A DNA stretch of 64,000 nucleotides, from positions 1-64,000 of the IMG/VR virus record IMGVR_UViG_3300042317_001798; one strand, written 5' to 3'. The notes under the pieces are model-generated. The model was not told the origin of the DNA, ran no database searches, and saw nothing but the letters and a program-made list of their open reading frames with translations. The position numbers and the translations under genes are program-made. Source of the stretch: a virus. The stretch's first letter is position 1. Each line of letters opens with the position of its first letter. Of the stretch, positions 1 through 64,000 are shown in pieces.

Positions 1-81
1 CTTCTTTTAATTTGGGCATATAAGATACAGTAGCGCATAATTTACGATTGTCCGTGGACAAGAAGACGCCGAGATATTTAC

Positions 82-1395
82 ATGACACAAAAACCGAATT
101 GGGCTGAAGTTCTCGAATATCTGCAACCCAAGATGCCTCCCTTCTGCCCAGAAGAGCCATCAATAAACCAAAGAGTTTTTTTAAGAACTAATTCAATAGA
201 AGCCCTATTTGGTGGTGCAGCAGGTGGTGGAAAGTCAAGCGCTTTGCTAATGGCTGCTCTCCAGTATGTAGATGTGCCTGGGTATTCGGCCATTCTTTTC
301 CGTAGAACTTTCGCTGACCTTTCGCTTCCCGGAGCCCTGATGGACCGCTTTAAGTCCTGGATGTCCAACTACGATGATGTGCATTGGAATGCAAATAGCT
401 TCATCGCCACTTTCCCATCTGGCGCCCGCATTTCATTCGGGTATCTAAATAATGCCAATGACTATTTACGCTATAAAGGCTCGGAATTTCAGTTCATTGG
501 AATGGACGAAGTAACCGAAATCCGTGAATCTGATTATCGATACCTATTCTCCCGTTTGCGTCGCCCTGCGAGCGGACCAATTTCTCAAGTGCCATTAAGA
601 ATGCGTTCAGCATCAAACCCTGCTCCCAACTGGGTTAGACAGAGATTCATTGTTGAGGGTCGTCAGGAAAACCGCATTTTCGTTCCATCTAAGTTGACCG
701 ACAACCCAGGAATTGACGCTGAATCGTACCGACAGGCCCTTGCTGCACTTGACCCCGTGGAAAGACGTCGCCTAGAAATGGGCGACTGGTGGTCGACAAC
801 GCTCGGAACTCTTTTTGAAAGAACTTCATTTATTATTATCGACCCAGAAGAAATCCCTGAAATCAAAAGTTCTGCCCGTGTTGTTAGATTTTGGGACCTT
901 GCTGCCACCGAACCATCCCAGAGCAACCCGAATCCAGACTATACGGTCGGAACGTTGATGATGTTTGACGGCGGTGTTGCCTACATTCTGGATGTAAAAC
1001 GAGCACGAGTAAAAGGTGAAAAAGTAGAGCAGCTGATTGCCCAGACAGCTCAGGAAGATGGTCTGGGAGTATCAATACGAATGGAACAAGAACCAGGTTC
1101 GTCGGGTAAAGCACTTGCCGACCAATATGCCAGGTATGTGGTTCCTGGGTACGATTTTGGGGCAATACGTTCTACTGGAGACAAAGAAACTCGCGCACGG
1201 CCATTCGCCGCCGCTGCAGCCAACGGAAATGTACGTATTATTCGTGCACCTTGGCTGACTGCATGGATGGATGAATTTTCATCTTTCCCCGAAGCCTGCG
1301 ACCACGACGACCAGGTCGACTCAGCTGTCGGAGCATTTACGTTTTTAACTGGCCTGGGGTTGCCACAGAGAAAGCGTGTCTCTATACTGATTTAG
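82..1395 (+). CDS. terL: Terminase large subunit (DNA-packaging ATPase/nuclease)
   Basis: This is the packaging motor that translocates and cuts phage DNA at the portal. A Walker A loop, GGAAGGGKSS, lies at residues 44-53. The Walker B strand FQFIGMDE lies at about 136-143 and ends in the catalytic Asp-Glu. The C-terminal RNase H-fold nuclease shows FWDLA (Asp272) and the late acidic motif DHDDQVDSA (about 407-415). At 437 aa it is slightly shorter than many TerL proteins but both domains are complete. No small terminase is recognisable beside it, and the next genes are recombination functions rather than portal and capsid genes. Confidence 0.96.
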   Translation: MTQKPNWAEVLEYLQPKMPPFCPEEPSINQRVFLRTNSIEALFGGAAGGGKSSALLMAALQYVDVPGYSAILFRRTFADLSLPGALMDRFKSWMSNYDDVHWNANSFIATFPSGARISFGYLNNANDYLRYKGSEFQFIGMDEVTEIRESDYRYLFSRLRRPASGPISQVPLRMRSASNPAPNWVRQRFIVEGRQENRIFVPSKLTDNPGIDAESYRQALAALDPVERRRLEMGDWWSTTLGTLFERTSFIIIDPEEIPEIKSSARVVRFWDLAATEPSQSNPNPDYTVGTLMMFDGGVAYILDVKRARVKGEKVEQLIAQTAQEDGLGVSIRMEQEPGSSGKALADQYARYVVPGYDFGAIRSTGDKETRARPFAAAAANGNVRIIRAPWLTAWMDEFSSFPEACDHDDQVDSAVGAFTFLTGLGLPQRKRVSILI

Positions 1396-1434
1396 TAATT
1401 ACTTAAACTACTACTGAATTAAAGGGGCAATAAA

Positions 1435-1938
1435 ATGAATGCTGTAGAAAAGATAGAGCAGATTCGCGCACTGATTACCGAACTGGATTCAGAACTTCAG
1501 TCCATTGCTGACTCTGATGTTGAGATTCCAATTGCTTGTGGAATTTTGGCAGACATCAATTTCCTTAAGCGAGACCTAACTTTTGTTTATGACGGGTACG
1601 CACACCTTGTTGGCAAAATCATGGGGTCAACTGAATCAATCAAATTGGACAACGGCGCAGAAATCGAGAAGAAATCTTCATACGACAGAAAGTCGTGGGA
1701 CCACAAGGCGCTTGCTTCTGCGGTTTCGGACAAGTTGGTGAAGATGTCCATTGACATGGATACCGGCGAAGTACTGAAGTCACCACGAGAAATAGCCATG
1801 GATATGGTTACGTATTGTGCTCCGTCATATTGGCGAGTGAAAGAGTTGAACAAGATTGGAATCAATCCAGACAATTATTGCGAAGTTGGCGAACTGAAGA
1901 CTAGCATTATTGTCCGTAAGCCAAAAGATTCCGAATAA
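1435..1938 (+). CDS. Hypothetical protein upstream of the Rad52-like gene
   Basis: I do not recognise this 167-aa protein. It looks soluble, with a helical N-terminal part (residues 1-60) and a mixed C-terminal half containing a YCAPSYWRVKELNKIGI segment. There is no signal peptide or membrane segment. A purine-rich ribosome site (AAGGGG) precedes the ATG. It lies 30 bases before the Rad52-like gene in the same direction, so a role in phage recombination or replication is plausible from context only. Confidence 0.75.
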   Translation: MNAVEKIEQIRALITELDSELQSIADSDVEIPIACGILADINFLKRDLTFVYDGYAHLVGKIMGSTESIKLDNGAEIEKKSSYDRKSWDHKALASAVSDKLVKMSIDMDTGEVLKSPREIAMDMVTYCAPSYWRVKELNKIGINPDNYCEVGELKTSIIVRKPKDSE

Positions 1939-1968
1939 ATACACCACCAACAAGGGATACAAAACATC

Positions 1969-2685
1969 ATGGAACAAAATCAAGTAAAAGACGCTTCATC
2001 AATCATGAAGGAACTGTATGCGCAGTTCCCACAAGAATCAGAACGCACAATCGTCAAGAGCGGCGTATCACTTGTTTACTTGCCAATCAGCGAAGTAATC
2101 AATCGACTAAACAAGGTTCTCGGCGTGGAGGGCTGGTCATTTGAAATTATTTCAGTTCGTCGCGACGAAATTGACCAAGACGAATTGGTAGCACACGTTG
2201 CGCTTACTGCAGAGATTGGCGACAAGCGAGTGGTTAAACATGGATTTGGTGGCTCAAACGTAAAGCGCGCTAAGAGCAATCAAAAGCCAGTTGACCTTGG
2301 AAATGACTTTAAGGGCGCGGTTTCTGATGCGTTAAAGAAGGCTGCCCAACAATTGGGAGTCGGTCTCTATCTTGCTCGCTCGGTTGACGCTATGGACGCC
2401 GAAGACGCAATTCTTCTTGATGCATCAGATGATGGTTTTGCGCGTATTCCAGAACAGGTTCCAACACCTGCGCTTTCTGAGCTTGAGGAAAAATGGAATA
2501 CTTTCATCGATATCACCAAGGGGCTGAAGAAAGAACAGAAGGAAGAGTTGAACTCGTTCTGGTCAACCCACTCTGGAGGCCGACCAAAGCCGACGAAGTC
2601 AAGTGCCACAATCGAGGACTTGCAAGCACTCATCACAGAGGCATTGCGAATTCAGTTTGGTGGGCAGTATGTCACTAATTCCTGA
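1969..2685 (+). CDS. Rad52/22-like single-strand annealing protein
   Basis: The protein (238 aa) matches the Rad52/Rad22 annealing family. Residues 20-130 carry the typical core: a SLVYLPISEVINRLNKVLG helix, a GWSFEI strand, then a block ending in FKGAVSDALKKAAQQLG and GLYL. Proteins of this family form rings that anneal complementary single strands during phage recombination. The C-terminal 90 residues look like a linker plus a helical tail. The gene overlaps the nuclease gene that follows by 17 bases, the usual pairing of an annealing protein with a processing nuclease. Confidence 0.85.
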   Translation: MEQNQVKDASSIMKELYAQFPQESERTIVKSGVSLVYLPISEVINRLNKVLGVEGWSFEIISVRRDEIDQDELVAHVALTAEIGDKRVVKHGFGGSNVKRAKSNQKPVDLGNDFKGAVSDALKKAAQQLGVGLYLARSVDAMDAEDAILLDASDDGFARIPEQVPTPALSELEEKWNTFIDITKGLKKEQKEELNSFWSTHSGGRPKPTKSSATIEDLQALITEALRIQFGGQYVTNS

Positions 2686-3451
2686 TGGTGGATTTGTCGC
2701 TCCAGAGTTTCTATCCCCATCATCACTGGGAACGTTCAGGCAGTGTCCGCAAAAATTTAAGTACAGCAAAATAGATGGTCTCCATGACCCAAGTGGCCAA
2801 GAAGCAATTCTTGGAAATTTCGTTCACGACGTACTTGAAGATTTGTACAAACTTCCGCCAGAACTTAGAACTCTTGAGCAGGCAAAAGACCTTGCTCGCA
2901 ACCAATGGGCGAATAAATGGTCGGCAGAAGCTTCGTCGGTAATTCACTCAGAGAAAGAACTCAACAGATTTCGTTGGGCTGCTTGGTGGTGTATTGAGAA
3001 TCTTTGGCTAATTGAGGACCCGACTACCGTTTCTCCTTTTAGTATGGAGTCTTACGTTCGCGGAGATATAGGCGGAGTAAAAATTCATGGATTCATCGAC
3101 AGGCTAAGCGTTAATGGAAATAGCGCAAAAGTTAGTGACTACAAAACAGGGAAGACTCCAAAGAAAAATTATCTATCCGACAAATTTTTTCAGTTGATTG
3201 TCTACACTCAACTTTTGTCTAGCCTAGACATAGATGTTGACCAAAAGTCCGTTGAACTCCTCTATTTAAAAGACGGAGTGAAGTTTGAAAAAGATGTTTC
3301 ACTGGATGACATTAAATCAACCGTTGAGTCAATTCAATCGACAAAACAGGAAATTGACAAATGTTGTAAGACCGGTGAATTTGTTGCCAATAAATCTATT
3401 CTTTGCAATTGGTGTGGCTTCAAGGGAATCTGCCCTGCGTGGAATAATTAA
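2669..3451 (+). CDS. Cas4/RecB-like PD-(D/E)XK nuclease with a four-cysteine cluster
   Basis: A 260-aa RecB/Cas4-type exonuclease. The N-terminal part has SPSSLGTFRQCPQKFKY (Cys26), a GNFVHDVLEDLY helix and the catalytic KVSDYKTGKTP block. A QLIVYTQLL motif follows. The C-terminus, CNWCGFKGICP (Cys246, 249, 255), supplies the other three cysteines of an Fe-S cluster as in Cas4/AddB. The ATG at 2669 is preferred because the frame upstream of it lies within the Rad52-like gene and carries no family sequence. It probably resects DNA ends for its annealing partner. Confidence 0.85.
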   Translation: MSLIPDGGFVAPEFLSPSSLGTFRQCPQKFKYSKIDGLHDPSGQEAILGNFVHDVLEDLYKLPPELRTLEQAKDLARNQWANKWSAEASSVIHSEKELNRFRWAAWWCIENLWLIEDPTTVSPFSMESYVRGDIGGVKIHGFIDRLSVNGNSAKVSDYKTGKTPKKNYLSDKFFQLIVYTQLLSSLDIDVDQKSVELLYLKDGVKFEKDVSLDDIKSTVESIQSTKQEIDKCCKTGEFVANKSILCNWCGFKGICPAWNN

Positions 3452-3469
3452 AAAATCAAGGAGAAGATA

Positions 3470-3982
3470 ATGCAAGTTTTAAACGATGATTCATTTGCAA
3501 GAATGGTTGCGGAAGAGGTGAAGAATAAGCTCTCCCCAACGCATAAGCAGGTTCTTCTAGAAAAAGAAAACTGGGGAAGATGGAAAGATGCCCTTTTAGC
3601 ATTGTCCGACAACCTCCAAAATCAAATCGACAATATCGAATCAGATGCCGAATCAGACAATCTTCGTTATTCCTCGCTTGGGCCAGCTGGCTCCAAGTTA
3701 AGTCGAGAAGCAATATCTTATTACGACACGAAAGCAACTCGCGTTAAGCGGTTTAAGTTTCATGTAGACAAGCGTCTTGACGAAGTCATGAACATGATTG
3801 AAACCGGCGCAGAAATACAGACCGATGGATGGGACCAGGTTGAATTTCTTCGAAGGGCAATCGTCACTCATCGCACCCTTATGCGTTCATTTGACCTTGA
3901 AGATACCGCCATCGATAGGGCTCTGTGGTCTACACTTGACAATAAGTGGCTATTCGATTCCGTCACTAGCGATAATTTGTAA
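3470..3982 (+). CDS. Hypothetical helical protein
   Basis: I do not recognise this 170-aa protein. It is charged and predominantly helical, with a long central helix region (residues 45-130) and no cysteines or membrane segments. A strong ribosome site (AAGGAG) lies 6 bases before the ATG. It is in line with the recombination genes and separated from the nuclease gene by 18 bases, so it is probably part of the same transcript. Confidence 0.75.
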   Translation: MQVLNDDSFARMVAEEVKNKLSPTHKQVLLEKENWGRWKDALLALSDNLQNQIDNIESDAESDNLRYSSLGPAGSKLSREAISYYDTKATRVKRFKFHVDKRLDEVMNMIETGAEIQTDGWDQVEFLRRAIVTHRTLMRSFDLEDTAIDRALWSTLDNKWLFDSVTSDNL

Positions 3983-4046
3983 TAAAGCCACACTTAATGT
4001 GCCCAGCAGGGAGATTCACGCTCTAAACATGTAATAGGAGATTCGT

Positions 4047-4424
4047 ATGCTTCGTCGTAAAAAGCCATTGAAGCGCACGCCGATAAAGCGTTCAGCAACA
4101 AAAGCAAAGCCGCGAAAAGCAATTCGCAAACGAAGCAAAAAAATGTCTGATACATATGTGGAGCGCCGAAAGCTTGTTGAGAAAGTTCTTCAAGAAAGAC
4201 CGCTGTGTGAAGCATGCAAAATATTTGCTACACACGACGGAAAAATAACTTTCAATCACCATCTAAGCAGAGACCTGCATGAAGTTATTCGTCGCTCACA
4301 GGGCGGTTCGATTCTGGACGAAGAAAATATCCTGGCTGTATGCAGGCCTTGTCACGCAAGAATTAACGCCAACCCGCAGCTTGCATTCGACCTTGGTTTA
4401 GCCAAGCATGGATGGGAACGCTAG
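4047..4424 (+). CDS. HNH endonuclease-like protein
   Basis: A 125-aa protein with a very basic N-terminus (about 20 Lys/Arg in the first 35 residues) and a C-terminal HNH domain. Zinc ligands are visible as CEAC (54-57) and CRPC (99-102). The ββα core is NHH (70-72), EENI with Asn94, and His103. It could be a packaging-associated HNH nuclease, as found with terminases in many phages, or a recombination nuclease; context does not decide. The ribosome site TAGGAG precedes the ATG. Its stop codon shares the four bases CTAG with the stop of the opposite-strand gene. Confidence 0.85.
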   Translation: MLRRKKPLKRTPIKRSATKAKPRKAIRKRSKKMSDTYVERRKLVEKVLQERPLCEACKIFATHDGKITFNHHLSRDLHEVIRRSQGGSILDEENILAVCRPCHARINANPQLAFDLGLAKHGWER

Positions 4425-5041
4425 TTTTCTACAGAACCAATTCTTGGGGCAACCCTTTTGCTTCCTGCCCAGGCATCTCTGAGGGATTCCCCATCATTCG
4501 TAGTCACATCTCCGCCATTAAGAAATTGTCCGTAACCTCCAGAAACAATAACCAAATCAGCAACACCGAATAGGGCCAGCGTTATTCTCTTGCGACGCCA
4601 TTTTTCTTCTACGAATATTTGTTGTATTTTTGAATCTTGCTTAAACCATTGCAAAAACCCAACACGCTGAGAGCGTCCGAGAAATTTTTTGTTTATTAAG
4701 TCACTTTCCATAACTATTGTTCCGGATGGGAAATCATCTCCGAATAATGCATAGATAAACATCATTGGTATTGCTGGACCGTTCGGATGTGGACGCGGCG
4801 CATCTTTCACTACATACCAAAGAGGAGGGGTAATCCCGATAATGTCTTCGTCTTTCCAGTTTATGAAAAGATTATTTTCTGAGTCTAGAGACCCATACCA
4901 AACCGATTCAGCGCTAGTAGGTTTATCTTTAGAAACAACAGTGGAAGGACGCTCAAACTCCTCCGTCGAGAAAGCATGAACTTCCGCCCATCTGTTGTTT
5001 AATTTGCCTGATTCCCAAAACCAAAGTTGCTTAAAAGGCAT
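4421..5041 (-). CDS. Hypothetical protein, possibly GNAT-like
   Basis: A 206-aa protein with no certain family. Residues 140-165 (IFVEEKWRRKRITLALFGVA) resemble the acetyl-CoA-binding strand-loop-helix of GNAT acetyltransferases, but the usual Q/RxxGxG/A pattern is degenerate (RRKRIT), so the assignment is weak. The rest is rich in aromatic residues. It is downstream of the 5051-5743 gene on the minus strand with a 9-base gap, forming a two-gene block transcribed against both flanks. Confidence 0.6.
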   Translation of the reverse strand: MPFKQLWFWESGKLNNRWAEVHAFSTEEFERPSTVVSKDKPTSAESVWYGSLDSENNLFINWKDEDIIGITPPLWYVVKDAPRPHPNGPAIPMMFIYALFGDDFPSGTIVMESDLINKKFLGRSQRVGFLQWFKQDSKIQQIFVEEKWRRKRITLALFGVADLVIVSGGYGQFLNGGDVTTNDGESLRDAWAGSKRVAPRIGSVEN

Positions 5042-5050
5042 TAGGCTAGG

Positions 5051-5743
5051 TTAGTCGTTCCACCAATCAACCCATGGCTTTTGTGTAGCAGAAACAGCAT
5101 CTTCACCAGACATACCAGTGTATGCAATCGAGATGATGACCTTTGCGTCATTCTCGTAGTCGTCCCAGTTGCCATCGACGTTGTAGACGAACATCTGGAG
5201 GAATTCGTCGGTATTCATAACCGCAGCATCTGCGAGGTACGTCCGTTCATTCCACTCTTCTTCGCTCCAATTGGAGTTTGTAGCGCGTGATTTTTCAATA
5301 GGTGATGCAGCAGTACTTCTAAGGCTCATTGCATTTCCTCCGAAACCGCCACCCTCTGTGCAGAATGCACCAATTCTTCCAGCGGCATCGTCTGGATTGC
5401 CAAGCCACATTGTTGGCTTAAGTTCTTCGTTTATGCTCTGGCTGTAGCCAAGGTCTTCAAATGCGTACAATATGTCGTTTGGGTTGTCGTAAATGCTGTG
5501 TTGAGTCTTGGAATTCTTTGCTTTATAAGCCGCAAGAGCCAAAACTCTGTCAGTTGTCTCAATGTCCAAAGTTGTCTCATCACCCTGCCAGAAACCAGCC
5601 GTGTTGCCGTAAATCGCTTGTGTGGTGAACCAGATTGATACAATCTTGACTCTGAATGGGAATGACACATTCAAAAAAGATGGGTCGCTGATTTTTACGG
5701 TCCAATCGTAGTTAACTATGGATGGTGCGATAATTCCGGACAT
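5051..5743 (-). CDS. Hypothetical protein, possibly a virion protein
   Basis: I do not recognise this 230-aa protein. It is acidic, rich in Trp, Tyr and Asn, and looks β-rich at the N-terminus (SFPFRVKIVSIWF). A glycine-rich patch (EGGGFGGNAMS) lies near residue 130 and an FVYNVDGNWDDYENDAKVIISIAY stretch near the end suggests alternating strands. No membrane segment or catalytic motif is apparent. A very good ribosome site (AAGGAG, 7 bases upstream) supports the start. It may be an accessory structural protein. Confidence 0.7.
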   Translation of the reverse strand: MSGIIAPSIVNYDWTVKISDPSFLNVSFPFRVKIVSIWFTTQAIYGNTAGFWQGDETTLDIETTDRVLALAAYKAKNSKTQHSIYDNPNDILYAFEDLGYSQSINEELKPTMWLGNPDDAAGRIGAFCTEGGGFGGNAMSLRSTAASPIEKSRATNSNWSEEEWNERTYLADAAVMNTDEFLQMFVYNVDGNWDDYENDAKVIISIAYTGMSGEDAVSATQKPWVDWWND

Positions 5744-5860
5744 GTTTTCTCCTTCGAGTAGTTAAACAGCTTACTACAGATATTCTTTTTTAAAAGTTTA
5801 TTATTAACACTTTCAGTATTTATTACGGGTGTAATGTAGTAATCCTTAGGACCGTTATAG

Positions 5861-5909
5861 GTGCGAGGGCCGGGTGCACAGGGCAACGTGCGGCACCCGG
5901 TTCTTGCAT
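5861..5909 (+). other. Long imperfect hairpin
   Basis: Bases 5861-5877 pair with 5893-5909, leaving a 15-base loop. The upper eight pairs (CCGGGTGC with GCACCCGG) are perfect GC-rich pairs. The lower nine include four G-U pairs if read as plus-strand RNA; on the minus strand those become C-A mismatches, so the structure is better as a plus-strand transcript. There is no T-run directly after it, so it is not a typical terminator. It might be a regulatory RNA element, a processing site or a protein-binding site on DNA. Confidence 0.55.
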
Positions 5910-5966
5910 GTTCAAAATTAAACAAATTAATTTTTAATTGGTTTACTAATCAGTATTTATTTTTAG

Positions 5967-5975
5967 TGTTACGAT
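5967..5975 (+). promoter_or_regulatory. Candidate extended -10 promoter for the structured RNA
   Basis: TG-T-TACGAT matches an extended -10 element with four of six hexamer bases. No convincing -35 hexamer lies at 16-18 bases. Transcription would start near 5982, about 30 bases before the structured RNA candidate, which is a sensible spacing. Similar TGnTAaAaT-like sites precede the genes at 9613, 10915 and 27087. Confidence 0.3.
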
Positions 5976-6013
5976 TTTTTCATCTAGCCAACATCTACTC
6001 TTAGCGAGAGAAA

Positions 6014-6130
6014 GGCAGGTGGTCAAAGGTCTAGTAGCGCGAGCTACGGCAAAACTACGCCAGACGTAAAACCACCAGCGCCAGTAGCACCCGCCGGACA
6101 GGCTAGAAGTTCGGCGGGTCTTTGCTTTTT
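6014..6130 (+). ncRNA. Candidate structured non-coding RNA ending in an intrinsic terminator
   Basis: A closing stem pairs GGC (6014-6016) with GCC (6080-6082) and GGTGGT (6018-6023) with ACCACC (6071-6076). Inside it is a perfect five-pair hairpin, GTAGC/GCTAC (6034-6047), capped by the GNRA tetraloop GCGA. A short helix, GGC/GCC (6048-6061), is stacked directly after it. The intrinsic terminator at 6089-6130 follows. The arrangement is typical of a small RNA or a leader aptamer before the RuvC-like gene. It has no T-arm sequence, so it is not a tRNA, and I cannot match it to a known riboswitch class. Confidence 0.5.
6089..6130 (+). terminator. Intrinsic terminator
   Basis: An eight-pair GC-rich stem, ACCCGCCG (6089-6096) with CGGCGGGT (6112-6119), can be extended by one G-U pair. 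It is followed by CTTTGCTTTTT. It would end the upstream small transcript 17 bases before the GTG start of the RuvC-like gene, or act as an attenuator for that operon. Confidence 0.7.
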
Positions 6131-6147
6131 AGGTTAATGTCTACTAA

Positions 6148-6684
6148 GTGAATATTCTTTCGCTCGACTTATCCCTAACGTCCACTGGTTATTGCCACAA
6201 TGGCGAAACCGGAGTTATATCTGTCGACAAAACTGGACCGCATCGTTTGTGGTTGATAAAACGCAAAGTTGAAGACCTAATCATTGAATTCTCGATTGAC
6301 GTTGTTGCCATGGAGGGGTATTCGTTTGCTTCCAGGAATTCTCAGGCACATTCAATTGGTGAACTTGGTGGTGTGATTCGTCTCTTGCTTTGGGAATTGG
6401 GCAGGCCAGTAGTCGTGATTCCCCCAACATGTAGAGCAAAATTTGCAACAGGAAAAGGCAATGCTTCTAAAAATGAAGTAATTTCTTCCATATCTGCAAA
6501 AACAGGACTAGTGTGGTCAAACCCTGGTGCAGATGATAAATGCGACGCTTGGATTATGGAAGAGATGGTTCTGGCTCGCCTTGGGAGTCCTAGATTTGAC
6601 TGGCCAGCCACGCACGTATCTGGTCTAGAGAAAGTAGATTGGACGCTACTAAATGCCTACATTGAACAGCTTGGAGAGAAATGA
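6148..6684 (+). CDS. RuvC-like Holliday junction resolvase
   Basis: A 178-aa RuvC/RNase H-fold endonuclease. The acidic residues fall in the expected order: Asp7 in NILSLDLSLTSTGY, Glu56 in VVAMEGY, and Asp129/130 and Asp133 in PGADDKCDAWIM. Such phage enzymes resolve branched DNA produced by replication or recombination before packaging. A GTG start is chosen because the first β-strand of the fold begins immediately after it, and the ATG at 6137 runs into a stop. Its end overlaps the next gene by four bases (ATGA). Confidence 0.88.
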   Translation: MNILSLDLSLTSTGYCHNGETGVISVDKTGPHRLWLIKRKVEDLIIEFSIDVVAMEGYSFASRNSQAHSIGELGGVIRLLLWELGRPVVVIPPTCRAKFATGKGNASKNEVISSISAKTGLVWSNPGADDKCDAWIMEEMVLARLGSPRFDWPATHVSGLEKVDWTLLNAYIEQLGEK

Positions 6685-7016
6685 GAAATAACCCAATAAG
6701 CCAAGTCGAGATTGAACAAGAGCTGCTTCGCTTGATGGACAAGCTCGAGACCGAAACTGAGCAGTTCGAAACGCTCGCAATGGATTGTGCAAAAAAAGAA
6801 GCGCTTTATAAGTCAAATTGGGCCAAGGAATATCTTTCTGCTAAAGGCTCAATCAAAGAGCGTGAAGCATGGGCTGATTACAAAATGGACCAGCAGAATT
6901 TCGAGTACAAGTGTGCCGAGGCGCTGGTGAAGTCAAAGCGTGAGTCGCTTCTGTCTATTCGTGCTTCAATGGATGCAATCCGAACACTCAATGCAAATGT
7001 CAGGACACAGGTTTAA
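6681..7016 (+). CDS. Hypothetical coiled-coil protein
   Basis: A 111-aa protein that is almost entirely helical and charged (heptad-like leucines and glutamates at residues 8-45, then lysine-rich helices to the end). It begins inside the stop of the RuvC-like gene (ATGA) with GGAGAG upstream, so its translation is coupled to it. I cannot assign a function; a DNA-binding or scaffolding role alongside the resolvase is only a guess. Confidence 0.75.
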   Translation: MRNNPISQVEIEQELLRLMDKLETETEQFETLAMDCAKKEALYKSNWAKEYLSAKGSIKEREAWADYKMDQQNFEYKCAEALVKSKRESLLSIRASMDAIRTLNANVRTQV

Positions 7017-7019
7017 CTT

Positions 7020-7868
7020 ATGGCTAATGGAATACATGAATCGCTTCTTTCGCTTGCGGTAGATATCGACACGCTTTTCCCGCTTGACAACAATCCGCGG
7101 CGAGGCAATGTTGAAGCAATCATGTCGTCGTATGCAGAATTTGGCCAAATCAAACCTATCGTTGTGCGCCCAAACGGAGATGGAACATCAACCGTTATTG
7201 CGGGAAATCATCAATTTGAAGCCGCAAAGCGTCTCGGGTGGGACAAGATTGCAGCAGTTGAATATGATGTGGACGACAAGCGAGCAATTGCATTCGCATT
7301 AGCAGACAACAGAACCATGGAGCTCGGATATACCGAGCCAGAATTGCTTAATGATTTTGTCTTAGAAATTAGTGATTACTACCCAGAGTTAATGGATGGA
7401 CTTGGCTGGGATGAATTTGATATTGCTGAAATAGAACAAAAATCGATACGTGAAAACCACCAGGTGGTTGACAGCGGAGAATATAGGCCACCTGTAATCG
7501 TCAATCCAAATGCGTCGTTTGATAATCCAGATGATTTGGTTGATGATGAAGAAGATTCTCCAGCATCAATCCAGCCAAGACAATCTGTAGACATGAATAC
7601 AGTAGAGGTAACCAAAACACGAGATGGTCAGCATCTTTCAGCAAAGGGCGGGGTAGACCAGCGCGATGCTGCTATTCGCGGTTCAACCACTGTTTCACCC
7701 TCGTCTGCTCCGCAGGCAGTTGTTCAGTACACACTTGTTTTTGATTCACCACAACAGCAATCTCGTTGGTATGACTTCATTAGGTGGTTGCGCTCTGACC
7801 CAGGTATAGATGGCTCAACAACGGCAGAAAGACTGATGAACTTCATTGATGAACACTGCGAGATTTGA
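7020..7868 (+). CDS. ParB-like nuclease-domain protein (IbrB-type partner)
   Basis: Residues 15-105 form a ParB/Srx-like domain: LDNNPR at 22-27, FGQIKPIVVR at 41-50, the nucleotide-binding GNHQFEAAKRLGW at 62-74 and ALADNRT near 93-99. The C-terminal two thirds are acidic and low in complexity, ending in a small domain (VVQYTLVFDSPQQQSRWYDF onward) seen in phage ParB-like proteins. It directly precedes a PAPS-reductase-like gene. In bacteria a ParB-like and a PAPS-reductase-like protein form the IbrB/IbrA pair, so I read these two as a functional unit. It is unlikely to be a partitioning ParB because no parA is present. Confidence 0.85.
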   Translation: MANGIHESLLSLAVDIDTLFPLDNNPRRGNVEAIMSSYAEFGQIKPIVVRPNGDGTSTVIAGNHQFEAAKRLGWDKIAAVEYDVDDKRAIAFALADNRTMELGYTEPELLNDFVLEISDYYPELMDGLGWDEFDIAEIEQKSIRENHQVVDSGEYRPPVIVNPNASFDNPDDLVDDEEDSPASIQPRQSVDMNTVEVTKTRDGQHLSAKGGVDQRDAAIRGSTTVSPSSAPQAVVQYTLVFDSPQQQSRWYDFIRWLRSDPGIDGSTTAERLMNFIDEHCEI

Positions 7869-7877
7869 TAGTTAATA

Positions 7878-9020
7878 ATGACTAGACAGCGACTCTTTTT
7901 GGATATGAGCTGTGTTGATGCAGCACGTGAACGCATTCGTCACGTATACGACACGTTCGACACCGTTTGTGTGCAGTTCTCCGGAGGAAAAGACTCAACA
8001 GCGGTTCTGTATCTTGCAAAAGAAATCCACGAAGAGCGCGGGCTTGGTCCAGTGAAGGTGATTTTTCGTGACGAAGAAATGGTTAGTCCTGCAGTAGTCA
8101 AATATGTAGAACAAGTTCGAAATTATGACTGGGTCGATATGGAGTGGTATTGCTTACCATATCCAGCAGAAGTTTGGGTTCTTGGGCACAGAATAACGAC
8201 GCTGCTATGGAGTGACCAGAGACGAAAACAGGACCGTCTTGTCAGGGAGATTCCACCATGGGCAATTACTGGAAAACACTTTGGGTTGAATCACGATGTA
8301 TCGCTGCCAGAGCAGACCGATTACTACACAATGCAGGGAAAGAAGGGAAACGTTGCTTTTCTAACTGGGGTTCGCGCCAGCGAATCAATGGTTCGTTACC
8401 GCTCAATTGTCCAAAAGCTTCATGAAAATTACATCGTTACGCCATACAAACTGAAGCGCGGCATACCACTAAAGTTTGCAAAAATAATTTATGACTGGAA
8501 CACAAACGATGTATTTAAATTTATAATCGAGGAACACGGCGCAGATTACTGTGAATACTATGACCTAGCTGTTGCTACGGGTAGCAACACAAGAATAGGA
8601 ATACCGCTACACGCCACGGCAATCAGACGGATAGGTGATGTGATTGCAACAGAGCCAGAGTTCTACGACCGTCTTTATGAATGCTTCCCATACATTGATG
8701 CTCAGCGTAGAGTGTGGCCGGAGTACGACGTAGAAAAAGTTATCGCCTCTTATGCCAAAGACGGATTTGCTGGTGCCTCGGCCTTTATTGATAAATACCT
8801 AGTTGGCTCACGCAGGCAGATGGAGGCGCGAGTCTTCGTTTCTAAGTTTCGCAAAAAACACCTAACCGACCCGCATGGTTACCCGGTTGCTTGGCTCATA
8901 AGGAACTTGATGCTTAACGAAATTGACGTAAACTCACCAACACCAGTCGGGCCAAGAACAAAAGCCCACACCATACGAACAGCGGAGCTAGAACAGGAAC
9001 TTTACGGCGATGGCTATTAA
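7878..9020 (+). CDS. PAPS-reductase-like ATP-pyrophosphatase-fold protein (IbrA-type)
   Basis: A 380-aa protein of the phosphoadenosine-phosphosulfate reductase / DndC-like superfamily. The PP-loop, VQFSGGKDSTAVL, lies at residues 32-44. The C-terminal CxxC-type catalytic tail of true PAPS reductases is not seen, so sulfate reduction is unlikely. Relatives found beside ParB-like proteins (IbrA/IbrB) or in DNA phosphorothioation (DndC) act on nucleotides or nucleic acid. Ten bases separate it from the upstream ParB-like gene, and it overlaps the next ParB-like gene by eleven. Confidence 0.88.
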   Translation: MTRQRLFLDMSCVDAARERIRHVYDTFDTVCVQFSGGKDSTAVLYLAKEIHEERGLGPVKVIFRDEEMVSPAVVKYVEQVRNYDWVDMEWYCLPYPAEVWVLGHRITTLLWSDQRRKQDRLVREIPPWAITGKHFGLNHDVSLPEQTDYYTMQGKKGNVAFLTGVRASESMVRYRSIVQKLHENYIVTPYKLKRGIPLKFAKIIYDWNTNDVFKFIIEEHGADYCEYYDLAVATGSNTRIGIPLHATAIRRIGDVIATEPEFYDRLYECFPYIDAQRRVWPEYDVEKVIASYAKDGFAGASAFIDKYLVGSRRQMEARVFVSKFRKKHLTDPHGYPVAWLIRNLMLNEIDVNSPTPVGPRTKAHTIRTAELEQELYGDGY

Positions 9021-9567
9021 TATTGAATATGTAGATATGGACTTGCTCGTGGTTCCAAGTTGGCGCGCAACATATGTCCTCAGACCAGAACTTCTTATCA
9101 TTTCTGGCTCACTTATGGAGTTTGGTTTCATTCAACCAATTCATGTAAGGCGCTCGTCTAATGAAATAATTGATGGTTCTGAAAGATTTCTTCTTGCAAG
9201 CAATATTGACGATATATATGAACAACTTGACGGAAAGATTCCAGTTGTTTTTCATGACGTTAACCAAATAGATGCAATGATTATGCATTTGCGCCTTAAT
9301 CGTGGGCGCTCAACTGTTGTGGCTGCAAAAACATCGGAAATAATTAGAAAAGCAAAACGCTCCGGAGACTACAGAGATAGCGACTTTAATGAGTTACTTT
9401 CAATGAGAAACGAAGAGCTTTCATTAATGCTTGACGGAAGTGTCCTAAAAGCAAGGAAAATAAAAGAACATAATTACGCCAAAGCATGGGTTCCAATAGA
9501 GGCTCCATCGTCTCTTCCGGTATCGGACAAGATGGTTATTGAATCTCCGCCAAATCCTGACAGATAA
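9010..9567 (+). CDS. Second ParB-like domain protein
   Basis: A 185-aa shortened ParB-like protein. It keeps the FGFIQPIHVRRSSNEIIDGSERF core (residues 38-60), equivalent to the FGQIKPIVVR...AGNHQFEAA core of the protein at 7020, but has His replaced in the G-N-H-R/Q position (IIDGSERF). The C-terminal part is helical. It starts inside the PAPS-reductase-like gene, giving a ParB / PAPS-reductase-like / ParB triad in one operon. Confidence 0.78.
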   Translation: MAINIEYVDMDLLVVPSWRATYVLRPELLIISGSLMEFGFIQPIHVRRSSNEIIDGSERFLLASNIDDIYEQLDGKIPVVFHDVNQIDAMIMHLRLNRGRSTVVAAKTSEIIRKAKRSGDYRDSDFNELLSMRNEELSLMLDGSVLKARKIKEHNYAKAWVPIEAPSSLPVSDKMVIESPPNPDR

Positions 9568-9581
9568 AGAACATTTTTTTC

Positions 9582-9590
9582 TGCTATATT
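9582..9590 (+). promoter_or_regulatory. Candidate extended -10 promoter
   Basis: TG-C-TATATT in a T-rich context lies 23 bases before the ATG at 9613 and just after the stop of the preceding ParB-like gene. A CTGACA at 9557-9562 could be a -35, but the 22-base spacing is too long, so this would rely on the extended -10. Confidence 0.3.
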
Positions 9591-9612
9591 TTTATAGAGC
9601 TTAAGGAGCAAC

Positions 9613-10422
9613 ATGCCTGGTGTACGGTACGGCCCTGACATTTCTGATGACGCCGCATATATTCTGAATCAAATTGTCAGCCTCCAAGATGTCGAGGCTG
9701 ACCTCAAGCGTCGTGGGCGAAAACTTAACGACCGTGACTCGAAGACTTTGGCACGAAACGTAAAAGCAGCTCAAACATTTTTTGGTGTAAGTGCTGCAGA
9801 CATAAAGAAACGAAAATTCGGTGACATGGGAACACTGGCTCAGTATTCCATGGAGGGAATCAATCTCTCTCGCCGCAAGAGGGGGGCCAACGGTAAATGG
9901 GTTTACACAAAATCGAAGCGTGTAAAACTTGCAAAAGACAAAGATGGAATTGCGAAACGTACAGTTGCTGAAGAGCACGTAAAATACAGAGGAGCGAATC
10001 CAGGCCGCACGTTTATTAGTGCTAGCGAGGACAAGGCAATTCGCAAAAAACTTGACCCAGTTGGTGGTGGAACATACCTTGGAAGGACGAGTCCAAGAAA
10101 ATTTATGGATGCGCAAAAACGCTTCTATGACCGGATGTCAAAAAAAGGCGCAGTATCTTACGGTAACCAACCGGCAAGAAAAATACGCGGTCAGGACGAC
10201 CTGGATAAAGTCAATATAGCCAAGCAATATGGCAAAAGCATCCGTCCAAGAATGACAACCTCACGTCCTGGCGGAAGAAGAAAAGCGACCCCAAAGACTC
10301 CAGCTCAGTTGAAGCGTGAAAAGACGATTGCAAATGCTGGTCGACGTAGTGGGACTATGAGTACGGCCAAGAAAGCACGTGGGGCAAAAAAGCCAACGAA
10401 GCCGCGCAAACGGGCTAAGTAA
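9613..10422 (+). CDS. Very basic hypothetical protein
   Basis: I do not recognise this 269-aa protein. It is strongly basic throughout, and residues 215-269 are a lysine/arginine/proline/alanine tail (for example KKARGAKKPTKPRKRAK) like those of histone H1-like DNA-compacting proteins. There are no cysteines or hydrophobic segments. A strong ribosome site (AAGGAG) precedes the start. It could be a DNA-binding protein packaged with the genome or a host-nucleoid-directed protein. Confidence 0.7.
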   Translation: MPGVRYGPDISDDAAYILNQIVSLQDVEADLKRRGRKLNDRDSKTLARNVKAAQTFFGVSAADIKKRKFGDMGTLAQYSMEGINLSRRKRGANGKWVYTKSKRVKLAKDKDGIAKRTVAEEHVKYRGANPGRTFISASEDKAIRKKLDPVGGGTYLGRTSPRKFMDAQKRFYDRMSKKGAVSYGNQPARKIRGQDDLDKVNIAKQYGKSIRPRMTTSRPGGRRKATPKTPAQLKREKTIANAGRRSGTMSTAKKARGAKKPTKPRKRAK

Positions 10423-10427
10423 TTTAC

Positions 10428-10817
10428 CTAGCTAGTAAAAATTGATTCCCAATCGCCAAGGTCTACTTCTGCGCCATCACTCGTTGTTTCGTCAATGTCA
10501 TCTTCATAATAGGCTTCACCCTCTTCACCGATACTTTTCTCCATCAGCATTTGTTTAACGCTTTCAACTGGAGAAATTTCAGCCAGAATTTTTCCATCTT
10601 TTGTTTCGCCGACGATTCTCATATTGAGAGAACCCATGCACAAAACGGCAATATCCCAAACGAAGAGCACGAACTCTTCGAGTTGCTCTTCATTCTCTAG
10701 TTCTTCATTTTCCTCGAAAAAATAGTAAAGAATTTCAGATACATGGTTGATTATGTCAACAACATGTTCTTTTTGTTTTTCCTTAGGAATTCGAACAATT
10801 TTTGCTTCCTCGGCCAT
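10428..10817 (-). CDS. Acidic hypothetical protein
   Basis: A 129-aa acidic protein on the strand opposite to its neighbours. It has a helical region rich in Glu (ENEELENEEQLEEFVLF), a hydrophobic patch (LFVWDIAVLCMGSL) too short and polar-flanked to be a confident membrane helix, and an acidic tail (YYEDDIDE). It faces the basic protein tail-to-tail with a 5-base gap; an AT-rich inverted repeat (TTTAC/GTAAA, about 10424-10440) sits at the junction. No family recognised. Confidence 0.6.
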   Translation of the reverse strand: MAEEAKIVRIPKEKQKEHVVDIINHVSEILYYFFEENEELENEEQLEEFVLFVWDIAVLCMGSLNMRIVGETKDGKILAEISPVESVKQMLMEKSIGEEGEAYYEDDIDETTSDGAEVDLGDWESIFTS

Positions 10818-10863
10818 ACCCAGAAGCTAGCACATAGTGTTGGCAAGGGGGATACGTGTTTAA

Positions 10864-10872
10864 TGTTAAAAT
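10864..10872 (+). promoter_or_regulatory. Candidate extended -10 promoter of the tail module
   Basis: TG-T-TAAAAT lies 43 bases before the ATG of the connector gene, in the 97-base gap between divergently oriented genes. A TTGGCA (10840-10845) is a possible but overly distant -35. The site is nearly identical to the one at 27050-27058 (TAATGYTAAAAT in both), which favours a shared phage promoter class. Confidence 0.4.
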
Positions 10873-10914
10873 TTAATATCAGCAATTTATTGCATCATTT
10901 GACGAGAGGCCGAA

Positions 10915-11559
10915 ATGCTCGCATCTATTTTTGACATCAAAACATATATGGACATCTCGCTTACTGCGAGGCAAGAAGACGCCGCGACAATGATTCTTGC
11001 CGGACTGCAGAGCGAGCTTGAGGGCTATCTAAAAAGACCGATTGAAGTTTCCGAATACACGGAAGAACATCGTCTCACTTCGTCTCACACCGGAATTCCG
11101 ATGAGCACATTCCTTACAGCAAACGATAATACGTATAACTACGGTTTCGAAAGCAGTCCAAAATACGACATGACCACATGGGCTTCTCCACCCCCAGCAA
11201 TTTATTTTAAAAATACACCAATATCGTCAATTACGGAAATAAAAGTAAAACCGCTATTTGGTGAAGAGCGAGTTCTTGAAGAAGAGACAGACTATGTAAC
11301 TCGCCCATATGGGGTTGACTATTATTACGGATACGCAGACGATTTGGTCACAGTAACGTACGAAGCGGGATTGGACGGCTCAACAATTCCGGTGTTTAAG
11401 TTAATGATTTTGCGTGCCGCCAGCAGAGAGATGCAAAATATGCACGATGACGTAGTATCCGTTAAAGACCTAAACACGAGGAACACCGGGCCACTGGTTA
11501 CTGGATTCCTTGATTCTGAACTTATGGCAGTAAGAAAATACCGCAGAGTAAGGGTTTAA
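10915..11559 (+). CDS. Head-tail connector / head-completion protein
   Basis: A 214-aa protein resembling phage gp6/gp15-type head-tail connectors. It has an N-terminal helical half starting with IFDIKTYMDISLTARQEDAA and ILAGLQSELEGYLKRPI, a β-rich middle (TPISSITEIKVKPLFGEE), and a helix VFKLMILRAASREMQ before the end. These proteins form a ring below the portal. It leads the tail operon, and its stop (TAA) shares one base with the next ATG. Confidence 0.7.
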   Translation: MLASIFDIKTYMDISLTARQEDAATMILAGLQSELEGYLKRPIEVSEYTEEHRLTSSHTGIPMSTFLTANDNTYNYGFESSPKYDMTTWASPPPAIYFKNTPISSITEIKVKPLFGEERVLEEETDYVTRPYGVDYYYGYADDLVTVTYEAGLDGSTIPVFKLMILRAASREMQNMHDDVVSVKDLNTRNTGPLVTGFLDSELMAVRKYRRVRV

Positions 11560-12056
11560 TGGTGGGCGGAGCTGTCCAATACAAAGTAATCATCAGAATA
11601 GATATTGATGAGGCAAAAGACAGGCTCGACAACATGCTTGACCGCATGAACGATTTCGGTCCAATTCTAAGACACGCTGGAGAAAAGCTCGAGCGCGTTT
11701 ACTCTGAAAACTTTACGACCATGGGAGCAATGTCCGCAAAAGCAATGCTTCGCGGTGCCTGGCCACCGCTTGACCCACAGTACGCAGCATGGAAAGCAAT
11801 GAGATATCCAGGCGCCCCACCATTGGTGCAGACCGGAGAATTGTTTCGCAGCGTATCCAACTTAACCAAAGGTCCAGTAAATTCAATAAGTGACCACGAA
11901 GCAGTATTTGGTGTTGTTGGAAAAATTCCAAAGTTCCATCAATACGGAACTGAAAACATGCCAGCTAGAAAAATAATTTTTGTTCCCAAAGATTTTGACA
12001 GAGATATGGGTAAAGCTGTCGCTCGCTATGTCACCGAGGGAAGCAAAATTATATGA
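11559..12056 (+). CDS. Phage virion morphogenesis protein (tail completion, gpS/Phage_tail_S-like)
   Basis: A 165-aa member of the virion morphogenesis family. Diagnostic features are the helical start (DRMNDFGPILRHAGEKLERVY), the WPPLDPQYAAWK motif, APPLVQTGELFRSV, and the late KFHQYGTENMPARKIIFV segment. These proteins are needed for tail completion or head-tail joining in P2- and Mu-like phages. It overlaps both neighbours by 1-4 bases. Confidence 0.85.
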   Translation: MVGGAVQYKVIIRIDIDEAKDRLDNMLDRMNDFGPILRHAGEKLERVYSENFTTMGAMSAKAMLRGAWPPLDPQYAAWKAMRYPGAPPLVQTGELFRSVSNLTKGPVNSISDHEAVFGVVGKIPKFHQYGTENMPARKIIFVPKDFDRDMGKAVARYVTEGSKII

Positions 12057-12694
12057 GCGATTTAATGAATGGCGTTCACTTTGCAAAAGAATATGTAAAT
12101 TCATATCTCCAGCAAGACATACCGATAAGACTGGTTAGGTACAGAAACGGCTGGAACCTTCACTCCGGACAACTCCCTGACCCAGAGGACTACCTGGCCC
12201 ATGAGCCATTGGCCATAGACCATTGGCCTTCGATAATTACCGTCGCTCTATCTACTGGACAAATGGAAAGAATTGGTTTTGCCGGGCCAGACCCCCTGTA
12301 TCGAGTCTCGTACAACATGAGGACTTACGTTTGGGTTAGAACCGAAGGAACTGCAGAGACGACATTAATGCGAGATAGATTAACAACTGTTGTTCGTTCT
12401 GCACTTTTGGACTACCCATGCTTAAAAGCATATGATTCAAGGACTTCTTTCAGGGCACTAATTGACGAATCAACCTTTCGTGAAGAGTTTTCGGACATTA
12501 CCCTACTCAAGGGTGACCGGTTTATGGCTGGTGCATATATTGGTTATACATTAGAAATTGATGAAGTTGTGACGAGACTTGACATCGGAACCATGGACGA
12601 ACTTCGTTTGGTCGTTAAATCTGTCTCTTCTGATGGCGCACTTCCATCAATGCTGGACGATGAGAATCAATCGGCAAGCGTTTCGCTTGGTTAG
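12053..12694 (+). CDS. Probable tail terminator / neck protein
   Basis: A 213-aa protein of uncertain family. Its position, after the gpS-like gene and directly before the sheath, is that of a tail terminator or neck protein. It has mixed α/β character, with a YRVSYNMRTYVWVRTEG strand pair followed by a DRLTTVVRSALLDYP helix as in small tail terminators. The start overlaps the previous stop (ATGA). Confidence 0.55.
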   Translation: MSDLMNGVHFAKEYVNSYLQQDIPIRLVRYRNGWNLHSGQLPDPEDYLAHEPLAIDHWPSIITVALSTGQMERIGFAGPDPLYRVSYNMRTYVWVRTEGTAETTLMRDRLTTVVRSALLDYPCLKAYDSRTSFRALIDESTFREEFSDITLLKGDRFMAGAYIGYTLEIDEVVTRLDIGTMDELRLVVKSVSSDGALPSMLDDENQSASVSLG

Positions 12695-12824
12695 TATCGC
12701 TCCAGTATGTTTGGATTTTTCAATTTTAAGTTAAATAGATAGTTGCATAAAATAAACACTCCCTATCTGTACAATTGAAATCAACATACGGGATTCAACC
12801 CCAATACCGAATTAGGAAGGTCCT

Positions 12825-14279
12825 ATGCCTGGTGTAGTGATTTCAACTTCAGTAAGAACCGGCCCGTCAACGGCAACGGTTCGGCAGTCTTCGCAGCTCT
12901 TCATTGTTGGCCTCGCGGAGCGTGGACCATCAACAGAGGCGGTGCTTGTAGAGAGCATCGCAGAATTCGAAGATGTTTTTGGCCCATACAAGTCAGACTC
13001 ATACCTTCACCCATTGGTCGAGTGCTTCTTTGAAGAAGGCGGCACGCGCGCATATGTTGCTCGTGCAGTTGGTGCTTCGGCAACAGTTGGTGAATTGACA
13101 CTTCAGTCTGGCGGCGATGACGCAATGACAATCACGGCAAATGGTGCTGGCGATTGGTCATCAGACATTGAAGTTCAAGTAGAACACCCATCGGGTTCAA
13201 CATTCAAAGTTAACTTGTTCTTTGAAGATAGTCTTGTCTACACAACTGGAACAGTTTCATCCGTTCCGCAGGCTGTAGGTAGAATCAATTTGAGCGCAGT
13301 CGCATCGCGCTACGTTGTTGCTTCAGTTGATGACGAAACACTTATCCCAGCCGTTCTTGCAGCCACAGCTCTTTCAGCTGGTGATGCAAATCAATCATCA
13401 GTAACGGATTCCACATATACAAGTGCTCTTGAGCTGTTTAATGACGCACTTGGAACAGGTGCTGTTGCATGTGCTGATTCTTACTCGAACACAATTAGCG
13501 CAAACCTGGTTACACATGCAAATGCGTACAGCAGAATCGCTCTTCTGTACCCAGCAGAAAATGCAACTGCCGCAAACGCAAAGACACTTGCAACAACTAT
13601 CCAAGCAGCAGACCATGCAGAACATGCAGCCGTTTACCATCCTTGGGTGCAAGTTCCCACAACGGTTGCCGGTGTTACTCGTTTCATTCCGCCAGTTGGA
13701 TATGTTGCTGGTAAGCGTGCAGCTGCACACAACCAAACAGGTCCACATCTACCAGCCGCTGGTTTGATTTCTTCCGCACGATTCGTGAGCGGATTGAAGA
13801 CAGACATCAACAAGACAGTTGGCGATGACCTAGATGAGTACTCAGTAAATGCACTCAGAATTATCCAGAACACGGTTCGTATCTATGGTGCGCGCTCATG
13901 TTCATCAGACACAGACAACTTCCGCTACATCACGCAGCAAGATGTTGTCAACTCAATCGTGTCAGAGTGCTACAGAAGCCTTGAGGACCTAGTGTTCAGC
14001 CCAATTGATGGCAGAAACACAATCTTCGCAAACGTCGAGGCTCGCCTCGTTGTAATTCTTGCAGCAATGCGCGACCTTGGTGCTCTTTACCCAGCGTTCG
14101 ACGTAAATGGCAAGCAACTCGACAACGGTTACACCGTGAAGTGCGATACATCGATTAACCCAGCGTCACAACTTCAGACAGGTCTCGTCAAGGCGAGAGT
14201 CGGTTTGCGAGTAAGCAGCGTTGGTGACCAAATCGAAATCGATATCGTCAAGTCCAACCTAACCGCGTCAGTGGTATAA
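12825..14279 (+). CDS. Contractile tail sheath protein
   Basis: A 484-aa sheath protein that wraps the tail tube and contracts on infection. The N-terminus MPGVVISTSVRTGPST, the LFIVGLAERGPSTEAVLV strand, the SIAEFEDVFGP segment and EEGGTRAYVARAVG are sheath signatures. The C-terminal domain (DVVNSIVSECYRSLEDLVF... RVGLRVSSVGDQIEIDI) matches the conserved sheath fold. AGGAAGG is the ribosome site. Its presence defines a myovirus. Confidence 0.95.
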   Translation: MPGVVISTSVRTGPSTATVRQSSQLFIVGLAERGPSTEAVLVESIAEFEDVFGPYKSDSYLHPLVECFFEEGGTRAYVARAVGASATVGELTLQSGGDDAMTITANGAGDWSSDIEVQVEHPSGSTFKVNLFFEDSLVYTTGTVSSVPQAVGRINLSAVASRYVVASVDDETLIPAVLAATALSAGDANQSSVTDSTYTSALELFNDALGTGAVACADSYSNTISANLVTHANAYSRIALLYPAENATAANAKTLATTIQAADHAEHAAVYHPWVQVPTTVAGVTRFIPPVGYVAGKRAAAHNQTGPHLPAAGLISSARFVSGLKTDINKTVGDDLDEYSVNALRIIQNTVRIYGARSCSSDTDNFRYITQQDVVNSIVSECYRSLEDLVFSPIDGRNTIFANVEARLVVILAAMRDLGALYPAFDVNGKQLDNGYTVKCDTSINPASQLQTGLVKARVGLRVSSVGDQIEIDIVKSNLTASVV

Positions 14280-14293
14280 CGGAGGAATAAACA

Positions 14294-14797
14294 ATGGCCA
14301 AAATAGCACAGCGTCAAGTACTTGCGGAAATTTTCCCAAGCAACTTCGCCAACAACGCCAAGCAGCAGACAAACGTTCAGACGAACCTGCCTAAGTGGAC
14401 AGGATTCAAGTTTGCTCAGGTGTCGGGTGGCGAAATCACAGCCTCTGTAGAAAAAATCTACGAGGGTGGAAAGTCTCGCCCAACAGTTCTGTGTGCTCCT
14501 TCTGAAATAGGTGACATCACCTTGACAGCCCACTACGACGACGATAACGTCGCAGCCGATACGGCTGCAGGTATTGCGGCAAAGATTCAGACGCTGCGCA
14601 AGTATGTCGGTGTTGCTTACTACAACATTACGGTATCTACTTACGACTGCGACATCAAGGACCCAACAAACGACCGCTACTACTACGATGCGCTGTTGGT
14701 TGGTATTACGGAGCCAGAGGGCGACTCGTCCTCGGGTGCTCCAGCTACCTTTGCTTTGACTTTCGCAATCTCAGACGTAACGTCAACATCTCGCTAA
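14294..14797 (+). CDS. Tail tube protein
   Basis: A 167-aa protein directly after the sheath with a strong GGAGG site, the expected place and size for the tube subunit. Its β-rich pattern (WTGFKFAQVSGGEITASVEKI, IGDITLTAHYDDD, YYNITVSTYD, FALTFAISDVT) fits the T4 gp19/P2 FII-like tube fold. It is the conduit for DNA and surrounds the tape measure during assembly. Confidence 0.88.
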   Translation: MAKIAQRQVLAEIFPSNFANNAKQQTNVQTNLPKWTGFKFAQVSGGEITASVEKIYEGGKSRPTVLCAPSEIGDITLTAHYDDDNVAADTAAGIAAKIQTLRKYVGVAYYNITVSTYDCDIKDPTNDRYYYDALLVGITEPEGDSSSGAPATFALTFAISDVTSTSR

Positions 14798-14807
14798 ATT
14801 TGCTAGT

Positions 14808-14823
14808 TGCGCCACGAGGCGCA
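14808..14823 (+). terminator. Short hairpin after the tube gene (possible attenuator)
   Basis: TGCGCC pairs with GGCGCA around an ACGA loop, 11 bases after the tube stop codon. There is no clear T-run, so it would be a weak terminator or an RNA-stabilising hairpin that lowers expression of the chaperone relative to the sheath and tube. Confidence 0.3.
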
Positions 14824-14845
14824 CTGGTGTGATAGTTTCTCATAC

Positions 14846-15397
14846 ATGAGCGACAACACACTTTACACATCAGACGAAAACGAGCCAGCACGCAAGAAGG
14901 CAACAAAGGATGCTCAGTCATCCGGCCTTGTGCAGACCAAGGAAGAGTCACAACTAGAGCGTCTTCGCGCTGTGGTGAAGAAGAAGGTTGAACGTTCCTA
15001 CGTTCTTATCCCTGTTCCGGAACGACCTGGCGTGAGCATCAAAGTGAGCCCAAATATCACGCAAAGCCAAATGAAGAATTGGCGCAAAAATGCAGGTGAA
15101 GATTCGCGCAACGGTCTCGATGCAACAAAGTTTGCTTGCTTGGTTATCGGTCACACCGCAACCGGAATCTTTATTGACGACGAAGAGGTGTTTGACGAAA
15201 ATGGCAATTTCTTGAATTTCGCACATCCGATAATTCTCGAAATGACAGAGGCAGCACGCCCTGTTCCAGACGCAGTTCGTGCGATGTTTGGCGTTGACCC
15301 ACACGTGGAGTCTGCAGCACTTGCAATTCTTGATGCCGCTGGATATTCGGATACGGTCGCAGCAGTGGACCCTACGAAGGAGTCTTCAGCGAATTAG
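14846..15397 (+). CDS. Tail assembly chaperone (upstream frame)
   Basis: A 183-aa protein between tube and tape measure, the canonical place of the gpG-type chaperone that coats the tape measure during tail assembly. It has a charged disordered start, a β-like segment (KVERSYVLIPVPERPGVSIKV), and helical C-terminal stretches. The ATG at 14846 is chosen over upstream TTG codons. The frame ends at TAG 15395-15397, but the -1 frame stays open for another 57 codons including its stop, so a fraction of ribosomes probably shifts to make a longer protein. Confidence 0.75.
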   Translation: MSDNTLYTSDENEPARKKATKDAQSSGLVQTKEESQLERLRAVVKKKVERSYVLIPVPERPGVSIKVSPNITQSQMKNWRKNAGEDSRNGLDATKFACLVIGHTATGIFIDDEEVFDENGNFLNFAHPIILEMTEAARPVPDAVRAMFGVDPHVESAALAILDAAGYSDTVAAVDPTKESSAN

Positions 15398-15567
15398 TTG
15401 AAGATTCCGCAATAAAGTCAGCAGCTCGACTCGGTGAGCTGTTCCACACAAATCCGCTAGACCTATTGGCTGTAGAGGATGTTGACTGGTTGATGCTTTT
15501 GGCCTGTGCTAAAGTTATATCTAACGACCGCGAAGAGCAAGAGCGTAAGTCGAAGACTCAGAGGTAG
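15334..15567 (+). CDS. Tail assembly chaperone, -1 frameshift extension
   Basis: In the -1 frame, the sequence after the last TGA (15331-15333) is open to TAG 15565-15567. It has no ATG, GTG or TTG near its beginning, so it cannot easily be an independent gene. It encodes a helical, charged segment (for example LGELFHTNPLDLLAVEDVDW) typical of the T part of GT chaperones. No canonical X-XXY-YYZ heptamer is present; C-CCT at 15370-15373 and the AAGGAG at 15377-15382 are the best candidate slip and stimulatory sites. Confidence 0.6.
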   Translation, partial: CRWIFGYGRSSGPYEGVFSELVEDSAIKSAARLGELFHTNPLDLLAVEDVDWLMLLACAKVISNDREEQERKSKTQR

Positions 15568-15642
15568 TACGGGAAACCCCAGAAACCCCATAGCTCGGCA
15601 GTTCCTTACACTCACGTGACTTAAAACTCACCTGGAGCAGTA

Positions 15643-18600
15643 ATGGCCGACGAGACAGTCAATATAAAAATAAAGATTGATGCGAAGACTCGTGAACTTC
15701 GCAAGGTCATGGCTGAGCTTGGCGCGCTCAAGAAGATGGAGCGCCGTTTTGCTAGCGGTAGAACCATTGAAAACTACGCCCAATCCACCACCCGAAGTAT
15801 TTCAGGTATGGCGTCAAAGTGGAAACGCAGTTTCGATGAAATAGATGCTGCTACCAAGATGACTGGAAAGTTTCTTGGTGGCTTCTTGAAGCTCGCCATT
15901 AAGAGCGTAATTATAGAAATGGCGCTACTTTCAGCAACAATGATTGGAGTTCACGCACTCTTCAAGGCTGGTCAATTCTTGGTCAAGGCGTACCAAGGAG
16001 CTATGCAGTTTTTAGCTGGTGGGGCTGCCGCAGCTGCGATGGCAATAGGAACAGTTGCTGCAGCAATACGTGAGCAGCAGGCAGCAATGTTTGCATATAG
16101 AGGAAAGGGAGCAAAAGAGTTCGGTTCATCCATGAATCAAACGAGAATGGCAATGCGAAACCTTCAATCAGATGTTTCGCTTGCAGGACTTGGTGTCGAT
16201 TCGCTGAACAAGGCATTTGGCGTTATGTCTAAGACCATGAATATGGCGCAGATAAATGCGAGCAATAAAACAATCCGAGCTTTGATGGATTTTGGTTCAG
16301 CAGGACAGGACCCAGCAAAAGCTGTTGAACAAGTTGCCGCAGTAGTCGCTGCTCTCTCTGACCAGAAAAAGGGAATCGGCGAGGTAATGGCCGAAGCAAA
16401 AAAACTCGGTCCAGAAATGCAAAAAGCACTGAAAGATGCGAATATTAAAACGAAAGACCAGTTTAAAGAGCTTTTATTTTCTGGAAAGCTTGCTGAAAAA
16501 GGAGGTGTTGCTGGACAGTTTGAAGCAGTAAACAACACACTCATCGGACAACTTAAAGCATATTTCGGAGTAATCCGTAGCGAATTTGCAGACTTCGGCG
16601 ACCAGTTCCTTGAGCCAACCAAAAAAGCATTTGAAGAAGTATTTGGGATTATACGAAGAGACCTTGCTCGAGCAAGCGCAGCAATTGCCGGAGGTCCTGG
16701 ATTCGATTCATTTACCGGTGGTTTTGTAACGGCAATAGACAAGCTGTCCAACTGGATGGTCACGATGTTGCGGGAGTATTTACCAAAAGCACAAGGAATG
16801 TTTGAAAGAATGGGCAATTGGTTTTCTAACTTCCGCCGTGGTTGGAACTTGCTTCTCGATAAGCTACGACCTCTCATAGATGGCGCTAGAGTTTTGTACA
16901 AAGCGTGGGACCCAATCTGGGAAGCCATTAAGCGTGGCGCAGACAACCTTACTCTTTTCAGAGAATTGCTTATCAAGAATGAAGACAGTGTTGCCGAATT
17001 TGGGCAGCGCATAGGCGACTTGATTGACAGCTTGGCTAAATATTTCATGAACATGAAAAAAATGTTTGCTGACATGGCTCCTTTTATAAACGACCTTCTC
17101 GCCGGAGTAAAAATGATGTTCGACCTTTTGTCGAAAATGCAAACTCTCGGTGCTGGAAATGGTCTTGCGTCCGCCCTTGCGCCTCTATTTGGTTTTGCTA
17201 TAGCGGCACGAGGAATGAAGAGCGTTAAGGGCATGATGATGCCTGGCGTCGGCGCAATGAGTACCCAGCAAATGAACGTAACAGCAGGAACAGTAAATGT
17301 TGGAAGTGCTGCACTTACAGGACCAACTGGCCCTTCGGAAATGTCAAGACTCGCCAGCGGAGGAAGGGCTGCAGCTGTCAGTGGTTCGCCGGAAGCAAAA
17401 AAGGGTCTCGCCTCAGGACTGGCTACTGCTGGTATGGCATCGAAAGCTGGAGGTTCACCGAAAGAATTTCCAGGAGCTGGCTCCATTACTCCATCCACCG
17501 GATTCTTTCAGGCCCTTGGCATAGGGTATCGAGAGCCAACCAATAACGGGATGGCAGCAGCAACAGCCCGAAGGATTGAGGGATACGCACGGCGTCGCGA
17601 TGCTGCGCTCGGGTTTACAACTGGCCCTGGCATTGGTTCGCGAATTGGTGCATCAATCATGGCACGCACTAGGGACTATGCATCAGCAGCAGCAATGACC
17701 CCGGCAGAAAGGGGTGGTCTCAGCGCATCAGAATATGCCGCTGGCGGAGTTGGTGGTGGCGCTACATACGGAGAAGCAATGCGCAACTCAATGACGAGGG
17801 CCGGAGCGCATGTTCGTTATGGGGCACTTGCAGGAGCCGATAGGGCTCAACTATTTGCGCGAAGAGTTGGTACTGCTGCTTCACGCGGCATGGACTACAT
17901 GAGACAGGCTGCATATGACCCAAATCTAAAAAATGCTGACGGACAAACCGTGGGTGGATATGTAAACCTCCAGGAACAAAGAAATGCCATACGAGCAAAC
18001 CGAGATTCAGCAATCGATGCACGCGGCGGAAAATTTCTCGCAAGGCAAGCAGAAAATATACGTGCCATGCGACAGAATTTACGCTTAGAAAGAAACATGA
18101 CAAAATTCGGTGCAGCGCAGCAGAAATTCGGTAAGAGCTTCGGTGGTCGAATGGGTACTGCGATGGGGCTTGGAATGGCCAGCCAGTATGCGCCAGAAGA
18201 AATGCGTGGAGCAATGGCGCTCGGCGCAACCGTATCGCAGCTTGACCCGCGACTTGGTATCGCGGTAGCTGGTATAGGTGGCGCCATGACTGCTCGTGGC
18301 GGACTCAAAGGCGGCCTTGCTGGAGCAGCTGGCGGAGCAGCGCTCGGCGCGCAGTTCGGAGGAGCATACGGAGCACTGGCTGGTGCGGTAATCGGAGGAG
18401 TATTTGGCGTAATCAAAGGCAGCATAAATAAAGGTGCTTATGAAATGAAGCAAGCCAGAGAAGTAGCTCGTGAAAGTATCAGGCAAATATTTTCCGGCAT
18501 TGCAACTGCTGCTGGAACACAATTTGAAAGAAATAAAAGAACATACGAAGCTGGCGGCATGTTAAGCGGTGGCGGTGCGTTCGGCGATGTCGCCAAAGAT

Positions 18601-20355
18601 TTTGTTTCCAGGAGGATGCGTGCAGCCACGGGAATACTCGCAATCTCAAGAACACAAAAACAAAAGGATTTGTATGGGAAGGGTGGCGGTCAAAAAACAA
18701 TTGAAGAAGTCTTTCAGGAAGTATATGCAAATCAAGAGAAGCTAGGAATCAGCATTCCAAAAAGCAAATACGAAGAAATAATGGGCAAGGGCAAATCCGG
18801 CAGAGATAAGCGTGCATATGGGTTTTTGAATGAACTTGGTTTTTCAGGTGTACAAGACGATAATCCATTTTTTCCAGATGACTACAGCAGTATGGAAAAT
18901 GCAAGCATTGATGCAAAATTTCTTGCAAAAATGCAAGGATTTAAAGACATAGACAAGCAGGGCGACCTGCGCATGCAGTACCTTACAAAAATCACTGGAA
19001 AAAGCGGTGCGGAATTAGAAATTCTTGCAAAAAATCTTGGTGTAAACATATACGACCCGACGGTTAAATTCAATGAATTGTTAAAAGCGCTTGGCGAGAA
19101 TGTTGTGAAAACAGCGCAAGAACTCAAAAATGCATTTGTTGATTTGTTCCTTGCAGCTGGAGATATATTTAGAAAACGTCGTGAAGGAAGAGAGTCCATA
19201 CTTGCAATAAATTCTTCATCTCGAGGCCTTCGAGACACGCTTGTTTCAGGAGGCTTGAGTGATACAGAAAAAACTGTTGCCGTAGAAGGTTATTTTGAAA
19301 ATTATTTCCAGCAGATATTGGCCTCAACCGGTGGAGACCCTGTCGAAGCTTATCTTGCCACAGTTGGTTCATTTGGTACAGAAGGACAGGGCGTATATGC
19401 GCCTGGTCAGGTATTCGAGGGACAATATGGGGCCATTAATCCAAGCTACCAAACTGGAATACAAGAAGTTAAAAAAGGAATAGGAAATCAATACGGTGGT
19501 CAATTGCAGGCCATGCTTGGAGAATTAGGTTTTAACACTGACGCAAATATGGCTTCTCGACTAATCAGCGGTTTGAGCGACCAGGATATGACGAAGTTCT
19601 TGAATCTAACAAATAGGGGTGCGCTATTTACTGGAGATAAAGGCGACTATACAGACGAGGACATAAGAAACATTCTATCGACGGTTGGTCTTGGTGGACT
19701 AGCGCTTGAACGGACACCAGAAGAAGCACTTAATGAAATTGCCAACAAGACTGCCGACTTAGCTACGGCATCAGAAGGACTGAAGTCCGCAGTTGAAGAA
19801 TTCAATGGATACCTAGATGGATTCTTTGAAAACATGCAGGATAAACCAGAGTGGTGGTCAAAGTCTGCAATGGCTGAAATTATGAACCAGGACACCACAA
19901 CTCCGCGTGGTGATACAACTTCAAGCAGGCTTTCGCAGACAATGGCCCGTCACGCAGCAATGGACAGCCAACTAACTGGCAAACGAAACGTAACATCCGC
20001 CTACAGAACAGTCGGACTTGGCTCAATCAATTCAGACCATGTAACCGGAAGAGCGTATGACCTTACTGGCCAAAACCTTGGCGCATACTCGCGTCTTGTT
20101 CACGAAAACGGCGGGTTTGCAGAGTTCCACGGAACGCAAGCAAATCGACACCTACATGTAGTCCCAGCTAGAGCTGGAGACACTTCATCTCCCATGGCGC
20201 CTATGGGGATGTCAACAATGACAGCAGGTAGTGGTGGAAGCACAAACTACTTCAACATCGAGATTAATGGAGCAACGCAGTCACCAGAGGCAATCGCAAA
20301 CATGGTGATGGCAAAGATTGCTGAAAAAGAAAGAAACGCCAGGGAGCGTAGCTAA
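15643..20355 (+). CDS. Tape measure protein with C-terminal M15 peptidase domain
   Basis: A 1570-aa tape measure that sets tail length. It has an N-terminal helical region, hydrophobic Ala/Gly segments near residues 110-145, long helices and glycine-zipper stretches near residues 890-930 (GAALGAQFGGAYGALAGAVIGG). The last 150 residues contain an M15 (VanY/D-Ala-D-Ala carboxypeptidase-type) domain: SDHVTGRAYD with His1466 and Asp1473, and NRHLHVVP with His1505. This would cut host peptidoglycan during injection. At about 0.15 nm per residue it predicts a tail near 230 nm. Confidence 0.95.
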   Translation: MADETVNIKIKIDAKTRELRKVMAELGALKKMERRFASGRTIENYAQSTTRSISGMASKWKRSFDEIDAATKMTGKFLGGFLKLAIKSVIIEMALLSATMIGVHALFKAGQFLVKAYQGAMQFLAGGAAAAAMAIGTVAAAIREQQAAMFAYRGKGAKEFGSSMNQTRMAMRNLQSDVSLAGLGVDSLNKAFGVMSKTMNMAQINASNKTIRALMDFGSAGQDPAKAVEQVAAVVAALSDQKKGIGEVMAEAKKLGPEMQKALKDANIKTKDQFKELLFSGKLAEKGGVAGQFEAVNNTLIGQLKAYFGVIRSEFADFGDQFLEPTKKAFEEVFGIIRRDLARASAAIAGGPGFDSFTGGFVTAIDKLSNWMVTMLREYLPKAQGMFERMGNWFSNFRRGWNLLLDKLRPLIDGARVLYKAWDPIWEAIKRGADNLTLFRELLIKNEDSVAEFGQRIGDLIDSLAKYFMNMKKMFADMAPFINDLLAGVKMMFDLLSKMQTLGAGNGLASALAPLFGFAIAARGMKSVKGMMMPGVGAMSTQQMNVTAGTVNVGSAALTGPTGPSEMSRLASGGRAAAVSGSPEAKKGLASGLATAGMASKAGGSPKEFPGAGSITPSTGFFQALGIGYREPTNNGMAAATARRIEGYARRRDAALGFTTGPGIGSRIGASIMARTRDYASAAAMTPAERGGLSASEYAAGGVGGGATYGEAMRNSMTRAGAHVRYGALAGADRAQLFARRVGTAASRGMDYMRQAAYDPNLKNADGQTVGGYVNLQEQRNAIRANRDSAIDARGGKFLARQAENIRAMRQNLRLERNMTKFGAAQQKFGKSFGGRMGTAMGLGMASQYAPEEMRGAMALGATVSQLDPRLGIAVAGIGGAMTARGGLKGGLAGAAGGAALGAQFGGAYGALAGAVIGGVFGVIKGSINKGAYEMKQAREVARESIRQIFSGIATAAGTQFERNKRTYEAGGMLSGGGAFGDVAKDFVSRRMRAATGILAISRTQKQKDLYGKGGGQKTIEEVFQEVYANQEKLGISIPKSKYEEIMGKGKSGRDKRAYGFLNELGFSGVQDDNPFFPDDYSSMENASIDAKFLAKMQGFKDIDKQGDLRMQYLTKITGKSGAELEILAKNLGVNIYDPTVKFNELLKALGENVVKTAQELKNAFVDLFLAAGDIFRKRREGRESILAINSSSRGLRDTLVSGGLSDTEKTVAVEGYFENYFQQILASTGGDPVEAYLATVGSFGTEGQGVYAPGQVFEGQYGAINPSYQTGIQEVKKGIGNQYGGQLQAMLGELGFNTDANMASRLISGLSDQDMTKFLNLTNRGALFTGDKGDYTDEDIRNILSTVGLGGLALERTPEEALNEIANKTADLATASEGLKSAVEEFNGYLDGFFENMQDKPEWWSKSAMAEIMNQDTTTPRGDTTSSRLSQTMARHAAMDSQLTGKRNVTSAYRTVGLGSINSDHVTGRAYDLTGQNLGAYSRLVHENGGFAEFHGTQANRHLHVVPARAGDTSSPMAPMGMSTMTAGSGGSTNYFNIEINGATQSPEAIANMVMAKIAEKERNARERS

Positions 20356-21890
20356 TGGCCTCAACCGGAACAATCAGACTCTTTACTATTGGGTATACGG
20401 CTTCAGATTCGTTAAGCCTATTTAAGAACTACCCACTTAAAAGAAAGTATATTCAAGTCGAAAATACGTCAACACCTGTTTTCCCGGAATCGTATTCTCT
20501 CGTGTCTGCGCAAAAATACTGGTTTCCATTTGCTGAAGTAACACCATCTGACGAAGAATACATAACATATACAAACGGGGATGAATATACATTTAGTGAA
20601 CCAGACTTTCAACGGACCCCAGAGAATTCAGCAAATCCGAATAAGAATAAAGTAAATGACTATTCTGTCGGAGCAAGAATAGTTTTTGGAAACGAAGTCT
20701 ACGAGGCAGTAAATTACAAATTCAACTGGTCAGACACTGAGTTTGACTATTCAAAAAATCCATATCTTTCTGATTCCATTTATAAATGGAAAAAACTCAG
20801 CGACTCATCTAACACTTGGATACAGTATTGGTATCATCCACAGTTAAAAAGATTCTTCCCATTGGCCAACACAAACGCGCTTCAGTCATTGCCGGACGTT
20901 GGGGACTTTGACGCATCAAAATGGTCATCTTTTATAGGTGACTCAGCAGACTTGAATTTGACGAATTTTACTAATTCGCAGATAAAAGAACTCGTGTCTG
21001 GTGGGCTATCTCTTCTTGCAGCTAAAACGATAGTACTTGATGCTGATACACGAATTTCTAAAATATATAGCGGAACGATTGCCATGGATACGTTGCGCAA
21101 AACCGGAGCAATACAGAACTACGAAAATGGATTAAGCACAAGTGGAACAACGGTTGTGGTATCTAAATCAACCGGTGGCTCAGAAGGGGAGGGTGGTGAC
21201 TACTCATACTCCCTAGACCAGCCCCAGATGGTGCAGTTTTACAATAATCCAGATGGTTCAACAGCCCCAAGACCAGCACGTTTTGTTTTCGATTATCGCC
21301 CAAATAACGTTTCATATTCAAACATTGGCGCTGAATGGACCGAGATTCCGCGAGTAAATAATACGCCTTTTGTTGACTTCAAGAACTTCAAACTAATGAA
21401 GATTAGTTTCGAATTTTTGGTTGGCGACAACAACAACATCTTCACCTCATGTGACGAAAAATTACGTGAACTTCGTACTATGGCCATGCGGCCAGAACCT
21501 GTCATATTTTTAGGTTTTGACTCAATGTTCACCGAGCAACTCACCTACCCAACTTGGACCGGTGGAAGTGGAATCGTTTTTGCAATTGTCGATATGTCAA
21601 TTACTTCTGTTCAGCGAACAAGGTCAAGTAATGATTCTGTATTTAGCCAGACACCAACAGGTGAAATAAACAGAGCAACAGTAAATATGTCAATTTTAGA
21701 ATTGCCTCTAGAAACGCCGCTTATAGCAGTACTTCCAAAAATTACTCCAAGTACTTCAACTCCCGGAGGAACAACCAACAATCCAGATGACTTATGCACT
21801 CAGATATTCACTAAAAATCCAGGAATACCAGCGAATATTCGCGCAAAAATGCTGTCTACTGCTGGATGCCCTGGAATCCCAACTAAATAA
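20355..21890 (+). CDS. Tail/baseplate protein upstream of the hub
   Basis: A 511-aa protein in the slot where contractile phages encode the LysM/XkdP-like tube-initiator or hub-binding protein. The N-terminal two thirds are aromatic and unfamiliar. Residues 300-445 (RPARFVFDYRPNNVSYSN, FKNFKLMKISFEFLVGD, LRELRTMAMRPEPVIFLGF) have the β-pattern of tube-like domains in baseplate-attached proteins. No clear LysM motif is visible. TAATG joins it to the tape measure gene. Confidence 0.65.
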   Translation: MASTGTIRLFTIGYTASDSLSLFKNYPLKRKYIQVENTSTPVFPESYSLVSAQKYWFPFAEVTPSDEEYITYTNGDEYTFSEPDFQRTPENSANPNKNKVNDYSVGARIVFGNEVYEAVNYKFNWSDTEFDYSKNPYLSDSIYKWKKLSDSSNTWIQYWYHPQLKRFFPLANTNALQSLPDVGDFDASKWSSFIGDSADLNLTNFTNSQIKELVSGGLSLLAAKTIVLDADTRISKIYSGTIAMDTLRKTGAIQNYENGLSTSGTTVVVSKSTGGSEGEGGDYSYSLDQPQMVQFYNNPDGSTAPRPARFVFDYRPNNVSYSNIGAEWTEIPRVNNTPFVDFKNFKLMKISFEFLVGDNNNIFTSCDEKLRELRTMAMRPEPVIFLGFDSMFTEQLTYPTWTGGSGIVFAIVDMSITSVQRTRSSNDSVFSQTPTGEINRATVNMSILELPLETPLIAVLPKITPSTSTPGGTTNNPDDLCTQIFTKNPGIPANIRAKMLSTAGCPGIPTK

Positions 21891-21899
21891 TGAGAACGA

Positions 21900-23639
21900 A
21901 TGGCTGCTGACCTAACAACATTTGCTGGATGGCGCTACTCCCGTCAGTATAGGGGGCCATACCAGGGGAAGATTCTTATTGCCGACCTGTCAAACACGTC
22001 ATCAAATGGTTATGCGGACATTTCAAAACTTGTTACAAGTGTGAATGTTAGCTATTCGATGGATATGGCCTCTCAGTTGAGCTTTGAGCTGGTGGACCCA
22101 GAGCTACGCATGTCAGGACAAAATTTTTTCACTCTGGGCAGGGACATAATATATGAAACGCAAACACTTGGACGCATAGATGACGGGTCGGGAAGTGCTG
22201 CGCTCGTTAAACAGTTGTTTGAGATTTCCAAGGTGACAGTATCCCAGGGCCCTGGCAGTAGTCCTACTTTTAGTATTGATTGCTACTCCAAGGCGATACA
22301 GCAAATGAAGAGAGATAAACGACCCGACACAATCAAAGGGCAAGGAACGGATTTCGTTAGGCGTGCAGCTGCAAAATACGGTTTAAAGTTTTACGGACAA
22401 GAAACAACAAAGAAGCAAAATATAACAAAAGCTTCTGGAGAAAAACAAGCAGAATCATTGTGGGATGTAATTACCCGTCTTGCTGGAGATGCAAAATTTG
22501 TTTGTTTTGAAACTGATGGATATTTAATATTTGCATCAGAACAATTTCTTCTTCATAAATGGGGCACCAACGCAAGACAGGTACCGAAGTTTACTGTTGA
22601 CAAAACAACTGGCCAAAAGAAACAAACTGGTAAAAAAACGCAACGATGGATACCCCTTCAGTATCCTAATCAAAGTACGCCTCAATTTCAGTATCTTGGT
22701 ACACCAGGGTATTTTAAGTTGACACAATACCCAAGCATCACGAAGTCTGACAATGACCCGTATGCCGCAGATGGCTCCTGTGTTGTTGAGAGAACCAACG
22801 GAACGCAGATTCGACCAGGCATGACGGCGTATGTTGGCAACGTTCCGAACATGTCGGGTTTTTATATAATCGAATCTGTTTCATTTGACGAGATGTCTTC
22901 AGAGCCAGTAAGCGTCTCTTTTAGAACGCCGCAGCGTGATGAAGAAAAGAATAAACCAAAACTTCTGCCAATTGGCGTCACGTATCAACAAACATACGTT
23001 CCGTTTGCTGGGACACAGACCACTCCAGTAACTGTGGTCCAATCTGCAAAAAACGCAACAGGGAAAAAGATTACTTCAGAATCACTGGATGCACGCTTAC
23101 TCCCGATACCTGACCAATCAAACCAATTGCGTTACCCAAGAATGCAGTATGCAAACCTGACCATTACCTACCCAATGCTCAAGGGGGCAATAGCACAAGG
23201 CGGAGCAGGCCAAGCAAGCACAAATGATGCCGATTCAGTTCTATATACAGGCAACATAAATCTTTTCTCGCGTCCAGTTCTTCCATCAGGGTCTGATGCT
23301 CTGACAATATTTTCAATTACATACGAGTTTGAATTCGGAAGTGAATGGAGGGCAGTATTGCTCCCGGCCATATATACACAGGGTGGCGTGGCCGTACTAA
23401 AGAGCAGCGCAGAAGTAATAGCTAAATATAACGCTGACGGGGGATATCTTGGAACAGCAAAATACCTTGCTGTTGTTCGTGGTGAAACTAAGCAAAAAGC
23501 TATCTTGAATGCTCGTGATTATGCATATTTACTATCCAAACAGCAGTCTCTGATACTAGATAAGCGTTTTCCTGAATACTCTGGGTCACGTGGTTCTATT
23601 CCAAATACGGCAGGCGATTCGACATCGCTATGGGTCTAG
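21900..23639 (+). CDS. Baseplate hub protein (gpD/XkdQ/gp27-like)
   Basis: A 579-aa protein with the hub fold of late control gene D / XkdQ proteins. It has an early β-barrel (ISKLVTSVNVSYSMDMASQLSFELVDP), an SIDCYSKAIQQMKRD and VRRAAAKYGLKF block, then LWDVITRLAGDAKFVCFETDGYL, which is the second tube-like domain. It probably forms the trimer that seats the spike. A C-terminal extension (after residue 360) is not part of the core family. Confidence 0.82.
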   Translation: MAADLTTFAGWRYSRQYRGPYQGKILIADLSNTSSNGYADISKLVTSVNVSYSMDMASQLSFELVDPELRMSGQNFFTLGRDIIYETQTLGRIDDGSGSAALVKQLFEISKVTVSQGPGSSPTFSIDCYSKAIQQMKRDKRPDTIKGQGTDFVRRAAAKYGLKFYGQETTKKQNITKASGEKQAESLWDVITRLAGDAKFVCFETDGYLIFASEQFLLHKWGTNARQVPKFTVDKTTGQKKQTGKKTQRWIPLQYPNQSTPQFQYLGTPGYFKLTQYPSITKSDNDPYAADGSCVVERTNGTQIRPGMTAYVGNVPNMSGFYIIESVSFDEMSSEPVSVSFRTPQRDEEKNKPKLLPIGVTYQQTYVPFAGTQTTPVTVVQSAKNATGKKITSESLDARLLPIPDQSNQLRYPRMQYANLTITYPMLKGAIAQGGAGQASTNDADSVLYTGNINLFSRPVLPSGSDALTIFSITYEFEFGSEWRAVLLPAIYTQGGVAVLKSSAEVIAKYNADGGYLGTAKYLAVVRGETKQKAILNARDYAYLLSKQQSLILDKRFPEYSGSRGSIPNTAGDSTSLWV

Positions 23640-23650
23640 GAGGATAAGCA

Positions 23651-24031
23651 ATGGCTCGTAATAGACCGGACATCGTTGATAATCAAAAAGCATCATCGCA
23701 CCCGCTTAAGGCTGGTCGGATATTCACAGCAAATGTAACGGCAGTCAATAGTTCTGGGCAAATTAGTGTTTCCATTCCTGCTATTGGTTCAACATACGGT
23801 CCGATTACTCCAATTGGAACAACAACTCTTAACAAATACTCAGTTGGAGATGTAGTGAAATGTTCATTCACGGATGAGTTCTTTAATGAAATAATGGTTT
23901 ATGGGTCTGCAAAAATAAAAGCCGACGTTTATGCCTCAAAAGTTCTTTTTGAGCAATTGCAGGCAACCGTTAGCGCTCTTCAGACGCAAGTGGCAAATCT
24001 TCAAAGTCAACTTAATTCGCATAGTCATTAG
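23651..24031 (+). CDS. Baseplate spike / OB-fold protein
   Basis: A 126-aa protein directly after the hub. Residues 20-85 read as an OB-fold (AGRIFTANVTAVNSSGQISV, YSVGDVVKCSFTDEFFNEIMVYG) as in gp5/gpV-type spikes. Residues 95-122 form a coiled coil with leucine/valine heptads. The protein ends in SHSH; a terminal HxH could bind metal at a trimeric tip. TAGGAGG supplies the ribosome site. Confidence 0.75.
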   Translation: MARNRPDIVDNQKASSHPLKAGRIFTANVTAVNSSGQISVSIPAIGSTYGPITPIGTTTLNKYSVGDVVKCSFTDEFFNEIMVYGSAKIKADVYASKVLFEQLQATVSALQTQVANLQSQLNSHSH

Positions 24032-24042
24032 GAGGTGAAAAG

Positions 24043-24348
24043 ATGGACATGATTCAATTCCCGGTTCAATTTGATTCGACTGGTTTTAAAAAGCTAAGAG
24101 ACGGAACAACTGACTATTATGCACAATTGCTTTCAATTATTATTCTTACAGAACCAATGACCCATCCATTCACTCCAGCTTTTGGTGCTAACGACCCTGC
24201 GTTTAGGACTGTAGATAAAGGGCTATTTGTTTTAAATGCGTCGAGGTATGTTCCAGAAATAAGAATAACCAATTTATCAACAACATCAAACGAAGGAAAC
24301 ACTGGTAAAACCAAAGTTTCTTTCGCTTTTGAAATACAAAGCTCGTAG
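24043..24348 (+). CDS. gp25-like baseplate wedge protein
   Basis: A 101-aa protein matching the GPW/gp25 family, which initiates sheath assembly at the baseplate. The fold's landmarks are the ATG-proximal IQFPVQFDSTGF, YYAQLLSIIILTEPMTHPFTPAFGANDPAF and RYVPEIRITNL segments. AGGAGGTGA gives a near-perfect ribosome site. Its end overlaps upstream reading of the next gene but not its likely ATG. Confidence 0.85.
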   Translation: MDMIQFPVQFDSTGFKKLRDGTTDYYAQLLSIIILTEPMTHPFTPAFGANDPAFRTVDKGLFVLNASRYVPEIRITNLSTTSNEGNTGKTKVSFAFEIQSS

Positions 24349-24355
24349 GTTTAAA

Positions 24356-25819
24356 ATGCCAGCAGATTTTTCAGAATACGTCAACCTCACAATTTTTGAC
24401 AAGGAACCAGGCGACATTTATCGCGACTCGATTGAGTTGGCTCGACTCAGCTTGCCTGAATTCAATCTCCGTACTGGTTCTCCAGAAGACGCGATTTTTC
24501 AGGCAATGGCATATGTAAGTGCGTTGAATATTGCTGCAATAAACAGACTTCCAAATAGGCTTATGGCAGGAATTGTGGGAATGCTCGGATTTATTCGCCA
24601 GGAGGCTATTCCAGCAGAGATTGATGTCACCATCACGCTCAACACATATGATGGCGGAACAATACCTGCTGGAACGGTTTTCAGCTTTGAAGCGTTGTTT
24701 GAAGATGAATTACAGGAATTTCCATTTCAGACAACATCTGCACTGGAACTGGAACCGACTGATTTGGAGATATCTGTAGATTATCCGAGCGCATCAGCAA
24801 CCATTGTGTGTTTAACGCCAGGAATTATTCCACCAATAGATGATGGAGCTCAGTTAAAAATACTTTCTTCTGGAACACAAATCCAAACAGTAACGGTTAG
24901 AACGCCTTCAAATTTTGCAAATGGAATTAACTCAGACTCAGATACAGACTACCTATCACGAGCTACAACTTATTTGCGTTCTCTTACTTCGTCCCTCACA
25001 AGAGCAACACAAGTCGACTCATATGTTCTTTCTGAATACCCAGACGTTATAAGTCGTGTCAAAACATATGACTTGACTAATGGCGATGATACAAGCGGCG
25101 ACATAACTGTAAAAAGACAAGCCGGAGTCATAAAAACATTCTTGGATAATAACCTGGCAACAATTCAGACAGCAGCACCACACCTATTCATAACTGGTGA
25201 CACAATTGAATTAGAGGTTTTTGACCCTTCGGTAAGTGCAACATTTAATGGCTTGCATGAAATAACTGCTACCGGTTCAGATACGGTTAATTTCGTCAAA
25301 GTAGCAACAAACTCAGCAAGCACCACAGTTACTGCTTCTGCTTACGCTGGTCAGGATGTGTCTGGTTTCGTAACTGTTTTTGGATATGGCCTAAACACTT
25401 ATTTAACATCAATTGAAAAAACAAACGTTGTTGCTGACATTCGCGCAAAATCAGTTGCTGGATTAACTTTTGAAATGTTAGACCCAGAAATTTGCACATT
25501 AGAAATTTCTGGAGAAGTTGTGATAAGTGAATCGTATGATGCTGCATCCGTGGAGGGTGCCGTACTTAATGCGTTGGTCGACTTCATAAGTCCGGCAAAA
25601 TATCCATACACCCAAGATAGAGTGAGACAGACACAGCTAATATCACTTATAAGCAATGTCCCTGGTGTGGTTTTTGTTGAATCACTCACGCTCTCTCCAA
25701 CTGGTTCCGGTTGGTTGCCACAACTGGGCAACGACTTGCTATTTCATAAAAAAGGCTCATTGCCAATAATTGCAGTTGAAGACATTGACCTTACGTTTAC
25801 GGTATTGGAAATAAGTTAA
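24356..25819 (+). CDS. Baseplate J-like wedge protein
   Basis: A 487-aa gpJ/gp6-like baseplate wedge subunit. Conserved features are FNLRTGSPEDAIFQAMAYVSA, the LGFIRQEAIPAEIDVTITL core, TIPAGTVF, a DTDYLSRATTYLRSLTSSLTRATQ block, and a C-terminal ALVDFISPAKYPYTQDRVRQTQLISLI helix pair. The ATG at 24356 (MPADFSEY) is preferred; the upstream TTG lies within the gp25-like gene. It bridges gp25-like subunits into the wedge ring. Confidence 0.88.
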   Translation: MPADFSEYVNLTIFDKEPGDIYRDSIELARLSLPEFNLRTGSPEDAIFQAMAYVSALNIAAINRLPNRLMAGIVGMLGFIRQEAIPAEIDVTITLNTYDGGTIPAGTVFSFEALFEDELQEFPFQTTSALELEPTDLEISVDYPSASATIVCLTPGIIPPIDDGAQLKILSSGTQIQTVTVRTPSNFANGINSDSDTDYLSRATTYLRSLTSSLTRATQVDSYVLSEYPDVISRVKTYDLTNGDDTSGDITVKRQAGVIKTFLDNNLATIQTAAPHLFITGDTIELEVFDPSVSATFNGLHEITATGSDTVNFVKVATNSASTTVTASAYAGQDVSGFVTVFGYGLNTYLTSIEKTNVVADIRAKSVAGLTFEMLDPEICTLEISGEVVISESYDAASVEGAVLNALVDFISPAKYPYTQDRVRQTQLISLISNVPGVVFVESLTLSPTGSGWLPQLGNDLLFHKKGSLPIIAVEDIDLTFTVLEIS

Positions 25820-25821
25820 CA

Positions 25822-27033
25822 ATGGCTACAACACGTAACCTTTTGCCATACGATAGTGCGCTGCTTCGAGTAAATGATAGTGGACAAATTGTTGAACTCG
25901 GCGCATATTCAAACGATTGGGAATCAACTAACTCGGAATTAACAATAGTTTCAACTAACTTTTTGGTTGATACTCGTTACGTTCTGCAATTAAACCCATC
26001 ATCTACTGGTGAAATATTAGTAACACTAGAAGATGTTCCATTATATCTCGAAGACAATGGACGAATTCTTTCCTTTAATATGCGAATCAAAGCGCTGTCT
26101 TCTGTCGATTTATCAACAATGATTTATCTTGATGGTTCATCAACTGGAATTGAAGGAAATATTCAGTCATTTAGCAGCGGTGAATACAACGCTATTCAGT
26201 CAAATAGAATAACCGTTCCGGATGATTCAGAGCTTCACACCTTAAGTGTAAGAATATCTATCACTGGACATAATGCGTCAAACATATGGTTGACATGTCC
26301 ACACCTAATTCACGACCTGGATTTCTACTCTAATGATTTCGTATCTGGAATACGAAATTTTCTACCTGATTTTTACTGGGAACTTGACTCATCTCAGTCA
26401 TATCCGACTTATCCTTTTTTTAGACTTATTGACGTGCTTACATCTGCTGCTGGTGACACAAAATCTGAATACGAAGAGATGTACGGTCTTGAGGCCGAAG
26501 AGCTGGTAACACAGGACGAGGGAATTCTCAGTTGGGTTCAGAGTTCGCTTGTTTCTCCATCAGCGGCTCGAGACGCGTATTTGAGTTGGCTGGCTCAATT
26601 CAATGGGGAAAGAATCCATCGTAACTTTCAGTTATCTGATGGGACTCTTTATTTCAATAACGCCGGTCTTCAGCGAGACTTTGTGGAGTGGCAGCTCTAT
26701 GGGAGCCATTATGGAAGAGGTGCTGGGACAAGACATGCAATGATTGAATCTGCAAAACAGATGACAATCAGGACAAAAGATGGAGAGGCTTCCACACAGT
26801 CTGTTTCGTTGACGCCATATTTCGGTGGAGACCCTTTTGCGATTCGCATTCAGACGCTAACAAACGAAACAATTGATGCAAATGTCGGTGAATCAAGCGA
26901 TGCCATACTCCAATCAGTGAATATGGCTAGACCTATGGGATACGTGGTTACTCACCAAACTATTGACGAATTCTTCTTAACACTTGATGACGTCACGTAT
27001 GGTTTGCTTGATGGAAGCATCTCGTTCGGGTGA
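25822..27033 (+). CDS. Baseplate/tail protein with gpI-like C-terminal half
   Basis: A 403-aa protein that follows the J-like gene, where P2-type phages encode gpI. The first 170 residues are a β-sandwich-like region absent from gpI. The second half (FLPDFYWELDSS, YPFFRLIDVLTSAAGDTKSEYEEM, SSLVSPSAARDAYLSWLAQFNGE, HYGRGAGTRHAMIESA) matches gpI-like tail proteins that connect baseplate and fibres. It ends the baseplate run before the fibre genes. Confidence 0.72.
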   Translation: MATTRNLLPYDSALLRVNDSGQIVELGAYSNDWESTNSELTIVSTNFLVDTRYVLQLNPSSTGEILVTLEDVPLYLEDNGRILSFNMRIKALSSVDLSTMIYLDGSSTGIEGNIQSFSSGEYNAIQSNRITVPDDSELHTLSVRISITGHNASNIWLTCPHLIHDLDFYSNDFVSGIRNFLPDFYWELDSSQSYPTYPFFRLIDVLTSAAGDTKSEYEEMYGLEAEELVTQDEGILSWVQSSLVSPSAARDAYLSWLAQFNGERIHRNFQLSDGTLYFNNAGLQRDFVEWQLYGSHYGRGAGTRHAMIESAKQMTIRTKDGEASTQSVSLTPYFGGDPFAIRIQTLTNETIDANVGESSDAILQSVNMARPMGYVVTHQTIDEFFLTLDDVTYGLLDGSISFG

Positions 27034-27049
27034 CCAGTATGAAACATAA

Positions 27050-27058
27050 TGCTAAAAT
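27050..27058 (+). promoter_or_regulatory. Candidate extended -10 promoter for the fibre operon
   Basis: TG-C-TAAAAT lies 28 bases before the ATG at 27087. A GTGACC (27030-27035) sits 17 bases upstream as a four-of-six match to a -35. The core TAATGYTAAAAT repeats that found before the connector gene. Confidence 0.4.
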
Positions 27059-27086
27059 AAAACACAATAATTTAGGAGATTTCTAA

Positions 27087-28109
27087 ATGGCCGGTACAGG
27101 TGTAAGACTATTTCTATCTGGTGATACTGCATATGCAGCAGACATAAACACGTATCTCATGGACCAGGTGGTTGCGCGTTTCGCGACCACAGCAGCGCGC
27201 GATGCGGCGTTTGGCGACGGAATTCCCGTATCCCAAGGAGGAAGCGGCAAGCCAGCGCTGTCCGAAGGCCGCATTTGTTATATCGATGAATTGAACTTAA
27301 TTCAATATTACAACGGCGCTTCGTGGCAGGACTCAGCGCAATTTACGGTTGGAGATGGTGCAATCACCACGCAAAAGCTAGCTGCCAACTCTGTAACATC
27401 TGACAAAATTGCCCCAGGCACGGTAATAGCAGCAGATATTGCTGCTGGGACAATTACCGCAACAGAACTAGCAGATGGTGCTGTTACATCAGGAAAGATT
27501 CTTGACGGAACGATTGTCAACGCTGATATAAACACTTCGGCGGCAATTGCATACAGCAAGTTGAACCTAGCAACATCTATCGTTAATGCTGATATAAATG
27601 CTTCTGCTGCGATAGATAAAACCAAAATATCTGGAACAGCTGTGACCCTGGCTGACACTGGAGTGATTACCAGTGCGATGATTGAAAACGATTCGATTGT
27701 CAATGCCGACATCAAGAGTAACGCAGCAATTGCTTATAGCAAATTGAGTCTGTCTGGTTCGATTACGACAACAGATTTAGCTACTGGTGCAGCTCGCTCT
27801 GGGTTTAGGTCACCGATTGTTGCTCAGCAAGGTGCGACACACACAATTGCGGCTTCCGATGTTGGTGGTTTAGTGGTGCTTTCGTCTTGTACTTCGGTTG
27901 TCATACCAACCTCTGATGCAACATTTACAGTTGGGGACAGAATAGATTTTCTTCAAACAGGCACACAAGTAGTTACATTTAGCGCCACATCCCCACAAAC
28001 CGTTGGCGGGTTTGACGCTCAATTAAAACTTGGAGGACAGTTCGCAGTTGCAACACTTGTAAAGTATGCAGCAAATACATGGGTTCTAGTTGGAAATATA
28101 ACGAGTTAA
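27087..28109 (+). CDS. Tail fibre protein (cassette A)
   Basis: A 340-aa fibre. The N-terminal 75 residues probably attach to the baseplate. Residues 85-240 hold imperfect repeats of the type GTIVNADINTSAAIAYSKL, which usually form trimeric β-shafts. The C-terminal 90 residues (from HTIAASDVGGLVVL to TWVLVGNITS) form a domain also found at the ends of the fibres at 45272 and 54788. AGGAG precedes the start. Confidence 0.8.
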   Translation: MAGTGVRLFLSGDTAYAADINTYLMDQVVARFATTAARDAAFGDGIPVSQGGSGKPALSEGRICYIDELNLIQYYNGASWQDSAQFTVGDGAITTQKLAANSVTSDKIAPGTVIAADIAAGTITATELADGAVTSGKILDGTIVNADINTSAAIAYSKLNLATSIVNADINASAAIDKTKISGTAVTLADTGVITSAMIENDSIVNADIKSNAAIAYSKLSLSGSITTTDLATGAARSGFRSPIVAQQGATHTIAASDVGGLVVLSSCTSVVIPTSDATFTVGDRIDFLQTGTQVVTFSATSPQTVGGFDAQLKLGGQFAVATLVKYAANTWVLVGNITS

Positions 28110-28110
28110 C

Positions 28111-29211
28111 ATGATTCCTGGAATAGTTGAGGCAGGTGGGGGCAGAATCCTCCCAACAACGTCTGACGATTTTAATCGCGCAAACAGCACAGACATTACT
28201 GCTGCTGGAAAAAAATGGACAGAGACAAGTGGTGACTGGGCAATCACCAGTAACCAACTGACCACCTCAACCGCCGCAGCTAGCTACCCGATAGCCACAT
28301 TGCGAACTAATACAAAAAACGCAACAGTTAAAGTTGACAGAGCAAACGGGGATGGATGGGGTGCTGCATTCTGGGTGGTGGACCAAAACAACTGGTTTGC
28401 CGCCAACACGGAGATGACGCAATCAAGTGTTCAAAACCCTGCTACTAGCGGCAGCTATGAACAGCAAACATTTACCGGAAACACGTGTAGCGGTGGGAAA
28501 ATATATAACGGCGACAGTTCGTTCCCCCCGTTTGGTGGAACTTGCTACGACGTAGTTTGTATTAGTTACTCTGGGGGAACACCTGCAACGTATGAATATC
28601 GAACACCATCAGGACTGTCTTGCTATCAGGATGGAATCCATTGTGGTGGTGGTTATGTTCTCTATGGCTATCAAGCCGGAGACGAATACCTCTGCGGTGG
28701 AACGTGTTGCTGCTCACTCGTAATGACAGACCCAGGAACGCCAGGGACATGCAATGAATATCAAATTCAAAACTGTTGTATATATCTTGATGCAACTGAC
28801 CCTGGTTGCCCTGGTGCCTGCAATGGACAAAGCCCAAGACCGCAGTACACGACCACGACGGTATACTACACAAATCCTGAAACAAGAACCTGGACATACT
28901 CGCAAAAAGCAATAATAAGAAAAGCCGTTGCTGGAACGGTTTCGATTGTTGCAAATACGAACACAGTCACATCTACCGAGACGGTTGCCGCGGCTGGGGC
29001 TGCTGGTAACCCAACAAGACCAACTTCACTAACCGTAACACTAGTCGGTGAAAGTATATCAATTTCAGCACCAGGGGCAGCAGGCGGAACAATAACAGGA
29101 AGCCATACCGCAACGGGGGCCAATAGAGGCAAAAAACATGGCGTTTCTATTGCTCCAGCGACAGTCTCTCAGTCAAATGCTGTCGACAACTTTGTGTATA
29201 CTAAACCGTAA
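28111..29211 (+). CDS. Cysteine-rich adhesin-like protein (cassette A)
   Basis: A 366-aa protein starting MIPGIVEAGGGRI, a start shared with the protein at 53820 (MIPGNQASGGKF). Residues 20-125 and 280-366 look like two parts of one β-sandwich (DDFNRANSTDI ... VDNFVYTKP, lectin/LamG-like). Between them sits an insert with 14 cysteines (residues 130-235), which suggests a disulfide- or metal-stabilised knob. It is probably a receptor-binding or fibre-tip protein. Not assigned to a family. Confidence 0.65.
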   Translation: MIPGIVEAGGGRILPTTSDDFNRANSTDITAAGKKWTETSGDWAITSNQLTTSTAAASYPIATLRTNTKNATVKVDRANGDGWGAAFWVVDQNNWFAANTEMTQSSVQNPATSGSYEQQTFTGNTCSGGKIYNGDSSFPPFGGTCYDVVCISYSGGTPATYEYRTPSGLSCYQDGIHCGGGYVLYGYQAGDEYLCGGTCCCSLVMTDPGTPGTCNEYQIQNCCIYLDATDPGCPGACNGQSPRPQYTTTTVYYTNPETRTWTYSQKAIIRKAVAGTVSIVANTNTVTSTETVAAAGAAGNPTRPTSLTVTLVGESISISAPGAAGGTITGSHTATGANRGKKHGVSIAPATVSQSNAVDNFVYTKP

Positions 29212-29369
29212 TGAGCGACACAGCAGTTAATTACGGGGAAGAGCGATTGAAGATATGCTTGGGGTGCCCGCGTTTATTCAGGCCGACAATGACCTGTAAG
29301 GAATGTGGTTGCTTCATGAAAGTAAAAACGAGACTTAAAACGGCAAAGTGCCCAATAGGAAAGTGGTAA
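29211..29369 (+). CDS. DUF6171-like zinc-ribbon mini-protein
   Basis: A 52-aa protein. It contains ICLGCPRLF, then TCKECGCFMKVKTRL and KCPIGKW, a CxxC...CxxCxC...C array that most likely binds zinc, as in DUF6171 proteins. A longer paralogue lies at 53024-53251 with the same C-terminal ECGCFMK...CP..KW pattern. It starts on the last base of the previous stop (TAATG). Function unknown; it sits between adhesin and oxygenase genes in both copies. Confidence 0.8.
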   Translation: MSDTAVNYGEERLKICLGCPRLFRPTMTCKECGCFMKVKTRLKTAKCPIGKW

Positions 29370-29373
29370 AAAC

Positions 29374-29706
29374 ATGGCTTTTACAATAATCACAACAACA
29401 AATGGTCCAGTGGTTAAGAGTGGTACGAATCACTACACGCTCCACGATATTGCTGCATGTATTGATATTGCTGAAACAAACGCAACTTTTGTTGACGAAA
29501 TGGGCACTCACATTGCCAATGAGTTGATGGCCGCAGCCACGGAATGGACGGAAGCATTTGTCGGCGGACTGCAACCATCACAGAACAAAGTTGTTTACTA
29601 CATGAACTCTGGGGCGCATTTCAAAATGTTTGTCCAGCAGTATGATATGTACAAGCGGAACATGGAAAATCCACCGCCTGCGAGCGCCTCGGTTGTCGTT
29701 GAGTAA
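29374..29706 (+). CDS. Hypothetical protein
   Basis: I do not recognise this 110-aa protein. It is mildly acidic with a mixed helical middle (DIAACIDIAETNATFVDEM) and a C-terminal helix (HFKMFVQQYDMYKRNMEN) before a short proline/alanine tail. It overlaps the start of the following oxygenase gene, so the two are translationally coupled. Confidence 0.65.
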   Translation: MAFTIITTTNGPVVKSGTNHYTLHDIAACIDIAETNATFVDEMGTHIANELMAAATEWTEAFVGGLQPSQNKVVYYMNSGAHFKMFVQQYDMYKRNMENPPPASASVVVE

Positions 29707-30754
29707 AGCAGTCCAATTTCCTCCATTTTTTGGGAGCACGCCAAAAATTGGTAAATCAGAAGTACTAGAAATTGATTCAATTAATGACGTTCATCTTGGC
29801 GGCGGTGTTGTCTGTTTCAGAAATGCATTTAATCCGAACAAAGAACTCATTATGCCATGGGCTGACAGAAATGCACAGCTGGCGCATGAGCAAAGATGGA
29901 AATATCACACCGACAGCTCCGGTCAGAAATATGCGGTAAACGAGGACGGCAATAAATTCTCAATTGAACAGATAGAGGAAGTTCCAATTCGTGTTCTTCA
30001 GCCGGTACAGCAAGGCACCGAGCCGGAAGTTGTTGAGATATTCCAGAACTGGGAAGACCAAATTTATAAGTGCTTAATTAAGTACATTCACAGATTCCCA
30101 TTTGCTCTCGGAACAATATGGTGGAGGAGCAGGGGGCACCTTCTGCGATACGACGAGGGTGATTATTTGGGAATCCATAACGATAATGACTCAAACTATA
30201 GGGCCACAAACGGTGAAAGATTTGTCCCCAAGGGGCAGGTGCAGATGCGTCAAGTTGTTGCCGTAATGGCATACATCAATGACTGCGTATCGAGCACATC
30301 CGAATTGGATGGAACAAACTACATAGGCGGGGAGTTGTTTTTTCCATACCTTGATATTGAGCACCAAGCAAAATCCGGAGATATAGTAATTTTTCCTTGC
30401 AACTTTATGGCCACCCATGGCGTCCACACTGTTACGCATGGGAAACGATACGGGTATCTAGAGTTCTTTTCACAAGGTTCATCACATGATGACGTCTTAA
30501 TAAATGTGTCGGAGCCAGATGCTGTTGATGACTGGTGTCGTCCGCATTGGATTGACTCCCTGTATGACGATTACTCCCTCTATGCAAAACACTCAGATTA
30601 CGGTCAATCGGATTTTGATGAAGCAAGAACAAATCCTGTTTATCAGAATCGGGCGCTTGAGGGGGAAAACGGTTTATCTCGGCCGTATTACGCGAGCGAT
30701 GTAATAAAAGAAACAGAAAACAGGGGTAAAGTTTACCCCGACCAACTTATATAA
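29699..30754 (+). CDS. 2OG-Fe(II) dioxygenase (subfamily with WWRxRGH motif)
   Basis: A 351-aa Fe(II)/2-oxoglutarate oxygenase of the prolyl-4-hydroxylase-like type. The iron site is His160/Asp162 (LGIHNDND) and His240 (ATHGV), with Arg250 (GKRYGYLEF) for 2-oxoglutarate. It shares the block WWRSRGHLLRY before the HxD with proteins at 31616, 32392 and 33293. The TTG at 29699 is chosen since it couples to the previous stop; an in-frame ATG at 29642 is an alternative. The C-terminal 90 residues are an extension with no known fold. Confidence 0.85.
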   Translation: MSKAVQFPPFFGSTPKIGKSEVLEIDSINDVHLGGGVVCFRNAFNPNKELIMPWADRNAQLAHEQRWKYHTDSSGQKYAVNEDGNKFSIEQIEEVPIRVLQPVQQGTEPEVVEIFQNWEDQIYKCLIKYIHRFPFALGTIWWRSRGHLLRYDEGDYLGIHNDNDSNYRATNGERFVPKGQVQMRQVVAVMAYINDCVSSTSELDGTNYIGGELFFPYLDIEHQAKSGDIVIFPCNFMATHGVHTVTHGKRYGYLEFFSQGSSHDDVLINVSEPDAVDDWCRPHWIDSLYDDYSLYAKHSDYGQSDFDEARTNPVYQNRALEGENGLSRPYYASDVIKETENRGKVYPDQLI

Positions 30755-30775
30755 GCAGTCCCTGAAGCACCATAT

Positions 30776-31606
30776 TCATCTCGGTTCCTGCCAAGATGGA
30801 TAGTCACCTCTTGGCTTATCAAGTGAATTGTTCATTGTTAAGTGTTTTCCAAAAGTATTGATTCCATGTATGAATCCCAAATGCTCTGGAAATTTTAAAT
30901 CGATGCATATGTCTCTCAGTTTTCCGTCGCGAATCTGTTCCCAAATATAAACCATCGTTTCAGAGCCAGTTCTTCCATCCACGTAGAATTTTTCTGCTAT
31001 TAGGTTTAGCATTTCATCTTCCCATTTGGGATTTTTTGGTGTTATTTTGTCTTGAAACAGATGCTCTTTTGGCGGCGACATACTGCCAGACGCAATGAGC
31101 CGATTTACGTATTTTGCTGGAGCGGCAGATACGTGGACATCAAAAAGCCCGCCCGACAACAATGCCGCTGCTTCCCGTGCTGATGGTCCTGAAAGAATCA
31201 TGAGTCGATGCTTTTTATCAGTTAAAGCTTCATCTTCAATGGGGTACCCCCTAATTGCTCCCTCACAGTAGTTATCTGTTAGGCCAGAAACGATGGTCCT
31301 CCACTGGTGTTCTTCCTCGTCTCCATTCAAAGAATTTAAGTCAATATACAAACCTTTGTATTTGTTTATTAATACATTTCTTGGTGTTTCCATGGCTGCA
31401 TCATTTGTGCCTATGCAGATAATCGCCCCACACTCATCAGCAAGCTTCTCCAAAGTGAATAAATTATTTATTCCGCAATCCGATGCTCTGTGTATAGTCT
31501 CCATTGACCTATCCATCGATGCGAAAAATACAGAATGTCCTGCTAATTGCAATGACTTTGCGATTGTTGCACCCATTTTCCCGGGAGAATTAATTCCAAT
31601 TTTCAT
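30776..31606 (-). CDS. NAD(P)-dependent dehydrogenase of the 6PGDH / 3-hydroxyisobutyrate type
   Basis: A 276-aa oxidoreductase. The N-terminus MKIGINSPGKMGATIAKSLQ is the Rossmann nucleotide loop of the β-hydroxyacid dehydrogenase superfamily, and IICIGTNDAA is the fourth strand with the following turn. A C-terminal helical domain follows, as usual for the family. The catalytic Lys is not certain. It is the last gene of the minus-strand block, tail-to-tail with the oxygenase at 29699. Its substrate is unknown. Confidence 0.75.
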   Translation of the reverse strand: MKIGINSPGKMGATIAKSLQLAGHSVFFASMDRSMETIHRASDCGINNLFTLEKLADECGAIICIGTNDAAMETPRNVLINKYKGLYIDLNSLNGDEEEHQWRTIVSGLTDNYCEGAIRGYPIEDEALTDKKHRLMILSGPSAREAAALLSGGLFDVHVSAAPAKYVNRLIASGSMSPPKEHLFQDKITPKNPKWEDEMLNLIAEKFYVDGRTGSETMVYIWEQIRDGKLRDICIDLKFPEHLGFIHGINTFGKHLTMNNSLDKPRGDYPSWQEPR

Positions 31607-31615
31607 TGATACGCC

Positions 31616-32392
31616 TCACTTTATTGGACCAACAGGAACAAACTGTTGGACCGAATTTGCTGAATGACTAGTAATAAAATCAAGATGATACGAAAAGTTC
31701 TGCAATTCTTGTCTTTTATGTTCTGCCGGTGGGCTTATATCGAGAACGCCGTGGCAGAACCAGGAAAGATAAGCAAATCTCTCTCCCGTTTCTATTGGTG
31801 TTATCTCATGGCAACCAGAAAAGTTAGAAGGGTACACAACGATTGAACCAAACTTGGGGAATACGGTTATGCCCCATGGGCGGAAACTTAGATTTCCACC
31901 TGTGTATTTATCGTTTAGGAAAATGCTACACGTAAGAGTATTTGCTATTGGTGCCAATGAGATTGGAGTCAAACCATCATCTGCGTATGGGAGATTTGCG
32001 TCGGAATGTGGTCCTATCATTTGTCCCGGAAGATACCTAATTACATGACCCCTGGTCCGCCATTTTACGGCACCTGCGGCAGATGGGAATATCTCCAAGT
32101 ACTTACTGACACAGTTGGTTCCGGAGTCCTCCAAATCGCTCAAGGTTTGAAAATCTTTTTTTTCTATTCCCAAATGATTTACATTTAAGTATCTATGTGG
32201 GGCAATCTTTGCTTGTTCTAAATTGTGGTTATACCCACCAGAATTTTTTAAATTCTCATTACCCAAATTTGAGTAACCCTCATGGTTGGTGGACAGGAGG
32301 AGGTTTTCAAGATACTTATCGACATCTTGTTGTGTTGACTTTATTGCATTGTCAAACTGAACAATTCCATTTCCTAGATGCGTTATGTTCAT
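31616..32392 (-). CDS. 2OG-Fe(II) dioxygenase
   Basis: A 258-aa oxygenase. Iron ligands are His129/Asp131 (IGPHSDANL) and His195 (SGCHEI), with Arg205 (GERFAYLSWF) as the 2-oxoglutarate anchor. WRTRGHVIRY precedes the HxD, linking it to the proteins at 29699, 32392 and 33293. It starts on the last base of the previous stop (TAATG). Together with the next two upstream genes it forms a run of three tandem paralogues with low mutual identity, so the duplications look old. Confidence 0.88.
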   Translation of the reverse strand: MNITHLGNGIVQFDNAIKSTQQDVDKYLENLLLSTNHEGYSNLGNENLKNSGGYNHNLEQAKIAPHRYLNVNHLGIEKKDFQTLSDLEDSGTNCVSKYLEIFPSAAGAVKWRTRGHVIRYLPGQMIGPHSDANLPYADDGLTPISLAPIANTLTCSIFLNDKYTGGNLSFRPWGITVFPKFGSIVVYPSNFSGCHEITPIETGERFAYLSWFCHGVLDISPPAEHKRQELQNFSYHLDFITSHSANSVQQFVPVGPIK

Positions 32393-33300
32393 TAAAAACC
32401 GTCCGAAACCAGAGACATGGCATAGAAGTGTTTATCTGGCCCACAATTTTGTATGTATTCTCTAAAGTCTTTGCGCAAGTTGGGTAGGTAAACGTTTGTA
32501 GAAACCTTTGCAATTTCTGGTTCCTTAACAGGGTCTGCGATGTGCTCGTGATATTCGCTATTTGGGCTTCCGTGTGAATACCAACCCAAATATGAATATC
32601 TCTCCCCCCTGGAAACTGGAAGCACTTCATGTGATGCTATGTAATTTGATGGGAACATTAGTATGTCCCCCTTTCGTGGTTTGTAATTTATATTTAGTTC
32701 GTTAAAGAAATGGTGTCCTCCAGCAAATGAATTTACAGCATCATCGCCAGATTCATCGCAATCGTTAATGTAGACAATGCAGGATAGTGTATTTCTTGTT
32801 GCTAGCTGGTCGGATGGGTGTTCGTATCCATAGACGTAGTCGGCGCTTGTGTCTGAATGGACGCCAAGGTATTGGCGATTACCCACAACTCCAGATGGTG
32901 GAGATGAATACCTAACGATATGCCCCTTAACCTTCCACCAAATATTTTTGTAAGAAAGGGGATATCTGAGCATGTATTTGAGCAAATACCTATCTTTCGA
33001 GTCCTCCCAAAACTCAAGCATTTCCCTAAACTTATCTGAACATTGCTGATGGGCGGACGAACACCTACTTGGCATCGATGCAAATGTGTCGTAATCAAAA
33101 ATGTAGCCGCTCATATTTACTAGCGCTTTTTCGCCAGTTTCGGGATGAATTGTTTCGGTGTACATAGCGGAGGCGTCTCTGTCGACAAGCTCCCTACAGG
33201 AATTAATAGCAAATTCCCAGTCAAAGTCGATAGCCGACGGAAACAGACAAACACCAGCACCAAGTTCCATCATTTCTACGTCATTAAACTTATTAACCAT
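32392..33300 (-). CDS. 2OG-Fe(II) dioxygenase
   Basis: A 302-aa oxygenase of the same subfamily. WWKVKGHIVRY precedes His148/Asp150 (LGVHSDTS); His224 (SHEVLPVSRGER) and Arg234 complete the site. The ATG at 33300 is chosen because GGAG lies 8 bases upstream; an ATG at 33306 is also possible. The gene overlaps its upstream neighbour by eight bases. Its N-terminal half (residues 1-110) carries a small insertion rich in Cys and Asp not seen in the paralogues. Confidence 0.88.
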   Translation of the reverse strand: MVNKFNDVEMMELGAGVCLFPSAIDFDWEFAINSCRELVDRDASAMYTETIHPETGEKALVNMSGYIFDYDTFASMPSRCSSAHQQCSDKFREMLEFWEDSKDRYLLKYMLRYPLSYKNIWWKVKGHIVRYSSPPSGVVGNRQYLGVHSDTSADYVYGYEHPSDQLATRNTLSCIVYINDCDESGDDAVNSFAGGHHFFNELNINYKPRKGDILMFPSNYIASHEVLPVSRGERYSYLGWYSHGSPNSEYHEHIADPVKEPEIAKVSTNVYLPNLRKDFREYIQNCGPDKHFYAMSLVSDGF

Positions 33301-34126
33301 GGTCATTGCTCCGAGACCTGTGCGCTGCTGCTCTTGCTGGTGGCATTCCGGAATACTTGCCGTTGATGTATTCATCATAGTCTTCAGTGATTGAGCTCAA
33401 CCAAACTTGTCCACCTGTGTCTGAAATCTCCAACTGTGGGTTTATCCCTTTTTCTTGAGATTCTGAGCCCTGGGCAAACCAGGCAAGGTACGTGAGTCTT
33501 TCTCCACTTGTGATAGTGGATATCTCATGGGCGGCTACGTAATTAGCCGGAAACAAAAGTATGTTTCCTTTTTGCGGTTTGATTGCAACGTCTGCATACG
33601 GAAATAACATTTCACCGCCACAAAACGCTCCTGGCGCTGGGGTTTCCGACCAGTCGTTAATGAAAACTATTGCACTCAGAACGTTTCTAGTTGCGTGTTC
33701 CTTGCTGGGCATTTTTCCATATCTGTAGTTCACATCATTATCCGAATGAAGCCCCAGTGAACCACCGGTTGAATAAGAGAGGATATGTCCAGAAGTTCTC
33801 CACCACAGGCAGCTAAGGATTGCTGGAAACATTTCAATGTACTGCAAAAGACAGGAATATATCGCTGGCTCAAATTCGTTGTATATTTCGCTACCCAACC
33901 CTTGTAGTCTGAGTGGAGCTTTTGCCATGTCCTGCAGGCTATAAATAAAACCGCCCTGATTTAGCGCGTGGATTGGATTTCCGTTTTCATCTAGGACAAC
34001 GGTAAAATTTTCTTCTATTGCCTTTTGCTTCAACTTCTCTATCTTGTCTGAAAATTTACTGAATTCGATGTTCGCAGCGGCCACAAACTCGATTATTCCA
34101 TGACCATGATTTATCACGGAGCTCAT
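33293..34126 (-). CDS. 2OG-Fe(II) dioxygenase
   Basis: A 277-aa oxygenase, third of the tandem set. WWRTSGHILSY precedes His127/Asp129 (LGLHSDND); His200 (AAHEISTITSGER) and Arg210 follow. A GGEMLFPYADVAIKPQKGN segment is the usual prolyl-hydroxylase-like jelly-roll strand pair. Its ATG overlaps the stop of the glutathione-peroxidase-like gene by four bases. Confidence 0.88.
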   Translation of the reverse strand: MSSVINHGHGIIEFVAAANIEFSKFSDKIEKLKQKAIEENFTVVLDENGNPIHALNQGGFIYSLQDMAKAPLRLQGLGSEIYNEFEPAIYSCLLQYIEMFPAILSCLWWRTSGHILSYSTGGSLGLHSDNDVNYRYGKMPSKEHATRNVLSAIVFINDWSETPAPGAFCGGEMLFPYADVAIKPQKGNILLFPANYVAAHEISTITSGERLTYLAWFAQGSESQEKGINPQLEISDTGGQVWLSSITEDYDEYINGKYSGMPPARAAAHRSRSNDHG

Positions 34127-34737
34127 AGCAGGGACCTTATGGCTTGTTTTATTGAATTATCCTCCCCGAATAAAGCCTGCTCCGATATCGGTGATTCCGC
34201 CCAATTAAATCGACCAACATAAACGCCTTCTCGTGATGTTAAGAATTTTTCCCAATTGTTCGGAACCCTCATTGCAACTTCCCCCGCTCTATTTCTTCCA
34301 GCAGCCGCAGCGGCACTCAAGTCGGCCATGCTGTCGTTAAAATTTCTTATTAGCTCTCCATTTAGGAATGAGTAAACGTCATGCCTATTTTGCCCGTTAA
34401 CGTCTATTTTTTCTGCTATCGGAAATGTAACGTAGGGATAATTTTTTTTTATATTTTCAAAAATTTCCAAATTGTCGCCATTCTCCATGTTCCCAAATTG
34501 GTTGCATGGGTAACCGACGACGCTAAAACCGCTATCACAAAATTCTTCATGAAGTTTTTGCAATTCCCAAAAATTTTTAGCTGTTCTTGCATAAGACCAT
34601 AGACGACTGCACTTTGGCGAGTATCCGGTCTTTGATACAACGTTTACATGGAGGAGCACTTTACCCCTTAACTGTCCAAGCAAATTTGGACAGCCATCCA
34701 AAGAGCTTATTTCTATATCAAAAATCGATTTACTCAT
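34123..34737 (-). CDS. Glutathione-peroxidase-fold protein lacking the catalytic cysteine
   Basis: A 204-aa thioredoxin-fold protein clearly related to glutathione peroxidases: SIFDIEISSLDG at the start, GYPCNQFGNMEN (residues 75-86), VTFPIAEKIDVNG and NWEKFLTSREG. The loop that normally reads NVASKCG is NVVSKTG here, so the peroxidatic Cys is Thr37; Cys43 lies six residues later. Peroxidase activity is therefore doubtful, and it may act as a binding protein or use another cysteine. The ATG at 34737 gives the family's N-terminus. Confidence 0.85.
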   Translation of the reverse strand: MSKSIFDIEISSLDGCPNLLGQLRGKVLLHVNVVSKTGYSPKCSRLWSYARTAKNFWELQKLHEEFCDSGFSVVGYPCNQFGNMENGDNLEIFENIKKNYPYVTFPIAEKIDVNGQNRHDVYSFLNGELIRNFNDSMADLSAAAAAGRNRAGEVAMRVPNNWEKFLTSREGVYVGRFNWAESPISEQALFGEDNSIKQAIRSLL

Positions 34738-35029
34738 CCTCTGACACCGTACATGAGATTTTGGTATTAAGAAATTCACCTATTCTTAGAAAACCGCTTC
34801 CAGATTCCGTATCAATATCGATTTGTACCGTCGTAATAATTGGTGCCTCTAGTTCAAATCTGCTACTTATACTCTTTCCGTTATTGCCGATGACCACATT
34901 TTCTCCAGGCACCACGTGGGTTCCCCTGCTATGGTTGATTGCAATTGAGCCATCTTCGGAAAGAGTTAATCTGCAAACTTCTTCCCCAAATGGTGTATCA
35001 ACGGAGATATCCCAAGACCCCAAAATCAT
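34730..35029 (-). CDS. Hypothetical small β-rich protein
   Basis: A 99-aa protein that looks entirely β: ILGSWDISVDTPFGEEVCRL, GSIAINHSRG, then SISSRFELEAPIITTVQIDI. The pattern (GxWxxxxxTPxGE at the start, alternating strands) resembles small lipocalin- or avidin-like barrels. No family assigned. It overlaps the peroxidase-like gene by eight bases. Confidence 0.65.
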   Translation of the reverse strand: MILGSWDISVDTPFGEEVCRLTLSEDGSIAINHSRGTHVVPGENVVIGNNGKSISSRFELEAPIITTVQIDIDTESGSGFLRIGEFLNTKISCTVSEDE

Positions 35030-35036
35030 GGCATCG

Positions 35037-35645
35037 TTACTGTGAATTGCGGCCTCTTGCCCAAGGACTCATGTCCGGGTATACCGTTGTATTTGGAATT
35101 CTTGGGTGGAGGTTAAAGCTTACGCAAACTCTAGGTTTGTCTTCATTGTGTCTTTCTGTCTGATGGGGAACAAATGAGTTGAAAAATACAATCTTCCCTG
35201 TTTCTGGTTCTATTTTTGTAACCATGTTGTATGCGTTCATGGCTTCTCCGTAAAGGCAAAGTCGGCATCCTGGACCAACAGCATCGATGTAAATAACACC
35301 AGACCAGTACTCGCTTGGAAAAAGATGCGCATTCGAACTATGTCTATGGTAAGGAGTTGATTGTCCTTTTTCTAAAATTCCACACCATATGTCTGCAAGG
35401 ACAACGTCGCCAAGTACTTCGTTGGCCCTATGCTCAATCATGTCACGCAAACCCTGACACTCTTTTGTGTTTGGCAGAACGTAATCAACCCCACTCTGCA
35501 CGTCAACAAATTCTTTTGCATCTGGGAAATCTGGATGTATTCTAGATTCCAAAATTTGAGACGCTATTACCGAATAATCAATTCCTTTAATGAATGATTC
35601 ATGGGCTCTGATTGGAACTAACCAAATCCAGCCATTGTTATTCAT
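35037..35645 (-). CDS. Putative 2OG-Fe(II) oxygenase (PF13759-like, HxH type)
   Basis: A 202-aa cupin-like oxygenase. Features are ADIWCGILEKGQSTPYHRHS with His100/His102, YWSGVIYID, GKIVFFNSFVPHQTERH with His161, and PRVCVSFN with Arg172. That pattern fits the 'putative 2OG-Fe(II) oxygenase' family found in marine phages rather than the prolyl-hydroxylase type. The ATG at 35645 has AGGAG nine bases upstream. Confidence 0.78.
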   Translation of the reverse strand: MNNNGWIWLVPIRAHESFIKGIDYSVIASQILESRIHPDFPDAKEFVDVQSGVDYVLPNTKECQGLRDMIEHRANEVLGDVVLADIWCGILEKGQSTPYHRHSSNAHLFPSEYWSGVIYIDAVGPGCRLCLYGEAMNAYNMVTKIEPETGKIVFFNSFVPHQTERHNEDKPRVCVSFNLHPRIPNTTVYPDMSPWARGRNSQ

Positions 35646-36309
35646 GCGCAAAATCTCCTGTTGCTAGCCCCATTGGGGGAACATCTTTTGTCCATACATT
35701 AATGACCATTACTTGCCTTAGTCTAGACCCTGCTGGTGTCGTGTTATGTACCACATGGCCGGAATCAAATACTACGAGCCTGTTCCCCTTGTACCTAATC
35801 CTCTCTCTTTCATTTGGTGGAGAAGACGCGTATGCGGCAAGTACAGATGGCTCCAAGGCCAACGTTGAGCCATCCTCCAACCTTGAGTTGTGGATTTCGA
35901 GAAAGCCACCGTCATCATTATCGCATCCATACCAAACACAGCCAATCCGCGGTCCGTAAAACGTACCTGTCAACAGATATGCAAATGTATCCTCATCTAC
36001 ATGCTCCCCTATGAACTGACCTGGTTCGAATGTCCTGGTCCAGTATTCGAAACCAATGACCTCTTCAATCGGAAAAGGTAATCTCTTTTTCCAGATTTCT
36101 TTTATAACTAAATGCTTGAGGCTTCTTGGTTGGCTTTTCCCCCATCCATCCCAAAACATATAGGACGATAGCTCCTTGGAATCCCCGTGATACGAGTTGA
36201 GACTTGTCGCTATTTGTTGACCATCTTCATATTTCGACGCGAAAAAAGTTTCATCGCGCAAGACTTGTTCGTACAATTCTGCCGGAACGCAGTTATCTTC
36301 AACGAACAT
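35638..36309 (-). CDS. 2OG-Fe(II) dioxygenase
   Basis: A 223-aa oxygenase of a third type. The iron site is His103/Asp105 (FIGEHVDEDTF) with a distal His at 185 or 188 (DSGHVVHNTTPAG) and an Arg (SRLRQVMVINVW) for 2-oxoglutarate. The FEPGQFIGEHVDED block and FDSGHVVHNT block are typical of phage prolyl-hydroxylase-like enzymes. It overlaps the following gene by eight bases and is three bases after the aspartyl-hydroxylase-like gene. Confidence 0.82.
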   Translation of the reverse strand: MFVEDNCVPAELYEQVLRDETFFASKYEDGQQIATSLNSYHGDSKELSSYMFWDGWGKSQPRSLKHLVIKEIWKKRLPFPIEEVIGFEYWTRTFEPGQFIGEHVDEDTFAYLLTGTFYGPRIGCVWYGCDNDDGGFLEIHNSRLEDGSTLALEPSVLAAYASSPPNERERIRYKGNRLVVFDSGHVVHNTTPAGSRLRQVMVINVWTKDVPPMGLATGDFAHE

Positions 36310-36312
36310 AAT

Positions 36313-37029
36313 TTATAAAAACTTTTCATTCGGAAATTTACTTCTGAGGTAAGCAAGGTCAAAGTCGAACATCAAAACAAGACGTCTTGATGTACCATCA
36401 TGTCTTACCGAGTGCTCAAACGGCGGGCCATCCTTGAAAGCAAGAATCTTGCCTTCTTCCCAACTTTTTGTTTCGTCGCCTACGGTTATTCTACAGTCCT
36501 TATCGTTTATTAGGCACAGGTGACTTCTCATTAGTTGGTCAGAACCAAAATGCGGATTTACTACCGCCCCAGGATGCATTATGCTGAACATTCCGCCAGA
36601 ACATTGGTTGCTGTCAGCGAACTCAGCAACTATCGAGTTAAACGTTTTGAATTGTTTCCTAACGTGCTCTAGGTGTGTTTCTAGATTGGCTTTTGTTTTC
36701 CACCTCAGTATTTTTTTTACCATTTCCGTATTTGCCCACTGCTTGGGGTCACTTGCTGGTGGAGTTCCGGCAACCGCTACGTCCCAGGAGCCTGTATAAA
36801 GCTTTCGCCTATCCCCTTCCGGCAAGTCTGATTGTGGATTTTCGTACCTTGCGTGAGAGAGGGTAACATTTGGGGCAGGCAGAGAAACCTTGTTATCGGA
36901 GTATGGGTGTTGAGTGTTTTCGTAAACGATGTACTCGTCACGTATCTTTTCCCAGTTTTTCTCAATCTGCACACACACGGGCAAGGACCTGATTAATTCA
37001 TCCCAGAACCTTGGCTGCAAGTCACTCAT
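36313..37029 (-). CDS. Aspartyl/asparaginyl β-hydroxylase-family protein
   Basis: A 238-aa protein with the C-terminal hydroxylase domain: FSIMHPGAVVNPHFGSD with His160, RSHLCLINDKDCRITVGD with Arg168, SWEEGKILAFKDGPPFEHSV with His206, and RRLVLMFDFD. This family hydroxylates Asp, Asn or Pro residues in peptides or small molecules. A poor ribosome site precedes the start; a 36-base gap separates it from the methyltransferase-like gene upstream. Confidence 0.85.
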   Translation of the reverse strand: MSDLQPRFWDELIRSLPVCVQIEKNWEKIRDEYIVYENTQHPYSDNKVSLPAPNVTLSHARYENPQSDLPEGDRRKLYTGSWDVAVAGTPPASDPKQWANTEMVKKILRWKTKANLETHLEHVRKQFKTFNSIVAEFADSNQCSGGMFSIMHPGAVVNPHFGSDQLMRSHLCLINDKDCRITVGDETKSWEEGKILAFKDGPPFEHSVRHDGTSRRLVLMFDFDLAYLRSKFPNEKFL

Positions 37030-37065
37030 TTTTTGATACTAACACGTTTCACGTGCTTAAAGATT

Positions 37066-37791
37066 TTAATTTTTAATGAAAACCGTTTGTCCGTATCCGT
37101 TGGCCAGGTGGTATGTGTGCCCGTCGCTGTTTTTAAGAATTTCATGCATGCTTGAATATGGGTGAATATGAAAGTCTTCCCTGTAAAGCTTCGTATTGTG
37201 ATTGGACATGCCAATCAGTAGAACACCACCAGGATTCAGTGATTCAACCAAATCTTTAACAAGTTTGTCATTGCCCACAAGAGACCAACCCCAGCAAATG
37301 GCCATGTCAAATGTGTTTTCAGATATTTCATTTGGCTCGACGACGCAGTATTCGTTAAGCTCATTGATGCCCGGGCCAGGTAATTCTAGTTCCCCGGCAA
37401 TATGCTCCAAAAAGAACAATGAGTGATTATTCACAAAACACAAGTCTGTGTCTGGAAATTTTGCTTTATACATACTCCAAAGTAGTATTTCTGCATCGAC
37501 GAATAACAAGGAATTTGGCTTCTTTGTCATTAGAACTTGTTCTTGAGCGATGTATTCAGCTTCGATTATCGCTGCCCATTCTGGTTCCATTCCCTTAATG
37601 AGTTCATAAATCCAGTATGTGTTCAGTCCTGCTACAGCAACATTTCTCTTGTCAAGATTGATTGATGAAAGCCAGCTTGATACCGCGCTTCCTGCATCGC
37701 TCATCAACTGAGCAAAATCAATATTGTTGCTAAATTGGGTCTTTGATGACTGCTGCGTCACCAGAGCGCTCCTAATTGCAAAATTATCCAT
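37066..37791 (-). CDS. SAM-dependent methyltransferase-like protein
   Basis: A 241-aa Rossmann-fold protein. The segments NVAVAGLNTYWIYELIKG, FDMAICWGWSLVGNDKLVKDLVESLNPGGVLLIGMSN resemble strands and helices 1, 4 and 5 of class I methyltransferases. The glycine-rich motif I is degenerate, so activity is not certain. It overlaps the small gene at 37784 by eight bases. Possibly a decoration enzyme acting on the same target as the oxygenases. Confidence 0.6.
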   Translation of the reverse strand: MDNFAIRSALVTQQSSKTQFSNNIDFAQLMSDAGSAVSSWLSSINLDKRNVAVAGLNTYWIYELIKGMEPEWAAIIEAEYIAQEQVLMTKKPNSLLFVDAEILLWSMYKAKFPDTDLCFVNNHSLFFLEHIAGELELPGPGINELNEYCVVEPNEISENTFDMAICWGWSLVGNDKLVKDLVESLNPGGVLLIGMSNHNTKLYREDFHIHPYSSMHEILKNSDGHTYHLANGYGQTVFIKN

Positions 37792-38092
37792 TTTGGATTA
37801 CCGCCAATACAACTTGTCTCTGGAACCAGAGATGCCTTGCCCTATTTGTTAGTAGAAAATTTCTTTTACGCGTTAAGTCGTAGTATGGTTTTCCCTGTTG
37901 GTTAAATGTCGAACTGCTCATGTGAAATGACTGTCTCAGACTAAAAAAAATGTCGTCGAACTCGACTTCGGATATTTGATTGAACTCCATACCGGCTATG
38001 TACATTATCTTTGCGAGTTCGCGCTCTATTTCCTGCAAGTGCGAAGCAGCATCGAAGAGAGGCTCTTCACCGTGTTGTCTAGTCTGTTTCAT
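37784..38092 (-). CDS. Small hypothetical protein
   Basis: A 102-aa protein, helical and basic at its C-terminus (LTRKRNFLLTNRARHLWFQRQ). First of five consecutive small orphan genes reading left. Overlaps its upstream neighbour by fourteen bases and its downstream neighbour by eight. No family recognised. Confidence 0.65.
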   Translation of the reverse strand: MKQTRQHGEEPLFDAASHLQEIERELAKIMYIAGMEFNQISEVEFDDIFFSLRQSFHMSSSTFNQQGKPYYDLTRKRNFLLTNRARHLWFQRQVVLAVIQNG

Positions 38093-38387
38093 CTGTAAAT
38101 TCCTCGGTCCAGTCGTCGTTTATATCAATCGGGTCTTGTCCAAATTGGGACATTGGGTCATTCCCCTGTAGGCGCTCACAAAATAATGCAGCGCCGTCCG
38201 GAAGAACGAAAGAAAAAGTTTTTGGGTTCCAGTGCAAAACATTTTCTGTTCTATCTGGATTGTCCATTGGGTTGGTTATGTCTGGTTCTGATTTTGACTG
38301 CTCAGGACAGATGTTGTATTGCCCTGTAGCGATGGCAGCGTCCACCAGCGGAACATTCCTTTTGATTGGCGGTAAATTCAGCTCCAC
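38079..38387 (-). CDS. Small hypothetical protein
   Basis: A 102-aa acidic, proline-rich protein (NPMDNPDRTENVLHWNPKTFSFVLPDG near the middle) that ends in a run of Asp/Glu. It looks poorly structured apart from that central strand region. No family recognised. Overlaps the next gene by fourteen bases. Confidence 0.6.
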   Translation of the reverse strand: MELNLPPIKRNVPLVDAAIATGQYNICPEQSKSEPDITNPMDNPDRTENVLHWNPKTFSFVLPDGAALFCERLQGNDPMSQFGQDPIDINDDWTEEFTDETD

Positions 38388-38397
38388 AATGAAACCA

Positions 38398-38613
38398 CTA
38401 CGAGAGTCGCTGCAGAGACTCTATTTGTCTAATCAGATTGTTGAAAGACTTGTATCTTGTTGCGTCTGATTCTGGAGTCTCTGGGTTTTCAAAATTCTCA
38501 TCAAGTGTTTCTGGATTGACGCCAAGAGAAAGGGCAAGTACGTATATCGAGTATTCAAGATATTGCTTTGCTTCTTGTCGTGCTTGTTGTTTTTGTTCAT
38601 CCGAAAGCGCCAT
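38398..38613 (-). CDS. Small hypothetical helical protein
   Basis: A 71-aa helical protein starting MALSDEQKQQARQEAKQYLEY with an acidic middle and a second helix at the end (FNNLIRQIESLQRLS). A good AGGAG ribosome site lies 9 bases upstream of the ATG, which supports expression. Function unknown. Confidence 0.65.
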   Translation of the reverse strand: MALSDEQKQQARQEAKQYLEYSIYVLALSLGVNPETLDENFENPETPESDATRYKSFNNLIRQIESLQRLS

Positions 38614-38625
38614 GTTGATTTTCTC

Positions 38626-38871
38626 CTATTTAAGTGTGTCCATTGTCAGATTCGATGCTTGTCTAAAGTGGCCGACTTGGCGCAATAACTTTTCTTTGCG
38701 AGTTGGTCTATCAGAATCACGAACATTAAGGTTTTCCATAACTTCATCTTCGGATATCTCAAGAGGGTCTATGGCGCTCAGAAGCAATGTATGAATCTGG
38801 GCGTTAATCAGCTGCTGATGCAGTCTAAACCCAGCAGCAATCTTTGCCTGTTTGCTAATCCCAAATTGCAT
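38626..38871 (-). CDS. Small hypothetical helical protein
   Basis: An 81-aa protein with a helical N-terminal half (KQAKIAAGFRLHQQLINAQIHTLLL) and a charged second half. It has no cysteines and no membrane segment. It lies between two genes of the same character with gaps of 6-12 bases. Confidence 0.6.
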   Translation of the reverse strand: MQFGISKQAKIAAGFRLHQQLINAQIHTLLLSAIDPLEISEDEVMENLNVRDSDRPTRKEKLLRQVGHFRQASNLTMDTLK

Positions 38872-38877
38872 TTTTGC

Positions 38878-39099
38878 CTACGAGTTAAGTTCATTCAGCT
38901 TGCGCTTAATCAGTTTTACTGCATTTATTGACTCATTGAGGATTGGGACCTCGAAATTGTGCTCAGCCTCAAGAATAAATGTGTCTGGGTCTATTCCGTG
39001 CCCAATCAGTCTTTCAAACAACACCTTTTCGGCGTCCCTAAGGCTGCGCTCAAATATCCCGCGCTTCTCGTTATTTGTCAATTGAGACGAAAATTCCAT
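38878..39099 (-). CDS. Small hypothetical helical protein
   Basis: A 73-aa helical protein (ERSLRDAEKVLFERLIGHGIDPD near the middle). The ATG at 39099 is preferred to the preceding GTG; GGAG and AGG lie just upstream. It is the first of the small-gene run, 43 bases after the stop of the 39143 gene. Confidence 0.6.
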   Translation of the reverse strand: MEFSSQLTNNEKRGIFERSLRDAEKVLFERLIGHGIDPDTFILEAEHNFEVPILNESINAVKLIKRKLNELNS

Positions 39100-39142
39100 C
39101 ACCTATCTCCGATTGTGTTGTTTGCTTTGAATCATACCACCA

Positions 39143-39850
39143 TTATACTATGGGCTCCGAAAGTGCTGGCAGCCCAGCAAATGTTGGGCCTATTTGATTT
39201 CCGTCCGCGTCAAGACCTGTCTTAATGCCCTTTGTCCAAGTCCATGGGCGTTCGATATTGTTCTGCGACTTGAGTTGACCATATTTTGACCTTGCCTCCA
39301 CCAGCTCCTTATCGTCCCATAGTGTCACTACCTCGAATTCTGCGTCTTTAATGATTTGAGGCGAGTAGATGTTAAAAAAACACAAAGGCGAACCGGCTGG
39401 GAAAACTACTTCCTGATTTTCTTTTGTTATCTTCCAGTTCATTTGAACTTCGTCAGGCCACCACCACGAAGGAATCGTTGCTGACAGCCCGACAGCGCCG
39501 TCTATAAAGTAATTTGGAGAGCCCGAAATCCAAGTCTCATACCCTGGCTCGGTGTTTATAATCCATCCCATGTGTAGGGAAATGGTTCCTATTATTGATG
39601 ATGTGGCTTGCTTTCTGCCGCTTTTAGTAAATTCGCCTGCAAGTATTTCGGGGGGAGTGTTTCCGCCGGACCATTTAATTACAAGGTCCTCCTCCATCTG
39701 CACTTCCCATCCCATTACATTCGCCACGGAGACTGGCATGCATTGATAAGCGTGTTTTTTATGTGTCTCGTCCATCCAGTCTCTCTTTAATCTTGACTGA
39801 ACTATCCGAGGTGGATTTGGGTCTGTTCTTTTTAAAACTATCTTGCTCAT
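39143..39850 (-). CDS. Conserved hypothetical protein, resembles DUF6065
   Basis: A 235-aa protein with a CMPVSVANVMGWEVQ motif near residue 37, then DLVIKWSGGNTPP, a FTKSGRKQATSSIIGTISLHMGW block and IPSWWWPDEVQMNWKIT. This order resembles DUF6065 proteins seen in aquatic phages and bacteria; I am not certain. The many Trp residues suggest a β-rich binding protein. Its ATG overlaps the stop of the upstream oxygenase by four bases, so it may serve that enzyme. Confidence 0.6.
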   Translation of the reverse strand: MSKIVLKRTDPNPPRIVQSRLKRDWMDETHKKHAYQCMPVSVANVMGWEVQMEEDLVIKWSGGNTPPEILAGEFTKSGRKQATSSIIGTISLHMGWIINTEPGYETWISGSPNYFIDGAVGLSATIPSWWWPDEVQMNWKITKENQEVVFPAGSPLCFFNIYSPQIIKDAEFEVVTLWDDKELVEARSKYGQLKSQNNIERPWTWTKGIKTGLDADGNQIGPTFAGLPALSEPIV

Positions 39851-40566
39851 TTCTTTACCGACATATCAATACTTGTTCCAGACGAAACCCCAGCCCCATA
39901 TGTTGCCTTTGAGCCGTCAATATTCTCCCCGTAGCCATGTTTGTGAGTTCTGTCGTTGTAGTCAAACATGGTCACTGCCGCATACTTTGTTCCAGAAACA
40001 ACAGGTCGCGACGCGTGGGCATACGTAAACGTAGATGGGAACATTACGTTGTCCCCAGCGGCAAACTTCACGTTTAGGTCAAGATATGGGAACCAAAGCT
40101 CACCCCCCTCGTAGTCGTCATTTATGTATATGACTGACGAAACTGTACAGTTATAAGAAAATCCATGGTCTGTGTGAACGTTGAAGTGCTGACCAGGCTT
40201 ATATCGCACATAATTTATGGCTTCACGATAATCCATTTTGATGTTAAATCTTTGCTGATAGTCGTTAAGACATGCCGTTAATATTTCAACGGTATCTTCG
40301 TATACTGAGCGAAGTCCGGAAAATTCTTGTGGCAAGTTTGCTATATGGGCATCTCCCAATTTACAATCAACGCAGTCTCTGTATTCTGGCATTTTTTGTT
40401 GGTCGCCAACGAGTGCATCCATCCACATATACGGCGCGGTTTCACTGGACCCAATCGCCTCTTCAATTCTCTCCGGTATGTTCAATTCCCGTGGGAGCGC
40501 ATTGCGATAGACGATTATTGCCAATCTCGGGTCTCCAATAAACTCAACCTCGATATTTCTTACCAT
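39847..40566 (-). CDS. 2OG-Fe(II) dioxygenase (prolyl-4-hydroxylase-like)
   Basis: A 239-aa oxygenase with a typical prolyl-4-hydroxylase core: INYVRYKPGQHFNVHTDHG with His131/Asp133, SSVIYINDDYEGGELWFPYLD, GDNVMFPS, and YAHASRPVVSGTKYAAVTMF with His184 and Lys194 in the 2-oxoglutarate position. GGAG sits 8 bases before the ATG. It overlaps the next gene downstream of the neighbouring oxygenase by 23 bases, the largest overlap in the array. Confidence 0.9.
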   Translation of the reverse strand: MVRNIEVEFIGDPRLAIIVYRNALPRELNIPERIEEAIGSSETAPYMWMDALVGDQQKMPEYRDCVDCKLGDAHIANLPQEFSGLRSVYEDTVEILTACLNDYQQRFNIKMDYREAINYVRYKPGQHFNVHTDHGFSYNCTVSSVIYINDDYEGGELWFPYLDLNVKFAAGDNVMFPSTFTYAHASRPVVSGTKYAAVTMFDYNDRTHKHGYGENIDGSKATYGAGVSSGTSIDMSVKK

Positions 40567-41098
40567 ATTGGTTGCTCCTTTTTTGTTTATGTTTCATAGA
40601 AAACCACATTGGGCATGCCCACCTATCCCCTCCGTATACATTATCTACATAATGAGCAAATTCAATACCGCCACCATAAATTACAACCCGGCCTGGGGAT
40701 GGCTTCACGGTATTGCCCGTATCGGCAAAAACAAGTTCCCCCCCATTGAATTCTTGGTTCAAATACAGAACCGCAGACACATCAAAGTCCTCACACCCAA
40801 GCTTTGGTGAGCCATCCAAATTCTGCCTGTCTGCGTGCAGTGTTGGGACATGAAGTCCAGATTTGCTGACAAAAATTCCGGGCATTCTATGCTCAAGTTC
40901 AATGTCATATTTTTTCTCTGCGGCTGCCATGACAACCCATGATGCAAATATCAATGACTCGGCGGCTTCAAAATCTTCTGTCAGTAGTCTGTCAATTCCA
41001 ATACTTTCGCCAATTTTTACTGCCGCCGACAATATTTTGGAAATAGTCGTATCTTCAAAAAGCGAATCTATGATATGTACTTTGTCTACTCTATTCAT
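40544..41098 (-). CDS. 2OG-Fe(II) dioxygenase (HADxxxLDGxP subfamily)
   Basis: A 184-aa oxygenase. His88/Asp90 lie in LHADRQNLDGSP, His149 in EFAHYVDNV and Arg159 in GGDRWACPMWF; LYLNQEFNGGELVF gives the jelly-roll core. The LHAD..(L)DG.P sequence links it to the proteins at 41091 and 42494. The ATG at 41098 is chosen; it overlaps the upstream stop by eight bases. Confidence 0.85.
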   Translation of the reverse strand: MNRVDKVHIIDSLFEDTTISKILSAAVKIGESIGIDRLLTEDFEAAESLIFASWVVMAAAEKKYDIELEHRMPGIFVSKSGLHVPTLHADRQNLDGSPKLGCEDFDVSAVLYLNQEFNGGELVFADTGNTVKPSPGRVVIYGGGIEFAHYVDNVYGGDRWACPMWFSMKHKQKRSNQYGKKYRG

Positions 41099-41726
41099 CC
41101 ACAACAGTATAGAACGATGGGGTCGTATATCTCTCCCCAGATTCAACCATGCTTACCCCGTGTAAGTACCCAACATCACCAGGATGTATCACTGCCAAGC
41201 CGGGTTTTGGTCTAACGGTAATCCCGTGCTGTGGGTAATACAAATCGCCACCCTCAAAGTCGTCATTGTAATAGAACAATGAATTGATGTCGTAATCCGT
41301 GAAGGCGTTTGGTCTTCCGTCATTTAGTTGCTTATCGGCATGGGGGCGCTGCTCTATGCCTGCCCGCCATTTCATTATCACCGGAGGGCGCACTGAAACA
41401 GAAACCTGAAAAAGCTCTTCGATGAGGTTCTTCATTTTGTAGATGTATTTATCAACAATTTCATAAACCTCCGAGTTCAGCTCCTTTAAAATTTCAGAAC
41501 TGCACTGCCTGTCGTTCCAGTATTCTGCGTTATACAAACATGTTCCATCTTCCGCATAAACGCTTTCGGCTGTGTTGTTCCATTTATTTATTGTTGGGCA
41601 AAATTTCTGAACTAAGAGCAAGTCTTCTAGTTCGATAAAATTTTCAATTATGTGGATGTTCTCTGGTCCGCTGCCAAAATGCCCGGGTTTTATCTTCCAG
41701 GGTGAATCGATATCAATCATTTCCAT
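41091..41726 (-). CDS. 2OG-Fe(II) dioxygenase (HADxxxLDGxP subfamily)
   Basis: A 211-aa oxygenase. His129/Asp131 lie in RPHADKQLNDGRPN, His189 in YLHGVSMVESGERY and Arg199 follows; SLFYYNDDFEGGDLYYPQHG is the core strand pair. It has an ENIHIIENFIELEDLLLVQ start that resembles KSNIVVVENFMTPEHVELA in the protein at 42494, so the two are close paralogues separated by a sulfotransferase gene. Confidence 0.88.
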   Translation of the reverse strand: MEMIDIDSPWKIKPGHFGSGPENIHIIENFIELEDLLLVQKFCPTINKWNNTAESVYAEDGTCLYNAEYWNDRQCSSEILKELNSEVYEIVDKYIYKMKNLIEELFQVSVSVRPPVIMKWRAGIEQRPHADKQLNDGRPNAFTDYDINSLFYYNDDFEGGDLYYPQHGITVRPKPGLAVIHPGDVGYLHGVSMVESGERYTTPSFYTVVDE

Positions 41727-42501
41727 GTGATTTCCTTTGGGACGTTATATGTTCATACAACATAACATCCAATTTGCTTCTTTCAAGTATTTCCTTTTTT
41801 TGTGACGGGCTCGGTTTTATTCCAGCTCGGACCGATGAGTTCATTTTTTCTAAACCCAACCCTACAAATTCAACATTGAATTTATCCTTAAATTGATAAG
41901 TCAAATATTTTTCTACGGCCATTCGCTCGTTCATTTCAAAAATTGTAATGTCTTTAATTCTGTCTATTAGTTCTTTTTCTCCAGTAGGTAAATCGGACTC
42001 GACAAACCATGCACCATTAGGCTGAATACTAACCCCTGGTGATTCATCCCCAACATCTAAGACTGCATTGATTTCAACCATCCTGCACGTAAGCATCTTG
42101 GTTTGCAAATTTCCGTCAGATGAAAACAATTTACATCCAAAAATTGTTTCGTATTTTCCGTCTAAGAACTTGTCAAGAATTTCGTTTGTAAATTCCCTTC
42201 GGGACGACATGGCCCTGTATGCAGCAATGCTGACAAAATGGTCTACCGGCTCCCTTATAACGGAGAACGTCTCCAGGCTGCTGTCGTTGTGTAAAATTGG
42301 ATTGATTGCAAAATGACCACTAATTGTGGGCCATTCGCTCATTGTTATGTGATTATATGAAAATTCAAAAATCCCAGGGGTTTGGTTTTCGTATTTATCA
42401 AGACCCTTTTTGTATCTATCCAGTTCAAACGATTTATGTATTGCGTAAAGTATTCCGGTCCCAGATGTGCGCGGTATATGCAGATGATAAAGATTACCCA
42501 T
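41713..42501 (-). CDS. Sulfotransferase-family protein
   Basis: A 262-aa protein with the sulfotransferase nucleotide signatures: HIPRTSGTG (residues 8-16), the 5'-phosphosulfate loop, and FSVIREPVDHFVS (79-91), the 3'-phosphate binding strand and helix. Such enzymes move sulfate from PAPS to hydroxyl or amino groups of sugars, proteins or lipids. It lies between two oxygenases and overlaps them by 8-14 bases, so a hydroxyl group installed by those enzymes could be the acceptor. That link is inference. Confidence 0.82.
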   Translation of the reverse strand: MGNLYHLHIPRTSGTGILYAIHKSFELDRYKKGLDKYENQTPGIFEFSYNHITMSEWPTISGHFAINPILHNDSSLETFSVIREPVDHFVSIAAYRAMSSRREFTNEILDKFLDGKYETIFGCKLFSSDGNLQTKMLTCRMVEINAVLDVGDESPGVSIQPNGAWFVESDLPTGEKELIDRIKDITIFEMNERMAVEKYLTYQFKDKFNVEFVGLGLEKMNSSVRAGIKPSPSQKKEILERSKLDVMLYEHITSQRKSHGND

Positions 42502-43078
42502 TTTGGGCCATCTCTATTAATTTCCTGTGTTTTTCTGGAACCCAGAAGTGGGGAGATGTATATCTAACTCCTTCTATCACTTGCCTTACGCCATGGAGGT
42601 AATAACTGCTGGATGGAAAAAATATCAAAGAACCCTCTTTTGGTTTTAGTTCAAGTCCGTGTTGCGGAAAATATATTTCCCCACCTGTGTAATTCTGATT
42701 TATATAAATTACGGAACCGTAATCAACTATGTATGTTCCGTTTGGCGTGCCGTCTAGGTCTTCGCCATCCGCGTGAAGACCTTGACTCTCCCCAGAGTCC
42801 CATCTTCGTATGCCCGGTCTTGCTGTCTCTAGGATTCTCCCAAATTTAAACTCAATCATTTTCTTTACGTCATCAACGTATGATTGCATTATTTCATAGA
42901 GTTCGGGGTTATCCTTCTGCATTTTTTTGTATGTGGATATCTTGTCATTACCGCCCTTTGACCATGACTCCCACTCATTGATTGAATAGCAATAGCGATA
43001 TGCAAGTTCGACGTGTTCGGGCGTCATAAAATTTTCTACTACAACTATGTTTGATTTGTCGGCAGCTGCAGCTCTCAT
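42494..43078 (-). CDS. 2OG-Fe(II) dioxygenase (HADxxxLDGxP subfamily)
   Basis: A 194-aa oxygenase. His102/Asp104 lie in GLHADGEDLDGTPNG, His162 in YYLHGVRQVIEGVRY with Arg172 after it, and YINQNYTGGEIYFPQHG is the core. Its HADGEDLDGTP matches the neighbours at 40544 and 41091. It lies 10 bases after the glutathione-peroxidase-like gene at 43089 and ends cassette C. Confidence 0.88.
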   Translation of the reverse strand: MRAAAADKSNIVVVENFMTPEHVELAYRYCYSINEWESWSKGGNDKISTYKKMQKDNPELYEIMQSYVDDVKKMIEFKFGRILETARPGIRRWDSGESQGLHADGEDLDGTPNGTYIVDYGSVIYINQNYTGGEIYFPQHGLELKPKEGSLIFFPSSSYYLHGVRQVIEGVRYTSPHFWVPEKHRKLIEMAQNG

Positions 43079-43088
43079 GGCTACAACC

Positions 43089-44024
43089 TTATCTATTTTG
43101 CAAAAACTCGTCTATATCAGCGCTTATGAGCTGCAACGAAAAATCTATGCCTTTTCTCTGGGTGATATTTGGCCAAGCGGTACCAGTTTTTGAGTACGAG
43201 ATGTGGCCAGGTTCTTCTACGTGTTCAGTTTTTGGCTTGTAGTAACGACGTCCATTTTCATCGTATCTTTCTTCAAGCCATGGAAACATTTCTCCGTCTG
43301 GATTTCTCTCCCCAAGCAAAAATCCATTTGCATAACGCTTGATTCTTGTTCCAGTTCTATCGATAAGGAACTTTTCAAAATTGCCTCGGAGAGGATAAAA
43401 CCCACGTTTTCCTGTATCAACTTTTGCGTAACCATCTGGTGTTAGCTCATTCGAGAAAGACCAAGGTATTTCCTCATAATGGTATGGCACTCCGTTTGGT
43501 TGGAGGTCTGCTTTGTATGCTCCAGTTAAGTACCACCACAGGTCGTGCTGTTCTTGCATTTTAATTTTTCCTGGAACAAAATTCTCATCGTAGGTATGTT
43601 TATCAAATCTTCCATTTGTTAATTCAGAAAATTGATACGTAACACCAAAATTCTCTTTCGCGTACTGTTCAGACAATTGGCCCGGCGTGATATCTAGTTC
43701 ATTTTTATCCAAGTACGCCTGGAGACCTTCTTGAAATTCGGGATATCCGTGGCAAACAAAATCATCAACAACAACCGCAAGAATATCAAAATCATCTTCG
43801 TTTTTGTATTTTTGATTTAATTCTTCGATTACGGAGTGTTGTGGAATATTCCCACATCCAGCCGACACATTAAAAATAAGAGTAACTTTTCCCTTGCGGT
43901 TTTTTAGTATGTCTGATGATTTTCCATCAGCTGACGACAAATTAATGTCATATATGGAAAACGGAAGAACCGTGTCACTCCAATCATTTTCCGCAATTGG
44001 CGCTTCTTGTATTTCGCAGTCCAT
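43089..44024 (-). CDS. Glutathione-peroxidase-like thioredoxin-fold protein
   Basis: A 311-aa protein with a GPx-like core: LPFSIYDINLSSADGKSSD, TLIFNVSAGCGNIPQ with Cys57 in the peroxidatic position, DFDILAVVVDDFVCHGYPEF, and NFEKFLIDRTGTRIKRY near residue 225. A large insertion (residues 100-215) and a C-terminal extension make it much longer than the usual 160-180 aa. The CNQF motif is not recognisable. It keeps the cysteine that the second GPx-like protein at 34123 lacks. The ATG shares a base with the fibronectin gene's stop (TGATG). Confidence 0.78.
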   Translation of the reverse strand: MDCEIQEAPIAENDWSDTVLPFSIYDINLSSADGKSSDILKNRKGKVTLIFNVSAGCGNIPQHSVIEELNQKYKNEDDFDILAVVVDDFVCHGYPEFQEGLQAYLDKNELDITPGQLSEQYAKENFGVTYQFSELTNGRFDKHTYDENFVPGKIKMQEQHDLWWYLTGAYKADLQPNGVPYHYEEIPWSFSNELTPDGYAKVDTGKRGFYPLRGNFEKFLIDRTGTRIKRYANGFLLGERNPDGEMFPWLEERYDENGRRYYKPKTEHVEEPGHISYSKTGTAWPNITQRKGIDFSLQLISADIDEFLQNR

Positions 44025-45268
44025 CACTTAAACCCTGGTGGGAAAAACGGCGGGAAGAAAGGTGGGAAAAATGGCGGGAAGAAAGGTGGGAAGAACGGTG
44101 GAAAGAAAGGCGGGAAAAATGGCGGGAAAAATGGAGGAAAGTATGGAGGGAAATATGGAGGGAAATATGGAGGAGCTACCGGGCTTACTGAACCAGACGA
44201 AGCAGAGGTCTGGAATCCGTAGCTATTGGTTGCTCTTACGGTGAATGTATAGGCAGTACCGTTGGTGAGACCTGTAACGGTAATAGGAGAAGTTCCAGAG
44301 GCCTGAACGTTTCCTGGCGATGAAATTGCAGTGAATGTTGTGGAACCAGTTCCCGCAGCTCCTGCAGTAAATGAGACAGTCACTTGAGCGTTTCCTGCAG
44401 CACCAGATACCCCAGTTGGTGCACCCGGCCTGTTTCCTGCCGTCACCGAGTTTGACGCAGCAGAAGTTGCTGAACCATACACAGAAGATGCGGTAACGGT
44501 AAATGTATATGCTTGACCTGCGGTTAAACCCGTAGCCCTAATTGGGCTTGTTCCGGTAAAGGTCAATGCCCCAGGACTCGTTGTTACTGTGTATGTGGGA
44601 GAACCAGTTCCAGTCGCGCCTGGTGTGAATGGAACATCAATCGCCCTATCTACGTTTTGAACAATTACAGCGGTGCCTATTGCTGGGGCAGTTGGTTTGT
44701 TCCCGGCAACTACTGAGTTTGATGCAGCAGAAGTTGCTGCACCGAACAAGTTTGATGCGGTAACAGTAAATGTGTAAGAGGTTCCAGCAGTTAGGCCAGT
44801 CACTCTAATAGGACTGGAGCCAGTTGCGGTAATTCCTTCCGGCGAAGATGTTGCCGTAAACGTTGTCGCTCCAGTACCAGCTGCACCAGCCGTATAAGCA
44901 ACGTCTATAGCTCTATCTGTGTTTGCAACGATTGATGCAGTTCCGATTGTAGGAGCACCTGGGTTTTGGCCGATTGCAACAGATGATGTGGAAACAGAAT
45001 CTGATGGAACGCCATAATTTGTTGTTGCAACAAGAGAGAATGTATAGCTCGTACCAGCAGTAAGACCAGTTACTGTTATTGGCGAACTTGAGGCGGAGGC
45101 GCTAATGCTTCCCGGGTTTGATGTAGCGGTATAGGTTATTGCATCTTTACCTATATACTCAGACGGCGTAAAAGATATTGAAGCCACAGTGCCCACGCCG
45201 GTATTCGTCGCTGTGACGTTAGTTGGCGTAGTTGGCTTTTTCCCACCACTGTCTTTTATTGCTTCCAT
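44024..45268 (-). CDS. Fibronectin type III-repeat protein with a PP(F/Y)F tail (cassette C)
   Basis: A 414-aa surface protein. After MEAIKDSGGKKPTTPT come four fibronectin-III domains of about 85-90 residues, each starting near PTxPxxxTA and containing an ITVTGLTAGTSYTF-type strand. The C-terminus is a run of about eleven PP(Y/F)F tetrapeptides ending PPGFK. Repeated FnIII domains are common on phage tails and bind carbohydrate. The proline-rich tail is unusual, and it sits next to oxygenases of the prolyl-hydroxylase type. Confidence 0.85.
   Translation of the reverse strand: MEAIKDSGGKKPTTPTNVTATNTGVGTVASISFTPSEYIGKDAITYTATSNPGSISASASSSPITVTGLTAGTSYTFSLVATTNYGVPSDSVSTSSVAIGQNPGAPTIGTASIVANTDRAIDVAYTAGAAGTGATTFTATSSPEGITATGSSPIRVTGLTAGTSYTFTVTASNLFGAATSAASNSVVAGNKPTAPAIGTAVIVQNVDRAIDVPFTPGATGTGSPTYTVTTSPGALTFTGTSPIRATGLTAGQAYTFTVTASSVYGSATSAASNSVTAGNRPGAPTGVSGAAGNAQVTVSFTAGAAGTGSTTFTAISSPGNVQASGTSPITVTGLTNGTAYTFTVRATNSYGFQTSASSGSVSPVAPPYFPPYFPPYFPPFFPPFFPPFFPPFFPPFFPPFFPPFFPPFFPPGFK
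44027..44175 (-). repeat. 12-base tandem repeat encoding PP(F/Y)F
   Basis: About twelve near-identical 12-base units, each read as PPFF or PPYF on the minus strand and seen on the plus strand as GGxGGGAAGAA-type units. Opposite-strand readings are lysine/arginine/glycine-rich and are artefacts of the repeat. Confidence 0.9.
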
Positions 45269-45271
45269 GGT

Positions 45272-46048
45272 TTATGCCGAAAGGTCTCCGATGAGCACCC
45301 AGGTGTCAGCTGCTCTTTTTATCAGCGTAGCACCTGACCACTGCGCTCGCATTTTGCGTCCAGGTGTTGCGTTAATGGTCACCCCTGAACCCTGCGTAAC
45401 AGTGCACTGACCTGCCCCTGTTTGAATAACCGTGATATGCGTTCCAGTTGCAAAAAACACCGATGAATCAGGGGGGACTGTCAAGGTATTAGCTGTGGCA
45501 ACGTTCATCTCGATAATCTTATTTCTATCCGAAAGAACAAGCGTGTAGCTAGCCGCCTGAGCGTTTGTCAATGGTTCTGCTAACTTATTCCTTCCTATAC
45601 CAGCGTCGGATGAAATGTCACCATCGACTATTGTGCCGTCTTCAATCATGTACGAAGTAATGACCGCTTGGTCGGTTAGAACAACCGCTGTTCCAGCAAT
45701 TTTTTCTGGGTTGATTTCTGCGCCGTTGGCAATATGAGTATCGCTAATAGCGTCATCAATAATCGTCAGTGAACCTGTGTGGAACAATTGCACGTCTCCG
45801 GATATGGCGGTTGAAGTAGCAACACCGGATGAGTTATACATAACAATCTTGCCAGGGTCACTATCTACAAGTCTGTTGAGAGGGACGGAATCCTCGGTTA
45901 GAGACGAACCAGCAACAGCGCCCGAAGAAAACATTGCTGATGGGATTGTTACAAGAACCCAACCAGAACCGTTGAAGGTCCAGGTCTTACCCGAACTTAC
46001 GTGAAGGTCGCCTGATTGTGCACCTGATGGAAAGTCAATTGCTGGCAT
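45272..46048 (-). CDS. Tail fibre protein (cassette C)
   Basis: A 258-aa fibre starting MPAIDFPSGAQSGDLHVSSGKTWTFNG, like the 60-aa protein at 52164 (MPIVFPSSPSINDEFSVAGKSWSWNG). The middle has TIVDGDISSDAGIGRNKLAEPL-type shaft repeats as in the fibre at 27087. The last 90 residues (ASYTLVLSDRNKIIEM to TWVLIGDLSA) form the domain shared with the fibres at 27087 and 54788. The ATG at 46048, two bases after the upstream stop, is chosen because it gives the conserved N-terminus. Confidence 0.8.
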   Translation of the reverse strand: MPAIDFPSGAQSGDLHVSSGKTWTFNGSGWVLVTIPSAMFSSGAVAGSSLTEDSVPLNRLVDSDPGKIVMYNSSGVATSTAISGDVQLFHTGSLTIIDDAISDTHIANGAEINPEKIAGTAVVLTDQAVITSYMIEDGTIVDGDISSDAGIGRNKLAEPLTNAQAASYTLVLSDRNKIIEMNVATANTLTVPPDSSVFFATGTHITVIQTGAGQCTVTQGSGVTINATPGRKMRAQWSGATLIKRAADTWVLIGDLSA

Positions 46049-46050
46049 GT

Positions 46051-48816
46051 TTAGGCCTGTGCTTCCGTCCAAGATAGACGGGCAAACACGGTTGCTGATG
46101 CCGAACCGATGTTTCTAGCAACAATATGCAGCGTGTCTGGTCCGTCTGGATATATACCTGTTGTTGTTGATGTCGTACCGCCACCAAGAACAGAGTTGCC
46201 AAGGTCACGAACGTCCTCAAGGCTAATCTGAACACCACCAATACCACCAGTGAAGAAACCGCCAGTAACTTCACCACCGCTCACTTGAGCATCAACTGCG
46301 GAATAATCTGCAATTTGAGCCAAGCTCGAGGTAACTGTGGTCGGTTTTGACCATGTTCTTGAAACGGTCGGAACTCCGTTGAGAATCGCCGTGATTAGAA
46401 GGTTTGACGTACTTGAAGTTGTCGTTACGTCCAGGTTGCGGAGTACGAGTTGCATTCTGTTCACCAGCTCACGCTCACCGAAAGCAGCCGATGTTCCATT
46501 ATCTGCCGACGGTGACACACGTATAGCCAATAGTGCTTTTGTTGCGCCAGACGCAATCGCGATACCGGTTGTCTGGCCATATGTAAACACGAGCGATTTG
46601 TCGTCATCGAATCTTCCGTCCATAATCGCTGAGGTTCCCCAGTGAGAAATGGAAGGAGCATAAGTTGGGAATGCCAACTCAACGCCCACTGGATTTGATG
46701 CTGAGTATGTGAATGCAAGTGCCGCATTTGTACCCATCGGAATTGCGCTTACTGTTGGGTTCGCGCCAGTTACTGCCGCGCTCAGTTTGATATTGTTTCC
46801 AGAAATTTGCTGAATAAACGTACCATCAGGCACGTCTGTTCCAGTAACTCTCTGACCAACTTGTAATCCGGAGTTGGAGGCCACTGTTCCGTCGTTGGCT
46901 CCAGCCGCAATTGTTATGGCAAGGGAAGCGTTTCCTGTTTGCTGTCTTGTTAGACCAGTGAACGTTGTAGCAGTCTTTCCTGTGTAGTTAATAAATTCAT
47001 AACCAGTTGCCGTATTGAATACACACAATGTGCCGGCACTTGGAAATCCAGTCGTACTGCCAACATTCATGGTCGTTGTTTCAGAATCGGATAATGTTCC
47101 GGTTAGCTGAGTGTGTGGTGGCTGACTAAGACTTTCGTATCTTGCTGGAAGGTTTCCAGAGCGCATATACGCTTCAGCGTTTGTATTGTTATTAACTATT
47201 TTATGGGCGTACGTTACTTTTCCGTCTTTTGCCCGCATTCCCCAGCGAATAAAACCAGCACCATACCACGAATAGTCAATGTAGAACATCTGCATTCTTG
47301 AAAGGTCAACGTTGTAGCCGGAAGCTCCCGTTCCGTCGAACTTGTCTAGATTCCATTCAGCTTGTGGATACTTTGTGTCCACTGTTTTGGAAACTGAAAC
47401 CATGGTTGAAGTAGAACCACGCCATGCTGGGCTAATTGTCATCGATGTATTGCTTGCAATATCTGTAACCCTGTATGACATGCCTCGAGCAACGATGTAA
47501 TCTCCGATTTCTAGCTGTCCTGCATATCTCGTTGGGAACGCTGCGTTTGTTTGAGTCACGGTGCATGAGCCATTTGTGAATGATGACTTACCAGAAATCT
47601 GGAATGTTGATGAACGTTTTACGGCCCACAACGTTTGCCCGTCAAATTCAAAGAACACTCCGTTTTGGTCGTCAAACAAACCAATTCTGTTTACGTTTCC
47701 ATACCAACCTGCAACGGTAATGTAATAAGGACCAGAAGCAAGAACGTTCGTTCCAGTCGAAGTTGCTGGAGTATACGTAAATGTATTGTACCCAGTAATC
47801 GTATAAACGGTTGTTGTACCGTTAAAGATTGCCTCATTGGCGCCAAAAATAGTTATTGTCGAGCCTGGGTAGAGGTTGTGCTTCTCTTTGGTTTGCACAG
47901 TTACCAAGTTTGTTGATGAGTTGTAGTTGAGTTGGTCCAGCTGAAGGTCTGGTTTAAGGAGCGTTCCAGATGACATCTGGATTCCCTTTCCTGACTGATA
48001 ACGGAAGTAACGACGTGTTTGACGTGTGGCTAGTTCGTAGTTTGAAGTTCCATTATTTGAGAAGATAACTCCACCATCAAAAGGTCTGTGCAGGAAGTTG
48101 CCCGATGGAGCCACATATACAGATGCCGACGATGCAGTCAATGTTCCAGTTGGAGCAACTGGTGCATGATAAACAAACTGTGTTGAGCTTATAATTCTTG
48201 AAACAAAGTTCGCACCGTTTGGAGGATTTGAGCCAGATGTTGTAATTCCTGTTACAGCAACTTCGTTGCCTATCGAAAGACCATGCGGGATTGTTGTTGT
48301 CACCGTAACAGCTGTTCCAGAATATGAAACAGTTGGAGCTCCACCAATTTTTGCGTTTGTAAAAATAACACCAGTAAAAATTGCAGTTTTGTTTGCATCA
48401 AGAATTGATGTCAGTGCTCCAGTATTGACAGCTTTACCTGTATAGGTAAATGACGTGTTGGTGGTTACAGACTCAATAAGGTAGGCACCGTTAGCAATTG
48501 ATAGCTGCGTATCTCTGACGGTAATTGGTGTCCCAACAGCAAGTCCGGTTGTGTCGGTGAGTGAAACGGTAACTGTTCTCGACGATGTATTCATCGTAAT
48601 CGCAGTAATTGTTGTTACCGGACTTGACGAGTCATAAATAAACGGGCGCGCACCTACTGTCGTTAGGTTTTCCCACTTTGAAATTTGAGTTCCGTATTCA
48701 AAGTCGGTGTCAATCAGTGACTGTGGCTGGGATACGCGGAGCTTCTGTACTGGGTCGTACAGCACTTCCTCTGGAGTAATCGGCGTCAAGCCAGGAGGTA
48801 TTTGATTAAGACCCAT
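46051..48816 (-). CDS. Large virion/tail structural protein
   Basis: A 921-aa structural protein. LRVSQPQSLIDTDFEYGTQISKWE near the start is a segment typical of tail-associated proteins in cyanophage-like myoviruses. Several β-units of the form PHGLSIGNEVAVTGI...TQFVYH occur in the first 350 residues and again as EKHNLYPGSTITIFGA...TFTYT; the fibre at 49144 has one too. It is probably fibre- or baseplate-attached and may bear other adhesins. Confidence 0.75.
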   Translation of the reverse strand: MGLNQIPPGLTPITPEEVLYDPVQKLRVSQPQSLIDTDFEYGTQISKWENLTTVGARPFIYDSSSPVTTITAITMNTSSRTVTVSLTDTTGLAVGTPITVRDTQLSIANGAYLIESVTTNTSFTYTGKAVNTGALTSILDANKTAIFTGVIFTNAKIGGAPTVSYSGTAVTVTTTIPHGLSIGNEVAVTGITTSGSNPPNGANFVSRIISSTQFVYHAPVAPTGTLTASSASVYVAPSGNFLHRPFDGGVIFSNNGTSNYELATRQTRRYFRYQSGKGIQMSSGTLLKPDLQLDQLNYNSSTNLVTVQTKEKHNLYPGSTITIFGANEAIFNGTTTVYTITGYNTFTYTPATSTGTNVLASGPYYITVAGWYGNVNRIGLFDDQNGVFFEFDGQTLWAVKRSSTFQISGKSSFTNGSCTVTQTNAAFPTRYAGQLEIGDYIVARGMSYRVTDIASNTSMTISPAWRGSTSTMVSVSKTVDTKYPQAEWNLDKFDGTGASGYNVDLSRMQMFYIDYSWYGAGFIRWGMRAKDGKVTYAHKIVNNNTNAEAYMRSGNLPARYESLSQPPHTQLTGTLSDSETTTMNVGSTTGFPSAGTLCVFNTATGYEFINYTGKTATTFTGLTRQQTGNASLAITIAAGANDGTVASNSGLQVGQRVTGTDVPDGTFIQQISGNNIKLSAAVTGANPTVSAIPMGTNAALAFTYSASNPVGVELAFPTYAPSISHWGTSAIMDGRFDDDKSLVFTYGQTTGIAIASGATKALLAIRVSPSADNGTSAAFGERELVNRMQLVLRNLDVTTTSSTSNLLITAILNGVPTVSRTWSKPTTVTSSLAQIADYSAVDAQVSGGEVTGGFFTGGIGGVQISLEDVRDLGNSVLGGGTTSTTTGIYPDGPDTLHIVARNIGSASATVFARLSWTEAQA

Positions 48817-49127
48817 TACGCTATCTCCATCCCGCTGATGTGAAATTTAATATCAGTTGAGTTTGCATTTCCAGTAATTGTGTCGCCAGCCGCAAGAACC
48901 TGCTTTAGGTCAAGCGAAATAACCGAATTTCCTGGTATCTCCAAGGTTGGAACAAGAGGAATTCCGTCGAGATTGAGCGAGTATGTTCCTCCAGCTACGG
49001 CGTTATTGGCCACAACAACATTAGTTACTACAGTGGTCGTCAGGGACGGCACGGTATAAAGCGTTGTCGCCGGGGTAGTGTAAACAGTTGCAGCGCCCCT
49101 GAATAGGACCTTAGCTGTATTAGCCAT
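48816..49127 (-). CDS. Small structural protein
   Basis: A 103-aa, all-β, Thr/Val-rich protein (TVVTNVVVANNAVAGGTYSLNLDGI) with a C-terminal IKFHISGMEIA strand. It sits between the two biggest fibre genes and shares one base with the following start. Probably a virion decoration or fibre-accessory protein. Confidence 0.7.
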   Translation of the reverse strand: MANTAKVLFRGAATVYTTPATTLYTVPSLTTTVVTNVVVANNAVAGGTYSLNLDGIPLVPTLEIPGNSVISLDLKQVLAAGDTITGNANSTDIKFHISGMEIA

Positions 49128-49143
49128 TTATTGCTCCAGTCAT

Positions 49144-52100
49144 TTAGAACGCTCCCATGATAGACGCTACGTTGACGTCGTCGGTGCTAGTCGAGCGAGA
49201 TACAAGCACCCATGAACCGTTGTAATACACAAATACTTCGTTTGTCGTGTTTTTAAACCAGAACTGTCCGTTGGCCGGATTTTCTGGAGAGCTAGACCCA
49301 ATGACTGCACCAATTCCAGAAGCACCAATTTCAATCCAGTAGGAATCGTAATAAACAAACGTTATGGCCGAGTCCGTCTCAAACCAGAAGTCTCCATCGT
49401 CTGGGGCTGCTGGAGGGGTAGTCCCCAGCGTCATTTTTGCGCCCTGGTCAATTATTTTATAGGTGCTTCCATCTCTGGTGGATTCCCATCTATCCAGCGT
49501 TTCGTTCCATCTAATTTCAACGCTTGCGCTTGAACCTCTGTCAATTTTTATTGCTCCGTTAAGAGTTGGAGCGCCAACCGTGCCAGCATTAAGAACAATC
49601 TCGCCGCTGGCAACATTTAGGGATGCTTGATTAGTTACTTCCTGGTTTGTTGCAAAAAGGTTAGTTACGACAAGTGTGTCGAATTGCACGGATGCACTAG
49701 TACCGACAGCTTGTCCAATGGAAATTGTTGGAGTGGCAGATTCCCCAGAGTTGTCCGTAATCGTTATACCTGTTCCAGCAACCAGATTGGCTACATAGTT
49801 GCCAGTTGTGTCGGTTCCCATTACTACGGAGTTTGGTTGAATCGCTGTCGACATTGTCACATTGCCAAGGTCGGTGAAAGTCACCGAACCAGAAACATCA
49901 CCAGAAAGCGTCAGAATTGGCGATACACCAGTAATAACTGGGCTAGTTAAAGTTTTGTTTGTTAACGTATCCGTGGTATTAGTACCGACAAGAGTCGTTG
50001 TTGCATCTGGGAAAGAAATAACCCTGTCTGCTGTTGGGTTTGCAAATGTGATTACTGTTTCAAATTCGTCTGGCGTTGAGCCTTCAAAAGTAATGCCTCC
50101 GCCAAATTTGACTTCCGGGCTTCCAGACGAGATTGACGAAGAAGGGGTTTCGACGGGTGTGTATCTGAACTGATACGCAGATGTTACTTGAGCAACAGTG
50201 AAGCTGCCGTTGTAGCCTTCTTGTGTCGCTCCAGAAACCGTAATCCTTGCTCCGACATAAAGGCCGTGCTCGGAAAGAGTATTCACGGTGGCAAGATTGG
50301 TTCCAGCGTTATAGGTAAGGTTTCCGTTGACGGTTAGGTTTGTATTGCCTATTGAAAGGCCAGCAAACTGTGGTGAATCTCCAGAGCCAACAGATTGACC
50401 AATACTTATAGTTGGTGTTCCTGCTTCCTGTGCGACGCCGTTTGTCAGCGACACGCCAGTTCCGGCTATAACCGAGGCAACATAGTTTCCGCTCGTATCG
50501 GTATTGAGGTCAACCAAATCAGGGACCCAGGCTGTCCCATTGTATTTCAGGAATTGATTAGCAGTTGGCGTTGGTGCAGTGACGTCCGAAAGGCCGTCTA
50601 TACCATGATTGGATATTGAAGAAACTGTTGCGGCGTTTCCGGATATGCTTCCGTCCACAGAGCCAGTCACATTTCCAATCAAATTTCCAGTTACGTTTCC
50701 TAAAACGTTTCCTGTTACGTTTCCAAGAAGGTTTCCGCTAACGCTTCCAGTAACATCTCCTATGACATTTCCGGTTAGGTTTCCTGTCACGTCTCCGACA
50801 TGCAAACCAGTAGACTGTCCGGCCAGTGTTCCGATAACATCTCCGGTTAATGTTCCATAGAACCCACCACTAGCACTACCGTCTAACGCCCCAAAAACCG
50901 TTCCTGTTAAATCACCAACAACATTTCCGGTATGTGTGCCGATTAGATTTCCGTGAAATTCGGAGGCATATATATTGTTATTGGCGGTTATATCTTCAAA
51001 GAAAATCGGATTAAGCAAATCTGCTTTATCGTTTATTTGTTCTTGAATATTTGCGCTCGCGCTACTGAGGTAATCGAGCTGGAGTTTGGTCGTTGTTAAT
51101 TCAAATAGCTTGTTCAGGTCTGACGTCGTTGCTTGGAGGCCTGTTATGTCTTCGACTCCAAGACTTATGCTTGCTGAACCATCAAACAGTTTTGTTCCAA
51201 TAAACACTGGCTGGGTAATTGAATTTGCCTGTTCGGCAATCCCATTTAAATAGCCAGTAATTCCTGCAAAAACAACGCTTGCGCTTGGTGCGACATCCTG
51301 ACCAATTGAAAGCTGATTTCCAAATTTTGTAATACCAGTTCCTGCGAGAATTGGTGCTGTTCCGGAAAATTGTGTAAATGATATTGCGTCTGTTCCAATG
51401 ACATGTTCGCCATCGGTTCCGGTGCCAGAAGTAAATACAAGAAATCCTTGATTTGCATTTGCCGAACCAGTCGAGACGTATAATGCGTCTCCTGCGTGTG
51501 GAGTTGCGAAATGAGTACTACCATCAAAGTCATCAGAACGAGTAAGCACCCACGGAACGGAGACGCTTCCCTGAGTTGTTACATCGTAAACTCCGTTATG
51601 GACAGCGTTTGCTTGATTTTTTACAAGAATTCTATTTCCAGTTGAAGCATTAGTTCCATCCACGACAAGTCGCGCATTTGCTCCAGCAGTTAGAGTTGCC
51701 CCAATTCCATCAATGCTGTTGTCATAGGTCGGGTTGTTTGGCAAAGCTGCATCAGTGGCAAGTGTGGCAAATTCATGCCAGTTAATTGACGCTGCTATTC
51801 CGTCAACATAGGCTTTTGTTGCGACATGTTTATCATCGACTGGCAGGTTGTTAATTGTTGCTTGAGCAAATGTTGGTGAAGCAGTTGTTGCAACGCTCTG
51901 GGGGATTGAAATTGTTGGCGTCGAACCAGAACCTGAGTTTCCGGTTATTGTTAGGCCTGTGCCAGCAACAAGGGACTGAACATATGATGTGCTGTCTAGT
52001 GAACCGTAAAAATAATCAAGCTCAGTCCAAGAACTAGTCCCATCACCAAGCTTTATCTTGCCAGTGTCGGACTCTAGGCCTATTTCTCCAGCGGAGAGTA

Positions 52101-52164
52101 CTGGGTCAACCGATGTCCATGTAGCTGCGAGGTCACGACGGAAAAGTATCTTTTTATACGCCAT
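49144..52164 (-). CDS. Long tail fibre protein
   Basis: A 1006-aa fibre. The N-terminus, LFRRDLAATWTSVDPVLSAGE then IGLESDTGKIKLGDGTSSW, matches the Mtd-N-type attachment domain of many fibres. A segment near residue 400-510 is a G-x-x-x tetrapeptide repeat (DVTGNLTGNVIGDVTGSVSG and so on), followed by YVASVIAGTGVSLTN-type β units repeated three times. The end (FWFKNTTNEVFVYYNGSWVLVSR, twice in related form) is a repeated C-terminal β-motif. Confidence 0.85.
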   Translation of the reverse strand: MAYKKILFRRDLAATWTSVDPVLSAGEIGLESDTGKIKLGDGTSSWTELDYFYGSLDSTSYVQSLVAGTGLTITGNSGSGSTPTISIPQSVATTASPTFAQATINNLPVDDKHVATKAYVDGIAASINWHEFATLATDAALPNNPTYDNSIDGIGATLTAGANARLVVDGTNASTGNRILVKNQANAVHNGVYDVTTQGSVSVPWVLTRSDDFDGSTHFATPHAGDALYVSTGSANANQGFLVFTSGTGTDGEHVIGTDAISFTQFSGTAPILAGTGITKFGNQLSIGQDVAPSASVVFAGITGYLNGIAEQANSITQPVFIGTKLFDGSASISLGVEDITGLQATTSDLNKLFELTTTKLQLDYLSSASANIQEQINDKADLLNPIFFEDITANNNIYASEFHGNLIGTHTGNVVGDLTGTVFGALDGSASGGFYGTLTGDVIGTLAGQSTGLHVGDVTGNLTGNVIGDVTGSVSGNLLGNVTGNVLGNVTGNLIGNVTGSVDGSISGNAATVSSISNHGIDGLSDVTAPTPTANQFLKYNGTAWVPDLVDLNTDTSGNYVASVIAGTGVSLTNGVAQEAGTPTISIGQSVGSGDSPQFAGLSIGNTNLTVNGNLTYNAGTNLATVNTLSEHGLYVGARITVSGATQEGYNGSFTVAQVTSAYQFRYTPVETPSSSISSGSPEVKFGGGITFEGSTPDEFETVITFANPTADRVISFPDATTTLVGTNTTDTLTNKTLTSPVITGVSPILTLSGDVSGSVTFTDLGNVTMSTAIQPNSVVMGTDTTGNYVANLVAGTGITITDNSGESATPTISIGQAVGTSASVQFDTLVVTNLFATNQEVTNQASLNVASGEIVLNAGTVGAPTLNGAIKIDRGSSASVEIRWNETLDRWESTRDGSTYKIIDQGAKMTLGTTPPAAPDDGDFWFETDSAITFVYYDSYWIEIGASGIGAVIGSSSPENPANGQFWFKNTTNEVFVYYNGSWVLVSRSTSTDDVNVASIMGAF
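50636..50955 (-). repeat. Tandem 12-base repeat encoding G-x-x-x in the long fibre
   Basis: About 26 consecutive four-residue units with Gly in a fixed position, several of them GNVT or GDVT. On the plus strand it appears as TTTCCxGTxACx units. Such repeats form collagen-unlike β-shafts in phage fibres. Confidence 0.8.
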
Positions 52165-52346
52165 TAAGCATCGCCTCCGTCAGCAACCTGTGAATCGCTT
52201 GCCTCGTCAATTTCAATATTGGCAAATCCACCGTCAATTATTGCAGATTTAAATCTTTGCCAACGGAACCCGTTCCAGCTCCAGGATTTACCTGCAACAG
52301 AAAATTCGTCATTTATTGACGGTGATGAAGGGAATACGATTGGCAT
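52164..52346 (-). CDS. Small fibre-associated protein
   Basis: A 60-aa protein, MPIVFPSSPSINDEFSVAGK at the start, equivalent to the first 40 residues of the fibre at 45272. A GKSWSWNGFRWQRF motif is shared with short tail-fibre-associated domains. It ends on the first base of the next start (TAATG). Likely a small fibre adaptor. Confidence 0.75.
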   Translation of the reverse strand: MPIVFPSSPSINDEFSVAGKSWSWNGFRWQRFKSAIIDGGFANIEIDEASDSQVADGGDA

Positions 52347-52408
52347 ACGGCCAATTATCTCACAAGACGGTCTTTAATCGGCTCTAATCTGTTTTTTTCG
52401 CTAGCTTT

Positions 52409-52996
52409 TTACCACCAGTTGGCGATTGAGTACTTGATGCCACTGATTACTGGTTTTGCCTCATGCCTGAATGGTGCTCCAGATGGAAAAATTACAACAT
52501 CCCCTGCTACTGGCTGATATGTGAAATTTAAATCCTGAAAATACAGTTCGCCACCTTCGTAATTGTCGTTTAGGTATGCAACTGCAGAGGCGTAGCGTCT
52601 GGTTTTTTCACCATCATCAAGGTGAGATACATAATGCTCACCAATTGCATATTTTAGTATTTGGTATCCATTTGTGGATTGGAACTTGATTGAAAGACCA
52701 AATTTTGCCGCAAAGTTTTGGACACAAGGAAGGATGTATTCGTGAATTTTATTCGCCAGCATAACCTCTGCCGACGACTCGTCTCCCCTTTGAGTTGGCG
52801 TTGGAGTGAACATCAATTGGTTTGTTCTTACTTCAGAAACAAATACCTTCCCCTCGGTGTCAATTACTGTCGATTTAGTCCAATCGCCTCGGCTGTCTTT
52901 CGAGATGCTTAACAGCTCAGAGGCTTCTATTATCTCAGAGGGGTTGATAATTACATTTCTGTAAACACATACGCCATTCACATTGATGTACTTCAT
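52409..52996 (-). CDS. 2OG-Fe(II) dioxygenase (prolyl-4-hydroxylase-like, cassette B)
   Basis: A 195-aa oxygenase with a prolyl-hydroxylase core: YQILKYAIGEHYVSHLDDG with His125/Asp127, AYLNDNYEGGELYFQDLN, GDVVIFPSG, and FRHEAKPVISGIKYSIANWW with His178 and Lys188. Its closest relative here is the protein at 39847 (NVHTDHG...YINDDYEGGELWFPYLD). It is flanked by fibre genes and lies next to the DUF6171-like gene. Confidence 0.9.
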   Translation of the reverse strand: MKYINVNGVCVYRNVIINPSEIIEASELLSISKDSRGDWTKSTVIDTEGKVFVSEVRTNQLMFTPTPTQRGDESSAEVMLANKIHEYILPCVQNFAAKFGLSIKFQSTNGYQILKYAIGEHYVSHLDDGEKTRRYASAVAYLNDNYEGGELYFQDLNFTYQPVAGDVVIFPSGAPFRHEAKPVISGIKYSIANWW

Positions 52997-53023
52997 TGCA
53001 AAACCCTTACATTCTGGTTGGGG

Positions 53024-53251
53024 CTACCACTTTTGCAAGGGGCACGTTGCTTCTTGTATCTTCACCTTTAACTTCATGAAGCATCCGCATTCTCTACACT
53101 GGCTGGTGACCGCAAGCAGGCTTGGACATTCTCGGCAAATCGAAAATCTTCTTTCTGCCTCTTCATCTGTGGTTTTTTCTATGTTTGGGTTAACAACATC
53201 CCACGGGCGTGTATCTCCAAGTTTTTTCTTCCACTCTTGATAGGCAGACAT
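53024..53251 (-). CDS. DUF6171-like zinc-ribbon protein (cassette B)
   Basis: A 75-aa protein with an N-terminal charged helix followed by FSICRECPSLLAVTSQCRECGCFMKLKV and TCPLQKW. The six Cys residues in CxxC...CxxCxC...C order match the mini-protein at 29211, which lacks the N-terminal part. Probably zinc-binding. Located in the same position relative to fibre, adhesin and oxygenase genes as its paralogue. Confidence 0.8.
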   Translation of the reverse strand: MSAYQEWKKKLGDTRPWDVVNPNIEKTTDEEAERRFSICRECPSLLAVTSQCRECGCFMKLKVKIQEATCPLQKW

Positions 53252-53252
53252 C

Positions 53253-53783
53253 TTACGGCTCTACTGTAAAATCTTTTTCAACCGTATAAAAAACATTGCT
53301 CAAGTGGGTCAGGAACCCTGCTCCAGCTTCGTTTACTGGAACATCTAACACCAATGGGACAGTCAGCGCAGCACGTTCCGCTCTAGGCATGGCTCTAAAT
53401 TCTTCCACTGTGTATCCGTACGCATGAGCTTCTTCGTTAATGAATTTCTCTTCGATGCGAAGAGCCACCTGAGTTGCAATTCCCTTCCCTCTGTGGTCTG
53501 GATGAACCAGCATCAAAAGAGGATGACGAACGCCTGCGTCGTCAACGTATCTAGCAACCACGCAAAGAAGCAGGCCGTCTCCGTCTTGTCTGTAGAGCGT
53601 GAAATAAACATCTCTAGGATTATCGTCGCCAAAAACAGATGGAATTTTTGTTGGTTCAATAAAATCCCTATACCCAGGAATACCAAATTCACCGAATTTG
53701 TTTTCCCAATTAAACCAACCTTGGAATGTGTATTCTGGCTCTGTTGGTTCTCTTGGTGTCCAGATTTCTTCAGCGTTGCTCAT
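53253..53783 (-). CDS. GNAT-family acetyltransferase
   Basis: A 176-aa acetyltransferase. LLMLVHPDHRGKGIATQVALRIEEKF (residues 89-114) is motif A with the acetyl-CoA-binding RGKGIA loop. DVYFTLYRQDGDGLLLCVVARYV gives the preceding strands. The substrate is not known. It lies between the FnIII-repeat adhesin and the DUF6171-like gene in cassette B. Confidence 0.85.
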   Translation of the reverse strand: MSNAEEIWTPREPTEPEYTFQGWFNWENKFGEFGIPGYRDFIEPTKIPSVFGDDNPRDVYFTLYRQDGDGLLLCVVARYVDDAGVRHPLLMLVHPDHRGKGIATQVALRIEEKFINEEAHAYGYTVEEFRAMPRAERAALTVPLVLDVPVNEAGAGFLTHLSNVFYTVEKDFTVEP

Positions 53784-53819
53784 GATTAAATCCTACTGCA
53801 TTCCTGATTGTTTGTTCGA

Positions 53820-54791
53820 CTAACAACAAATTGGGCCAAGTTTAGGGTCTATAAAGCATCCACCGCAGCATATTCCGCAATCAGGAGGAGGAGCAGGAGG
53901 CGGCGAAGGAGGCGGCGAAGGAGGCGGCGAAGGAGGCGGCGAAGGAGCTGGTGGTGTCACATAACCGCAAACGCCGTTTCTATAAGCTCCGTTGTAGCCA
54001 CCCTCACCAGGGCAAGCTCCTCCACCACAAGTTCCGTATATGTAGTACTCGTAGCTCATTGTTCCGTCGCATGTCCAACCAAAACCGGCTGGGTCTAAAT
54101 GTGAAAACTGACCGTATTGTCTTCTTGCTACACCATCGCACGAGCATGGCGGAGGAGGTGGTGGCCCTGGGACCACTGGTGTTGCTCCACTTGAAACAGC
54201 TGACCTTGTACTCTGACCAGTAGCGTTGACTGCAATAACTGTAAAATAGTATGCGGTTCCATTGCTTAATCCAGTAACGGTATAAGACGTGGATGTCGAA
54301 CCAGTGTTTACAGAGTTTGACCAACTTTGAATAGCAGCAGATGATGTTGACCAGTAAACAATATAACTAGTAATAGCTGCACCGTTATTTGCTGGTTCGC
54401 TCCACGATACAGTTACTTGACCATTACCAGCAGAAACAGTTGGTTGAGCTGGGGCAGTTGGAACTCCTGCAACAAGTGATGAAGATGAAGTTACAGCAGA
54501 TAAAGATTCAACAGAAGACTGAGACTCAATTGTGACTGCTGAAAACGTGTAGCTAACGCCATTGCTTAATCCAGTCAGAGACATGGACCCAGACGTTCCA
54601 CTTGTGGCTTCAGAAACAGAACTTACACCAGTATTTGAAGTAACCCTGAATTTAACTGACCCAGATTTACCTTTGTAACCAGTGTGATTGACGACTATGT
54701 CGCTTGCACCTCCCAGGGCGTTTGGTACAACAGATATCGAGTCTGGTGGGTCAATAAACTTTCCACCACTGGCTTGATTGCCCGGAATCAC
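53820..54791 (-). CDS. Fibronectin type III adhesin with proline-rich, cysteine-rich tail (cassette B)
   Basis: A 323-aa protein. MIPGNQASGGKFIDPPDS resembles the starts of the proteins at 28111 and 44024. Two fibronectin-III-like domains follow, the second with PTAPAQPTVSAGNGQVTVSW. Then comes a region with 12 cysteines in clusters (CSCDG, GTCGGGAC, DCGICCGGC), a PSPPP repeat, and PICC at the end. Its ATG overlaps the fibre's stop by four bases. Likely a receptor-binding fibre tip or adhesin. Confidence 0.8.
   Translation of the reverse strand: MIPGNQASGGKFIDPPDSISVVPNALGGASDIVVNHTGYKGKSGSVKFRVTSNTGVSSVSEATSGTSGSMSLTGLSNGVSYTFSAVTIESQSSVESLSAVTSSSSLVAGVPTAPAQPTVSAGNGQVTVSWSEPANNGAAITSYIVYWSTSSAAIQSWSNSVNTGSTSTSYTVTGLSNGTAYYFTVIAVNATGQSTRSAVSSGATPVVPGPPPPPPCSCDGVARRQYGQFSHLDPAGFGWTCDGTMSYEYYIYGTCGGGACPGEGGYNGAYRNGVCGYVTPPAPSPPPSPPPSPPPSPPPAPPPDCGICCGGCFIDPKLGPICC
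53886..53946 (-). repeat. Proline-rich tandem repeat (SPPP)
   Basis: Five or six units encoding PSPPP/PPP residues on the minus strand, seen as GGCGGCGAAGGA on the plus strand. The opposite reading is an arginine run and is spurious. Confidence 0.85.
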
Positions 54792-57700
54792 GATGCCGCC
54801 AAGTCACCTATAACAAACCACTCGTTTGCATTTTCTGTTTTGACTATTGTGCATGAAGAGTATCTTGCTCTTAGGAAAAGACCAGGAGTTGCCAAGAGCG
54901 TTACTCCAGCGCCTGCAAGAATTCTTGTCTTACCAGTTCCGCGCTGAACAATGGTGATGCTCGTACCAGTCACAAAAGCAACACTCGAAGCCGGTGGAAC
55001 GGTCAGGTCATTGGCGGAGCTTGAATCCATAATGATGATTGTTTCGGCAGCATCACCAGCAGCAAGTGTGTAGTTGCCGGCCTTTGCACTGAGTGTTTGA
55101 ATACCCGTTGTTGAAACTGAGGCAGTAGAACCTTCGCCCTGTGTGTGGGAGATGGAAATTCCATTTCCAGCAGACACGTTGAGCATGTAGTTGCCAGTTG
55201 TATCTGTTCCAAGTTCAATACCGTTTGCCTTAATGGTAAATGGACCATCGCTGTAATCAAATTTACTGCCGTCGTACTGGATTATTCCTGGAGCGGTTGT
55301 GCTGGCCAAGCGATGCGTAGCAGCAGTTTTACCTGTTACTCGACCATAGGAATCGACTTCAACTCCCGTGAATATCATGCTGGCAGAATTGTTATCTTGG
55401 AAAGAATTGGATACTGATACGGTTGCAAGGTCGATGTCGTCTGTGCTTACTACAATTCTTGAAGAATCAGCGGTTCCAATATTCAGTGCCGTTCCACTGA
55501 ACGCCATTCCGTTACCCGCCATAACAACCTGTGCAGCATTGAATGCAGTGTATGTGATGTTGTCAGTTCCAATAACAATTGGACTTGTTGAACTGTTATT
55601 TATAAAACCATACCCAGCATTGGTATTGCCACCCATAACAAAGCAGAAGTCTCCAGAAGCCATTTCTCCAGATATGCTATTGTCAGCATCTGTTGCTCTT
55701 GTTATTACCCAAGGAGCACTTGCGCTGCCGACTGCCGTAATAGTGTAGATACCATTTTGTTTTGAGTCAGTCTGCGATTTAACAAGAATTCTGCTTCCAA
55801 CAACTACCGAGGCTCCATCAATAGTACCAATTGAACCATTTGTTGCTTTTGTTAGAGTTGCACCAACGCCAGCAGTTCCGTTGTTGTATGTTCCAGCGAG
55901 GTTACCACTTGTTGCAGCAACCACTGATGCATGGAAGTTAATACCTGACGCGGCATTATCTACATACTGTTTTGTTGCTGCTTGAAGTGCTAAAGATGGG
56001 TCTGCGGCGAGTGTGACTGTTCCTGTTGCGGTAACGTTTGAAAATGTGACAGAAGCAGAAGTGCCTACATCCTGTCCGATTGCAATGGTTGCGTTTGAAC
56101 CTTCACCTGGAGTATGCGTGATTGTTACGCCAGTGCCCTGGGTAATGTCGGACATATAGTTTCCAACAGTGTCTGTTCCAAGGTTGATTGCGTCGTTGAC
56201 CCATAGGGCTGAGGCGCTGTTGTACCGCAAGAATTGACCGTCGGTCACACCGTTGATTTTTACGTTGTGGAGTTCTTCAAGTTCGTATCCGTTTTGGCAC
56301 TTGACATACATAATGCCGTTTCCATTGTTCGCCCTAGTGACAACACCAATAAAAACTAAGTGGTTTGGAGCGGTTGGTTTTGTTGTTGTAAAAGTTCCAG
56401 CCGTTGAGCCAAGCCAAAGAACATCGCCTGATGCATAGGAGCCAAGAGACAGACCACTCACATATCCAAGTGTTGTTACTGCTACATCTGAACCTGCCGC
56501 CCCACCAACTGCAACAACTCCGACAGTTTTTGATGAAGTCGCTTCAGAGGAATTGGATGCTCTCTTTACAGAAGCCCTATCTCCAGCAGCCCCAAATAGA
56601 TAAACTACTTCGCCGATACTCAAAGCATTTGCTTCAGCGTTCCTTGCATATGTAACAGTCGGGGCATACTCATTAACCCAGTTTGTTCCGTTGTAGGTTA
56701 ATGACTGATGATTTAACGGGCTTGTGATTACAACATCTGAAATTTCATCAAGGCTCACACCAGAGTTAACAACGCTTGCGCTGATGGTTATGTCTGTAGT
56801 TCCGTTAAAAGAAGCAGAACCGCTTAAGTCTCCAGCGAGCGAGATGGTTCGTGCGGTTTCTAACGCGCTTGCAGTAGACGCATTCCCAGTAACATCTCCT
56901 ACGAGGTCTGCTGTTACATTTGCAAAAGTCACTGAAGCGGAAGTGCCAACAGCCTGTCCAATAGCAACCGTTGGACTTGAGCCTTCACCAGGAGTATGCG
57001 TTACCGTGACACCAGTGCCTGCGGTTAGGTCGTTTACATAGTTGCCAGTTGTATCAACACCCAGGGCGATGCTGTTCGGCTGAAGCGTTGTTGAGATATT
57101 TACGCTTGCAGAACCATCGAACATGACCGAGCCAGAAACATCTCCACTCAATGCGATTATGTGGGAACCAAACAAATTTGAAACAGTGTCGTTGTACCAG
57201 TCAAGGCCGTCAAATGCTAAAACATCGCCAGCGTTTGCGTTGTCAATGTATACATTGTCCAGTTCTTCAACTGTTAGGAATTCTGGTGTGAGCGTTACCT
57301 GAATCCACGAACCTGAGTAATATGTATAAAGTTCAAGTTCGCTTGAGTTATACCAAAAGTCGCCGACTCTTATCTCGTCAGTAGGTTCCGTGTCAGAGAC
57401 TGTAATGAAGTGGATTGTTTCGTTAATCCAAGCAGAAGCAGAGTTCTTGTAAACAAGGAAATCACCCTCTTCTACGTTGTTAATTGTTACATCACCAATG
57501 TCATTGAGGCTGTTGATTGTTGGTATTGACGCCCACTCAACTCCAGCAGATGCTGAGCTACTTGCTTTTAGGAAGTAGCCTTCTGCTCCAACACCCAAAC
57601 GAAGAAGATTGGTTCCATCAGTAACGAGCAAGTCGCCTTTGGTGGTGAGTTTGCTTACAAGTTCGTTTGCTTCGTCTGCGTCATTGGCGGTGAATACTGG

Positions 57701-57967
57701 GTAAATAACCGAACCAATTGGGTGCTCGGATGCGGTGGTGTCGTCTTGGGCTCTTGTCAGGGTTAGGGTTGAGCCAGAAATCGTTGCCAAACACTTTTCT
57801 TCATATATCGAAGATGGTCGGATTACTACGTAAAACGGGATGCCAGCAATGGATGGCCATCCAGTTGTTGCCGCAATGTCAACAGTTGTGCCAACGTTCG
57901 TCAGCAGCGTTGTTGTCGTCGTGTTGCGCGCTGCACCCGAATATTGTTTGCGTGTAAATGCTGCCAT
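54788..57967 (-). CDS. Long tail fibre protein (cassette B)
   Basis: A 1059-aa fibre. The N-terminus FTRKQYSGAARNTTTTTLLTN, with a YVVIRPSSIYEEKCLATISG segment and SEHPIGSVIYPVFTANDADE, is an attachment domain. The shaft has three or more YVNDLTAGTGVTVTHTPGEGSSP-type units, also seen in the fibre at 49144. The last 95 residues (GNYTLAAGDAAETIIIMD to WFVIGDLAAS) are the domain shared with the fibres at 27087 and 45272. AGGAG precedes the start. Confidence 0.88.
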   Translation of the reverse strand: MAAFTRKQYSGAARNTTTTTLLTNVGTTVDIAATTGWPSIAGIPFYVVIRPSSIYEEKCLATISGSTLTLTRAQDDTTASEHPIGSVIYPVFTANDADEANELVSKLTTKGDLLVTDGTNLLRLGVGAEGYFLKASSSASAGVEWASIPTINSLNDIGDVTINNVEEGDFLVYKNSASAWINETIHFITVSDTEPTDEIRVGDFWYNSSELELYTYYSGSWIQVTLTPEFLTVEELDNVYIDNANAGDVLAFDGLDWYNDTVSNLFGSHIIALSGDVSGSVMFDGSASVNISTTLQPNSIALGVDTTGNYVNDLTAGTGVTVTHTPGEGSSPTVAIGQAVGTSASVTFANVTADLVGDVTGNASTASALETARTISLAGDLSGSASFNGTTDITISASVVNSGVSLDEISDVVITSPLNHQSLTYNGTNWVNEYAPTVTYARNAEANALSIGEVVYLFGAAGDRASVKRASNSSEATSSKTVGVVAVGGAAGSDVAVTTLGYVSGLSLGSYASGDVLWLGSTAGTFTTTKPTAPNHLVFIGVVTRANNGNGIMYVKCQNGYELEELHNVKINGVTDGQFLRYNSASALWVNDAINLGTDTVGNYMSDITQGTGVTITHTPGEGSNATIAIGQDVGTSASVTFSNVTATGTVTLAADPSLALQAATKQYVDNAASGINFHASVVAATSGNLAGTYNNGTAGVGATLTKATNGSIGTIDGASVVVGSRILVKSQTDSKQNGIYTITAVGSASAPWVITRATDADNSISGEMASGDFCFVMGGNTNAGYGFINNSSTSPIVIGTDNITYTAFNAAQVVMAGNGMAFSGTALNIGTADSSRIVVSTDDIDLATVSVSNSFQDNNSASMIFTGVEVDSYGRVTGKTAATHRLASTTAPGIIQYDGSKFDYSDGPFTIKANGIELGTDTTGNYMLNVSAGNGISISHTQGEGSTASVSTTGIQTLSAKAGNYTLAAGDAAETIIIMDSSSANDLTVPPASSVAFVTGTSITIVQRGTGKTRILAGAGVTLLATPGLFLRARYSSCTIVKTENANEWFVIGDLAAS

Positions 57968-57990
57968 GATTACTCCTAGTTTACTTCATC

Positions 57991-60714
57991 TCAACTAATG
58001 AGAGCCTGAATACCCCAGTATCCAGCTGTAATTCCCTGGATTGGGTCTGTGTCATAACTTGCTGTTTCGCTTGAATGGCCTGTTCCACTCGCGGTTCTTG
58101 GTGCGGTGTGCAATCCAACTGCAGTGTCTCCTGCGGTTGCTCCACCTTGACCAGTTGCAGTAAGCGGTGTTGTTATTAATTGCGTTACTGATTGAGAACT
58201 CTGACCACTTGCTGATGCGGTTCTAATAATCGTTAGCAATTGAGCTAATGATGATGAACCAGTTCCATTTCCACTTGCGCCTCTTGGTGCAGTATGCAAA
58301 CCGTTCGCTTCATCGCCAGCCGCGGCCCCACCAAATGCTGTTGCCTGACGGAGATTGCTGTGAAGACTTGAGGCAAATGAACCGCTTGTTCCGGAACCAT
58401 TTGCATTTCGGAGATGTGAATGCAACCCAACTGCTTCGTCGCCAGCTGTTGCAGAACCAGTACCCAAAGCTGTCCTGAGGTTTGAGTACAAGATGGTGTT
58501 GTTTGAATTTCCAAAACCAGAACCAGAAGCGGTTCTGATAAATGTTGTGACGATTGATGTCGCCGAATCTCCAGTTCCATTTCCATCTGCTGTTCTTGGT
58601 GCAATATGAAGACCATTTGCTGTATCGCCTGCAGTCGCACCGCCAGAAGCAGTTGCTGAACGAAGATTGCTTTGTAGAGTCGCATTGCTTGAACCGCTTA
58701 TTCCATTGCCGGTTGCAGTTCTTGGTGCTGTATGCAGGCCAACTGCAGTATCTCCAGCTGTGGCAGAACCAGAACCAGTAGCAGCTCTTGGTGCAACGTG
58801 TAGACCAGTTGCTGTTTGACTTGATGTTCCAACAGATACAGATGTTCTATAAAGAATCTTGAATTCATTCGTGCTCTCCGTGCCAGAGCCAGAACCAGTT
58901 GCGTTTCTTGGAGCTGTGTGCAGGCCAACTGCTTCGTCTCCAGCTGTCGCTCCACCTGATGCACTTGCGGAACGAAGATTGGTATAAAGGATTGAGGCAC
59001 TAGAGCCACCAGTCCCTTCGCCAGTTGCCGTTCGAGGTGCGGTGTGCAATCCAATGGCTTCATCGCCAGCTGTTGCCGAACCAGAACCTTGAGCAGTTCT
59101 AATATTCGAATATAGAACCGAGTTGTTGGATGAACCAAGTCCAGAACCGTTTGCAGTACGAATGAAAGTAGTGATAATTGAAGTCGATGAATCACCAGAG
59201 CCAGAACCGTCTGCAGTTCTTGGTGCAATATGTAGTCCGTCTGAACTTTCAAAACTCTGACCAGAAGCATTCGCTGTTCTAACAGGAGTCTTAATTGAAG
59301 ACGAAGTTGAAGAGCCATCACCATCTCCGCTTGCGGTTCGGATTGAGGTATGAAGGATGAGTGCTTCATCGTTGGCGGTCGCACCACCGTCTCCGTATGC
59401 AGTTCTCAGTTTTCCGTACCTGAAAGATGCAAGCGAGTCAGAGACCCCTGATGCAGAACCGGTTCTATGAACAGTTCGCAATTCACTAGATGTTGACGAA
59501 CCGACACCATTGGCAGATGCAGTTCTGAAGAATGTTGCTCTTTCTTCAGATACAGATGAACCTGCCCCATCAGCAGTTGCTGCTCTTGGTGCAGTGTGCA
59601 GTCCTGTCGCCGTATCTCCGGCAGTAGCCGAACCAGAACCATATGCCGTTCTGAGATTTGAATGAACAATTGCGTTATTTGACGAACCAGTTCCAGAAGC
59701 AGATGCTGTTCTGAGATGGGTGAACAGTTGAGAAACTGATGAATCTCCATCACCAGAACCGCTTGCTGTTCTTGGTGATGTGTGTAGACCATCTGAAGAC
59801 TCAGATGACTGTCCTGCAGCAGAAGCTGTTCTAACAGGTGTCTTGAACGAAGATGAATTTTCAGAACCGCTTCCAGAAGCACTTGCGGTTCTAAGGCTTG
59901 AATGAAGAATTAGGGCAGTGTCACCTGCGGTTGCAGAACCTGAACCTTGAGCGGTTCTAAGGTTTGAGTAGAGAATTGAGTTGTTAGATGTTCCAGAACC
60001 ACTAGCTGAAGCAGTCCGGAGATGGGTATGTAGGGCGAGAACAAGCGAGTCGCCATTTCCTGAACCAGTAACACTTCTTGGGGAAATAATGAGTCGTATT
60101 GCAGACTCGTTTGACTGGCCGGATGCGCTTGCCGTTCTTGGCGAGGTGTGTAGACCAATAGCGGTTGAATTGCTCGTTGCGGAACCAGTTGCGGAAACAA
60201 CGGATGTTCTAACTCTGGTTGAAGATTCGCTTGATGTCCCAGACCCAGATGCGCTTCTTGGCGCGGTGTGTAGGCCAATTGCCGAATCTCCAGGCGTGGC
60301 ACCACCACTAGCAGTTGCAGACCTAAGGAACGTAATGACTTCGCTAAGGTTGGACGAGGAGCCCGTTGCACTTCCAGATGCCGTTCTTGGTGAGGTATGC
60401 AAGCCGTCGGCAGTGCTATCTCCATTCGCAGAAGCAGACGCTTGACGTGGTGCAGTGTGAAGTCCAATCGCTTGGTCCCCAGCTGTTGCGGAGCCAGAAC
60501 CAGTTGCGCCACGTGGTGATACATGGAGCGAGATGACTGTATGACTGGATATGCCAGACGCTGACGCAGTCCGTATTGCCGTATGAAGTTGGGATACGGA
60601 AGAAGAACCACTGCCAGCAGCGGAGGCATTCTCCGATACTGTTTTAAATCCTACATAGAACGACGAGGTCCCTCGGAATGGTTCCGAGAAACCAATTATC
60701 TCTTGTTCATCCAT
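57991..60714 (-). CDS. 907-aa protein of about forty 20-22-residue repeats
   Basis: Except for 20-25 residues at each end, the whole protein is a tandem array with consensus LhxxxRTASGSGxxxxSxxx: an R-T-A/S core, a glycine/serine loop, and a short hydrophobic stretch (GLHTAPR, LYSNLR, VTTFIR). Variants alternate in 20- and 22-residue spacing, and longer super-units recur, as from recent duplication. I know no matching family. The regular period and hydroxyl-rich loops suggest a β-solenoid or trimeric fibre. Situated between the small fibre protein and the longest fibre. Confidence 0.8.
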   Translation of the reverse strand: MDEQEIIGFSEPFRGTSSFYVGFKTVSENASAAGSGSSSVSQLHTAIRTASASGISSHTVISLHVSPRGATGSGSATAGDQAIGLHTAPRQASASANGDSTADGLHTSPRTASGSATGSSSNLSEVITFLRSATASGGATPGDSAIGLHTAPRSASGSGTSSESSTRVRTSVVSATGSATSNSTAIGLHTSPRTASASGQSNESAIRLIISPRSVTGSGNGDSLVLALHTHLRTASASGSGTSNNSILYSNLRTAQGSGSATAGDTALILHSSLRTASASGSGSENSSSFKTPVRTASAAGQSSESSDGLHTSPRTASGSGDGDSSVSQLFTHLRTASASGTGSSNNAIVHSNLRTAYGSGSATAGDTATGLHTAPRAATADGAGSSVSEERATFFRTASANGVGSSTSSELRTVHRTGSASGVSDSLASFRYGKLRTAYGDGGATANDEALILHTSIRTASGDGDGSSTSSSIKTPVRTANASGQSFESSDGLHIAPRTADGSGSGDSSTSIITTFIRTANGSGLGSSNNSVLYSNIRTAQGSGSATAGDEAIGLHTAPRTATGEGTGGSSASILYTNLRSASASGGATAGDEAVGLHTAPRNATGSGSGTESTNEFKILYRTSVSVGTSSQTATGLHVAPRAATGSGSATAGDTAVGLHTAPRTATGNGISGSSNATLQSNLRSATASGGATAGDTANGLHIAPRTADGNGTGDSATSIVTTFIRTASGSGFGNSNNTILYSNLRTALGTGSATAGDEAVGLHSHLRNANGSGTSGSFASSLHSNLRQATAFGGAAAGDEANGLHTAPRGASGNGTGSSSLAQLLTIIRTASASGQSSQSVTQLITTPLTATGQGGATAGDTAVGLHTAPRTASGTGHSSETASYDTDPIQGITAGYWGIQALIS
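58050..60600 (-). repeat. 60-66-base tandem repeat within the 907-aa protein
   Basis: About forty units, visible at the nucleotide level as recurring GGTGCxGTxTGxAGxCC (GLHTAPR) and AGAACCxGAxGC (ASGSG) strings. Higher-order blocks of four or five units are duplicated, which points to unequal crossing-over or slippage. Confidence 0.85.
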
Positions 60715-60735
60715 GAGGGGTTACTCCCCTCTGGC

Positions 60736-61104
60736 TTACTCGAGTGTCAGCGTAAGGGAAGTGATTTCGAACGTGTCGCCAGCAGTAACTGAAGCGTTCG
60801 CAGAAAGAGCACCGTACCAGAGGCAGTTACCAGCAGTTGAGTTATCCCACAGCGACCAGTGCGAGTATGTCTCTGTAGCAGCAACGAGCGTCCACTCAAC
60901 AGTTGCAGTTGATGTCTTTGAGCCACCAGAAGCGGCACCAAAAGAAACTGCCTTGCGTGTTGTCTCGGTTGCTGGGTTGCCAGTTCCGTTTTCGCCTGGG
61001 TCTCCAAGATGAAGCTTGAGATAAGTAGCAGAAGCCGAGTATGCAGAACCCGAACCGTCCAAGGTATCGAGTAGCTCGTTTTCTAGGAAGTTTGAAATTG
61101 TCAT
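60736..61104 (-). CDS. Tail fibre-family protein (short)
   Basis: A 122-aa protein similar to short phage tail-fibre proteins. It starts SNFLENELLDTLDG, has YLKLHLGDPGENGTGNPATE and RKAVSFGAASGG, then a VEWTLVAATETYSHWSLWD strand pair and CLWYGALSANASVTAGD. The fold is a small β-sandwich. It is transcribed directly before the 907-aa repeat protein and may anchor it. Confidence 0.8.
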   Translation of the reverse strand: MTISNFLENELLDTLDGSGSAYSASATYLKLHLGDPGENGTGNPATETTRKAVSFGAASGGSKTSTATVEWTLVAATETYSHWSLWDNSTAGNCLWYGALSANASVTAGDTFEITSLTLTLE

Positions 61105-61160
61105 GTGATTGATACCTTTTTGCTAGGGACCGGTTAATACCGCTTGCTACAAGAATACAC

Positions 61161-61598
61161 CTAAGGGGTGAACTCTATTTGAACTGATAGGTCGGCCCCT
61201 GGATTTAATGACCCTATTTGGTCAATGTCAACTGTTAAATAATCACCAGTCGTCAATTCCGTAACGTTTGGTGTTGAAGTTGAGACGAGAGTTTGTCCTG
61301 CAAAAATTTTTGGCCTGCTTGCCTGGGTAGTGAATATTGTCGTTCCGTTTTTGTTCACGTCTATCACTAGGTCAGACCCGGTCGGTGCGGTACCAACCGA
61401 AGCTCTTACGTTCCCGATTGTTATTGGGCCAGGAATGTAAAATTTTGCTCTTCCCGTCCCGGTGCTCAATGTTCCCGGAACAGTGAATACCTGAACTTGA
61501 TACGTAAACTGTTGAACACCGGGTGCGCGTGTCGTGGTAACAAGAACTCGGTTTGGGATTTCAGTTGTGATTACTTGGACTACGTTTTCGCCTGTCAT
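61161..61598 (-). CDS. Small β-sandwich virion protein
   Basis: A 145-aa protein, β-rich throughout (FTYQVQVFTVPGTL, FYIPGPITIGNVRASVG, DLVIDVNKNGTTIFT, DYLTVDIDQIGSLNPGADLSVQI). The pattern of a lectin-like sandwich with a V-x-V-D-V-N-K-N-G-T motif is common in phage tail proteins. Its ATG overlaps the upstream stop (ATGA). Confidence 0.7.
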   Translation of the reverse strand: MTGENVVQVITTEIPNRVLVTTTRAPGVQQFTYQVQVFTVPGTLSTGTGRAKFYIPGPITIGNVRASVGTAPTGSDLVIDVNKNGTTIFTTQASRPKIFAGQTLVSTSTPNVTELTTGDYLTVDIDQIGSLNPGADLSVQIEFTP

Positions 61599-62005
61599 CG
61601 CGTCACCTCTTGTGAAAGAATGAAGTCGCCCTGCAGTATTCTGTCTATTTCGTTTGTTGGCGAGATTATTTCAATGTCGTAAACACCAGACATGGTTATT
61701 GCTCGGGTGTCCTCGGCCCTTATAAAAAGGGTTATCGTTCCATCCTCCGGGTCTGGGTTGCCGAGCGTAATTCTATTTGTAGCAAGATTCTGGGTCGTCA
61801 GTTCTGTAATTGTTGTTGCCGACTCCATATATCTTCTGACTTGCATTCTTGCGGTATACCCGGTGAGGTCCCACGGAAGAAACTCTGGGCACACCTCAGC
61901 TCCGCCGCAGCCATTGGCGTAGTCAGGATTTGTGTACTGCAGCGTCAATTGAAGGTCAAAAGTTGACCCTTGCTGACAAGTGATGTTGTATCTTCCCGCG
62001 ACCAT
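61595..62005 (-). CDS. Virion protein with a BppU-like N-terminal fold
   Basis: A 136-aa protein: MVAGRYNITCQQGSTFDLQL, LPWDLTGYTARMQVRRY and GVYDIEIISPTNEIDRILQGD. These strands with their TxxxxxQGSTF and D-L-T-GxTAxxQ(I)R motifs are typical of small virion proteins in aquatic phages. GGAG lies about 12 bases before this ATG; an in-frame GTG at 62011 would be at 6 bases and is an alternative start. Confidence 0.72.
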   Translation of the reverse strand: MVAGRYNITCQQGSTFDLQLTLQYTNPDYANGCGGAEVCPEFLPWDLTGYTARMQVRRYMESATTITELTTQNLATNRITLGNPDPEDGTITLFIRAEDTRAITMSGVYDIEIISPTNEIDRILQGDFILSQEVTR

Positions 62006-62078
62006 TGACACGGCTTTCTCCAATCATTGACCTACAAGATTGTAGATGAGAACACGCCGGGCTGGTCGGCAATCCGCC

Positions 62079-62297
62079 TTACAAAACTGAAGCGGAGTCC
62101 TTATTTGGCCCAACCTTCTTGAGACCCATGCTCATCGCGACCGACAAGGCAACGGCAACAACGCCAACTTTTAGGTTTGAAGCATTAACTAGCCCGTCAA
62201 AATCTGCTCCGGTGGCCAGCCATGAGCCAAGGTAACCCTGGGCAAATGTTCTTGCTGCTCTCTCAACAACGTCTTTCATGAATGCTTGATTCATCAT
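62079..62297 (-). CDS. r1t-type holin
   Basis: A 72-aa holin. AFMKDVVERAARTFAQGYLGSW is the amphipathic N-terminal helix of the r1t family, and NLKVGVVAVALSVAMSMGLKKV a membrane helix; the protein ends in the usual charged/serine tail. It forms lesions in the cytoplasmic membrane to start lysis. GGGAG lies just upstream of a double ATG at 62297/62294. It is the first gene of the long minus-strand block, and no endolysin follows it. Confidence 0.88.
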   Translation of the reverse strand: MMNQAFMKDVVERAARTFAQGYLGSWLATGADFDGLVNASNLKVGVVAVALSVAMSMGLKKVGPNKDSASVL

Positions 62298-62414
62298 GTT
62301 CTCCCATTTTTGAATAGATGACACAACAATAATATCACATGTATTTTTTTATTCGCCGTGAACCAATTACTGCTCTCGCTGCGCTATTTATAAATTAGTA
62401 TCTTTAAAACGCCT
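62298..62414. promoter_or_regulatory. Divergent promoter region
   Basis: This AT-rich gap separates the leftward holin/fibre block from the rightward glycosyltransferase gene, so promoters in both directions are expected here. Candidate -10 elements are TATTAT (leftward, near 62330) and a TATAAA near 62388-62393 (rightward). I see no clear -35 partner for either, so the assignment is positional. Confidence 0.35.
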
Positions 62415-63506
62415 ATGAAAAAACCACAAAAACCAACAATCGCATTTCTTACCCATGACTGGTCGTGGGGAACGAACCCACTACAACCAAATGGGTGTGC
62501 TTGGTATAGGTGTAAGTTGCCTGCGGATGAATTGAATAAGCGTGGCTGGTTTTCTTCTGTTGGATTCCCAGGTTTCACAACACAGCGTGGTTTCGGAATG
62601 CTTGTCGAAGGAGATAAAGCAGTTCACGGTTGGGACATTATAGTTTTTAAATTATTGATGCAACAAGAAGTACTAGATGCCATGCCACTTGCCCGTGCGA
62701 TGGGTCAAAAAATCGTAGTTGATGTTGACGATTGGTTTGATGGGTTGTCTGAATCAAATAGGGCTTTTGAGGCAACACATCCAGATAAAAATCCAAAATC
62801 AAATCGCGAAATATATTCTAAAATAATTCTTTCTGCTGACGCCGTAATCACATCAACGCCATTCTTGTTCGACTACTACGCAAAACAACGAGATAATGTT
62901 TTTCTCGTCCGAAACGGGATAGACCTGCCTAGGTGGCAAAAAAAACAATTTCGCTCGAATAAAAAAACAAAAGTTGGCTGGGTTGGAGCTACGCATTGGC
63001 GCTCAAACGACCTAGAGCAATTATCTCCATTTCTTGGACAATACCTAGAGATAAGAAATCTTGGATTTCATCACTCCGGACACAGCACCACTGCGCCACA
63101 GGCAAACCATATGTTTGGCATTCCTGATTCAATTACGAAAATGTCGCCAATGGTTCCAATTCTTTCGTACCCATCACTTTTTCAACACATTGACATTGGG
63201 CTGATACCGCTGAACAACATCTCTTTCAATCATGCAAAATCTTTTATTAAGGGACTGGAATATGCTGCAGCTGGTGTGCCTTTTGTTTCATCCTATTCGC
63301 CTGAATATGAGCTCCTTGCCAACCAGGGGATAGGACGGGTTGCTCGTTCAACGTCTGAATGGGTTTATCATTTAGATGAGCTCCTCGACGCAAGAATGAG
63401 AAAAGATGAAATCGACGAAAATTACGAACTTCTTAAAGATTTCACCATGGATAAGCGTGGTGACGACTGGGATGCAACGTTTCGCGTAATATTGGAGAAG
63501 ATATGA
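62415..63506 (+). CDS. Glycosyltransferase (GT4-like)
   Basis: A 363-aa protein with a GT-B-type fold. IAFLTHDWSWGTNP opens the first Rossmann half. KIVVDVDDWFDGL (about residues 95-107), AVITSTPFLFDYYAK and VFLVRNGIDLPRW lead to the second half (KVGWVGATHWRSNDLE, DIGLIPLNN). The last segment (FNHAKSFIKGLEYAAAGVPFV) is the donor nucleotide-sugar binding region. The acceptor is not known. It overlaps the next gene by four bases (ATGA). Confidence 0.85.
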   Translation: MKKPQKPTIAFLTHDWSWGTNPLQPNGCAWYRCKLPADELNKRGWFSSVGFPGFTTQRGFGMLVEGDKAVHGWDIIVFKLLMQQEVLDAMPLARAMGQKIVVDVDDWFDGLSESNRAFEATHPDKNPKSNREIYSKIILSADAVITSTPFLFDYYAKQRDNVFLVRNGIDLPRWQKKQFRSNKKTKVGWVGATHWRSNDLEQLSPFLGQYLEIRNLGFHHSGHSTTAPQANHMFGIPDSITKMSPMVPILSYPSLFQHIDIGLIPLNNISFNHAKSFIKGLEYAAAGVPFVSSYSPEYELLANQGIGRVARSTSEWVYHLDELLDARMRKDEIDENYELLKDFTMDKRGDDWDATFRVILEKI

Positions 63507-64000
63507 GTACGACAGAATTCCTTGAACAGCAGTACGCAGAACTAACCGTTCCGGCACCAGAACCAGGCCCAGCTGACTGGAATGACAACGGCTTCGTGAT
63601 TAAAAAAGGACTTCTTCCAGAAGAACTAATGGAACGCTACGAAGCTTGCTGGATTGAAAACAACGCAGAATACGTAGACGGTCAATTCTCAATGACTCGA
63701 CCTGGAGGTTGGCCAGACTGCACGCCATACAGAAGACACCCAGAGGTAATGGAAATCCTTACGTTCAAGGGAATTAACGACACAATGGAAGAGCTCATTG
63801 GCGAACCGGCGGCCGTTCACCTTAACCTGACTGGATGGGTTACAACAACAAGAAACTGGCATCAAGATACATACCTAAATCCAGAACATGTAGGAGATTT
63901 TTATGTTGCAATATGGATTGCGCTTGAAACAATCAATCCAGATTCTGGTCCGTTTCAACTAATACCTGGCTCACACAGGTGGCCTACGGTAACACGGGAA
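63503..64000 (+). CDS. PhyH-family 2OG-Fe(II) dioxygenase (partial, runs off window)
   Basis: The first 166 residues of a phytanoyl-CoA dioxygenase-family enzyme. DWNDNGFVIKKGLLPEELME and the strand-rich GWVTTTRNWHQDTYLNPEH, with His120/Asp122 as iron ligands, are clear. FYVAIWIALETINPDSGPFQLIPGSH is the conserved jelly-roll block. The distal His and Arg are beyond the window. Coupled to the glycosyltransferase (ATGA), it may oxidise the same sugar or lipid. It is the thirteenth 2OG-Fe(II) protein counted here. Confidence 0.85.
   Translation, partial: MSTTEFLEQQYAELTVPAPEPGPADWNDNGFVIKKGLLPEELMERYEACWIENNAEYVDGQFSMTRPGGWPDCTPYRRHPEVMEILTFKGINDTMEELIGEPAAVHLNLTGWVTTTRNWHQDTYLNPEHVGDFYVAIWIALETINPDSGPFQLIPGSHRWPTVTRE

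Follow-up and report, generated by a model that had tools for sequence, protein, structure and literature searches.

The window, a 64,000-nucleotide stretch of an uncultivated phage comprising positions 1 to 64,000 of IMG/VR virus record IMGVR_UViG_3300042317_001798, encodes 13 members of the Fe(II)/2-oxoglutarate (2OG) oxygenase family (cupin superfamily), 11 of them packed into 13.4 kb (Table 1; genes are named by their first coordinate). All 13 genes listed in the original prediction are present as ORFs, although the first, placed at 29699, actually begins at 29630, and 29699 is an in-frame internal position. A family search of each protein found 2OG-family profiles (PF13640, PF13759, PF05118, PF05721) in every case. 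Eight genes (29630, 31616, 32392, 33293, 39847, 40544, 42494 and 52409) score over the curated cut-off for PF13640, while 35638 and 41091 fall under this cut-off with significant E-values (4e-5 and 2e-4); 41091 also matches the phrog_61 2OG oxygenase. The PF05118 profile (cut-off 22.6 bits) places 36313 among the Asp/Asn beta-hydroxylases, and 63503 extends beyond the window to record position 64321.

The genes and their conserved metal-site residues are established. The predicted ligand sets (HxD, HxH or a His pair, a distal His, and Arg or Lys) show at least 95% conservation across the 12 families that we aligned, based on 1–86 homologues per family, some of which are near-identical copies from close relatives; these alignments are thin for 40544 and 52409 (one homologue each) and 36313 (three), and the residues of 63503, outside the alignments, were read by eye. 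The weakest family member, 35638, has H103, D105, H188 and R198 invariant across 14 sequences. The original prediction had looked to structure prediction of the active sites, and for 35638, the single protein modelled of the 13, an AlphaFold2 model (mean pLDDT 82) displays a double-stranded beta-helix and models as a prolyl-hydroxylase fold (rmsd 3.2 over 159 residues against prolyl hydroxylases).

The subfamilies proposed earlier (four WW-type, three HAD-type, two prolyl-4-hydroxylase-type and four singletons) are consistent with the sequences. In a tree of nine of the 13 oxygenases, the WW-type group has support of 100/100, the HAD-type group 95/72, and the group of 39847 and 52409 89/73. 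The latter two proteins each have Lys at the 2OG-binding position (K194 and K188), a feature of prolyl 4-hydroxylases.

Table 1. Oxygenase cluster, flanking tail-region genes and second module in the window
Feature	Position	Strand	Evidence
2OG oxygenase, WW-type 1	29630..30754	+	PF13640 33 bits; H183, D185, H263, R273 in 12 homologues
NAD-binding Rossmann-like protein, weak match	30776..31606	-	PF03446 17.8 bits, under cut-off
2OG oxygenase, WW-type 2	31616..32392	-	PF13640 38 bits; H129, D131, H195, R205 in 5 homologues
2OG oxygenase, WW-type 3	32392..33378	-	PF13640 47.8 bits; H174, D176, H250, R260 in 11 homologues
2OG oxygenase, WW-type 4	33293..34126	-	PF13640 39.5 bits; H127, D129, H200, R210 in 12 homologues
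Glutathione-peroxidase-like protein	34123..34779	-	PF00255 91 bits
2OG oxygenase, PF13759 type (HxH)	35037..35651	-	PF13759 44 bits; H102, H104, H163, R174 in 4 homologues
2OG oxygenase, divergent, predicted prolyl-hydroxylase fold	35638..36309	-	PF13640 24.9 bits; model Z 13.0
Asp/Asn beta-hydroxylase-type 2OG oxygenase	36313..37029	-	PF05118 86 bits; H160, H206, R216 in 3 homologues
Conserved cassette protein	37066..37791	-	No Pfam match; homologues in 6/119 PPxF loci
DUF6065 protein, predicted dUTPase-like fold	39143..39850	-	PF19541 148 bits; 56/119 PPxF loci
2OG oxygenase, prolyl-4-hydroxylase-like (HxD..H..K)	39847..40566	-	PF13640 41.5 bits; H131, D133, H184, K194
2OG oxygenase, HAD-type	40544..41146	-	PF13640 38 bits; H104, D106, H165, R175, one homologue only
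2OG oxygenase, HAD-type	41091..41726	-	PF13640 22.8 bits; phrog_61 3e-15; H129, D131, H189, R199
Sulfotransferase-like protein	41713..42501	-	Family profile vs heparan sulfate 6-O-sulfotransferase, E 4.8e-4
2OG oxygenase, HAD-type	42494..43078	-	PF13640 33.8 bits; H102, D104, H162, R172 in 10 homologues
Long glutathione-peroxidase-like protein	43089..44027	-	PF00255 28 bits; Hyr1/GPx match of family profile, 2e-12
FN3 tail-region protein with C-terminal (PP[Y/F]F)11, proposed substrate	44024..45268	-	PF00041 fn3, 4 stretches
PPxF tract, 46 residues	44036..44173	-	Coordinates worked out by hand from ORF
Fibre-like tail-region protein, recurring partner	45272..46072	-	Homologues in 66/119 PPxF loci
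2OG oxygenase, prolyl-4-hydroxylase-like, second module	52409..52996	-	PF13640 58 bits; H125, D127, H178, K188, one homologue only
GNAT acetyltransferase-like protein, second module	53253..53783	-	PF00583 24.6 bits
Cys- and Pro-rich protein, SPPPSPPP tract, proposed substrate of 52409	53820..54791	-	
Glycosyltransferase-like protein	62415..63506	+	PF13524 19.5 bits, under cut-off
PhyH-type 2OG oxygenase, continues past window	63503..64000	+	PF05721 46.5 bits; 272 aa full ORF

Oxygenase density and partner genes

Gene density, rather than genome count, sets the oxygenase cluster apart. The original prediction had called the concentration exceptional and 13 such genes in 34 kb unusual; 'exceptional' holds for density and linkage but is not applicable to the total number, because cultured cyanophages reach 10–11 PF13640 matches per genome. 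A whole-record search, which misses some genes that hmmscan picks up, found eight PF13640 matches in the window's own record, and the same search found 2–11 in each of eight cyanophage-type records (cultured or single-cell, 149–244 kb), a biased sample since these were chosen as 2OG hits. The cyanophage genes are dispersed, with a maximum of five in 14 kb (a hand count from the listing).

The DUF6065 protein is predicted to have a dUTPase fold, based on a model that aligns with dUTPases (Z 11.4, rmsd 4.2 over 126 residues; all 50 matches listed are dUTPases), with a Foldseek query TM of ∼0.4. A dUTPase-like model is not something that modification of tail proteins alone would predict. Neither DUF6065 nor the long glutathione-peroxidase (GPx)-like partner had a tblastn match (E 1e-5) in 50,697 phage records, and the sulfotransferase-like protein, searched as a single sequence, had no Pfam or NCBIfam match. 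A GlcNAc-transferase of PF11397, the Skp1-hydroxyproline enzyme family, lies inside the cluster of two relatives (G017, 5e-36; G006, 3e-29), with no match among the window proteins scanned.

Linkage of oxygenases to the PPxF repeat

The oxygenase cluster adjoins a tail-region FN3 protein with a C-terminal (PP[Y/F]F)11 tract. Among 50 long IMG/VR records that encode a PPxF repeat, 44 have PF13640 matches (median 6), 43 have a match over the cut-off and 34 have at least four. By comparison, PF13640 matches occur in 4/42 records with GGFF repeats, 9/50 with GPT (collagen) repeats, 4/48 with SPPP repeats and 1/23 random records (Fisher P ≤5e-13 for PPxF versus each repeat set and 3e-12 versus the random set). 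In the DNA available, 45 of the 50 records show an open PPxF ORF, and 39 of these 45 have a PF13640 match. The two genes are also close: among 103 loci whose PPxF ORF is open, the DNA fetched includes a 2OG ORF in 73 (median gap 142 bp), and in 68 loci the two ORFs are no more than 2 kb apart; the same is true of none of 23 GGFF-ORF loci. Six PPxF records lack a PF13640 match, although two of these six loci each yield a single 2OG ORF with a local profile. PF11397 occurs in 4/50 PPxF records compared to 0/42 GGFF records, an enrichment that is weak by itself (P 0.08).

The repeat is strict: all 939 units in 80 tracts carry F as the second variable residue. The first variable residue is F in 630 units, Y in 236, H in 65, W in 6, and T and A in one each. 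Several genes recur with the repeat in other phage contigs, including DUF6065, the long GPx-like protein and the fibre-like gene; homologues of the last are found in 1/42 GGFF and 0/23 random loci. Homologues of 39847 occur in 70 of 119 PPxF loci, and 41091 is widely conserved in the cassette (68/119). The window's terminase is found in 1/50 PPxF records, many of which are fragments that need not include a terminase gene, and three other PPxF records have a different terminase; the linkage of cassette and repeat thus extends beyond this phage's own lineage.

There is no rule for all proline-rich proteins: records with SPPP repeats show no general enrichment for 2OG genes, and those with collagen repeats no clear one (P 0.11 versus random). 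In the window's own lineage, 6 of 11 relatives that lack the cluster still have one or two 2OG genes, located close to genes for collagen-like proteins. In five relatives without the cluster, seven 2OG genes were tested, and six of them have a collagen-like gene no more than 5 kb away (mean of the null 0.94, P 5e-5); the count becomes six of eight with a match outside the test (G013, ∼136.5 kb) that is 5.2 kb from the nearest such gene. Four of the tested genes (in G008, G011, G013 and G014) place close to 39847 in the tree. In one TerL relative, G018, a collagen-like gene is present without any 2OG gene. The PPxF repeats resemble phage collagen-like tail proteins in being proline-containing, in the tail region and, in this lineage, near a 2OG gene, but PPxF is a four-residue repeat without glycine rather than a Gly-X-Y triplet; no such triplet tract was found in 44024 or in the genes of G000, which have PPxF instead.

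Proposed modification of tail proteins and alternative readings

We consider it reasonably likely that the cassette is a phage-encoded system for post-translational modification of tail proteins, which hydroxylates and perhaps decorates proline/aromatic repeats. The original prediction of a coordinated modification pathway is upheld as regards coordinated function, which is well supported because the oxygenases occur together as a cassette, alongside the same partner genes, in other phage contigs; the biochemical pathway is putative. The prediction named no substrate, and what is new here is a probable one encoded next to the oxygenases, the FN3 protein with its PPxF tract, to which the linkage points. 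With the prolyl-4-hydroxylase-like 39847 in the lead, the 2OG oxygenases would hydroxylate prolines of the tract and perhaps its neighbouring aromatic or acidic residues, and 52409 would act likewise on the nearby SPPP-tract protein. The sulfotransferase-like protein, or in relatives the PF11397 enzyme, may then decorate the new hydroxyls, and protection or thiol-processing of the products may fall to the GPx-like proteins. The result would be a chemically hardened or adhesive tail tip. We infer the place of the PPxF protein in the virion tail, the residues modified, their decoration and the biological purpose. Thirteen enzymes exceed what prolyl hydroxylation of one or two tracts would need.

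An alternative is that the oxygenases and the PPxF protein are merely co-inherited in an exchangeable, variable tail-region island and that the enzymes act elsewhere. Part of the association is indeed shared descent, because 39 of 57 PPxF loci fall in one of the 11 N-terminal groups of PPxF proteins, and the partner genes recur as a block. The DNA examined for four groups lacks a 2OG gene, but six further groups with this tract do have 2OG genes, several in clusters. Moreover, the linkage is kept in relatives with rearranged gene order (G006), and 52409 and the SPPP protein are gained or lost jointly, both being present in G000, G001 and G017 and both missing from G003 and G004 (∼3 independent cases, since G000/G001 and G003/G004 are near-copies). 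We consider simple co-inheritance unlikely.

It is less likely still that the PPxF protein is the precursor in a pathway resembling those of peptide natural products, in which 2OG enzymes, a radical SAM/SPASM enzyme and transferases would mature it before release or display. The G017 cluster does have a radical SAM/SPASM gene beside PF11397, and some PPxF ORFs are short (77 aa in L371, for example), but the window's PPxF protein has FN3 domains, a fibre-like gene accompanies more than half of the PPxF loci, and no protein of the window cluster is recognised by Pfam as a protease or an exporter. Modification of nucleotides or DNA, in which the 2OG enzymes would hydroxylate bases and a dUTPase-like DUF6065 would supply or protect nucleotides, seems improbable. 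This reading draws on the DUF6065 model, on weak Tet_JBP similarity in 42494 (E 0.03, under cut-off) and on Erf-like and PAPS-reductase-like genes elsewhere in the window; however, the cassette is located among the tail genes and its occurrence follows that of a tail-region repeat, the dUTPase catalytic motifs are not seen among invariant DUF6065 columns, and Pfam recognises no DNA-modification partner in the cluster (37066 has no Pfam match). Reprogramming of host metabolism through 2OG or nitrogen status, an idea put forward for cyanophages in PMC3037559, fits the frequency of 2OG genes in cyanophages but leaves the 13 divergent enzymes, the tail location and the PPxF linkage unexplained, and is the most doubtful of these readings.

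Comparison with known systems and implications

Modification of a virus's own proteins has a likeness in PBCV-1, a eukaryotic algal virus with a single prolyl 4-hydroxylase. That Chlorella virus encodes the enzyme, thought to act on its own proline-containing proteins, and has hydroxyproline in viral proteins (Eriksson 1999, as cited in PMC9301287), whereas here a bacteriophage-type tail region has 11–13 2OG enzymes of diverse types, along with a strict PPxF repeat and enzymes that may add decoration. The presence of PF11397 in the clusters of two relatives may point to a likeness with the Skp1 pathway. In Dictyostelium, according to PMC3515798, a prolyl hydroxylase acts on Skp1 and sugar is then transferred to the hydroxyproline; unlike the system in the window, this is cytoplasmic oxygen sensing on one Skp1 proline.

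Cyanophage 2OG-Fe(II) oxygenases (PHROG 61), treated in PMC3037559 and PMC12774648, belong to the same superfamily and are likewise present in many copies per genome, but differ in being scattered over it. In eight 6-kb cyanophage stretches that we inspected, no PPxF or collagen-like tract lies beside a 2OG gene, although one has a Gly-rich run, and in S-SSM7 one 2OG gene is two genes away from a tail-fibre gene. Our search of the available literature found no prior description of this cassette.

The role of phage 2OG oxygenases has drawn proposals that span DNA repair to nitrogen sensing since the cyanophage reports; PMC3037559 reads them in terms of DNA repair or 2OG metabolism. With a candidate substrate next door, and a repeat that accompanies 2OG genes in most records encoding it, this role is directly testable. 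More tentatively, and with some doubt on our part, the cassette may represent widespread, unnoticed phage chemistry, in which a mobile multi-oxygenase cassette turns strict PPxF tail repeats into polymers bearing hydroxyl, sulfate or sugar groups (with hydroxyproline and possibly hydroxylated aromatic residues). Such polymers would be the phage equivalent of hydroxyproline-rich glycoproteins or mussel-type adhesives, for attachment to hosts or particles. If tail modification is confirmed, phages would turn out to modify their tail tips by an elaborate, oxygen-dependent protein chemistry, which would bear on host attachment and oxygen dependence, and they would be a source of prolyl and aromatic hydroxylases.

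Metal sites and genomic density of the 2OG oxygenases

The original prediction of 13 2OG-Fe(II) oxygenases is borne out: curated profiles place all 13 genes in this family; the scores of 35638 and 41091 (genes are named by start coordinate) fall short of the cut-off, but their E-values are significant. The residues HxD...H...R are kept among homologues of 29630, 31616, 32392, 33293, 35638, 40544, 41091 and 42494, HxH...H...R among those of 35037, HxD...H...K among those of 39847 and 52409, and two His and an Arg among those of 36313. These alignments draw on related contigs and on loci with the PPxF repeat (see below), with 1-86 homologues per family, some near-identical; 40544 and 52409 have one homologue each, and 63503, a 272-aa PhyH protein that extends past the window end, lies outside the aligned set. 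In the weakest of the 13, 35638, H103, D105, H188 and R198 are invariant in 14 sequences, and its model resembles prolyl hydroxylases (Z 13.0, rmsd 3.2, 159 aligned); its profile matched only MutT (E 0.48) among PDB sequences. Profiles, conservation and one fold point the same way, which speaks against chance motif matches.

The window, bases 1-64000 of a 76,516-base IMG/VR virus record, carries genes for a terminase, a contractile-tail sheath, a baseplate J-like protein and repeat proteins of the tail region, and thus comes from a myovirus-type phage. Among the matches listed, no terminase of a deposited phage exceeds 44% identity to that of the window, while relatives occur in 285 IMG/VR stretches, of which the best 80 were retained.

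Coordinates of the features discussed (window positions unless a locus is named)
Feature	Coordinates	Remarks
Oxygenase cluster	29630-44027	Between plus-strand tail genes (end ~29.2 kb) and minus-strand tail-region genes
FN3-PPxF gene	44024-45268	Directly after the cluster
DUF6065 protein	39143-39850	
PAPS-reductase-like protein (phrog_2302)	7878-9020	Not near the cluster; possible link to sulfur supply
Protein with SPPPSPPPSPPP tract	53820-54791	Cys-rich middle; start FN3-like by eye
907-aa repeat protein	57991-60714	Short repeats around LHTAPRTASGSG; shadowed by several alternative-frame ORFs
Radical SAM/SPASM gene of related contig G017	L131:13429-14547	

The claim that this concentration is exceptional holds for density, with eleven 2OG genes in 13.4 kb, but not for total number, which other 2OG-rich phages match. 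Among 20 records related by terminase or by 36313, 13 have PF13640 matches (seven with 4-9, six with 1-3). In eight cyanophage-type records from cultures or single cells, selected as hits, the match counts are 10, 11, 8, 11, 4, 2, 7 and 7, spread over 149-244 kb, and the identical search finds 8 in the window's record; since cultured cyanophage-type records reach 10-11, we reject uniqueness in number. A table in PMC3037559 gives at most five 2OG genes per cyanophage genome.

Linkage of the PPxF tract to 2OG oxygenases

The FN3 protein encoded beside the cluster, a candidate substrate of the oxygenases, ends in a (PP[Y/F]F)n tract, termed PPxF, which reads PPYFPPYFPPYFPPFF... (11 units) and is followed by GFK; a similar tract adjoins the cluster in the related contigs G001, G003, G004, G006, G017 and G042. 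At the second variable position, all 939 units from 80 tracts have Phe; the first is Phe in 630, Tyr in 236, His in 65, Trp in 6, and Thr and Ala in one each. A pattern scan located the repeat in at least 119 IMG/VR stretches, but only eight times in 84,980 bacterial and archaeal genomes. Homologues of the putative cassette (the clustered oxygenases and their partner genes) are absent from 8 kb around five of these eight cellular hits, in Salipaludibacillus, Brevibacillus, Lysinibacillus, Paraburkholderia and a Magnetococcales MAG; the other three lie on contigs of two MAGs, which have 8, 6 and 2 PF13640 matches (assigned by contig number). The genomes from the first three genera (L366, L367, L369) carry short PPYY/PPFY-repeat ORFs, without cassette homologues in the DNA scanned.

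PF13640 is found in 44 of 50 PPxF viral records (43 above cut-off), with at least four matches in 34, a median of 6 and a maximum of 11. These records, all at least 16 kb, came from 80 listed of at least 119 stretches (L261, which also qualified, was omitted); five (L186, L197, L226, L228, L257) show no open PPxF ORF of at least 60 aa in the DNA examined, all five having PF13640 matches, and without them the count is 39 of 45. The corresponding figures are 4 of 42 for GGFF repeats and 1 of 23 for a made-up 16-mer (the random set), both sets containing short contigs (3 of 17 and 0 of 13, by hand count, among records of at least 16 kb). Collagen GPT repeats give 9 of 50 (from listed records >17 kb; L459, L460 and L197, the last of which is in the PPxF set too, omitted). 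For repeats of the SPPP type, the count is 4 of 48, drawn from 49 listed records >17 kb, or 5 of 49 if we include L552, the record of L010, a close window relative that carries the cluster. The SPPP and GPT counts speak against a pattern shared by all proline-rich proteins of phages.

The linkage is also close in distance: of the 103 loci in which a PPxF ORF is open, 73 have a 2OG ORF in the DNA examined, at a median gap of 142 bp and within 2 kb in 68. Homologues of 39847, 41091, the DUF6065 protein and the fibre-like 45272 occur in 70, 68, 56 and 66 of 119 PPxF loci, respectively; the first three are found in 0 of 42 GGFF and 0 of 23 random loci, and 45272 in one and none.

Shared descent and related modules

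The window's terminase is found in one of the 50 PPxF records, many of which are fragments, and three others have a terminase unlike it; a PF03237 search recognises a terminase in 5 of 50 (4 above cut-off), so that lineage spread rests on few records. Clustering the N-terminal parts of the 59 PPxF proteins of sufficient length gives 50 clusters at 90% identity and 11 at 30%. One group accounts for 39 of 57 loci, and 2OG genes occur in 7 of the 11 groups; the association is thus broad and partly due to shared descent.

Of 11 relatives without the cluster, six carry collagen-like genes along with one or two 2OG genes. In G018 there is a collagen-like gene but none of the 2OG type, and in four others, fragments of 80-92 kb, the thresholds used pick up neither. 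On five contigs (G008, G011, G012, G013, G014; G015, a near-copy of G014, omitted), a collagen-like gene stands within 5 kb of 6 of the 7 2OG genes tested (null mean 0.94, P 5e-5), or of 6 of 8 if a third G013 PF13640 match left out of the test is counted. Four of these 2OG genes place near 39847 in the tree. The WW-type genes (29630, 31616, 32392, 33293) form one supported group (100/100), and three of their four subfamilies make up one-sided clades that include other phage contigs as well, which indicates that those duplications are older than the divergence of these phages.

A second module of 52409, a GNAT gene and an SPPP protein is jointly present in the window's phage, G001 and G017 and jointly absent from G003 and G004, which, given near-copies among these five, amounts to about three independent cases. 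The G017 counterpart of 53820-54791 has a long proline run in place of the SPPPSPPPSPPP tract. With synonymous sites saturated in 10 of 11 comparisons, dN/dS is uninformative; the eleventh, for 52409, gave 0.05.

Partner genes and a candidate modification cassette

Some genes of the cluster, here or in relatives, are candidates for decorating a hydroxylated protein. The family profile of 41713 matches heparan sulfate 6-O-sulfotransferase (4.8e-4); NCBIfam gave nothing decisive. Two GPx-like proteins also accompany the cluster. PF11397, to which the GlcNAc-transferase acting on Skp1 hydroxyproline belongs, lies inside the cluster in G017, beside the radical SAM/SPASM gene, and in G006. It occurs in 4 of 50 PPxF records, too few for a universal partner, against 0 of 42 GGFF records (P 0.08). 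The Skp1 hydroxyproline pathway is treated in PMC3515798. In two cultured cyanophages, L623 (PQ898602.1) and L627 (NC_020851.1), 2OG genes lie near a sulfotransferase, or adjoin a radical SAM gene and glycosyltransferases, hinting at a logic similar to that of the cassette.

The DUF6065 protein is modelled as dUTPase-like (Z 11.4); its profile reached at best E 0.12 against PDB sequences, tblastn gave no match in deposited phages, and the literature searched, which takes in few subscription journals, contained no mention of it. Within the same literature, passages of PMC3037559, PMC9301287, PMC12774648, PMC3515798 and PMC5628999 included, we found no title, abstract opening or passage on a PPxF tail repeat or on a 2OG cassette tied to it. 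PMC9301287 lists P4HA as a viral auxiliary gene whose use is 'cryptic', and PMC12774648 likens phage 2OG proteins to EGLN3.

Some points speak against reading the cluster as a modification cassette: six PPxF records are without PF13640, the PPxF-2OG association is partly shared descent, the DUF6065 protein is predicted to be dUTPase-like, the enzymes outnumber what one or two tracts should require, and no such tract was found beside 2OG genes in eight ~6 kb stretches of 2OG-rich cyanophages. We lean with moderate confidence towards the cluster being a tail-protein modification cassette. Linkage and enzyme type suggest that 39847 and its relatives would hydroxylate the PPxF prolines; more tentatively, the other oxygenases might act on further residues, and sulfation or GlcNAc addition might follow.
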